Source: an uncultured Bacteroidales bacterium (GTDB lineage Bacteria > Bacteroidota > Bacteroidia > Bacteroidales > Bacteroidaceae). Taken from it: DNA of 33,313 nt. Position 1 is the first letter of the stretch. Every line of letters begins with the position of its first letter. The stretch covers positions 1 to 33,313 of the forward strand of contig CACZBC010000035.1 of NCBI GenBank assembly GCA_902779315.1. The letters run 5' to 3'. The notes under the pieces were generated by a model. The model ran no database searches, was not told where the DNA came from, and was given only the letters and a program-made list of their open reading frames with translations. The position numbers were made by a program, and so were the translations under genes. Positions 1 to 33,313 of the stretch are shown piece by piece.

Positions 1-395
1 CTCTCAAAAACAGTTGTAAGAAATGTAAGATTTGTAAGACGAGTTGACTCATCACCCACCCATCACCTCTTCATCCTGCTGGAAAACAATACGTTACACG
101 GAATTGATGTAGAGTGACGAGTGCTTTTTGATTTGTTTTGAAACATTTTTCTTTCGGAAGTTTTTGCAGTATTGAAATCCAGAACCCCCGAAAAACCCCT
201 CTAATTTGCCCCAGAATCGCCTCAAATGTCTTCGACGTACATTCATGCCTCCGAGGCAAAAACAAGCGCTCTACGGTGTCTTAAAACGAGCCGTTAAAAT
301 TCTTTGAATTTTACCACACCCAGAAGTGACCATTTCTGATATCCGAAGAAACGCACAAAATGATTGCCGATTTCGGATATTGTACGGGGAAGGAT
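1..395. other. Non-coding upstream region with short repeats and two inverted repeats
   Basis: I see no convincing gene here. The first 40 bases hold three copies of TGTAAGA spaced 9 bp apart (15, 24, 33). A perfect hairpin TAAAATTC-TTT-GAATTTTA lies at 295-313 without a following T-run. A second inverted repeat, ATATCCGAA (339-347) and TTCGGATAT (372-380), sits just upstream of the ECF-type promoter of the next gene and could be an operator or the end of an upstream transcript. The two short minus-strand open frames here have no recognisable features. Confidence 0.6.
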
Positions 396-423
396 TAAAC
401 CTTTTTCCGTTTGGCGCGTCTTA
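396..423 (+). promoter_or_regulatory. ECF-sigma-type promoter of the beta-barrel gene
   Basis: TAAAC (396-400) is followed after exactly 16 bases by CGTCTTA (417-423). The same geometry (GGAAC-N16-CGTCTTTA) precedes the ECF sigma gene at 24751, and GGAAC-N16-CGTC is the general ECF promoter layout. No housekeeping TAnnTTTG element is visible nearby. The predicted transcript start would be only a few bases before the ATG at 433, so the leader would be very short. Confidence 0.55.
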
Positions 424-432
424 GTTAATGTG

Positions 433-3345
433 ATGAGTAAATGTGTGAAATATATCGCCTCGCTTTTGCTCCTGCTTGCTACCACCCTGATTCAGGCCCA
501 GCAAAAGCAGGCGTTTTTACTTAACATACGCGGAACTGTCTTCGAGAACGAGAAGCTGCAACCGATGGAAGGGGCTACCGTGAAGCTCTACAACGAGCGC
601 GACTCGATGATTACAGGCACGACTACGAAGCAGAACGGACAGTTCCTCCTGCCTGGCGTTCCATCGGCCGTCTACTCGCTTCAGGTGTCCTTCATGGGAT
701 TCAAGACGCAGAAGTTCAAGCTGACACTCCCCCAAAAGTCGGGCAACTTCAAGGTGGCGGACATCATGATGCGCGAGGATGCGACGGTGATGGCTGAAAC
801 CGTAGTCGAGGGCAAACTGCCGGAAATGACGGTCGTGGACGATACGGTCGCATACAACGCCGATGCCTTCAAGCTCCCAGAAGGCTCGATGGTGGAAGAC
901 CTCATCAAGAAACTGCCCGGCATCGTGCAGGACGAGAACGGAGGCTTCACCTTCAACGGCAAGACTATCAGCCAAATCCTTGTCGACGGAAAAGAGTTCT
1001 TCGGCAACAACCGCAACCTGGTCCTGCAGAACCTGCCTGCCGAGATTGTCGACAAGGTGAAGGCCTACGACCGGAAGAGCGACATGGCGCGCATCACGGG
1101 CATCGACGACGGAAACGAGAGGACTGTGCTCGACCTCGCCATCAAAAAAGACCGCAAGAAGGGATTCTTCGGTAACGCAAACGGAACCTACGGCTCGCAC
1201 GACCGATATCGCGGCCAACTGAACATGAACAGCTTCGTCGGAGAGCAGAAGTACAGCGGTTTCACCAATGCCGGAAACACTAATGGCAACGGTCTCTCGG
1301 ACAATCAAAGCCTCGGCGCGACGATGAACTGGGAGAACAAGAAAGTGGAGCTGAACGGCAGCATGAACGGCAGCTTCAGCCAATCGAGCAGCGCCTCCGA
1401 GTCGAACTCGCAGAACTTCGAGCTGAAGAACTCTGCCTACTCGGCCAGCAAGAACCATAGCGACAGCCACAGCGGCAACTTCGGATTCCAATATCGCGTA
1501 GAGTGGAAGCCCGACTCGTCGTGGAACATCCAGTTCCGACCAGAACTCAGTTTCAGCAGAACCCATGGCGAAGGCGGCAACGAATCGGCCACTTGGAATG
1601 ACGACCCATTCCAGTTCTCCCCCACTCCGCTGGCCGACTATGCCGCTCTGGCCAAGGCTATTGGCGTGAACCACCGCCTGGGCGACAACTGGAACAGTTC
1701 GAAGAACATCAGCGCATCAGCTTCTCTGCAGGTCAACAAGCGCCTGAAGAAGCCCGGACGAAACATCACATTTAGCGTCGGAGGCGGCTACGGTGACTCG
1801 GACAACAACGGAAACAGCTACTCGCAAACGGATTACTACCTCCTCCAAGCACTCAGCGGCGGCGACTCCGTCTATCATAAAGTGCAATACAATCGTGGCT
1901 CGAACTACAACTACAACTTCAATGCGCGCTTCAGCTACAGCGAGCCCATCGCCTATCAGACTTTCTTGCAACTCGATTACAACTATCGATACACCTTCCG
2001 CGACAACGATCGCGACGTCCGCTCCATCTTCGACCCCTACAACGACATGCTCGGCGTGAACCGCTATAACTACGACGATTTCTTCGATTCCGAATATGTC
2101 GTGCAGGACAAGCAACAGTGCAGTTACACACGAAACATCGGTCAGAACCACAGCCTCCGTACTCAGATTCGCTTCAACCGCACCAAGTTCCGCCTGACAG
2201 TCGGTGCAACCGTGCAGCCGCAAATCAGCAAAGTGGACTACCAGAAAGGCCGCATCGACACTTTGCTGCGCCGAACCGTCATCAACGCCTCGCCTGTCGT
2301 CAACTTCCAGTACCGCTTCAGCCGTCAGGAACAACTCGAATTCCGCTACAACGCCGATACTGGTTGGCCCAACATCACAGACATGATACCCGATACGCTC
2401 TCCGACGCCAACCCGCTCAACATCCGCATTGGTAACGCAGAACTGAAGCCGAGCTTCACTCAGAACATTCAATTCGAGTATCGCAGAACGGTTGTCGACT
2501 ACCAACGCACTAACGCGGTCAGCCTGCAGTTCCATACAACTCGCAATAGCACCACGAACCGAACGGAATACAACGAGGTGACGGGCGGTCGCGTCTCGAT
2601 GCCAGTCAACGTGAACGGCAATTGGAATGCCTCGGCCAACTACAATTTCAACACCGCCCTCGACAGCAAAAAACATTGGCGTTTCGACATGAATACGTCG
2701 CTCAGCACTTCGAAGAACATCGGTTATCTGTATCGAAGCAAGGACAAGATGACGGTGGAGAACATCACGCGGAGCGGCAACTTCGGACAAAGGGCACGCT
2801 TCACTTTCCGACAAGACTGGGAAAGCGGGTGGCAAGTGGAAGCCAACGTGAGCGGCAGGTTCAACTACAACCTCAACCGCAGCAACAATGCGACGGCTTC
2901 GAACCTCGACCACTACAACTTCAACTACGGCGGAAACTTCGTCCTGACCTTCCCTTGGGGTATGACCATCAGCAGCGACATCGAACAACAAAGCCGCCGA
3001 GGATACTCGGATGCCGCAATGAACACGAACCATCTGATATGGAACGGCCAAATCAGCCAACGCTTCCTCCCCTACAAACAGCTGACGATAAGCCTTCGCG
3101 CAGTTGATATCCTCGACGAACGCGACGACGTGAATCGCAACGTGAGCGCCGTCAGCCGTACCGACACAAGGAACGAAATGGTTCGCAGCTACGTCCTGCT
3201 CTCAGCCAATTGGCGCTTCGGACGCTTCGGCGGAAGAGGCATGATGGGCGGTCGTGGCAGAGGAGAAGGCGGCTCTCGCGGCGGTGGAGGCGGAGGCGGT
3301 CCACGTGGTGGAGGCGGAGGCTTCGGCGGAGGCGGAAGATTCTAA
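433..3345 (+). CDS. Secreted outer-membrane beta-barrel protein (TonB-receptor-like, OMP_b-brl_3 type) with Gly/Arg-rich tail
   Basis: This 970-residue outer-membrane protein resembles the TonB-receptor-like barrel family with an N-terminal carboxypeptidase-regulatory-like domain. I chose the ATG at 433 because it opens a clean Sec signal peptide (MSKCVKYIAS, then a Leu-rich core ending near QAQQ); an upstream in-frame ATG at 364 would bury it and overlap the promoter. Order: signal peptide 1-23, regulatory-like domain about 30-110 (GTVFENEKLQPMEGATVKLY), plug-like region about 140-240 (VEDLIKKLPGIV, ISQILVDGKEFFG), then a long Asn/Ser/Tyr-rich barrel to about residue 930. The last 40 residues are mostly glycine and arginine (GGRG and RGG repeats), beyond the last strand. 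The substrate is unknown. The promoter suggests ECF control. Confidence 0.85.
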   Translation: MSKCVKYIASLLLLLATTLIQAQQKQAFLLNIRGTVFENEKLQPMEGATVKLYNERDSMITGTTTKQNGQFLLPGVPSAVYSLQVSFMGFKTQKFKLTLPQKSGNFKVADIMMREDATVMAETVVEGKLPEMTVVDDTVAYNADAFKLPEGSMVEDLIKKLPGIVQDENGGFTFNGKTISQILVDGKEFFGNNRNLVLQNLPAEIVDKVKAYDRKSDMARITGIDDGNERTVLDLAIKKDRKKGFFGNANGTYGSHDRYRGQLNMNSFVGEQKYSGFTNAGNTNGNGLSDNQSLGATMNWENKKVELNGSMNGSFSQSSSASESNSQNFELKNSAYSASKNHSDSHSGNFGFQYRVEWKPDSSWNIQFRPELSFSRTHGEGGNESATWNDDPFQFSPTPLADYAALAKAIGVNHRLGDNWNSSKNISASASLQVNKRLKKPGRNITFSVGGGYGDSDNNGNSYSQTDYYLLQALSGGDSVYHKVQYNRGSNYNYNFNARFSYSEPIAYQTFLQLDYNYRYTFRDNDRDVRSIFDPYNDMLGVNRYNYDDFFDSEYVVQDKQQCSYTRNIGQNHSLRTQIRFNRTKFRLTVGATVQPQISKVDYQKGRIDTLLRRTVINASPVVNFQYRFSRQEQLEFRYNADTGWPNITDMIPDTLSDANPLNIRIGNAELKPSFTQNIQFEYRRTVVDYQRTNAVSLQFHTTRNSTTNRTEYNEVTGGRVSMPVNVNGNWNASANYNFNTALDSKKHWRFDMNTSLSTSKNIGYLYRSKDKMTVENITRSGNFGQRARFTFRQDWESGWQVEANVSGRFNYNLNRSNNATASNLDHYNFNYGGNFVLTFPWGMTISSDIEQQSRRGYSDAAMNTNHLIWNGQISQRFLPYKQLTISLRAVDILDERDDVNRNVSAVSRTDTRNEMVRSYVLLSANWRFGRFGGRGMMGGRGRGEGGSRGGGGGGGPRGGGGGFGGGGRF

Positions 3346-3359
3346 CTGGAGACATAAAG

Positions 3360-3461
3360 AAACCACCCACGCTTAATTGGCAAACTAGGCGTGGGTAGTT
3401 GGGCAACGAGGCACGTTAAGTTTAAGAACTAAGCGTGCTTCATTTTATAAGTAGGCGTTTC
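3360..3461. repeat. 22-bp periodic intergenic array A (about 5 units)
   Basis: Anchor words AAAC, AAAC, CAAC, GAAC and TAAG start at 3360, 3382, 3404, 3426 and 3448, exactly 22 bp apart. Each is followed by a variant of TAGGCGTG or GAGGCACG. The array fills the gap between two convergent genes and its last unit runs into the korB stop codon (complement of 3460-3462). It is a divergent member of the family seen at five other places in the window. Confidence 0.65.
3365..3446. terminator. Two hairpins between convergent genes, possible bidirectional terminator
   Basis: ACCCACGC (3365-3372) pairs perfectly with GCGTGGGT (3389-3396). A second stem pairs 3411-3420 with 3429-3438 (GCACG with CGTGC at the base, one mismatch and one G-T pair) and is followed by TTCATTTT on the plus strand. 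Both hairpins are formed by neighbouring units of array A. The position between two facing gene ends fits a shared terminator, but the T-run is weak. Confidence 0.45.
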
Positions 3462-4452
3462 ACTTCACCTCCCAAATGTCGTTCGTCTCGAGCAACTCGG
3501 CGAAGTTGTGGTACTTCTTGGCCGCTTTGACTTCTTCGATTTGGCTCCAGACGCATTCGTCATAGGTTGGGGCTTCGACGTCGCGAATCACACCAAGAGC
3601 GACGGGCCACTCCATCTCGGCAAGCTTCAACTGCAAGGTGTTGTCCTCGCATTTTGCATCGTGAACCAAAACGTCGGCTTCCGTGTAACCCTCCTCACCA
3701 AGTTTAACGGCCTTGATGTTAAAGCCTTCCTGCACGATACCGTACTCGTTATTCTCTCCGAAAAGCATCTTCTCGCCGTGCTTCAAATAGATGGCATTCT
3801 TGGCGCGACCTTCCTTCGAATAGACCGCATCGTGCGTGCCGTTGTTGAAAATCACGCAGTTCTGCAGGATTTCGCAAACGCTGGCACCTTTGTGATTGTA
3901 GGCCGCCTTGAGAATCTCCACGGTGCCCGGGGCATCGGTGGCAACGGCGCGGGCAAAGAAATGACCTCTCGCTCCGAAGCACAACTCGGCAGGACGGAAA
4001 GGATCTTCAACCGTTCCGTAAGGCGAGGACTTGCTGACGAAACCGCGAGGGCTGGTGGGGCTGTACTGTCCCTTCGTCAAACCATAAATTCTGTTGTTCA
4101 GCAGAATCATGTTCAGGTTGATGTTACGGCGGTTGGCGTGTATGAAGTGATTGCCTCCGATAGCCAGTCCGTCGCCATCACCGCTGACTTGCCATACGGT
4201 CAGATTGGGGTTAGCGACTTTGCAACCAGTCGCAATCGCAGCAGCACGACCGTGAATGGTATTCATGCCATACGTCGCCATGTAGTGCGGCAAACGGCTT
4301 GAGCAGCCGATACCGCTGATGACGGCAGTCTGCGAAGGCGCCACACCTATCTCGGCCATCGCTTTGTGCAGGCTGGCGAGGAAGAAGTGGTCACCACATC
4401 CAGGACACCACCGCGGCTGTCCTTTCTTGAAATCATTATTCGTGTAAGCCAT
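3460..4452 (-). CDS. korB: 2-oxoacid:ferredoxin oxidoreductase, beta subunit
   Basis: This 330-residue subunit binds thiamine diphosphate and the [4Fe-4S] cluster in oxidative decarboxylation of a 2-oxoacid (probably 2-oxoglutarate) to an acyl-CoA with reduction of ferredoxin. Visible motifs are WCPGCGD (Cys16, Cys19), GIGC (Cys50) and QNC (Cys198), which match the four cluster ligands of the family. The TPP/Mg motif GDGDG starts at residue 90 and ends with NN at 118-119. It follows korA after 14 bases, with AAAGGA upstream of its ATG, so the two form one operon. Length is normal. 2-oxoglutarate rather than pyruvate is inferred from the fused gamma-alpha partner and the overall resemblance to KorB; no separate ferredoxin subunit gene is adjacent. 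Confidence 0.93.
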   Translation of the reverse strand: MAYTNNDFKKGQPRWCPGCGDHFFLASLHKAMAEIGVAPSQTAVISGIGCSSRLPHYMATYGMNTIHGRAAAIATGCKVANPNLTVWQVSGDGDGLAIGGNHFIHANRRNINLNMILLNNRIYGLTKGQYSPTSPRGFVSKSSPYGTVEDPFRPAELCFGARGHFFARAVATDAPGTVEILKAAYNHKGASVCEILQNCVIFNNGTHDAVYSKEGRAKNAIYLKHGEKMLFGENNEYGIVQEGFNIKAVKLGEEGYTEADVLVHDAKCEDNTLQLKLAEMEWPVALGVIRDVEAPTYDECVWSQIEEVKAAKKYHNFAELLETNDIWEVK

Positions 4453-4467
4453 AGTTATGTGTCCTTT

Positions 4468-6303
4468 CTACTTTTTAATTATCTGATTAAATGCTTCTAC
4501 TAACTCTGCGACCTTGAAGGGCTGACCTTTCACTTCGTTGAACTGCTGGGGTACGAAGCCGTCGACTTTCATGCGAAGCCAGCCTGCAAGCTGTCCCATA
4601 TTCTGCTCTGCCACAACAACTTTCGGGTACTTCTTGAGCACTTCGGCTGTGTTCTTGGGCAAAGGATTGATGTAACGGAAATGCGCGAGGGCAACCTTCT
4701 TGCCTTGGGCACGCAGTTCGTCCATCGCTGCATGAAGGTGTCCGTATGTGCCGCCGAAGCCCACGATGAGCAACTCGGCATCGTCTTTGTCGCCCAGCAC
4801 CTCGAGGTCAGGCACGGGAATGGCAGCTATCTTAGCTTGGCGCTTGCGTGTCATCAAGTCGTGATTCTCGGGATTCGTACTGATGGCACCCGTCTTGTCG
4901 TCCTTCTCAAGGCCGCCGAGGATGTGCTCGAAGCCTTCCCTGCCAGGTACGGCCCAATATCTAACGCCCTCAGCATTACGCATATAAGGAGTCCAAGAGC
5001 CTTTCAAATCCTCCGGAACATAAGGCGGATTGATGGCGGGATATTCGCTGAGGTTGGGCAGCTTGAAGGCTGCGGAACCATTTGCAACAAAGGCATCCGT
5101 CATGAGAATGACGGGTGTCATGTGCTCCAACGCCATCTTCGAGGCAGCGAAGGCCATTTCGAAGCAGTCGGTGGGGCTTGCTGCGGCAACAACCGGCATT
5201 GGGCTCTCGCCGTTACGACCAAAGAGAGCCTGCAAGAGGTCGGTCTGTTCGCTCTTCGTAGGAAGACCCGTAGCAGGTCCGCCTCGCTGCACATCGAGCA
5301 CGACGAGGGGCAGCTCCATGATGACTGCAAGGTTCATCGCCTCACTCTTCAGGCAGATGCCTGGGCCGGAAGTCGAAGTCACGGCGAGTGCTCCAGCAAA
5401 CGAAGCACCTACGGCACTTGCGCAGCCTGCAATCTCGTCCTCGCATTGAACGGTAATCACGCCGAGGCTCTTGTGCTTCGAGAGTTCGTGAAGAACGTCG
5501 GTAGCGGGTGTGATGGGATAAGACCCGAGGTAGAGCTTCAGTCCGGCCTTCTCGGCAGCTGCGATGAAACCATACGCCGTAGCCTTGTTTCCGGTTATAT
5601 CCATGTACCGGCCGGGCACTTTGTTCTTGGTCTCGACGCGATAGACATTTGCTACGCTGGAGTGCGTGTTGTGTCCGTAATCGTAGCCTGCCTGAATGAC
5701 TTTGATGTTCGCTTCGGCAATTTCGGGCTTCTTCGCGAACTTCTCGCGCAGGAAGTTGAAGGCGACATTCAAGTCTCTGTCGAACAACCAGCACACCAGT
5801 CCGAGGGCGAACATATTGCGGCATTTGCTCACGCTCTTGGCGTCCATACCGCTATCGGCCAGGCAATCCTTCACCATCGTCGTGAGAGGGCAGGCAATCA
5901 CTCTGTCCGCATCAATCCCCATCTCGCCGAGATAGTCCTCGGTTTGGAACTGTGCCTTCTCCAAGTCTTTAGGTCCGAAGCTGTCCGTATCAATAATGAT
6001 GGCGGCATCGGGCTTGGCGTAGCGATACTGCGTCTTGAGCGCTGCGGCATTCATTGCCACGAGGACATCGCAGAGGTCGCCAGGCGTGTAGACCTGTTCG
6101 GCACCGATGTGAACCTGGAAACCGCTTACACCCGTGAGCGAGCCTTGCGGAGCTCGGATGTCGGCAGGATAGTCCGGGAACGTACTGATACTGTTGCCCA
6201 CGGTGGCGGACACAGTAGAAAAAATATTTCCGGCGAGCTGCATGCCGTCGCCGGAATCTCCAGAGAATCTAACTACTACAGATTCCTTTTCCTTTATTTC
6301 CAT
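4468..6303 (-). CDS. korA: 2-oxoacid:ferredoxin oxidoreductase, fused gamma-alpha subunit
   Basis: This 611-residue protein is the partner of korB in a cytoplasmic 2-oxoacid:acceptor oxidoreductase that feeds the reductive or incomplete TCA branch of anaerobic Bacteroidales. The gamma domain is at residues 1 to about 190 (VVRFSGDSGDGMQLAGNIFS near the start). The alpha pyrimidine-binding domain starts near residue 235, with SYPITPATDVLHEL at 261-274 and CEDEIAGCASAVGASFAGA further on. The C-terminal transketolase-C-like domain includes VGFGGTYGHLHAAMDELR. The gene lies 45 bases downstream of tRNA-Arg on the same strand, and I see no promoter in that gap. It may therefore be co-transcribed with the tRNA. 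Confidence 0.93.
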   Translation of the reverse strand: MEIKEKESVVVRFSGDSGDGMQLAGNIFSTVSATVGNSISTFPDYPADIRAPQGSLTGVSGFQVHIGAEQVYTPGDLCDVLVAMNAAALKTQYRYAKPDAAIIIDTDSFGPKDLEKAQFQTEDYLGEMGIDADRVIACPLTTMVKDCLADSGMDAKSVSKCRNMFALGLVCWLFDRDLNVAFNFLREKFAKKPEIAEANIKVIQAGYDYGHNTHSSVANVYRVETKNKVPGRYMDITGNKATAYGFIAAAEKAGLKLYLGSYPITPATDVLHELSKHKSLGVITVQCEDEIAGCASAVGASFAGALAVTSTSGPGICLKSEAMNLAVIMELPLVVLDVQRGGPATGLPTKSEQTDLLQALFGRNGESPMPVVAAASPTDCFEMAFAASKMALEHMTPVILMTDAFVANGSAAFKLPNLSEYPAINPPYVPEDLKGSWTPYMRNAEGVRYWAVPGREGFEHILGGLEKDDKTGAISTNPENHDLMTRKRQAKIAAIPVPDLEVLGDKDDAELLIVGFGGTYGHLHAAMDELRAQGKKVALAHFRYINPLPKNTAEVLKKYPKVVVAEQNMGQLAGWLRMKVDGFVPQQFNEVKGQPFKVAELVEAFNQIIKK

Positions 6304-6346
6304 CGTTAACTATTAACTATGAACTCTAAAATGTGAACTTTAAAGC
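6302..6346. repeat. Simple-sequence spacer between tRNA-Arg and korA
   Basis: The 45-base gap consists of near repeats of TTAACTAT and TGAACT (for example GTTAACTATTAACTATGAAC). Such words are typical low-complexity spacer in this order, by my recollection. No TAnnTTTG element is present on the minus strand, so korA has no obvious promoter of its own. Confidence 0.5.
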
Positions 6347-6348
6347 AG

Positions 6349-6420
6349 TACTCCCGCCGGGAATCGAACCCGGATCGACGGTTTAGGAAACCGTTGTTCT
6401 ATCCATTGAACTACAGGAGC
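6349..6420 (-). tRNA. tRNA-Arg (anticodon CCT)
   Basis: On the minus strand a 72-base cloverleaf can be drawn. The acceptor stem is GCTCCTG with CGGGAGT. The anticodon stem ACGGT/ACCGT encloses TTCCTAA, giving anticodon CCT. The T arm is CCGGG-TTCGATT-CCCGG. The discriminator is A and CCA is not encoded, as is usual in Bacteroidetes. It reads AGG codons. Confidence 0.95.
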
Positions 6421-6482
6421 TCCAAGCAGTTCTGCCCGTCTTGCAGAGCAAAACTTGGCCTTCCGTTATCCTAAATTCGCGT

Positions 6483-6491
6483 GCAAAGGTA
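6483..6491 (-). promoter_or_regulatory. Promoter -7 element for tRNA-Arg (and perhaps korAB)
   Basis: The minus strand reads TACCTTTGC, a perfect match to the Bacteroidetes -7 consensus TAnnTTTG, about 63 bases before the tRNA. A -33 TTG is not exact at the expected distance (TTC is present). The upstream sequence is an A-rich near repeat of GAAAGATG (about 6503-6527). Confidence 0.6.
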
Positions 6492-6534
6492 CAACAATTA
6501 ATTGAAAGATGAAAGACGAAAGATGAAAAAAATG

Positions 6535-6762
6535 AAACTTCACACGCGAAAAACGTAAACATCACACTAGTTAAACCCAAACGTAACACTATACGATTGC
6601 AATCGTCACACTAGTCATTCGCAAACTTCACACTAGTCATTCGCGAACTTCAAACGTGAAAAACGCAAACTTCACACTAGTAAATCACAAACTTCACTGG
6701 GGACGTTTGACAAGTTCGCCAGAAGTATGCTACGATTTCACCTGTTCTTGCTAATATTTCAC
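6535..6762. repeat. 22-bp periodic intergenic array B (9 exact units plus 2 partial)
   Basis: The anchor (AAAC or variant) begins at 6535, 6557, 6579, 6601, 6623, 6645, 6667, 6689 and 6711, which is 22 bp each time. It is typically followed by TTCACACTAGT or TTCAAACGTG. TTCAC recurs in phase at 6737 and one base early at 6758. The first half of the unit varies (CATTCGC, CGATTGC, AAAACGC) while the TCAC core is kept. The array fills the divergent gap and stops 8 bases before the -33 element of the SusC promoter. Confidence 0.8.
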
Positions 6763-6770
6763 CTCTTTTC

Positions 6771-6802
6771 TTGCTTTTCAGAAGAATTTTGCATAACTTT
6801 GC
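6771..6802 (+). promoter_or_regulatory. Housekeeping promoter of the SusC/SusD/GH85 operon
   Basis: TTG (6771-6773), a 20-base spacer and TAACTTTGC (6794-6802) match the Bacteroidetes TTG-N19/20-TAnnTTTG promoter. The ATG at 6832 lies about 30 bases after the -7 element. This supports that start over the upstream in-frame ATG at 6727, which is inside array B and before the promoter. Confidence 0.8.
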
Positions 6803-6831
6803 AAAGCAGATTATACAAATTAAACATCTAT

Positions 6832-9800
6832 ATGAAAGAACAACTGACAAAACTGATTACGGCTTACAACTGGCGGCTTGCAGCTTGCAGTTTGCTGCTT
6901 TCGTGCCTGCCTGCCCTGCAAAGTTCGGCACAGACTCCCACAACTGGAGAAGCGGCCAAGACGGAAGCCTCGAAAGCCGACCCGCAGAAACCGAAGAAAA
7001 AGATTAGCGGACAACTCCTCGACGAACAAGGCGAACCCCTCATCGGAGCCAGCATCGCCGTCAAAGGAACCGACGAAAGAGCCATCACGGACATCGACGG
7101 AAACTACACTATCATGACCGCCGAAGACAATCCTACACTCGTCTTCTCCTACATGGGATTCCAGACGAAGGAAGTTGCTCTGAGTCAAAATTCAATGGTC
7201 GATGGCGGGTGGTCAATGGTCAATGTGGAAATGTCGGAAGACTCGGCACAACTCGAAGAGGTGATTGTAACGGCTCTCGGCATCAAGCGTGAGAAGAAGA
7301 TGCTCGGCTATGCAGTCCAAGACCTCAAGAGCGAGCAGCTGAACCTGACGGGAGACCCTTCCGTCACCTCAGCCCTCTCAGGCAAAATCGCCGGCGTCGA
7401 AATGAATACTGCACCGACGGGACTGGGCGGCTCGACCAAGATAACCATTCGCGGCAACTCCTCTCTCACGGACAACAACCAGCCGCTCTGGATCGTAGAC
7501 GGCGTTCCCTTCTCCGACAACCAGACGAGCGACGTGACTGCTTACGGCGGATACGACAGAGGCGGAACCGTCTTCGACCTCAATCCCGAAGACATCGAGT
7601 CGATATCCGTCCTGAAAGGCCCTAATGCAGCAGCCCTCTACGGAGCCCGAGCCGGTAACGGCGTCATTCTTGTCACCACAAAGAAAGGTGCGAAAAAGGA
7701 CGGTTGGGGCATCAGCTATTCCGGAACCTTCACTTGGAGCCAAGCTGCGGAAACCATCAAGTTGCAGAACAAATACGGCCAAGGCAGCAACGGCGAAAAG
7801 CAATACATCTATAACGACGACGGAGAAATCGTTCGCATGACTGGCGAAAACTCCTTCGGACCCCTGCTCGACGGGGAAATGGATTACACCTGGAACGGCA
7901 CCCGAATCCCCTACAAAGCTTACGGAAACAAGCTGACCGACTACTTCAAGACAGGTTTCTCGCACTTCCACTCTGTAGCTTTGGGCAAACAGACCGATTC
8001 GTCCCACTTCCGACTCTCCTTCGGATACAACGACAATCGAGGCATGTTCAAGGATGAACGCCTTAATAAAATGACAATCGACCTCAATGCAGGACAGCAG
8101 ATAAACAAATGGCTTTCCGTTGACGGCAAGATCTCCCTCTCCAGGACAAAAGCCGACAATCGTCCTCAAACAGGACTTTGGGGCGAAGTCGGGCAGTTGC
8201 TCCTCGTCCCCGCAAACGTCCGACTTTGTGATCTGGCACAATACAGCACCCCGCTCAGGCCTCATCAGAACTGGTTCGGACCAGACCAACACTACAGCAA
8301 CCCATACTACATTCGCCATCAAATGCAGAACAGCGGCGAACGACTCCGTGCTTTCGGATACTTCGCAGGCAATCTCGACATCAAGCCTTGGCTGAAATTC
8401 CAGGCAAAGTACGCTTTCGACTATTATCGCACACGCATTCAAGAAACCAATCTCAGCCTTGCAGACCAGGCCATCACTACTGGCGACGACACTTGGCAAT
8501 CGAAGCTGACCGAAGATGGCATGTACCGAGGCGAGACGAATCACTTCGAGCATAACATCTCCGCAATGTTCCTCGGCGACTACACCCTCAACGATGATTG
8601 GCGATTCGGCTACACTTTGGGAGGCAACATCATGTATCAGAAGTACGAACTTCTCGGAGCTTCCGTGCAGAATATGCTCATCAAAGACAATTGGCTCTTC
8701 AATACCGCCGAGAAGCTCAACAGCGCAAAAGACGCCGGAAGCGACAGAGCGATGTACTCCGTCTTTGCTTCCGCTCAAGTTGCTTTCAGGGAATATCTCT
8801 CGCTCGACCTGACCGCTCGAAACGATTGGTCGTCCACCCTTCCCTCCAGCAACCGCTCGTTCTTCTATCCCTCGGCTTCGTTGAGCTACATCTTCTCCGA
8901 TTTCATGAACTCAATCGACAAGCCGCTCCCCAAATGGGTGACTTTCTCGAAGCTCCGCCTCTCTTGGGCCCAGGTCGGTAAAGACCCGGAACCCTACAAC
9001 CTCTACAACACCCAGTTGTACAGCTTCTCGAATGGTGTTCGCCAATCTGCCGTGCAAACCATCAAGATGAACAACAACCTGAAGCCCGAGATCAAGACCT
9101 CCTACGAGATTGGTCTCGACATGAAATTCCTGCAGAACCGTCTCGGCTTCGACTTCACATATTATTATAATAGCACGAAGAACCAGGCAATGCTGGTCGA
9201 CGCCTCTTCTCCGTGGAGCCAGCAATGGGTGAATGCGGGCAAGATCAACAATAAAGGCATCGAGTTCACACTCTATACGACACCCGTCAAGACAAAGGAT
9301 TTCACCTTCGACCTCAACCTGAACCTCGCTCACAACGTCAGCACAGTCGACGAGTTGGCTGACGGCGTGAACCGCATCTACTTTGCCGGCGACTCGCACA
9401 TGCCCGTCAAAGTCGGTGCCGTAACAGGCGGAAAACTTGGCGACATCTATGCAAACAAACTCATGAAACGCGACGAAGCAGGCAAAGTCATACTCGATGC
9501 AAACGGACTACCACAGCCCGAAACGGGTGGCGGCAATCAGGAACAATGGCTTCTCGACCATCCAATCGGCAACATTCAGCCTAAATTGTTAATGTCCCTG
9601 ATGCCCACCTTCAACTATCGCGGCATTATCCTTTCAGGCTTGATAGACGCCAAGATTGGCGGCGATATTGTCAGCGTTTCCGAAGGTATGGCGACAATGG
9701 TGGGAACGTCAGAGCGTACACTCGACCGCGACTTCCCCAATGCTCAACGCTATTACCAGACAATCGGACTCTATTCATCAGAGCAAGGCTATGCCGAAGA

Positions 9801-10056
9801 GTTCGTTCATGATGCTTCTTTCATCAAGTTGAAGGAACTTTCCATCGGTTACGACTTCCCGAAGAAGTTGTTCCAAAAGGCTCCACTCACTTCCCTCCGA
9901 CTCTCCTTCGTTGCCCGCAATCTCTGCTTCCTCATGAAGAACGCCCCGGGCAATCCCGAAGGCGGCTACGACACAAGCATGTTCTCGCAAGCACTCGACT
10001 TCCTTGCCGTTCCTTACGCACGAACATATGGTCTCACTCTTAACTTAGGATTCTGA
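6832..10056 (+). CDS. SusC/RagA-family TonB-linked outer-membrane glycan importer
   Basis: This 1074-residue TonB-dependent transporter forms the barrel of a SusCD complex. It has a signal peptide (1 to about 33), a carboxypeptidase-regulatory-like domain (about 57-135: ISGQLLDEQGEPLIGASI, FSYMGFQTKEV), and the SusC linker LEEVIVTALGIKREKK (141-156). The plug domain follows (RGNSSLTDNNQPLWIVDGVP, SVLKGPNAAALYGARAGNG, VILVTTKKG), then the barrel ending in LNLGF. Residues 120-131 (NSMVDGGWSMVN) are extra compared with typical SusC and are encoded by a simple repeat built on TCAATGGTC. SusD starts 4 bases after the stop. Together with SusD and GH85 it is predicted to import oligosaccharides released from N-glycans. 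Confidence 0.95.
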   Translation: MKEQLTKLITAYNWRLAACSLLLSCLPALQSSAQTPTTGEAAKTEASKADPQKPKKKISGQLLDEQGEPLIGASIAVKGTDERAITDIDGNYTIMTAEDNPTLVFSYMGFQTKEVALSQNSMVDGGWSMVNVEMSEDSAQLEEVIVTALGIKREKKMLGYAVQDLKSEQLNLTGDPSVTSALSGKIAGVEMNTAPTGLGGSTKITIRGNSSLTDNNQPLWIVDGVPFSDNQTSDVTAYGGYDRGGTVFDLNPEDIESISVLKGPNAAALYGARAGNGVILVTTKKGAKKDGWGISYSGTFTWSQAAETIKLQNKYGQGSNGEKQYIYNDDGEIVRMTGENSFGPLLDGEMDYTWNGTRIPYKAYGNKLTDYFKTGFSHFHSVALGKQTDSSHFRLSFGYNDNRGMFKDERLNKMTIDLNAGQQINKWLSVDGKISLSRTKADNRPQTGLWGEVGQLLLVPANVRLCDLAQYSTPLRPHQNWFGPDQHYSNPYYIRHQMQNSGERLRAFGYFAGNLDIKPWLKFQAKYAFDYYRTRIQETNLSLADQAITTGDDTWQSKLTEDGMYRGETNHFEHNISAMFLGDYTLNDDWRFGYTLGGNIMYQKYELLGASVQNMLIKDNWLFNTAEKLNSAKDAGSDRAMYSVFASAQVAFREYLSLDLTARNDWSSTLPSSNRSFFYPSASLSYIFSDFMNSIDKPLPKWVTFSKLRLSWAQVGKDPEPYNLYNTQLYSFSNGVRQSAVQTIKMNNNLKPEIKTSYEIGLDMKFLQNRLGFDFTYYYNSTKNQAMLVDASSPWSQQWVNAGKINNKGIEFTLYTTPVKTKDFTFDLNLNLAHNVSTVDELADGVNRIYFAGDSHMPVKVGAVTGGKLGDIYANKLMKRDEAGKVILDANGLPQPETGGGNQEQWLLDHPIGNIQPKLLMSLMPTFNYRGIILSGLIDAKIGGDIVSVSEGMATMVGTSERTLDRDFPNAQRYYQTIGLYSSEQGYAEEFVHDASFIKLKELSIGYDFPKKLFQKAPLTSLRLSFVARNLCFLMKNAPGNPEGGYDTSMFSQALDFLAVPYARTYGLTLNLGF

Positions 10057-10060
10057 CATT

Positions 10061-11926
10061 ATGAAACGCTATATATATAATAAGGTAAGCCTCAGCCTCC
10101 TCTCTTCGGCTATCTTCCTCCTCTCTTCTTGCTATGATCTCACCGAGATGAGCCATAATCCTTATGAGATAGAAGGCAATGGGGGAACTGCAAATGGCGA
10201 GGTCATCAATGTGGATGACGATACAAAATACGCCGACATCAACCTCAGCTTTGCCGTCACAGCAGAAGACTCTGCCTATTGGAAAGAGTACATCAGCGCC
10301 GTTCCCAACGACTTCCGGTCTTTCCTCTATCAGAGTTATTACTCGCAATACCAGCGTGCAACCAACCTCACCCACGATATCTATTCAGGTTACGGAGCCT
10401 ACAATCAGCCGAAACACATGAATGGTTCGCCCAGATACGGTTATACGGATGGTTGGTCGGCATATCGATGGGAAGATTTCTACAACCAACGCTGCACGGA
10501 ATACCGCAACATCCTGCGTGCCCTCAAGTTCAATGACACCCCGGATCGCTACAAGAACATGTTCTACAAAACACGTATTTACATGGCATTCGTCTTGTTG
10601 GCTCACACAGATACTTATGGCGACATGCCTTGCAAGGAATATGTGCAGGCCAAGATACCCGAGCAGAACAACGTGGCATACAACACACAAGAAGAGATTT
10701 ACGACTGCATGTTTCGCATGCTCGAACAGGCTGTCGACTCCATCAAACCTAATGATGACAGTCAGTACAACCTTACCGACGACGACATCTGCTACTTTGG
10801 CGATGACCTGAAATGGCTTCGCTTCGCCAACACCCTGCGTCTGCGTATGGCACTTCGCATTTCAAATGTCGATCCGGAACGTGCCAAGAAGGAAGGTGAG
10901 GCTGCCCTCAACAACCAGTACGGCCTGCTTGAATCGAACGAAGACAACATGCAAACTGTTCCCAAATATGCTCCCGTCAGCATAGGTGGCGAAGATGCTG
11001 GAGGCGACGAGAACGGTATGGCGATGTGCTCGGTTGCTTATGGTGGCGAGTTCGTCCTGTCGTGGGATATGGAACAGTTCTACAGGAACCTCTCGACGGG
11101 CGGTGCCGAGTACACCATCAAGACAGGTCGCACAGGTAGCACCACGAAGGTTATCGACCCGCGCTGTCTGAAATGCTGGTACAGGGCACACATGACTTCC
11201 GAAACCCTTGCAGCAGGCGAGGAGTCTCTTCGCGAGGATTATGCGGGCTGCCACCGCAATGCTCAGGACGATCTCCTCTCAATGTCCGTGCTTAACTATA
11301 GCCTGACAAAGACTCAGCCCAAACCTACATCGAAGGATTTGAATCCCGACTTCTACTTCAATTACTGCCGTCCCCATGTATGGCTCGGCTATGCAGAAAG
11401 TCTTTTCCTTAAAGCTGAAGCAGTCCTTCGAGGCTGGAGCGGAGAAAGTTTGACGTTGTCTGTAGAGGATTTTGTTCGTGCCGGCATAAAGGCTTCAATG
11501 GAACATTACTCAGTGGATGCTGCCGAGGCACAATCGTATATTGATGGCGTCGTGGCGTTCAACGATGGAACTTTCCAAAGCGGAGACAACGAACGCATCC
11601 TCGAAGCGCTCATCACCCACAAGTGGATGGCAGTCTTCCCGAACGGCAACGAAGGTTGGGCTGACTTCCGTCGTACAGACTATCCTGCCCTCGAAGGCAT
11701 GTACGACATTGAGACAGGAACCGTTACCAACACATCTGGCGACCCAATTCTAGACCATCACCTCATCAAGCGAATCCTCTATCCCAATAGTGAAAGCCAG
11801 AATCAATACTATCAGAACAATGCTGAACTGCAGGAAAAGAACCGGCAGAGCACGCGACTTTGGTGGGACGTCGACGATACGATGGACGACAACGGCAACA
11901 GAAAGACCTACAACAACTTCAGATAA
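10061..11926 (+). CDS. SusD/RagB-family surface glycan-binding lipoprotein
   Basis: This 621-residue SusD-like lipoprotein is the lid of the adjacent SusC. A lipoprotein signal peptide is visible (LLSSC, lipidated Cys24). The body has the TPR-type helical features of the family: YMAFVLLAHTDTYGDMPCKEY, NVAYNTQEEIYDCMFRMLEQAVDSI and LKWLRFANTLRLRMALRI. The C-terminal part contains the conserved pattern around ILEALITHKWMAVFPNGNEGWADFRR. It resembles the SusD-like_2 branch more than classical SusD. It starts 4 bases after SusC and ends 23 bases before GH85, so the three are one operon. Glycan specificity cannot be read from sequence. Confidence 0.93.
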   Translation: MKRYIYNKVSLSLLSSAIFLLSSCYDLTEMSHNPYEIEGNGGTANGEVINVDDDTKYADINLSFAVTAEDSAYWKEYISAVPNDFRSFLYQSYYSQYQRATNLTHDIYSGYGAYNQPKHMNGSPRYGYTDGWSAYRWEDFYNQRCTEYRNILRALKFNDTPDRYKNMFYKTRIYMAFVLLAHTDTYGDMPCKEYVQAKIPEQNNVAYNTQEEIYDCMFRMLEQAVDSIKPNDDSQYNLTDDDICYFGDDLKWLRFANTLRLRMALRISNVDPERAKKEGEAALNNQYGLLESNEDNMQTVPKYAPVSIGGEDAGGDENGMAMCSVAYGGEFVLSWDMEQFYRNLSTGGAEYTIKTGRTGSTTKVIDPRCLKCWYRAHMTSETLAAGEESLREDYAGCHRNAQDDLLSMSVLNYSLTKTQPKPTSKDLNPDFYFNYCRPHVWLGYAESLFLKAEAVLRGWSGESLTLSVEDFVRAGIKASMEHYSVDAAEAQSYIDGVVAFNDGTFQSGDNERILEALITHKWMAVFPNGNEGWADFRRTDYPALEGMYDIETGTVTNTSGDPILDHHLIKRILYPNSESQNQYYQNNAELQEKNRQSTRLWWDVDDTMDDNGNRKTYNNFR

Positions 11927-11949
11927 ATACAATTCTAAATACACTCATT

Positions 11950-14900
11950 ATGAATTTAAAACATCTTTCTCTCACGGCAGTCATCTTGCTGGCAGCCTCA
12001 ACGACAAGCTTCGCCCAGCAACCCTTCAATGTATGCTGCCATCCTCAAGACATCAAGAATTGGACTCCAGGATCTAATCCCGATGATGCGTTCAATGTTT
12101 CAAAGGTGCCTTTACAAACGCGCTTCAAGGAACCAACCTTGATGAAAGCCAACTCTACACAATTCTATGACGGACAGATCTGCAACTCCACCATCCTCTA
12201 CCCTACTTGTTCACTCTGCCCGTCGCAAGGTGAATTGGGTAACTTCCTTGGTTATCAGCCAACTTATTGGCAGTACATGGACAAGTTGGTCTATTGGGCT
12301 GGTGCAGCTTCGGAAGGCATAATCAACATTCCGCCTGCCGGATCTACTGATGCGGCTCACCAAAGCGGTGTTAAATCATTAGGTAACATCTTCTTCCCAC
12401 CTGCAGCTTTCGGTGGCACGCAAGTCTGGGTTCGCGAGATGTTGGCTCAGGAAGGCGGCCACTATCCAATGGCTATCAAACTCTATGAAATGGCTAAATA
12501 CTATGGTTTCGACGGATGGTTCATCAATGAAGAAACTGGTGGCGGTTCACAAAGTGAGTGGGAAGCCTTCTTCCGCGAGTTCTACGCCGCAGCAATGGCT
12601 GATGACCCTAACACCCAAATGGAGCTGCAATGGTACAATGCCTCACGCACACCCAACACCGGCATCCTCAAGACGCACATCAATACATCGCAGTTCGTGG
12701 AGTACGGCGCCGTGAAAGACTACCGCGGATATGCCGAACAACTCGGTTGCACCGAAGCACAGACTTTCTCGAAGATTTATGCAGGTATCGAACTGGCACA
12801 AGCTGGCCACCTAGGTTGGACATCGGCTCTGAACAGTGCCATGCCCACTACAGGCCATGTAGGTTCGCTCGACCTCTTCTGCCCTGAAACAAAGATATGG
12901 GAAGATCCTGCAAAGAGAGCCTTCAAGTCTGCAAGCGATTGTCACGGCGAAACTGCATACCCCATCGCAAAGACCGTATTCGACAATGAGGAGGATATGT
13001 GGGTAAATACCAATTCCGACCCGACAGTAATTCCCTCAAGTGGCTTCCCTGGCGTGTCAAGTCGAATCTTGGAACGTTCTGCAATTACATCTATGCCGTT
13101 CGTGAGCGATATGGCTGTAGGTAATGGCAAACATCGTTTCGTAAATGGTGAGATTAGGGGTACTATGGATTGGTACCACTCTGGCATGCAAAGTGTGTTG
13201 CCGACTTGGCGTTGGTGGATTGAAAAGAATAACGGACTTTCGGTCTCAATCGATTGGGATGATGCTTGGAATGTAGGTTCAAGCTTCAAGATTTCAGGCA
13301 CATTGTCATCAGGCAGCCATTTAGTTCGTTTATATAAGACGCAGATTCCCGTGACAAATGGCGGCACCTTCCGTGTTGTCTACAAATCGTCTAGGCGTTT
13401 AACAATGCAAGCAAAACTCTCCACCGAGAGTTCGGTAGAACCAAATGTAACATTATCAGGCGAAACGACAACAGTAAACGGATGGACTATCTGCGACTTC
13501 GATCTCTCCTCTCTCAACGGAAAGACGATTTACATGCTTGGCTTCAGCATCAAAGCCGCTGCTGCTTTGTCAAACTATTCACTCAATATCGGTCAGGTTG
13601 CAGTCCTGCCCGCAAACTATTCGCCAGCCCCTGTGGAAGTAACAAACTTGTCTACAACAAGTGTTTTAGGCGAAGAGAAGGGTGATATACGCGTCACTTG
13701 GAAATACAATTGGACGAACGATTTCGACCATTTCGACATCTATACACAAACGATGGACGGCACAAAGAAACTCGTCGGACAGACTCGCGACGAAGGTTTC
13801 TACATTCCCAGTTTTGAAAGGAATGGTTCCGACAGCTATGTTTCCGTACTTGTAGTGCCCGTCATGAAAGACGGTGTGGAGCAACCCGCAAACGAACTTC
13901 AAGTGAATTATCCTGCTCCCACAGCTCCAAAAGTAACTTATTCTGTCGCTCCAAAGAGTTATGTTTTGGTTGGCGAAGCAGTTACTGTAACAGCCAATTG
14001 TACAGGTCATCCCACAAGCTATCTTTGGACGCTTCCCGAAGGTGTGAGCCTCGTTTCAGGAGGTCTGACAGAGCAGTCTGTTGTGGTCAAGTCGAATACC
14101 GAAGGTAAGATAACACTCACAGTTGCCGCCACCAATGAAGTTGGCACGACAGAGTACTCTGCAGAGGCTTTCGACGTCTTTGCCGACGCTGCCGCACAGA
14201 ACTCCGTTTACAACATTATCAGGGGAAAGACGGTGGTAAGCTTCAGTGGTTCGACCAATTCCACTGAGGTGCCCAACAAGATTATCGATGGCGTGACCAA
14301 CCCCTCGGCAACCTCTTCCAAGTGGTGCAACATATCTCCCGACAATGAAGTCGTGTTTGATGCGGAAGGTGCTTATCGCATTTACGGATTCGTCATTTAC
14401 GACGGCAACGCAGGTCCCGAGTCTGGTGTTGACCAAATTGACACTTACACTATCGAGTTGTCACAAGACGGCACCAATTGGCAAACTGTTGTTGACAACC
14501 ACACACCTGGCAACGAGAAGATTTCAATCAAGAGCGACTACATTGCTCCCGTGAAAGCCCGTTATGTCCGACTGCGTCCACATGTGAACGGAACACTTCG
14601 CATCTGGGAATTTGAAGTGTATGGTAAGGAGGACAACAACCTGACGATGACTATCGAACCTAAGGAAACGAAACTCTTTGCCGGCGAAAGCAAGAACATC
14701 AAAGTCCATTATGATTTGGGTGGCGACAAGCGGGAGGAATACTTTGTCTGCACTGCAAAGTCCGCTACAGGTAATGCCACCATCGGAGAGATTACGGAAA
14801 ATGTGAAGGAACAGACTTTCACGGTTCCCATTTATGCTGGCCTCGCTTTCGGTAACGACGAAATCACCATTACCATCAACAATGGCGGCGCTTATCAGGA

Positions 14901-16200
14901 ACGCACGCTTTCCTTGACAATCGACTCCGATACCCAGCCCAACATCCTTGCCGGGAAGACGGCTAAAGTGCGCCATTTCCAGGCCGACTACTCTTATGAG
15001 GCAGCCTACAACGAGTACAATATCAGCACTCTTACCGATGGAGACAAAGCTGCAGAAGGTCTTTTGGAGATTGAAGACTTCTCCACTCATAAGCGCGACC
15101 TTTGGGCTATCTTCGAGGCACCGACTGCTGAGGGATGGAACATCGCCAAGGTGATCATCTATCTGCCTGACAATAACTTCGGCGAAAACGACAACGGAAA
15201 TGAAGGAACTGTAACCAAGACCGTAGAAATCTGCGTGGGTAACGACCTCTCATCAATGCAGAGCATCAAGACTTTCACAGATCTGGACGGCGTTTCCAAG
15301 TTGTCGTACATCTTGCCGGAATACAAGAACACGAAGTACCTCGCCATCGTATCGACCCTCAACGCTTACTTCTATCCCTCTATGGCAGAGGTTGAAGCGT
15401 ACGAGCAATTCGAGGAGGCCATCGCTCTAAGCGGAGCTGTGGATATCTCGAACTGGGCTGACGATGTCCTTGCGGAAGGCACTCCTGTGACGAGCTACAC
15501 GGATGCGACCCTTGACAATCAAGGCTGGTGCCTCTTCACTCCGGAAGTCAGACAGGCTGGTTCGCTGCCGATTGTGAACGGAAAGCTGACCACGAACAGC
15601 GGCATCGAGTACACCATCGATCCTGCTGCAAAGAATGCTTTGGTACTCAAGACTGCCAACACCGCAAAGATGCTTGAGTTCACGAATCCCGCCAACTGCG
15701 AAGAGCTCTACTTCATCGTCATTTCGGCAGAAGGAGCATCTACCCTAAGGGCTGCGGTCAACTATGAAGACGGCACTTCGGAGCCTGCACAGCAGTTCTC
15801 GGTAAGCGACTGGTATAGCGGCAGCTCTGGTCAGGGCGAAGCCATCTACGGTCTCGACCGCATCAAGCGCGGCAGCGGCAACGGTTACAGCGCCGACCAG
15901 TTTGACGGACGCACCAACTTCCGCATCTTCGAATACACGCTTTCCGCAGACAAGAGCAAACGCACTAAAGGCATCACATTCACTTCCATGACATCGGGCA
16001 AGATACCCACCATCCTCGGTATTGCCAAGAAAGGCTTCAAACCGGCCAATCCCGATGCTATCGAGAAGACAGGAGCTTCGGGCTTGAACAAGATAGTAGG
16101 CATCTACTCCTTGGACGGTCAGAAGCTGAATGGACTGAAGCGTGGCGTCAACATTATCCGCTTTGCTGACGGCTCGGCAAAGAAAATTGTGAAGAAGTAA
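11950..16200 (+). CDS. Secreted multidomain GH85 endo-beta-N-acetylglucosaminidase
   Basis: This 1416-residue enzyme is predicted to cut the chitobiose core (GlcNAc-beta-1,4-GlcNAc) of N-glycans. The start at 11950 gives a signal peptide (MNLKHLSLTAVILLAAS, ending SFAQQ). The GH85 domain spans about 25-330. YGFDGWFINEET carries Asn193 and Glu195, equivalent to the catalytic N-x-E pair of the substrate-assisted mechanism. A beta-sandwich follows, then a fibronectin-III-like domain (about 558-653), a PKD/Ig-like domain (about 658-743), an F5/8-type discoidin domain (about 754-889), a second discoidin-like domain (about 997-1150), and an unassigned domain. The C-terminal tail (about 1379-1416) reads GIYSLDGQKLNGLKRGVNII and resembles a short T9SS-like sorting module. 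Length is well above a minimal GH85. It is the only enzyme in this locus. Confidence 0.92.
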   Translation: MNLKHLSLTAVILLAASTTSFAQQPFNVCCHPQDIKNWTPGSNPDDAFNVSKVPLQTRFKEPTLMKANSTQFYDGQICNSTILYPTCSLCPSQGELGNFLGYQPTYWQYMDKLVYWAGAASEGIINIPPAGSTDAAHQSGVKSLGNIFFPPAAFGGTQVWVREMLAQEGGHYPMAIKLYEMAKYYGFDGWFINEETGGGSQSEWEAFFREFYAAAMADDPNTQMELQWYNASRTPNTGILKTHINTSQFVEYGAVKDYRGYAEQLGCTEAQTFSKIYAGIELAQAGHLGWTSALNSAMPTTGHVGSLDLFCPETKIWEDPAKRAFKSASDCHGETAYPIAKTVFDNEEDMWVNTNSDPTVIPSSGFPGVSSRILERSAITSMPFVSDMAVGNGKHRFVNGEIRGTMDWYHSGMQSVLPTWRWWIEKNNGLSVSIDWDDAWNVGSSFKISGTLSSGSHLVRLYKTQIPVTNGGTFRVVYKSSRRLTMQAKLSTESSVEPNVTLSGETTTVNGWTICDFDLSSLNGKTIYMLGFSIKAAAALSNYSLNIGQVAVLPANYSPAPVEVTNLSTTSVLGEEKGDIRVTWKYNWTNDFDHFDIYTQTMDGTKKLVGQTRDEGFYIPSFERNGSDSYVSVLVVPVMKDGVEQPANELQVNYPAPTAPKVTYSVAPKSYVLVGEAVTVTANCTGHPTSYLWTLPEGVSLVSGGLTEQSVVVKSNTEGKITLTVAATNEVGTTEYSAEAFDVFADAAAQNSVYNIIRGKTVVSFSGSTNSTEVPNKIIDGVTNPSATSSKWCNISPDNEVVFDAEGAYRIYGFVIYDGNAGPESGVDQIDTYTIELSQDGTNWQTVVDNHTPGNEKISIKSDYIAPVKARYVRLRPHVNGTLRIWEFEVYGKEDNNLTMTIEPKETKLFAGESKNIKVHYDLGGDKREEYFVCTAKSATGNATIGEITENVKEQTFTVPIYAGLAFGNDEITITINNGGAYQERTLSLTIDSDTQPNILAGKTAKVRHFQADYSYEAAYNEYNISTLTDGDKAAEGLLEIEDFSTHKRDLWAIFEAPTAEGWNIAKVIIYLPDNNFGENDNGNEGTVTKTVEICVGNDLSSMQSIKTFTDLDGVSKLSYILPEYKNTKYLAIVSTLNAYFYPSMAEVEAYEQFEEAIALSGAVDISNWADDVLAEGTPVTSYTDATLDNQGWCLFTPEVRQAGSLPIVNGKLTTNSGIEYTIDPAAKNALVLKTANTAKMLEFTNPANCEELYFIVISAEGASTLRAAVNYEDGTSEPAQQFSVSDWYSGSSGQGEAIYGLDRIKRGSGNGYSADQFDGRTNFRIFEYTLSADKSKRTKGITFTSMTSGKIPTILGIAKKGFKPANPDAIEKTGASGLNKIVGIYSLDGQKLNGLKRGVNIIRFADGSAKKIVKK

Positions 16201-16236
16201 ACTCACCGCAGAATTGATCTGCAAACTCAAAATAGG

Positions 16237-16277
16237 AAGCCCCGCCGTTCTGAATCAGACGACGGGGCTTTCCTTTT
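16237..16277 (+). terminator. Rho-independent terminator after GH85
   Basis: AAGCCCCG (16237-16244) pairs with CGGGGCTT (16263-16270). The stem is extended by CG pairs after one mismatch, and TCCTTTT follows. It closes the SusC-SusD-GH85 operon. It can also fold on the other strand, so it may stop transcripts from the convergent gene at 16440. Confidence 0.85.
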
Positions 16278-16303
16278 GAATTTCGCTCGCAAGATAAAGA
16301 ATA

Positions 16304-16445
16304 AAACTTGGCGTGCCTCGTTGGCAAACGTCACGTGTGAAGTTTGCAAAGTTCACGTGTGAAAATGGCAAACTTCACTGCAGTCGTTGGGAAACTTCAC
16401 TGGCGATATTTTAGGTTTCACGTTCTGTACTTGCAACAATCACAC
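16304..16445. repeat. 22-bp periodic intergenic array C (7 units)
   Basis: Anchors lie at 16304, 16326, 16348, 16370 and 16392 (22 bp each). TTCAC/ATCAC cores continue at 16417 (one base early) and 16439. Units carry TTCACGTGTG or TTCACTG after AAAC/AAAG. The last unit contains TCA at 16440-16442, which is the complement of the stop codon of the convergent membrane acyltransferase gene. The segment 16331-16361 can fold into an 11-bp RNA stem with G-U pairs. Confidence 0.75.
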
Positions 16446-17552
16446 TTTCAGGAAGATACGATTGCGATAGAGAACATAGAGGAACAACCAGCAAACTGCG
16501 ATATATGCCACTTGAGTGAAGAAGGTTTGGGAATTCTCGGGCATCAATTTCACCAGTCCGCCAAAGAGTTTCTCCGAGGTATAGGAGAAGCGGATAAACC
16601 TTTGAGCAAGATAGATGGTGATGGAGTTCATGCCGATTACTGTGAAGAAGAGGGTCCACCTTCGCCATTCAAGCACGTCTATAATAAGATAGAAGAGAGC
16701 GAACATCAGCACAGAATAGGCTCCCACAACCATCACGAACGAGCTCGTCCACATCTTCTTGTTGATGGGGAACACTTCGTTCCAGAGCAAACCTATTGCC
16801 AGCAAAACAATGCCTGCAAGTATCATCCACAATACCTTTTTGCCAGGAGTCAGACCATTTCGTTTCGACTTCACCAATTCGCCTGTAAACATGCCCAAAA
16901 GCGCTGTTCCGATAGCGGGAATGACGCTCAGGATGCCTTCCGGATCGATGTTCCCATAATAGATCCTGCCTGGCAGAAGAATGCGATCCACATAGCCCAC
17001 AAAAGAGCCTTGAGCGCTGAAGATGTCCTCACCATTCCCGTCTGGAGCTGGGATGAAACCTGCTACAAGCCAATATCCGACGAGCAGAACGGACGTGATT
17101 CCCACTCTGGTCTTCCAACCGGTATGTATGAAAATGAGTGCCGCAAACATCCAAGCCAAACCGATTCGACCTAGAACGCTGGCATAACGAAGACTCTCGA
17201 AGTCGAAGTCGAGCAGTCCATTATAGACAACTCCCAAGAAAACAAGCATCAAGCCACGAACGATGACTTTCCTGTGGATTGCCCATTCAGAGCGGCCATT
17301 CTGGCGTTGTTTCGCCAAAGAAAACGGGAAAGAAATACCTGCGATGAAGAGGAAAAGCGGGAAGATGGTGTCGTGATGGCGAAGTCCGTGCCATTCAACG
17401 TGATCCATCTGCTCGGCAATCGCCTGAGTAAACGGGCAGGGAAACCATTCGGCAAGGGCGATAAGAAGGGCTGCGCCACCCATTATAAACAACATATCGA
17501 AGCCTCGAAGGGCATCTATCGACATTAATCGGTCTGTTTTCACGTTTTTCAT
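16440..17552 (-). CDS. Membrane acyltransferase-like protein (DUF5009 / HGSNAT-related)
   Basis: This 370-residue polytopic membrane protein has roughly ten or eleven hydrophobic segments. The N-terminus SIDALRGFDMLFIMGGAALL and the following HHDTIFPLFLFIAGISFPFS are the signatures of the DUF5009 group, related to heparan-alpha-glucosaminide N-acetyltransferase. DPEGILSVIPAIGTALLGMF is also conserved in that group. A role in transmembrane acetyl transfer to a glycan or cell-envelope sugar is inferred from the family; the substrate is unknown. It lies 48 bases after the nucleoside kinase on the same strand, probably last in that operon. Its stop codon lies inside array C. Confidence 0.85.
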   Translation of the reverse strand: MKNVKTDRLMSIDALRGFDMLFIMGGAALLIALAEWFPCPFTQAIAEQMDHVEWHGLRHHDTIFPLFLFIAGISFPFSLAKQRQNGRSEWAIHRKVIVRGLMLVFLGVVYNGLLDFDFESLRYASVLGRIGLAWMFAALIFIHTGWKTRVGITSVLLVGYWLVAGFIPAPDGNGEDIFSAQGSFVGYVDRILLPGRIYYGNIDPEGILSVIPAIGTALLGMFTGELVKSKRNGLTPGKKVLWMILAGIVLLAIGLLWNEVFPINKKMWTSSFVMVVGAYSVLMFALFYLIIDVLEWRRWTLFFTVIGMNSITIYLAQRFIRFSYTSEKLFGGLVKLMPENSQTFFTQVAYIAVCWLFLYVLYRNRIFLKV

Positions 17553-17600
17553 TTTAGTTTTTGGTTTTATAGATTACGAATTGTGACTTTTCTTGGGCTG

Positions 17601-19262
17601 TTAGTACCTGAACGAACTTCCTCCTGCAAACTCTCGAAGCAGACTTGAAGGAGGAACCTGATCGCCAGGAATGCCTCGGAAATATGCCATAAATTTACGC
17701 AAGCGAGATGCCTCGGCATACTCGATAGCCCTTTCCGGAACCTGTTCCAAGATGGGCACAACCTGTTCGCGAATCACGCCTAACTCGTAAAGAAGGGCAC
17801 TGTTGAATGTCGCATCAGCAAGTTTCTGGAAGGGGAATATCCATTTCTCCTCGCCGGAACTGACGCTTGGAGCACGTTTGATGGTCTCTACTGCAGAATA
17901 ACCGCGATGTTTATAGTCGCGAAGAATGCGGCGAAGCAAGCGGATATCGGCAGTCGGAATGTGGTTGTGGTCATCGAGCTGAATGGTTGTGAGGGTGGAG
18001 ACATAGATGCGGAACTTCTTCTCTTCAGGTATCTGTTGCGTCAGAATCGGGTTGAGAGCGTGATTGCCTTCAAGGATAATGACATCTTCAGGACCGATCT
18101 TCAACTTGCGTCCCTCGAAAACTCGTTTCCCAGAAGGAAAGTCATAACGCGGAAGCTCCACCTCTTCGCCGTTCAACAACTCATTCATCTGCTTGTTGAA
18201 GAACGTCGTATCTACTGCTCCGATACATTCAAAGTCGTATTCTCCGTTTGCATCTTTTGGCGTATCGACGCGATTGACGAAATAGTCGTCTGTGCTGATT
18301 GTATGAGGACGCAAGCCGCAAGCCATCACAAGGATAGCCAACCGTTTTGCCGTCGTTGTCTTACCGCTACTGCTAGGGCCGGCAAGCAGGACAATACGGG
18401 CACCTCTCTCCGCTATCTCGTCGGCAATATCGCTAAGTTTCTTCGACTGCAAAGCCTCGCTGACGTTGATAATGTCCGAAGCATAGCCCTCCTTGATGGC
18501 ATAATTGAGTTCGCCAACTGTTCTGACGCCAAGTATTTCCTGCCATCTGTGATGCTCGGTAATCACGTCGAGCATCTGCTTGCTCTGCTCCATTATCTCT
18601 TCCAACTGAGAAGGGTCCTTCTGCGATGGAGCACGAAGAAGCATGCCATCATAGAACTTGATGAGGTCGAACAAATGGATCTGACTGGTTCGAGTAAGCA
18701 GACAACTGTAGAAATAATCGACGGTATCGCCCAGCTTGTAGTAATATGTATAGAGGTCATCTTGGCTTTCCAACAACTGAACCTTGCTCTTCATGCCTCG
18801 CTTCTCGAACATCTCGATTGCCTCTTCTATAGGGCATTGAATGCGATGGATGGGCATATCGGCATCGATTATCTCCTGCATACGGCGCTTGATGCGAAGG
18901 ATATCCTCATCCTCGACAGGACGATCCATGCGAAGCTGACAATAATAGCCACGACAAATAGAACCGCCGATAAGCAGTTGTGCGCCAGGATAGGTGTCCT
19001 CAACGGCTTTCGCAAGGATGAAGAAGAGCGTTCGTGTATAGGTTCGCATTCCGCTTGGGGAAGAGAGCGACAGGAACTCCACATCTTTATTATTATAGAA
19101 GCGGTAGTTCATGCCCTGCACTTTATTGTTGACGCGAGCCGCTACAGGACCGTAATCCATGTGGAAGTTCGCTATTGCAAAGGCATCATAGAGATTGCTG
19201 CCGAAGGGAACACTTATTCTCTTTCCATTGTTGCGGCAGCGTATTCTAAGTTCGTTTGGCAT
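17601..19262 (-). CDS. Nucleoside (uridine-type) kinase with N-terminal TGS/ThrRS-like domains
   Basis: This 553-residue cytoplasmic protein combines a TGS-like and threonyl-tRNA-synthetase second-additional-domain-like N-terminus (about 1-200) with a C-terminal uridine-kinase-type P-loop domain. The Walker A motif GPSSSGKT is at residues 295-302. ISTDDYFVNR and LPRYDFPSGKR, with IILEGNHALNP, match the phosphoribulokinase/uridine kinase family. It probably phosphorylates a nucleoside with ATP or GTP; the role of the tRNA-synthetase-like part is unknown. This architecture is common in Bacteroidetes and Firmicutes. It starts 34 bases after the sirtuin gene on the same strand. Confidence 0.88.
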   Translation of the reverse strand: MPNELRIRCRNNGKRISVPFGSNLYDAFAIANFHMDYGPVAARVNNKVQGMNYRFYNNKDVEFLSLSSPSGMRTYTRTLFFILAKAVEDTYPGAQLLIGGSICRGYYCQLRMDRPVEDEDILRIKRRMQEIIDADMPIHRIQCPIEEAIEMFEKRGMKSKVQLLESQDDLYTYYYKLGDTVDYFYSCLLTRTSQIHLFDLIKFYDGMLLRAPSQKDPSQLEEIMEQSKQMLDVITEHHRWQEILGVRTVGELNYAIKEGYASDIINVSEALQSKKLSDIADEIAERGARIVLLAGPSSSGKTTTAKRLAILVMACGLRPHTISTDDYFVNRVDTPKDANGEYDFECIGAVDTTFFNKQMNELLNGEEVELPRYDFPSGKRVFEGRKLKIGPEDVIILEGNHALNPILTQQIPEEKKFRIYVSTLTTIQLDDHNHIPTADIRLLRRILRDYKHRGYSAVETIKRAPSVSSGEEKWIFPFQKLADATFNSALLYELGVIREQVVPILEQVPERAIEYAEASRLRKFMAYFRGIPGDQVPPSSLLREFAGGSSFRY

Positions 19263-19296
19263 GATATTTCGTAAGGTTGAGTTTTTCGAGTTTAGA

Positions 19297-20004
19297 TTAA
19301 AGATTCAGAGTTGCCATCAGTTCCTGCATACCTTCGCTCGCACCCTTCATGATGTGATGCACTTCCTCATCGCTGTTCCATGCGACAGGCTTGGGATCGA
19401 TGAGATAAATGGGTGTGCCTGGAGGAACGCAACGAGTCAGTCCTGCAGCGGGATAAACGTTCAGGCTGGTACCGATGACTATGAGCAGATCGGCTTTCGC
19501 ACATTCCTCGACAGCTTTATCTATTTCAGGAACAGCTTCACCAAACCAGACGATGAAAGGACGAAGCTGGCTTCCGTCGTCAGCAAGGTCGCTCATTTTC
19601 ACTTCATAATGTGTTGGGTCGAGCGTCTTGATATAGCGAGGGTCATTAGGCGACCAACTGCTCGTCACCTTCACCAGTTCGCCATGAAGATGTATGACAT
19701 AACTACTGCCTGCCCGTTCATGCAAATCATCCACATTTTGCGTCACGACGGTTACTGCATGCTTATCTTCAAGTTTTGCCACGAGTTCATGTCCGAGGCA
19801 AGGTTTCACGTCGAGCAATTGCTTGCGACGCACATTATAAAACTCTGTTACAAGTTCCGGATTGCGTGCCCAACCTTCTGGAGTGGCGACATCTTCCACG
19901 TTATATTGATCCCACAATCCGCCGTTATCGCGAAATGTGCTGATGCCGCTTTCTGCGCTCATGCCGGCTCCTGTCAAGACTACTACTCTCATATTTTCCA
20001 CCAT
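19297..20004 (-). CDS. cobB: Sir2-family NAD-dependent protein deacylase
   Basis: This 235-residue sirtuin removes acyl groups from lysines using NAD. Visible motifs are GAGMSAESGI (12-21), FRDNGGLW, TQNVDDLHERAG (88-99) and catalytic His107 in HLHGEL. Tyr56 and Arg59 in FYNVRR match the Tyr-x-x-Arg signature of CobB/SIRT5-type desuccinylases, so negatively charged acyl groups may be preferred. The zinc-binding cysteines usually found between HGEL and the WFGE motif are absent; that stretch (111-146) has no cysteine. An alternative start four residues later (MRVVV) is possible. It is the first gene of a three-gene minus-strand operon and diverges from the FKBP genes. Confidence 0.92.
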   Translation of the reverse strand: MVENMRVVVLTGAGMSAESGISTFRDNGGLWDQYNVEDVATPEGWARNPELVTEFYNVRRKQLLDVKPCLGHELVAKLEDKHAVTVVTQNVDDLHERAGSSYVIHLHGELVKVTSSWSPNDPRYIKTLDPTHYEVKMSDLADDGSQLRPFIVWFGEAVPEIDKAVEECAKADLLIVIGTSLNVYPAAGLTRCVPPGTPIYLIDPKPVAWNSDEEVHHIMKGASEGMQELMATLNL

Positions 20005-20020
20005 TTTACGTTAAAGATAT

Positions 20021-20029
20021 GCAAATATA
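20021..20029 (-). promoter_or_regulatory. Promoter -7 element for the sirtuin operon
   Basis: The minus strand reads TATATTTGC, matching TAnnTTTG, 17 bases before the sirtuin ATG. No clear -33 TTG is present at 19-21 bases. It is back to back with the FKBP promoter. Confidence 0.5.
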
Positions 20030-20073
20030 GCAAAAAAAACGAAGCGAATGCTTAAAGAGTGGAGAAAATGTTA

Positions 20074-20082
20074 TAATTTTGC
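20074..20082 (+). promoter_or_regulatory. Promoter -7 element for the FKBP operon
   Basis: TAATTTTGC matches TAnnTTTG and lies 30 bases before the ATG at 20112. A -33 TTG is not clear. It favours 20112 as the translation start over the ATG at 20079, which overlaps this element. Confidence 0.55.
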
Positions 20083-20111
20083 TGCGCATTTTAAATAAAA
20101 ACGTTTTATAT

Positions 20112-20696
20112 ATGGACAAAATAAGTTATGCTTTGGGGCTCGGAATAGGGCAACAGATAAAAAGCATGAACATAGAGAACTTCAGCATTGAGGACTTTGC
20201 GAAGAGCATCAGCGATGTGATGGAAGGCAAGGAAACCGCCTTCTCAAACCGCGAAGCACAGATCATGCTGCAAGAGTATTTCACGAAGAAACAGAAGGAA
20301 GAGGCTCAGGCACACATTGCTGAAGGCAAGGCCTACCTCGATGCGAATGCCAAGAAGGAAGGCGTGACCGTTACGAAGAGCGGCCTGCAGTATGAGGTTT
20401 TGCAGGAAGGAACGGGCAAGAGCCCTAAGGCTACCGATACGGTTCGCTGCCATTATGAGGGACGTTTGCTCGACGGAACCGTCTTCGACAGCAGCTACAA
20501 ACGTGGCGAACCTGCCGACTTCGGACTGAATCAGGTCATTACAGGCTGGACCGAAGGCGTTCAACTGATGAAGGAAGGTGCAAAGTTCCGCTTCACCATC
20601 CCCTATCTGTTGGCTTACGGAGAACAAGGTGCTGGCGCAAACATACCGCCTTTCAGCACACTCATCTTCGACGTAGAACTGATAAAAGTATTGTAA
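20112..20696 (+). CDS. FKBP-type peptidyl-prolyl isomerase, cytoplasmic form (first of three)
   Basis: This 194-residue prolyl cis-trans isomerase has an FKBP_N-like helical segment (about 1-85, ISYALGLGIGQQIKSMNIEN, linker HIAEGKAYLDANAKKEG) and an FKBP domain (about 105-194). Active-site landmarks are HYEG, FDSSY, VITGW, AYGEQGAG and IPPFSTLIF. No signal peptide is visible from the chosen ATG, so it is predicted to be cytoplasmic, unlike its two neighbours. The FKBP_N domain is usually found in exported FkpA/Mip-type proteins and mediates dimerisation. The next FKBP gene starts 34 bases downstream. Confidence 0.9.
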   Translation: MDKISYALGLGIGQQIKSMNIENFSIEDFAKSISDVMEGKETAFSNREAQIMLQEYFTKKQKEEAQAHIAEGKAYLDANAKKEGVTVTKSGLQYEVLQEGTGKSPKATDTVRCHYEGRLLDGTVFDSSYKRGEPADFGLNQVITGWTEGVQLMKEGAKFRFTIPYLLAYGEQGAGANIPPFSTLIFDVELIKVL

Positions 20697-20730
20697 ATCA
20701 CAAACTCATTAACTTATAAACACAATTAAA

Positions 20731-21597
20731 ATGAAGAAATTTTCAATTCTGGCAGCCGTTGCTTTGGCTGCTATTCTGTGGAGCTGCGGTAATGGCGCTC
20801 CCAAAGCTAACCTGAAGGACGACGTTGATACACTGACTTATGCAGTTGGCGTGGCACAGACTCGTGGCCTGAAAGAGTACATGACTCAGCGCATGAATGT
20901 CGACACAACCTATATGGACGAGTTCTTCAAGGGCCTGAAAGAAGGTGCAAATGCTGGCGACAACAAGAAGAAGGCTGCCTACTATGCTGGTATTCAAATG
21001 GGTCAGCAGATCGCTCAACAGTGGATTCCCGGTCTCAGCTACGAGATCTTCGGCGAAGACAGCACTCGCACAGTCAGCCTTCAGAACCTTCTGGCCGGCT
21101 TCATCTCAGGTGCTAACGGCAAGGACTGCAAGATGACTGTCGACGAAGCAGAGCAGACAATGCAGACAATGATGCAGACCGTCAAGGCCAGAGTGATGGC
21201 TGAAAAGTATGGCGACTGGAAGAAAGAGTGCGAAAACTACATGGATAGCATTGCCAAGAAGGAAGGCATCAAGGAACTGGGCGACGGCGTTTACTACGAA
21301 GTCATCACAGAAGGTAAGGGTGCTATCCCAGCTGACACCAACAGAGTTAGCGTCAACTACGAAGGCAAGCTCCTCAACGACACTATCTTCGACAGCAGCT
21401 ACGAGCGCAAAGAACCCGCTAAGTTCCGCTGCAACCAGGTTATCCCAGGTTGGACAAAGGCTCTGACCAACATGCCTGTAGGTTCTACTTGGATGGTTTA
21501 CATTCCTCAGGAACAGGCTTACGGAGAGCGTGAAGCCGGCAAGATCCTGCCTTATTCTTGCCTCATCTTCAAGATCGAACTTCTTGGCATCGAGTAA
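20731..21597 (+). CDS. FKBP-type peptidyl-prolyl isomerase, lipoprotein form (second of three)
   Basis: This 288-residue protein has a lipoprotein signal (MKKFSILAAVALAAILWSC, lipidated Cys19). A helical FKBP_N region follows, with two copies of the paralogue pattern (TLTYAVGVAQTRGLKEYM and YYAGIQMGQQIAQQW). The FKBP domain (about 200-288) carries VNYEG, FDSSY, VIPGW, AYGEREAG and LPYSCLIF. It probably folds periplasmic or outer-membrane proteins while anchored to a membrane. AQRMGVDTTY-like wording (TQRMNVDTTYMDEF) is shared with the third gene, so these two are the closest paralogues. The third gene begins 12 bases after its stop. Confidence 0.9.
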   Translation: MKKFSILAAVALAAILWSCGNGAPKANLKDDVDTLTYAVGVAQTRGLKEYMTQRMNVDTTYMDEFFKGLKEGANAGDNKKKAAYYAGIQMGQQIAQQWIPGLSYEIFGEDSTRTVSLQNLLAGFISGANGKDCKMTVDEAEQTMQTMMQTVKARVMAEKYGDWKKECENYMDSIAKKEGIKELGDGVYYEVITEGKGAIPADTNRVSVNYEGKLLNDTIFDSSYERKEPAKFRCNQVIPGWTKALTNMPVGSTWMVYIPQEQAYGEREAGKILPYSCLIFKIELLGIE

Positions 21598-21609
21598 TCT
21601 GCAAGCACA

Positions 21610-22515
21610 ATGAAGAAGTTTATCCTGTTTGCACTCTGTGCCTGCATATCTTTGGGCATGAGTGCTGCAAAGAAGAACACAAAGAAGAATAAATCCAAGC
21701 AACCAGTTGAGGTGGTCGATACGGTTAGTGTCGACACCTTCAGCTACTTCTTTGGTCGTGCCAATTCCAATGGGTTGAAGGGTTACTTGGCTCAGCGAAT
21801 GGGTATCGACACAACTTATGTTGCCGACTTCCTGAAGGGCTTTGAGCAAATGACTCTCACCGAAGCCGACAAGAAGGAGAAGGCCCGTCTGGCTGGCATC
21901 GAGATTCGTCAGCAAGTAGAGCAGCAGGTCTATCCAGGTGCCTCCAAGCAGGTGAATGACAGCACCGATATCCTGAACAAGACACTCTTCCTGAAGGGTT
22001 TCCGCGACGGCTTCTCTGGCGAAAATGCCACCGTTTCGATGGATAGCACCCAGAAGCTCGTCAAGAAGCAGATGGAGTACTACCATAGGGTCAACATGGA
22101 GAAGAAGTATGGCGCAAACCGTATTGCAGGCGAAGAGTTCCTCAAGGCTAATGCCAAGAAGGACAGCGTGAAGGTCACTCCAAGCGGTCTGCAATACAAG
22201 ATCCTGACTCAGGGCACTGGCGAGATTCCCACAAAGGAAGCCAAGGTGAAGGTCAACTACGAAGGTCACCTCATTGACGGAACTGAGTTCGACAGCTCGT
22301 ACAAGAGGAACAAGCCCGTCACCTTCCCCGTCGCTCAGGTTATTGCCGGATGGACAGAAGCCCTTTGCATGATGCCTGTAGGCAGCAAGTGGATGCTTTA
22401 TGTGCCTCAGGAACTGGCTTACAAAGACAAGGAACAGAGCAAGATTCCTCCTTTCTCCTGCCTCATCTTCACCGTTGAGCTTTTGGAGATTGAAAAGGAA
22501 GCTACGAAAAACTAA
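21610..22515 (+). CDS. FKBP-type peptidyl-prolyl isomerase, soluble secreted form (third of three)
   Basis: This 301-residue protein has a Sec signal peptide (MKKFILFALCACISLGMSAA) and a Lys-rich mature N-terminus. The helical FKBP_N region contains DTFSYFFGRANSNGLKGYL and AQRMGIDTTYVADFLKGFEQ. The FKBP domain (about 205-296) carries VNYEG, FDSSY, VIAGW and IPPFSCLIF. The usual AYG turn is changed to AYKDKEQ, which may alter the loop over the active site. It is predicted to be a periplasmic isomerase/chaperone. Its last codons and stop (AAA AAC TAA) form the first unit of array D. Confidence 0.9.
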   Translation: MKKFILFALCACISLGMSAAKKNTKKNKSKQPVEVVDTVSVDTFSYFFGRANSNGLKGYLAQRMGIDTTYVADFLKGFEQMTLTEADKKEKARLAGIEIRQQVEQQVYPGASKQVNDSTDILNKTLFLKGFRDGFSGENATVSMDSTQKLVKKQMEYYHRVNMEKKYGANRIAGEEFLKANAKKDSVKVTPSGLQYKILTQGTGEIPTKEAKVKVNYEGHLIDGTEFDSSYKRNKPVTFPVAQVIAGWTEALCMMPVGSKWMLYVPQELAYKDKEQSKIPPFSCLIFTVELLEIEKEATKN

Positions 22516-22640
22516 GCACGCCTAGTTGGCAAACTTCACACGTGAAAAAGCCAAACTTCAAACGTGAAGTTTGCCAACATCAAAGGCGACGTTTGGCAAC
22601 GTCACTGCAGATGTTCCGAAACACAACTTCAAACGAATCC
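22509..22640. repeat. 22-bp periodic intergenic array D (6 units)
   Basis: Anchors AAAC, AAAC, AAAC, CAAC, CAAC and AAAC begin at 22509, 22531, 22553, 22575, 22597 and 22619, exactly 22 bp apart. The array starts inside the last codons of the third FKBP gene and ends shortly before GH97. A perfect 9-bp hairpin CAAACTTCA-AACG-TGAAGTTTG lies at 22552-22573. No TAnnTTTG promoter is seen between the two genes; units contain GAAGTTTGC, which differs from it by one base. Confidence 0.8.
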
Positions 22641-22660
22641 TAAAAACTAACACTGACAAT

Positions 22661-24613
22661 ATGAAGAAGTCACTTTTCCTTGCGGTTCTGCTCCTTTCGA
22701 GTTTTGTCGCAAACGCGCAGAAGAAAGTCAGCGCAACGAGTCCAGACGGACAGACTAAAGTAACGGTAACCGTTTCCGACCGTATCTATTATGACGTAGA
22801 AAGTCATGGAGAGCTGCTCTTCAAGCAGAACTTCATCGGCATGACACTCAGTGATCGTACCCTCGGAGAGAAGCCTTCCCTCAAGGGCAACAAGGTTACG
22901 AAGGTCAACGAGACCATTACACCTATCCATCCCCTCAAGTTCAGCAAGGTCGAGAACAACTACACTTTGCTCACGCTAACCTTTGGCGGAGGCTACAAGG
23001 TTGAGTGGCGCGTCTATAACGACGGTGTTGCTTACCGCTTCATCACTGCCCTGAAGGGCGACATCGAGGTGATGGGCGAAGTAGGAACCTGGCAGTTGGC
23101 AACGCCCAGCAAACTCGTTCTGCAGCAACCTGGTGGCTTCAAGACAAGCTGCGAGGAGAACTACTCAGTCGTTGAAAGCAATGCCTGGAAGGCTGACGAC
23201 AAGATGAGCGAACTGCCCATCCTCGTTATGGGCGAGAAGCAGAAAGTCCTCATCTCCGAGTTCGACCTGTTTGATTATGCAGGTGTCTTCCTCAAGTCTG
23301 TTGGCGAAGGCACCAACGCTTTCTCCATCATCCAGCCAAAGTGCCCCATTGAATACCAGGATGACGGCGACCGCAGACACAAGATTCTCAAGGAAGCAGA
23401 CTATGTTGCCAAGACACAAGGCACTCGCACATTCCCTTGGCGCTATATGCTCATCACTCAGAGCGACGGACAATTGGTGGAGAGCACAATGCCTGTTCGT
23501 CTCGCTCCAGCAAATGCCATTGGAGAAACCGATTGGATTAAGGTCGGACAAACTTGCTGGGACTGGCTCAACGGCATTCCCTTCGGTCCTGATGTAACTT
23601 TCAAATCTGGCATCAACCTTGACACCTACAAGTACTTCATTGATTTCGCAGCCCGCAATGGCGTGGGTTACATCCTCATAGATGAAGGTTGGGCGCTCAA
23701 CACACGCAACCCCTTCGAGACCAATCCCGAGGTGCATCTGCCCGAGATTATCGCTTACGGCAAGAGCAAAGGCGTGGGCGTCATCCTTTGGTTGCCTTGG
23801 CTCACAGTCGAGCACCACATGGACCTCTTCCAGAAGTTTGAGGAGTGGGGCATCAAAGGCACGAAGATCGACTTCATGGACCGTCAGGACCAATGGATGG
23901 TCAACTTCTACGAACGCGTTGCCAAAGAGGCTGCCAAGCATCACATCTTTGTTGACTTCCACGGCGCATTCCATCCCAGCGGCTTGGATTACAAGTATCC
24001 CAACGTCCTGACCTACGAAGGTGTGCGTGGTATGGAGTATAACGGCAGCTGCAAACCCGATAATAGTGTATGGCTGCCCTTCATCAGAAATGCTGTCGGA
24101 CCCATGGACTACACCCCAGGCTCAATGCTTAACTACCAGCCCGAACGCCATCATGGCGGCCGTCCCATCTGTGCAGGTGTTGGCACGAAAGTCTTCAACC
24201 TAGCTATCTTCGTGCTTTGCGAAAGCAACCTGCAAATGCTGATGGACAATCCCTGCCGCTACGACCAATGGCCCGACTGCCGCGACTTCCTCACAAGCGT
24301 GCCTGTGAATTGGGACGAGACACGAGTTGTCGCAGCTGAAGCAGGCCAGTATTGCGTAGTAGCAAAGCGCAAGGGCGACAAGTGGTTCATTGGTGGCATC
24401 ACCAATAGCACTGAGCGTGACTTGCAACTCAAGCTCGACTTCCTGACTGCAGGAAAACAGTATAAGATGACGAGCTTCGAGGATGGTGTCAACGCACACA
24501 TCATCGCAATGGACTATCTCCGCAAGGAAAGCAGAGTGAACAACTCGACAGTCGTGCCCATTCATATGGCTCGAAATGGCGGTTGGTGCGCAAGCTTCGA
24601 CCTAGGAAGATAA
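22661..24613 (+). CDS. Secreted GH97-family glycosidase, probably retaining type
   Basis: This 650-residue enzyme starts with a signal peptide (MKKSLFLAVLLLSSFVANAQ). An upstream in-frame ATG at 22571 lies inside array D and is rejected. Order: N-terminal GH97 beta-sandwich (about 20-270), (beta/alpha)8 barrel (about 280-560, GQTCWDWLNGIPFGPDV, YILIDEGWA), and C-terminal beta domain. GTKIDFMDRQDQ carries Asp404/Asp407, and TYEGVRGMEYN carries Glu453 and Glu459. The KIDFMDR pattern is that of retaining GH97 enzymes (alpha-galactosidase-like, nucleophile Asp) rather than inverting SusB-type alpha-glucosidases. An alpha-galactoside substrate is an inference from that. It may be co-transcribed with the FKBP genes and ends at a strong terminator. 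Confidence 0.92.
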   Translation: MKKSLFLAVLLLSSFVANAQKKVSATSPDGQTKVTVTVSDRIYYDVESHGELLFKQNFIGMTLSDRTLGEKPSLKGNKVTKVNETITPIHPLKFSKVENNYTLLTLTFGGGYKVEWRVYNDGVAYRFITALKGDIEVMGEVGTWQLATPSKLVLQQPGGFKTSCEENYSVVESNAWKADDKMSELPILVMGEKQKVLISEFDLFDYAGVFLKSVGEGTNAFSIIQPKCPIEYQDDGDRRHKILKEADYVAKTQGTRTFPWRYMLITQSDGQLVESTMPVRLAPANAIGETDWIKVGQTCWDWLNGIPFGPDVTFKSGINLDTYKYFIDFAARNGVGYILIDEGWALNTRNPFETNPEVHLPEIIAYGKSKGVGVILWLPWLTVEHHMDLFQKFEEWGIKGTKIDFMDRQDQWMVNFYERVAKEAAKHHIFVDFHGAFHPSGLDYKYPNVLTYEGVRGMEYNGSCKPDNSVWLPFIRNAVGPMDYTPGSMLNYQPERHHGGRPICAGVGTKVFNLAIFVLCESNLQMLMDNPCRYDQWPDCRDFLTSVPVNWDETRVVAAEAGQYCVVAKRKGDKWFIGGITNSTERDLQLKLDFLTAGKQYKMTSFEDGVNAHIIAMDYLRKESRVNNSTVVPIHMARNGGWCASFDLGR

Positions 24614-24631
24614 CAATCTGCACACAACAAC

Positions 24632-24674
24632 AAGCGGGCGAAGGCTTTCACATCTGCCTTCGCCCGCTTTTTTG
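24632..24674 (+). terminator. Strong Rho-independent terminator after GH97
   Basis: AAGCGGGCGAAGGC (24632-24645) pairs perfectly over 14 bp with GCCTTCGCCCGCTT (24656-24669) around a 10-base loop. The stem's 3' end merges into a T-run. It closes the FKBP/GH97 transcription unit. Confidence 0.95.
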
Positions 24675-24703
24675 TAACTTTCTTATTTTTTTCATCACAG
24701 GCG

Positions 24704-24731
24704 GGAACATTATTCCTTTTTCTGCGTCTTT
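24704..24731 (+). promoter_or_regulatory. ECF-type promoter of the sigma-factor operon (likely autoregulated)
   Basis: GGAAC (24704-24708), exactly 16 bases, then CGTCTTTA from 24725. This is the canonical ECF layout. The ATG of the ECF sigma gene follows at 24751. No TAnnTTTG element is visible, so the operon probably depends on its own sigma factor. Confidence 0.7.
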
Positions 24732-24750
24732 ATAGTAGAGCAACGACATA

Positions 24751-25248
24751 ATGGAGAAAGAAGCGTTCTGTACATTAGCACGTCAGCTGAGGGGTGACAT
24801 CCTGTCCCTCAGTCGCCGCTTTCTTAGGGAAGAGAGCGAGGCAGAAGACAATGTGCAGGACACCTTGCTCAAGCTTTGGACCATCAGAGAACAGCTCGGC
24901 AGAGTCCGCTCTGTTCAAGCGCTGAGCTACGCCATCTGCAAGAATCTCTGCATCTCCAAGCTTCGCAAAAGGAGAATTGTTCCAATGGAGTTGAGCGACG
25001 AGATACGTCTCATCAGCACGCACGACTCACAGTGGATGCTCGAAGAAAAGGAGAATGCCGAGTGGCTCGAGGACAGCATCGCAGGGCTCCCTACTGCCCA
25101 GATGCAGATTCTAAGGATGAGCCAGCAGGACGGACTCGAGAACAACGAAATAGCAGAGGTGCTTGGTATCAGCGAAGTAACCGTTCGAACCGCACTCTGC
25201 AAGGCAAGAAAGAACCTCTTGGAGAAACTTATAAAGCGAACTCAATAA
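24751..25248 (+). CDS. ECF-family RNA polymerase sigma factor
   Basis: This 165-residue sigma-70 family protein has region 2 at about 10-75 (RRFLREESEAEDNVQDTLLKLW, ALSYAICKNLCISKLRK) and region 4 at about 105-160. The helix-turn-helix there reads LENNEIAEVLGISEVTVRTALCKAR. Size and layout are typical of ECF factors. It directs transcription from GGAAC/CGTC-type promoters by family knowledge, and such a promoter lies directly upstream and also before the gene at 433. Its stop codon shares one base with the ATG of the next gene (TAATG), indicating translational coupling to a probable anti-sigma protein. Confidence 0.93.
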   Translation: MEKEAFCTLARQLRGDILSLSRRFLREESEAEDNVQDTLLKLWTIREQLGRVRSVQALSYAICKNLCISKLRKRRIVPMELSDEIRLISTHDSQWMLEEKENAEWLEDSIAGLPTAQMQILRMSQQDGLENNEIAEVLGISEVTVRTALCKARKNLLEKLIKRTQ

Positions 25249-25703
25249 TGGACAAGAAGACAAACATACGCGAACTGCTCGCCCGCTATATGGAAGGGGA
25301 AAGCACGCAGGCAGAACTGAAACTGCTCAAGGAATACTTTGATAGTGAGCAAAATCTGCCTACCGACTTAATTCCTTATGCTCATATGTTTGCCATCATA
25401 GAGGAGGAAACACCTACGCCAAGCACAGAGGCATTGGACAGGTTCTCTGAAGAACAAGTACTGAAAACGCAGCGTCGTCTTCCACTTTGGCCTTTCATAG
25501 CTGCAGCCTGCATTTCCGCCTTTGCCGTCATTCTGCTGGCACCACCTCAGCAGGAAGAGGAAAACATGGCAATCGCATACGTTGAAGGCAAGATGCTAAA
25601 CGACAAACAAGTAGCCATGCAAATGGGAGAGAATGCCTTGCAAGAGATATTCAGCAACGGAAACCAAGAAGAACAACTTAGCGAATTATTCAACGAGCAA
25701 TGA
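25248..25703 (+). CDS. Single-pass membrane protein, probable anti-sigma factor
   Basis: This 151-residue protein is overlapped by its neighbours at both ends. The cytoplasmic N-terminus begins with ELLARYMEGESTQAELKLL (9-27), similar to the start of FecR-type anti-sigma factors (LLxRYxxGExxxxE). One hydrophobic segment (about 79-99, PLWPFIAAACISAFAVILLAP) would cross the inner membrane. About 50 residues remain on the outside (YVEGKMLNDKQVAMQMGENA). It lacks the large FecR periplasmic domain, so the signal is probably sensed differently. The anti-sigma role is inferred from position, topology and the short motif. Confidence 0.75.
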   Translation: MDKKTNIRELLARYMEGESTQAELKLLKEYFDSEQNLPTDLIPYAHMFAIIEEETPTPSTEALDRFSEEQVLKTQRRLPLWPFIAAACISAFAVILLAPPQQEEENMAIAYVEGKMLNDKQVAMQMGENALQEIFSNGNQEEQLSELFNEQ

Positions 25704-26158
25704 AACATCTAATCATAACACTTGCGCTCATCACAGCCACCCTGCCCCTCTCGGCACAGAAAGGTCTCCGCATTAACGAGGTCTTCGAGGGAAACATTAT
25801 TAACGAACTGGCCATGCACGAAAGTCTCGTCAAGGGAGAAAGCCTCGAACCATTCAAACTGAAGGTGCTCCATACAGTCAAGTTCACTACTGGCAACTCG
25901 GCTCGCGACAAGGTGGAAGCGCTCTTCAAGGAAGACATGCAGGGTCGTCTCTCTGACGAGAACGACAATCTGGAACTTGAATATCGCGACGGACACCTCT
26001 ACTACGCCATCGTTCAGATTGCCGACACTAAGAAAGGTCTGCACCGATACATCTGCTATCAATGCCGACAGGAAACGGGCGGAAACAGCATCACCCTCGT
26101 CTATATGGAAGGTAAAGCCAGCCTGGCAGACCTCAGGAAAACATTCAAGAAGAAGTAA
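25700..26158 (+). CDS. Small secreted protein of unknown function in the ECF operon
   Basis: This 152-residue protein has a clear signal peptide (MKHLIITLALITATLPLSAQ). The start overlaps the stop of the previous gene (ATGA). I do not recognise a named domain with confidence; it looks like the Bacteroidales DUF families found beside ECF sigma genes (possibly DUF6108). Two cysteines (CYQCRQ) lie close together near residue 117. A periplasmic role linked to the sigma/anti-sigma pair is an inference from the operon only. Confidence 0.8.
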   Translation: MKHLIITLALITATLPLSAQKGLRINEVFEGNIINELAMHESLVKGESLEPFKLKVLHTVKFTTGNSARDKVEALFKEDMQGRLSDENDNLELEYRDGHLYYAIVQIADTKKGLHRYICYQCRQETGGNSITLVYMEGKASLADLRKTFKKK

Positions 26159-26185
26159 ACACTTAATATAATAATGTATAAGACA

Positions 26186-26902
26186 ATGAAAAAGGTTTTA
26201 GCAGCCATCTTATTGGCAACATTGGGAGTAACAAGCGTAATGGCAGATGACATCTTCGACGACGAGAAGTTGCCGATGATTAAAGTTGGGAAGAACAATT
26301 CGAGAAGTACTGTGGAGATAGACTTGAGCAGCAGTCTCTCCTTCGGTTTCATCACAGGCATCAACGAAGACAAAGGTGTGAACATCGACATGGGGCAGTC
26401 TTACGAAATTGAGTGGGGCGACGTGATTAGCAGCAAGGTACGTGTCGGCAAGAAAGATTTCATGCGAATCGGAATGGGATTCGACTGGAGGAACTATAGG
26501 GTGACTGACTTCAAGATGTTCTCCAAAGACGAACGCGGCATCATTTCCATGCAGGACTATCCTGAAGGCACAGAGCCCAAGTTCAGCCGTATCCATACGT
26601 TCAGCCTTTCTTTCCCTCTCAAATACTACCACTACTTCAACAAAAAGGTGTATTTTGCCGTAGGTCCTGAGCTCTACTTCACACCTTGGGGCTCGCTCAA
26701 GACGCGTTATTATGAGGATGGCGAAAAGAAGAAGATCACATCTGGGAACGTTCACCAGAGCCGCTTCTCTGTTGGAGTGGGGGCTGAAGTCATTGTGCAT
26801 CACATAGGTGTCTACTACAAATACAACCCCTTCAATGTCCTTCGAACCAGTTATGGGCCGAAGTTCAGCACAATGACGGTAGGCCTGAAAGTGGCTTTCT
26901 AG
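26186..26902 (+). CDS. Outer-membrane beta-barrel protein (porin-like)
   Basis: This 238-residue protein starts with a signal peptide (MKKVLAAILLATLGVTSVMA). An ATG four codons earlier (26174) is possible but adds only MYKT. The body alternates polar and aromatic residues as in small 8- to 10-stranded barrels (KVRVGKKDFMRIGMGFDWRN, YYHYFNKKVYFAVGPELYFT, VGVGAEVIVHHIGVYYKYNP) and ends in VGLKVAF, an outer-membrane insertion signature. It is the last gene of the ECF operon, 27 bases after the previous one, and may be the envelope component whose state the operon monitors. The stop is followed by array E and its terminator. Confidence 0.85.
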   Translation: MKKVLAAILLATLGVTSVMADDIFDDEKLPMIKVGKNNSRSTVEIDLSSSLSFGFITGINEDKGVNIDMGQSYEIEWGDVISSKVRVGKKDFMRIGMGFDWRNYRVTDFKMFSKDERGIISMQDYPEGTEPKFSRIHTFSLSFPLKYYHYFNKKVYFAVGPELYFTPWGSLKTRYYEDGEKKKITSGNVHQSRFSVGVGAEVIVHHIGVYYKYNPFNVLRTSYGPKFSTMTVGLKVAF

Positions 26903-26914
26903 TTTGACACTTGA

Positions 26915-26998
26915 AAACGTGGCACGTGAAGTATGCAAATGTCACGTGTGACGATTGCGATTATCACGTGTGAAGTTTGCCATCTTCACACGTGATGT
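26915..26998. repeat. 22-bp periodic intergenic array E (4 units)
   Basis: Anchors AAAC, AAAT, GATT and CATC begin at 26915, 26937, 26959 and 26981, exactly 22 bp apart. They are followed by TCAC(AC)GTG cores. The array fills the convergent gap between the barrel gene and the sulfatase. Confidence 0.75.
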
Positions 26999-27003
26999 TT
27001 TTT
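26963..27003 (+). terminator. Terminator formed by two units of array E
   Basis: ATCACGTGTGAAG (26963-26975) pairs perfectly over 13 bp with CTTCACACGTGAT (26984-26996) around the loop TTTGCCAT. GTTTTTT follows at 26997-27003. This is a textbook Rho-independent terminator for the ECF operon, built entirely from the 22-bp repeat. Confidence 0.85.
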
Positions 27004-27004
27004 A

Positions 27005-28612
27005 TCAAGGCAGGCTGATGGGAAAGAAGGGGCTTTCCTCGTGCTCTTGATGAACAATATTGATGAGTTCCGCAAGCTTGTCAGGATAGTCAGCTTTGAG
27101 GTCGTGGTCCTCGTGAATGTCTGTAGAAAGGTCGTAGAGGAACGGCTTTCCCTGACTGACGACCAGTTTCCAATCGCCTTTTCTGACGCCTATCACTTGC
27201 GTTCCTCCATCGCTCATTTCCCAATAGAGGAACTCGTGCTTCTGTTGTTTCCTGTCCTTTCCAAGCAAAGTTGGGCAGAAGGAAATGCCGTCATAACGAG
27301 GAGAATCGAGGCTGTGTTCCTTGATTTCCCCCTTCGAGAACGCGCCACTATACTCCATGAAGGTTGGCATAAGGTCGTAGAAGGCAAGCTGATGATGGCT
27401 GACTTTGCCTTTCGGAATGCCTGCTCCCCAACAGATGAAGGGGATGCGAATGCCGCCTTCGTAGGTGCTTCGCTTGATGCCTCGCAGCTTTCCATCACGC
27501 CCAAAGAAGCCTGGATCTGCCCCACCCTCTTCATGAGGGCCGTTGTCGCTGGTAAAGATGACGAGTGTGTTCTCTGCAAGCCCCTTTTCTTGGAGCTTCT
27601 CGAGAATCTCTCCGACATACGAATCGAGGCGTGTAATCATGGCTGCAAACTGGGCATGTTTGTCCTCGCCACCATAATACCAACTGCCTGCATCTGTCCT
27701 GAATGAGCGTTCCTGCTCGCTTGGGAAGAGCTTATGATAGTGTTCAAGGATTGAGTCTCGAGGTTGCCAAAGCTCGGCATGAGGGAGAGTATAGGTGAAG
27801 ATGCCCAGGAAAGGCTCGTCCTTCGTTTGTCTGTCGAGCCAATCAAGGGCATAACGATGGATGAGGTCGGCTGAGTATTGAGTCCGCTTCTCATAGTCTT
27901 CGCTGCCGGAATTCACGCCAGGATACTCGATATTCTGCTCCAAAACCTCTGCCACAAGGTGTTTGTCGCCCTTTCCTTCGGGGTCGTATCGGTTCAGGAA
28001 ATTGGGGAAATAAGTGTGAGCCTGAAACTGACAGACAGGACCATAAAAGCAATCTATGCCCCTCAGGTTGGGCAAAGAGCACGACGAACTCTCCCTGCTC
28101 CGGCTTGTATCCGTGTTTCCATCTGGAAGACGGGCATAAGTGTCAGGAAAGTCGAAGTTCCAATAGCCTCCAGCCCACTTTCCGAACATGCCCGTATGAT
28201 AGCCCTTCTTCTTGAAAAGTTCAGGGATGATGGGGTGAGTCATATCGTAAGGTTCCTGCCCAACTACGTAGTAATCAGCATTTTCGCCGAACATATTCTG
28301 CCTGAGCACAGAGCGTCCCCAGTACTCGCGATTGCCTCTTATCTTCGCATGACCTGTATGCTGGCCCGTCATGAACGAGCAACGGCTGGGTGCACTTACA
28401 GGGCAACCTGCATAGGCGTCAGTGAATCTCAACCCCTCCTCTGCCATTCGGTCGATGTTGGGAGTAGCGATGAGCCTTTGCCCATAACATCCCAAGTCGC
28501 CATAACCCATGTCGTCACACATTATATATATAATATTATGACGATGCGAGCCTGCGAACACCATCAAAGATGATGTGCCGAACAATGGCAAAAAGTATCG
28601 TTTTACATTCAT
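27005..28612 (-). CDS. Secreted sulfatase (S1 arylsulfatase family, Ser-type active site)
   Basis: This 535-residue sulfatase hydrolyses a sulfate ester, probably from a host glycan. The start at 28612 (MNVKRYFLPLFG, weak signal peptide) is chosen because the promoter's -7 element overlaps the earlier ATG at 28642. Asp33 and Asp34 (MCDDMGYGD) are calcium ligands. The sulfatase signature is Ser-Ala-Pro-Ser-Arg, with Ser73 predicted to be converted to formylglycine (CPVSAPSRCSFMTG). Other landmarks are GMFGKWAGG, FTSDNGPH and KRSTYEGGIRIPFI. The Ser-type site requires an anaerobic radical-SAM maturase, which is not in this window. The substrate is not predictable. Confidence 0.92.
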   Translation of the reverse strand: MNVKRYFLPLFGTSSLMVFAGSHRHNIIYIMCDDMGYGDLGCYGQRLIATPNIDRMAEEGLRFTDAYAGCPVSAPSRCSFMTGQHTGHAKIRGNREYWGRSVLRQNMFGENADYYVVGQEPYDMTHPIIPELFKKKGYHTGMFGKWAGGYWNFDFPDTYARLPDGNTDTSRSRESSSCSLPNLRGIDCFYGPVCQFQAHTYFPNFLNRYDPEGKGDKHLVAEVLEQNIEYPGVNSGSEDYEKRTQYSADLIHRYALDWLDRQTKDEPFLGIFTYTLPHAELWQPRDSILEHYHKLFPSEQERSFRTDAGSWYYGGEDKHAQFAAMITRLDSYVGEILEKLQEKGLAENTLVIFTSDNGPHEEGGADPGFFGRDGKLRGIKRSTYEGGIRIPFICWGAGIPKGKVSHHQLAFYDLMPTFMEYSGAFSKGEIKEHSLDSPRYDGISFCPTLLGKDRKQQKHEFLYWEMSDGGTQVIGVRKGDWKLVVSQGKPFLYDLSTDIHEDHDLKADYPDKLAELINIVHQEHEESPFFPISLP

Positions 28613-28641
28613 AGTTTTGTGTTTAGTGCACCTTTTTGGCA

Positions 28642-28671
28642 CAAAGTTACGAAAAAGTTTGGTAGGAACAA
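28642..28671 (-). promoter_or_regulatory. Promoter of the sulfatase gene
   Basis: On the minus strand TTG (28671-28669), 19 bases, then TAACTTTG (28649-28642). This is an excellent match to the Bacteroidetes consensus and lies 30 bases before the ATG at 28612. It overlaps the divergent tRNA-Leu promoter. Confidence 0.8.
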
Positions 28672-28690
28672 AAAAAAAGCCTACCTTTGC
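28658..28690 (+). promoter_or_regulatory. Promoter of tRNA-Leu
   Basis: TTTG (28658-28661), 20 bases, then TACCTTTGC (28682-28690). It matches TTG-N20-TAnnTTTG and lies 12 bases before the tRNA. Its -33 element lies inside the spacer of the opposing sulfatase promoter. Confidence 0.85.
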
Positions 28691-28702
28691 AGCCGGTTTT
28701 AA

Positions 28703-28784
28703 GCCCCGATGGCGGAATCGGTAGACGCGTCGGTCTCAAACACCGATAGGGAAACCTGTGCCGGTTCGACCCCGGCTCGGGGTA
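28703..28784 (+). tRNA. tRNA-Leu (anticodon CAA)
   Basis: This is an 82-base class II tRNA. The acceptor stem is GCCCCGA with TCGGGGT. The anticodon stem TCGGT/ACCGA encloses CTCAAAC, giving anticodon CAA. A long variable arm (TAGGGAAACCTGT region) and T arm CCGGTTCGACCCCGG follow. The discriminator is A and CCA is not encoded. It reads TTG codons. Confidence 0.95.
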
Positions 28785-28788
28785 CAGG

Positions 28789-28824
28789 AACAGGCTGGTA
28801 GCCAAGAGGCTATCGGCCTGTTTT
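28789..28824 (+). terminator. Terminator after tRNA-Leu
   Basis: AACAGGC (28789-28795) pairs with GCCTGTT (28816-28822), extended inward by TAGCC/GGCTA, and TT follows. It lies only 25 bases before the next ATG, and no promoter is visible between, so read-through may drive the hydrolase. Confidence 0.75.
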
Positions 28825-28849
28825 GCATTAAACGAAGAACTAACCAACT

Positions 28850-30346
28850 ATGAAGAAGAGCCTATTTCTTGCCTTTTTTCTCTGCTTCCTTGTGGTAAAG
28901 GCACAAGTTGCAGAGGTGTCCGACAGTCTTGTACAGGTCTATAAGAGCAGCGATGCTCGGTTCTACACGTTCAACTATCCTTCGAAGAGTGCAAGTGGCG
29001 AAGACGTAGTTCTCTCGTCCTTGCTCATTGCCTGGATGCCTTCGAAGCCCGCTGCAACCGATAGTATCGAGTCGCTTCACATTTACAGTCACTATACGAT
29101 TACTGCCGACAAAGAGTGCCCCACATCGAATCAGAACTCACAAGACCGCCTTTTGTTCAGCATGTTGGTGAAAGGCAAGTACGGATTAGGCTTGAATTCC
29201 AACTACAATTTCGTTTCTCGTAGTGTCGTCATTGCTCCTGATTACGAGGGTTATGGCGTGAGCAAGGACAGGAGTCACCCTTATCTTTCGCAGGAGCTGA
29301 CTGCAAGACAAGTAATGGACGCAGTTCAGTATGGCCTCGAGCTTTACCAGAAGCATATCAACGACAATCGGGCTTTGGATTTCAAGAGCGATTGGCGCAG
29401 TTTCAGTTGGGGTTTCTCGCAAGGCGGAGCAGTTGCCCTCGCAGTACATCGTTACATTGAACAGAATGATCTTTCAGATGAGTTGAGGTTCCGCGGAAGC
29501 ATTTGTGGTGACGGGCCTTACGACCTTCTTGCCACGATGCAATACTATATGGAGGACGACGGAAGCAGTTTCGATGCTGAAACCAGCCACCAAAAGGGAA
29601 TGTGTACGATGCCGATGGTAATGCCGATGATTGTCAAAGGTGCACTCGACAGCCACCCTATCATGCAAGGTCACACACTCGAAGACTACTTCTCTCAGCA
29701 GTTCCTCGACACAGGCATTATGGATTGGCTGGCCAGCAAGCAATACACTACTGGCGACATCAGCAAGAAGTGGTATCAACAACTGAAGAACGGCCTCGAT
29801 GCTAATGGACGCCATTATACTCCCCAACAAATGGCTGAGCTCTTCTATTCGCCTTCCACGAACGATGTTTGGGGCAAGCTCGACAAGATCTTCAAACCAG
29901 GTTACAAGAATTATTCAGGCAAGTGGGCAGACCTTTATCAAGCGATGGTCGACAACGGAGTCGCATCAGGTTGGCAGCCTCAACATCGCATCCAATTCCT
30001 TCACTCAAGAGGCGATACCGTCGTACCCTTCAGTAACTATCTGGCTTTTCGAGATGCTCACCTCGATGACGAAGGCGAACTCTTCCGTTTAGATGATAGT
30101 TTCACCCCTCAAGACCACAGTACAGCTGGCACGAACTTCTTTTTGGCACTTACTGCCACAGGTTCTTATGGCGAATACTTCAAGTGGCTCGACGAAAGTC
30201 CAACTGTCACGAAAGTTCAGAGCCCAGATTGCTTTGCTCATAGCGAAGGTGATGCTTGGTACGACCTCTCTGGTCGTCGTCTGAATGGCCGTCCTTCAGC
30301 TAAGGGAATCTACATTTTCAAGGGCAAGAAGATTGCGGTTAAATAG
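28850..30346 (+). CDS. Secreted alpha/beta hydrolase (lipase/esterase-like)
   Basis: This 498-residue protein has a signal peptide (MKKSLFLAFFLCFLVVKAQ) and an alpha/beta-hydrolase fold. The nucleophile elbow GFSQGG places Ser190 as catalytic, preceded by VIAPDYEGYGVSKDR. Asp389 in HSRGDTVVP and His423 in QDHSTAG would complete the triad. It resembles secretory lipase-like and peptidase-like hydrolases of Bacteroidales. The substrate is unknown. The last 35 residues (AWYDLSGRRLN, AKGIYIFKGKKIAVK) resemble the C-terminal tail of the GH85 enzyme at 11950. No promoter of its own is seen; the tRNA-Leu transcript ends just upstream. Confidence 0.85.
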   Translation: MKKSLFLAFFLCFLVVKAQVAEVSDSLVQVYKSSDARFYTFNYPSKSASGEDVVLSSLLIAWMPSKPAATDSIESLHIYSHYTITADKECPTSNQNSQDRLLFSMLVKGKYGLGLNSNYNFVSRSVVIAPDYEGYGVSKDRSHPYLSQELTARQVMDAVQYGLELYQKHINDNRALDFKSDWRSFSWGFSQGGAVALAVHRYIEQNDLSDELRFRGSICGDGPYDLLATMQYYMEDDGSSFDAETSHQKGMCTMPMVMPMIVKGALDSHPIMQGHTLEDYFSQQFLDTGIMDWLASKQYTTGDISKKWYQQLKNGLDANGRHYTPQQMAELFYSPSTNDVWGKLDKIFKPGYKNYSGKWADLYQAMVDNGVASGWQPQHRIQFLHSRGDTVVPFSNYLAFRDAHLDDEGELFRLDDSFTPQDHSTAGTNFFLALTATGSYGEYFKWLDESPTVTKVQSPDCFAHSEGDAWYDLSGRRLNGRPSAKGIYIFKGKKIAVK

Positions 30347-30438
30347 GCCACGAGTTTGTCGCAGCCTGCTTGCGTCCTCCTTTGCTCTTCGAACAGAAAA
30401 AGGCAGACGAATTGAAAGAAAAAACTTTACAAGTTTTT

Positions 30439-30584
30439 GAAGATGGCATGTGAAAAGCGATAACTTCACAGGCAAAGCTGGCCGACGACCCTCAGTTAAA
30501 ATCAAAACTTCACACGTTAAGTTTGCCAACGACCTTAGTGAAGTTTGCTAACTTCACACGTTAAATCTGCCGATGAAATGGGGC
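30439..30584. repeat. 22-bp periodic intergenic array F (7 units)
   Basis: Anchors begin at 30439, 30461, 30483, 30505, 30527, 30549 and 30571, all exactly 22 bp apart. Conserved units read TTCACACGTT after AAAC or TAAC. GTGAAGTT-TGCT-AACTTCAC (30538-30557) is a perfect 8-bp hairpin. TAAGTTTGC at 30518-30526 also matches the -7 promoter consensus, without a -33. Confidence 0.8.
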
Positions 30585-30676
30585 ATTTTTGGTCGAAAAG
30601 CTCGCCTTTTCTAACCTTTTTCTCTGCTTCGATTCCCCACTCGATTCCGCAAGATTCTGACTCTCAAACAGATACA

Positions 30677-30732
30677 AAAACGGCGAAATTCGGAGCCTTT
30701 TGAACCTTTGGCTGGAACGAAGGCCGTTTTTT
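30677..30732 (+). terminator. Possible bipartite terminator before lplA
   Basis: AAAACGGC (30677-30684) pairs with GCCGTTTT (30723-30730), and an inner AGCC (30694-30697) pairs with GGCT (30710-30713). A run of six T follows from 30727. It could end a long 3' tail of the hydrolase transcript. The unpaired internal stretches make it uncertain. Confidence 0.45.
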
Positions 30733-30842
30733 GCAATCAAGATGAGCGTTTTAGGGAAAATCCTTTACATTCTCAACATGAGACAAAGAATGTTCCAAAA
30801 GGCAGATATCATTAAGAAAACATAAAAAGTTGGGCATTCATT

Positions 30843-30872
30843 TTGCTTTTCCAAGAAAAAGAAGTATCTTTG
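30843..30872 (+). promoter_or_regulatory. Promoter of the lplA-gcvTHP operon
   Basis: TTG (30843-30845), 19 bases, then TATCTTTG (30865-30872). This is a full match to the Bacteroidetes consensus and lies 29 bases before the ATG at 30902. It excludes the in-frame ATG at 30830, which lies upstream of it. Confidence 0.85.
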
Positions 30873-30889
30873 TAGTCGCTAAGCGACTA
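30873..30889 (+). promoter_or_regulatory. Perfect inverted repeat at the predicted transcript start of lplA
   Basis: TAGTCGCT-A-AGCGACTA directly follows the -7 element. It could be an operator, or a 5'-end hairpin (6 bp with a 5-base loop) in the mRNA. Function is not known. Confidence 0.5.
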
Positions 30890-30901
30890 ACAACCAGCTC
30901 A

Positions 30902-31627
30902 ATGATTCACTTGGTTCTGCCCTCGGACGAAACGCGACGCCTCTCCTTCTATCTGGCAATGGAGGAATATGCGGCTCGCGCCCTGAACAACGGCGACGAC
31001 CTGTTTTTCCTCTGGCAAGTGGAACCGACAGTCATCTTCGGCAGGCATCAAGTCATCGAGAACGAGGTGAACATCCCCTATTGCCGCGAACACGGCATCC
31101 GGTTCTATCGTCGGAAGAGCGGAGGAGGCTGCGTCTACGCAGACCGCTCGAACGTCATGATGAGCTACATAACCCGTAGCGACGAGGTGCAAACCACATT
31201 CCAGGCCTACATGCAAATGGTCTGCAGGATGCTCAAGGAACTCGGACTGGAGGCGACCTCCACGCAGAACAACGATGTTCTCATCGGCGAGCGAAAGGTT
31301 TCGGGCAATGCCTTCTACCACATTCCCGGCCATAGCATCGTTCACGGCACAATGCTCTTCGATACAGACATGAGGCACATGCTCAACGCTATCACGCCGC
31401 CTCAAACGAAGCTCAACAAGCACGGAGTGGAAAGTGTGCGCCAACGCATCACTCTACTCAAGGAACACACCAGCCTCAGCATCGAGGAATTCAAAAAGTT
31501 CGCAGCCGAAAAGCTCTGCAACAAAGAGTTGCGACTGACGGAAGAAGACGTAAAAAACATCGAAACAATTGAACAAAAATACCTTAACCCAATATTTATC
31601 TATGGAAAAGAAAACGTGTCTCTATGA
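30902..31627 (+). CDS. lplA: Lipoate-protein ligase A family protein
   Basis: This 241-residue ligase attaches lipoate, probably to the GcvH protein encoded two genes downstream. The family signature RRKSGGGCVY is at 70-79. GERKVSGNAFYH follows, with Lys132 matching the conserved ligase lysine, and HGTMLFDTDM. The start at 30902 is set by the promoter at 30843-30872. It is shorter than E. coli LplA, lacking part of the C-terminal accessory domain, as is common in Bacteroidetes. Its last 26 bases overlap the start of gcvT, indicating coupled translation. Confidence 0.9.
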   Translation: MIHLVLPSDETRRLSFYLAMEEYAARALNNGDDLFFLWQVEPTVIFGRHQVIENEVNIPYCREHGIRFYRRKSGGGCVYADRSNVMMSYITRSDEVQTTFQAYMQMVCRMLKELGLEATSTQNNDVLIGERKVSGNAFYHIPGHSIVHGTMLFDTDMRHMLNAITPPQTKLNKHGVESVRQRITLLKEHTSLSIEEFKKFAAEKLCNKELRLTEEDVKNIETIEQKYLNPIFIYGKENVSL

Positions 31628-32681
31628 CCGCCATGTGGCTCTCGGCGCACTTATGTCGCCCTTTGGCGGATTCATCATGCCTATTCAGTACTCGAACATC
31701 ACAGACGAGCACAATGCCGTAAGACAGCATTGTGGCGTCTTCGACGTGAGTCATATGGGCGAAGTGCGCATCACGGGTCCTGATGCAGAGAAGTATGTTC
31801 AGCACATCTTCACGAATGATGTGGCTGGAGCCCCAGTCGGACAGATATATTATGGTATGATGCTCTACCCGAATGGCGGCACAGTCGATGACTTGCTCGT
31901 CTATAAGATGGGCGAGAACGACTTCTTCCTCGTCATCAACGCCGCAAATATCGACAAGGATGTGGCTTGGATGAAGGAACAAACTGCCGGCTTCGACATC
32001 AAGCTTGACCATCAGAGCGACTTCTACGGGCAATTGGCAGTCCAAGGACCTGAAGCCGAAACCGTCGTTGAAGAGGTGCTCGGCATCCCCTGCAAGGAGT
32101 TGAAGTTCTACACGGCTAAGGTCGTGGGCGACATCATCGTGTCTCGCACAGGTTATACGGGTGAGGACGGATTCGAGATCTACGGCTCTCACGAGTTCAC
32201 GCAGCAGGCTTGGGACAAGCTCATCCAGAGTGGCCGCTGCAAACCTTGCGGCCTTGGTTGTCGCGACACCCTGCGCTTCGAAGTCGGTCTGCCACTTTAT
32301 GGCGACGAACTTAGCGCAGACATCTCCCCCGTAATGGCAGGTCTGTCGATGTTCTGCAAGCTTGACAAGCCCGAATTCATCGGTAAGGAAGCCCTCGTTG
32401 AGCAGAAGGCAAACGGCGTTCCACAGAAGCTCGTCGGCATCGAACTCGTGGATAAGGCAATCCCTCGTCACGGTTATGCAGTCCTCAATGCTGAAGGCGA
32501 ACAGGTTGGCGAAGTCACAACCGGCTATCATTGCCTCAGCGTGGACAAGAGCGTCTGCATGGCTCTCGTCAAGACCGACTATGCAAAACTCGACACCCCA
32601 CTCTTTGTCCAAATCCGCAAGAAAGTCTTCGAGGGCAAAGTTGTCAAGAAGAAATTTTACGATAAACATTATAAAAAATAA
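31602..32681 (+). CDS. gcvT: Glycine cleavage system T protein (aminomethyltransferase)
   Basis: This 359-residue tetrahydrofolate-dependent aminomethyltransferase releases ammonia and methylene-THF from the aminomethyl-lipoyl group on GcvH. Visible landmarks are FDVSHMGEVRITGPDA, NGGTVDDLLVY (Asp96, the conserved catalytic aspartate position), SRTGYTGEDGFEIY and CGLGCRDTLRFEVGLPLYG. The ATG at 31602 gives the normal N-terminus MEKKTCLYDRHVALGA; an ATG 33 bases earlier would extend it without conserved residues. It overlaps lplA by 26 bases and precedes gcvH by 7 bases. Confidence 0.95.
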   Translation: MEKKTCLYDRHVALGALMSPFGGFIMPIQYSNITDEHNAVRQHCGVFDVSHMGEVRITGPDAEKYVQHIFTNDVAGAPVGQIYYGMMLYPNGGTVDDLLVYKMGENDFFLVINAANIDKDVAWMKEQTAGFDIKLDHQSDFYGQLAVQGPEAETVVEEVLGIPCKELKFYTAKVVGDIIVSRTGYTGEDGFEIYGSHEFTQQAWDKLIQSGRCKPCGLGCRDTLRFEVGLPLYGDELSADISPVMAGLSMFCKLDKPEFIGKEALVEQKANGVPQKLVGIELVDKAIPRHGYAVLNAEGEQVGEVTTGYHCLSVDKSVCMALVKTDYAKLDTPLFVQIRKKVFEGKVVKKKFYDKHYKK

Positions 32682-32688
32682 GAAAACT

Positions 32689-33069
32689 ATGGCAAAATTT
32701 GAAGAAGGACTCCGTTACAGCGAGTCACACGAGTACATTCGCGTAGAAGGCGAATATGGTTACATTGGCATTTCGGACTATGCTCAGCATGCTCTCGGCA
32801 ATGTGGTTTACGTCGACATGCCTGAAGTGGACGACGAGGTAACTGCAGGCGAAGAGTTTGGCGCCGTTGAAAGCGTCAAGGCTGCAAGTGATCTGATTTC
32901 TCCCGTAAGCGGCACCGTCGTTGAAGTCAACGAGGCTCTCGAGGACACACCCGAGCTCTTGAACGAAGACGCCTTTGCCAACTGGATCATCAAAGTGCAG
33001 CTCTCCGACCCCTCGGAACTCGACAACCTGATGGACGTGGAAGCATACAAAGCACATTGTAACGAATAA
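32689..33069 (+). CDS. gcvH: Glycine cleavage system H protein
   Basis: This 126-residue lipoyl carrier shuttles the aminomethyl group between the P, T and L proteins. The lipoyl lysine is Lys64 in GAVESVKAASD. Conserved flanking residues include HEYIRVEGEYGYIGISDYAQ and ISPVSGTVVEVNE. Length is normal. It is 7 bases after gcvT and 7 bases before gcvPA. Its lipoylation partner LplA is in the same operon. Confidence 0.96.
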   Translation: MAKFEEGLRYSESHEYIRVEGEYGYIGISDYAQHALGNVVYVDMPEVDDEVTAGEEFGAVESVKAASDLISPVSGTVVEVNEALEDTPELLNEDAFANWIIKVQLSDPSELDNLMDVEAYKAHCNE

Positions 33070-33076
33070 AATCATC

Positions 33077-33313
33077 ATGTACAAGTACTTTCCCCACACC
33101 GAGGAGGACTTGCAGGAGATGCTGAAGGCCGCTGGCGCGAAGACGGTTCACGACCTCTTTGCCGACATTCCTGAGGCTGCGCGCTTCAAGAGAGACTACG
33201 AACTGCCGGAAGCCCTCTCGGAAACTGACCTGCGACTCTTCTTCGAACAACTGACTGCACCTGACAACACGAGGCAACTCGTCTGCTTTGCCGGTGCAGG
33301 ATGCTACGACCAC
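33077..33313 (+). CDS. gcvPA: Glycine dehydrogenase (decarboxylating) subunit 1, 5' part
   Basis: The window contains the first 79 codons of a gene whose translation begins MYKYFPHTEEDLQEMLKAAG and continues with HDLFADIPEAARFKRDYELP and CFAGAGCYDH. This is the N-terminus of the split GcvPA-type P protein, not the long single-chain GcvP. It uses pyridoxal phosphate with GcvPB to decarboxylate glycine and load GcvH. A gcvPB gene is expected further downstream. It is cut by the window edge and shows no defect. Confidence 0.85.
   Translation, partial: MYKYFPHTEEDLQEMLKAAGAKTVHDLFADIPEAARFKRDYELPEALSETDLRLFFEQLTAPDNTRQLVCFAGAGCYDH

What the first reader, a model, noticed from the sequence alone, without database searches (positions are those of the whole stretch)
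3360..30584. Family of phase-locked 22-bp intergenic arrays at six loci
Six intergenic regions (3360-3461, 6535-6762, 16304-16445, 22509-22640, 26915-26998, 30439-30584) carry about 37-40 units of one element. The consensus is AAGTTTGCCAAC then TTCACACGTG. Unit sequence varies strongly, yet the start-to-start distance is exactly 22 bp in all but two steps, both 21 bp. Preserved spacing with free sequence drift suggests selection on helical phase (about two DNA turns) or a replication/slippage mechanism that keeps length. The unit is quasi-palindromic (GTGAAGTT-TGCC-AACTTCAC), so each can form a hairpin. No array lies inside a gene, and 22 is not a multiple of 3. I do not recognise it as REP/BIME, CRISPR or a known Bacteroidales repeat.
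Basis: seen in the sequence. Interest (0 to 1): 0.87.

Follow-up and report, generated by a model that had tools for sequence, protein, structure and literature searches.

The report
Self-rewriting 22-base repeat arrays
Some uncultured rumen bacteria carry many short DNA arrays built of 22-base units, mostly just past the ends of genes; the arrays keep their place and their 22-base beat, but different lineages have refilled them with different unit sequences, which hints at a process that copies units between distant arrays.

Summary
In detail: all six window arrays have 22 as best period, none of 500 shuffles reaching any of them, and at least 115 distinct arrays lie in this genome. A 44-bp model hits 28 of 139 genus genomes, own included, and 0 of 24 from other families.

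Three results go further. Addresses are old: at array-bearing window boundaries 15 of 20 relatives' gaps are 22-periodic, against 1 of 25 at array-free ones. Sister-species arrays differ by whole units in 8 of 13 alignments. Unit sequence is lineage-specific: one 13-mer has 242/125/64 copies in G000/G137/G112 and at most 3 elsewhere; another has 138/98/31 in G076/G027/G094. Inside one peptidase gene, 12 of 13 clade species keep a 22-bp array of near-constant length with lineage-specific units.

So the fixed step reflects phase-keeping turnover: whole-unit gain and loss and, by inference, copying between arrays. Hairpin and terminator roles have weak support; RAYT-REP and BrickBuilt membership fail. 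Function is unproven; I favour a passenger satellite family, a new variant of dispersed prokaryotic satellites.

The parts
3360..3445 (-). array 1, about 4 degenerate units, filling the gap between two convergent genes (433-3345 + and 3460-4452 -)
   Evidence: profile score 46.8; lag-22 score 21.0, best lag 22, 0 of 500 shuffles reach it; same boundary: lag-22 score G005 35.5, G036 29.0, G076 22.2, G137 9.5
6535..6719 (+). array 2, about 8 units, between tRNA-Arg/korA (-) and the gene starting at 6832 (+); last unit holds CACTGGGG
16304..16411 (+). array 3, about 5 units, between convergent genes (12142-16200 + and 16440-17552 -)
   Evidence: profile score 96.9; lag-22 score 36.8; G137 ortholog has one unit more at one place and one fewer at another; the gap between the best-matching neighbours in G005 (one only 75% identical) is not periodic, score 4
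22509..22622 (+). array 4, about 5 units, starting in the last codons of the FKBP gene (21610-22515) and ending before the GH97 gene (22661-24613); last unit holds CACTGCAG
   Evidence: profile score 104; lag-22 score 40.2; same boundary recovered in 9 relatives, lag-22 score 29 or more in 7, 6.5 in G036 and 8.8 in G013
26896..27000 (-). array 5, about 5 units, filling the gap between convergent genes (26174-26902 + and 27005-28642 -)
   Evidence: profile score 101.8; lag-22 score 28.8; no orthologous boundary recovered in relatives
30424..30571 (+). array 6, about 6-7 degenerate units, downstream of the gene ending at 30346
   Evidence: profile score 77.8; lag-22 score 13.8, best lag 22, 0 of 500 shuffles; no orthologous boundary recovered

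Best explanation
A lineage-restricted family of dispersed 22-bp satellites (short tandem arrays) that sit at old, fixed addresses, mostly just past stop codons. Shown by comparison of species: arrays stay in place while unit number changes in whole 22-bp steps and unit sequence is replaced by lineage-specific types. Inferred: the replacement happens by templated copying between distant arrays (ectopic gene conversion or strand annealing, perhaps anchored in the better-conserved TTGCCAAC junction), together with slippage or unequal exchange within arrays. Inferred: arrays are mainly tolerated passengers, confined by selection to places where a stretch of changing sequence does little harm (gene ends, protein linkers, well away from start codons). 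No host function has been shown.
For: Addresses: at window boundaries with an array, 15 of 20 recovered relatives' gaps score 14 or more at lag 22; at array-free boundaries 1 of 25, and that one is an AT-rich simple repeat. 24 of 24 rows of orthologous gaps with an array in G000 have one in the relative; both sides were mostly chosen for arrays, 3 relative stretches were not, and at least one place appears twice under two names (L090, L240). Whole-unit turnover in 8 of 13 sister alignments. Lineage-specific spread: CACACTAGTAAAT 242/125/64 copies in G000/G137/G112, at most 3 in each of the other 136 genomes; CCGCACGCGGNGATTG 138/98/31 in G076/G027/G094, at most 3 in each of the other 136; reversed-pattern controls 0. 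Exact units shared between arrays 193 of 510 against 72 +/- 10. In-gene case: 12 of 13 clade copies of an M16 peptidase gene have a 22-bp array at the same linker, 10 of these 12 at the same aligned gene length, units differing by lineage. The G000 copy is closer to 102 arrays elsewhere in its genome (mean 0.82) than to the same-site arrays of 10 non-sister species (0.47-0.71); G076 likewise (mean 0.74 over 10 arrays, against 0.46-0.67 for orthologs of other types and 0.77-0.86 for the two of its own type). Location: convergent 13 of 23, codirectional 25 of 94, divergent 6 of 31 gaps carry arrays (convergent against divergent p = 0.009), starting a median 21-23 bp past a stop.
Against: Copying is inferred from end states; no event was caught. 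It is not universal: the peptidase array of G112 is no closer to 17 other G112 arrays (0.50) than to most orthologs but matches non-sister G035 (0.83); that of G012 matches its sister G024 (0.90), not its own 8 arrays (0.57); G005 shows no period there. 5 of 20 relatives' gaps at array boundaries are not clearly periodic. Paralog samples outside G000 are small (8-18 arrays). Palindromic cores recur with different sequences more often than shuffles allow (45 of 159), which plain neutrality does not predict. Convergent-gap enrichment and homopolymer runs at array ends hint at a gene-end function.
Confidence: 0.55

Rival explanations
1. Phased protein-binding arrays: a DNA-binding (nucleoid or regulatory) protein binds palindromic sites spaced about two helical turns, and its specificity changes between lineages, dragging the unit sequence along while the 22-bp spacing is kept.
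For: 22-bp period kept while the unit is replaced; palindromic cores, often around CACG or CGTG, in unlike unit types; genome-wide change of unit type by lineage.
Against: Several unlike unit types coexist in one genome (of 115 G000 arrays 64 hold CACTAGTAAA, 51 ACTAT, 46 CACGTG; overlapping counts), which one specificity would hardly tolerate. The commonest G000 unit AAACGTCACACTAGTAAATCGC is by eye not palindromic as a whole. In divergent gaps arrays lie a median 186-188 bp from both starts. Exact shared 22-mers fit copying better than parallel point mutation.
Confidence: 0.2
2. Gene-end RNA elements: arrays are transcribed and fold into hairpins that terminate transcription or protect mRNA 3' ends, as proposed for REP elements.
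For: Position just past stop codons and enrichment between convergent genes. T-runs of 4 or more near the 3' end in 47 of 114 arrays against A-runs in 19, mirrored at the 5' end (A-runs 51, T-runs 26). Some orthologous gaps hold long inverted repeats of unlike sequence (by eye). In 9 of 15 array gaps with a canonical terminator it overlaps the array. Arrays of G012 (8) and G076 (11) have mean fold z of -4.1 and -3.3, below the G000 values, though without an own-genome control.
Against: 60 sampled G000 arrays fold no better than 19 array-free gaps (mean z -2.49 against -2.52). Array ends are no more complementary than ends of mismatched arrays (5.96 against 5.83, sd of control means 0.14). Only columns 14-21 clearly co-vary as pairs. 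Canonical terminators are neither depleted nor clearly enriched in array gaps. Two arrays lie inside ORFs and 18 of 104 between divergent genes.
Confidence: 0.15
3. Remnants of a transposable element (MITE-like) whose insertion spread a 22-bp minisatellite, as proposed for BrickBuilt of Porphyromonas gingivalis.
For: More than 100 dispersed loci need a spreading phase; end units differ from inner ones; the near outgroup G114 has a 27-bp gap where clade members have array 4.
Against: No shared flanking sequence: column information falls to background within about one unit outside the arrays. BrickBuilt inverted-repeat motif in 4 of 230 flanks (reversed control 1). No Y1 transposase match in G000, G005, G008, G012, G020, G024, G036 or G076. 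No filled/empty pair between close sisters was seen in the gaps compared.
Confidence: 0.1

Closest known systems
BrickBuilt, minisatellite inside a MITE of Porphyromonas gingivalis (PMC4596501; abstract and passages seen)
   Same: Short tandem unit (23 nt there, 22 here), many intergenic loci, no spacers, distinct end segments, Bacteroidales host
   Different: BrickBuilt has leader and tail with IS5-type inverted repeats and 19 loci in ATCC 33277; here such repeats are not found in the flanks, at least 115 loci, and lineage-specific unit types at shared loci
REP elements: GTAG families with RAYT transposase, and CGTC families without one (PMC3733652; abstract and passages seen)
   Same: Small palindromic repeats, mostly downstream of genes and between codirectional or convergent genes, some inside genes, high copy; CGTC families are reported from Bacteroidetes too and lack a transposase
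   Different: REPs are mostly singletons or inverted pairs; here head-to-tail arrays at 22 bp. No Y1 transposase match in 8 of 11 array carriers examined. CGTC occurs in the G000/G137 unit type but not in most other lineages' peptidase-site units (sequences, by eye)
Satellite families of prokaryotes, Leptospira interrogans and Methanocella conradii (PMC6749651; abstract, outline and passages seen)
   Same: Tandem repeats dispersed through a genome as one family; the abstract calls such transposed families rare
   Different: Here positions are shared between species while the unit sequence is replaced by lineage; the sequences of those families were not compared
CRISPR arrays (recalled)
   Same: Regular spacing, arrays with distinct ends
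   Different: No constant repeat alternating with unique spacers; the unit itself varies, and more than 100 short arrays exist

Membership tests
BrickBuilt (MITE minisatellite) | 23-nt tandem unit | tested here: not met
   22 is the best lag in six of six arrays; 44 of 148 gaps periodic at lag 22, 0 at lag 23
BrickBuilt (MITE minisatellite) | leader/tail with GAGACCTTTGCA-like terminal inverted repeats | tested here: not met
   4 of 230 flanks with up to 2 mismatches (second form 2, reversed control 1). With the arrays themselves included the count was 47 of 115 against 6, which I put down to unit sequence such as GTGACGTTTGCA
BrickBuilt (MITE minisatellite) | intergenic, multi-copy | tested here: met
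   2 of 115 arrays inside called ORFs, 9 with a neighbour uncalled, 104 between called genes
REP/BIME with RAYT | Y1 (REP-associated tyrosine) transposase in the genome | tested here: not met
   PF01797: no match in G000, G005, G008, G012, G020, G024, G036, G076 (drafts 62-89% complete); matches in array carriers G027, G035 and G013; G112, G137, G146 and G094 were not in that search
REP/BIME with RAYT | GTAG tag at the foot of the palindrome | not tested
   not counted; not part of the unit consensus
CGTC REP | CGTC tag, 8-9 bp stem, 4-5 nt loop, mostly head-to-head dimers | tested here: not met
   arrays are head-to-tail; CGTC present in G000/G137 units but absent from most other lineages' peptidase-site units (by eye, no count made)
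CRISPR | constant repeats separated by unique spacers | tested here: not met
   adjacent units are on average 77% identical over the whole 22 bp, units of different arrays 65%
MITE / transposon | terminal inverted repeats and target duplication | tested here: inconclusive
   no conserved flanks; no recent empty site was available for a target-duplication test
Known RNA family (Rfam 15) | match at gathering score | tested here: not met
   only two tRNAs in the window
Intrinsic terminator | stable hairpin followed by a T-run | tested here: inconclusive
   canonical terminators in 11 of 14 convergent array gaps against 6 of 9 array-free, codirectional 3 of 28 against 11 of 72; 9 of 15 overlap the array
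Dispersed satellite/minisatellite family | same tandem unit at many dispersed loci with copy-number variation | tested here: met
   115 arrays; whole-unit differences in 8 of 13 sister alignments

The most novel reading that the evidence does not exclude
A dedicated bacterial copying process rewrites the interior of more than 100 dispersed arrays in 22-bp register, so that a new unit type sweeps through fixed addresses genome-wide, even inside a protein-coding gene, without moving the flanks: genome-wide concerted evolution of a satellite in bacteria.
Probability: 0.35. Interest if true: 0.88.

Novelty: new variant of a known kind. Interest (0 to 1): 0.72.

Why it matters
Dispersed satellite families are rare in prokaryotes: in a survey of 142 archaeal and 119 bacterial species, transposed families were reported in two (PMC6749651, abstract). 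A clade in which arrays keep address and period while unit sequence sweeps genome-wide would be a natural system for studying concerted evolution, slippage and ectopic conversion on very short repeats. It would give a variable-number marker for uncultured rumen Bacteroidales, and it shows that a feature can be conserved in place and period with little sequence similarity left, which ordinary alignment would miss.

Tried and rejected
RNA or DNA hairpin family: co-variation tested at 18 state pairs (9 per hairpin form) in 54 own and 46 other arrays; columns 14-21 clearly co-vary as pairs (z 12-21), columns 16-19 co-vary in own arrays only (z 16) but with fewer Watson-Crick pairs than expected, 15-20 and 19-16 weakly (z 2-5), the rest not. 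Folding energy: 60 sampled G000 arrays no different from 19 array-free gaps; G012 and G076 arrays fold better, without an own-genome control. End-to-end closing stem: mean no better than mismatched arrays; 16 of 114 at score 8 or more against 9 in the control. Terminator replacement: canonical terminators in 11 of 14 convergent array gaps, 6 of 9 array-free, 5 of 13 outgroup; codirectional 3 of 28, 11 of 72, 5 of 46; divergent 1 of 4, 3 of 27, 2 of 18; gaps of 66-600 bp only, array-free meaning lag-22 score under 10, those of 10-14 left out of the clade comparison. RAYT-driven REP: family search. BrickBuilt: the striking 47 of 115 fell to 4 of 230 outside the arrays. Phage or plasmid origin: array 2 alone was searched, no match; an exact pattern of 19 set bases found no viral contig. 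First tries redone: one search printed the wrong side of genes on the minus strand (L192, L195, L197, L198, L200), mended except G024; one search used a wrong offset for six genes and was redone. Selection against non-22 indels was considered but not computed: 110 of 115 arrays have no indel step, but the profile penalises indels, so this is biased.
Full report
WHAT WAS CHECKED. The window is contig C35 of a 2.83-Mb, 84% complete draft (G000). A pattern scan for AAGTTTGCCAACTT with one mismatch gave 39 places genome-wide and none for the reversed control. A circular 22-state profile trained on the fetched hits shows six phase-locked arrays in the window, with no indel step in any as delimited.

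HOW MANY AND WHERE. A 44-bp sequence model gave 240 matches at E <= 0.05 in G000, of which the listing shows part. From the places fetched I found 115 distinct arrays, about 2 to 12 units long, mode 5; 110 of 115 have no indel step, though the profile penalises indels. The total is probably higher. Of the 115, 9 had a neighbour uncalled and 2 lay inside ORFs; the other 104 lie, seen along the array strand, between (-,-) 33, (+,+) 29, (+,-) 24 and (-,+) 18 gene pairs, so array strand does not follow gene strand. In codirectional gaps the median distance to the stop codon is 27-29 bp (convergent 38-71), in divergent gaps arrays lie a median 186-188 bp from both starts. Without the profile, 44 of 148 gaps of 66-1200 bp in nine clade species are periodic at lag 22, against 7 at lag 21 and at most 3 at nine other lags: convergent 13 of 23, codirectional 25 of 94, divergent 6 of 31. 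G013 (4 of 22) and G094 (4 of 11) were kept out of that pool; two outgroup congeners have 3 of 44 and 1 of 48.

WHO HAS THEM. The model hits 10 of 61 genomes in a relatives set (own, 9 of 36 other congeners, 0 of 24 from other families) and 28 of 139 in the genus, own included, under stricter filters. An exact pattern of 20 set bases, run over one genome each of 84,980 species, gave 15 stretches, all in MAGs titled Bacteroidaceae or Bacteroidales, mostly from rumen compartments, one from cecum. On a three-gene tree of 18 species the 15 carriers included form one clade (100/100) with G114, which has no model match, as the next branch out; the other 13 carriers, several with a single weak match (G098 among them, 86% identical in KorA), were not placed. 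Lag-22 autocorrelation of intergenic DNA is strong in the G000 window (z 7.3), G012 (7.5) and G076 (8.7), not in G069 (2.7) or G104 (0.9), although G012 and G076 mostly use other unit sequences.

ADDRESSES ARE KEPT, UNITS ARE NOT. At window boundaries with an array, 15 of 20 recovered gaps in relatives score 14 or more at lag 22 (below: G137 and G005 at one boundary each, G005 at a second whose neighbour is only 75% identical, G036 and G013 after the FKBP gene); at array-free boundaries 1 of 25, an AT-rich simple repeat in G076. After the FKBP gene, G112, G005, G076, G008, G146 and G094 carry clear arrays of other sequence. Further out, by eye, G035 and G069 have a terminator-like hairpin with a T-run there, G012 has such a hairpin and, beyond it, three 22-bp units of another sequence, and G114 has only a 27-bp gap. 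In 24 of 24 rows of orthologous gaps with an array in G000 the relative has one too; most loci on both sides had been chosen for arrays, three relative stretches had not, and at least one place appears twice under two names.

TURNOVER IN WHOLE UNITS. G137 is a sister species, 88-95% identical in DNA over most matched loci. Of 13 aligned arrays, 8 differ by whole 22-bp or 44-bp amounts (one has +22 and -22; the aligner sometimes splits a block or leaves 1-2 odd columns at an edge), 4 have no net length change, and 1 (L116 against L257) is in the opposite orientation with flanks unchanged; flanks are 85-97% identical, gapless in 9 of 13. In L115/L243 and L006/L262 the better-scoring strand also differs, but both strands score, so this is ambiguous.

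LINEAGE-SPECIFIC UNIT TYPES. CACACTAGTAAAT: G000 242, G137 125, G112 64, G127 3, G005 2, G036, G076 and G077 1 each, none in the other 131. CCGCACGCGGNGATTG: G076 138, G027 98, G094 31, G096 3, G036 2, G137 1, none in the other 133, G000 included. CACGTGAAGTTTGC: 14 of 139 genomes, at most 20 copies. In G000, 64 of 115 arrays hold CACTAGTAAA; CTAG units precede CTAT units in 30 arrays, follow in 7, interleave in 1 (p = 0.0002 for 30 against 7). Exact units shared between arrays: 193 of 510 against 72 +/- 10 expected; the most widespread unit is in 25 arrays.

THE IN-GENE CASE. An M16 peptidase gene (L109:1048-2085; Pfam M16 domains) has an in-frame array in a linker. Of 16 genomes searched, 13 have a full-length ortholog (12 clade members and outgroup G104); G013, G069 and G114 gave only weak matches to other M16 genes. 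Of the 12 clade orthologs 10 align over 1035 bp and two (G024, G012) over 1056. Twelve of 13 clade copies, G000 included, are 22-periodic (score 19.5-66.2, seven other lags below 8); G005 (5.8) and G104 (4.5) are not. Units, by eye: CTAG/CTAT in G000 and G137; CCGCACGCGG-like in G076, G027 and G094; CGTAACACGTTAAG in G008; GCGGCACGCC in G146; GCCACAGCATTATT-like in G024 and G012; CGACACACGTTATATT in G036; AGTACCACC in G112 and G035. The G000 array is closer to 102 arrays elsewhere in its genome (0.82) than to ten non-sister orthologs (0.47-0.71). Against the simple reading, G112 and G012 do not show this, and G112 shares its type with non-sister G035.

STRUCTURE AND FUNCTION. 45 of 159 lag-22 arrays from five species have a palindromic consensus at p < 0.05, 0 of 6 outgroup repeats, so palindromic cores recur. 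Pairing co-variation, folding energy in G000, end closure and terminator depletion gave no general support for a hairpin function; arrays of G012 and G076 fold better, without their own control. Two arrays inside ORFs argue against termination there.

EXPLANATION. Fixed addresses, whole-unit changes and lineage-specific unit types are shown. Templated copying between arrays is inferred, because parallel point mutation would need the same multi-base changes at dozens of loci. That arrays are passengers is inferred from position, tolerance in a linker and loss in G005. Phased protein binding with changing specificity, gene-end RNA function and a mobile-element origin remain as rivals.

LITERATURE. 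BrickBuilt, REP and P. gingivalis repeat (PMC5771137) papers were seen in passages; PMC6749651 in abstract, outline and passages. Seven searches of the held open library listed no title or abstract start that describes this family; the library lacks most subscription journals.

Noticed in passing
L257 (G137) against L116 (G000): The same-site array is in opposite orientation in the two sister species while the flanking genes keep theirs.
   Followed up: partly
L143:1457-1566: A second in-frame array, inside a 223-aa ORF that by eye resembles an anti-sigma-factor protein; no Pfam match.
   Followed up: no
L160, L161, L162, L165, gap upstream of the receptor gene (ortholog of window 6304-6831): By eye, several hundred bp of similar non-coding sequence in G005, G035, G076 and G036 that G000, with a shorter gap, seems to lack.
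   Followed up: no
window 6348-6420: tRNA-Arg(CCT) of G000 differs from that of six relatives (G005, G035, G076, G036, G008, G024) at several stem positions, by eye with paired changes.
   Followed up: no
L235, L236 (G076); L231, L232, L234 (G012): Further 22-periodic array classes: TACATGTATGTATAA-type units in G076 and GGTTAACC-type units in G012.
   Followed up: partly
L298 (G112) and L305 (G035), peptidase linker: Two non-sister species share the same unusual AGTACCACC unit type at this site, from transfer between species or an old type kept in both.
   Followed up: no
window 20079-22515: Three isomerase-like genes in a row; Pfam FKBP domains were tested only for the third, and relatives show similar neighbours.
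   Followed up: no
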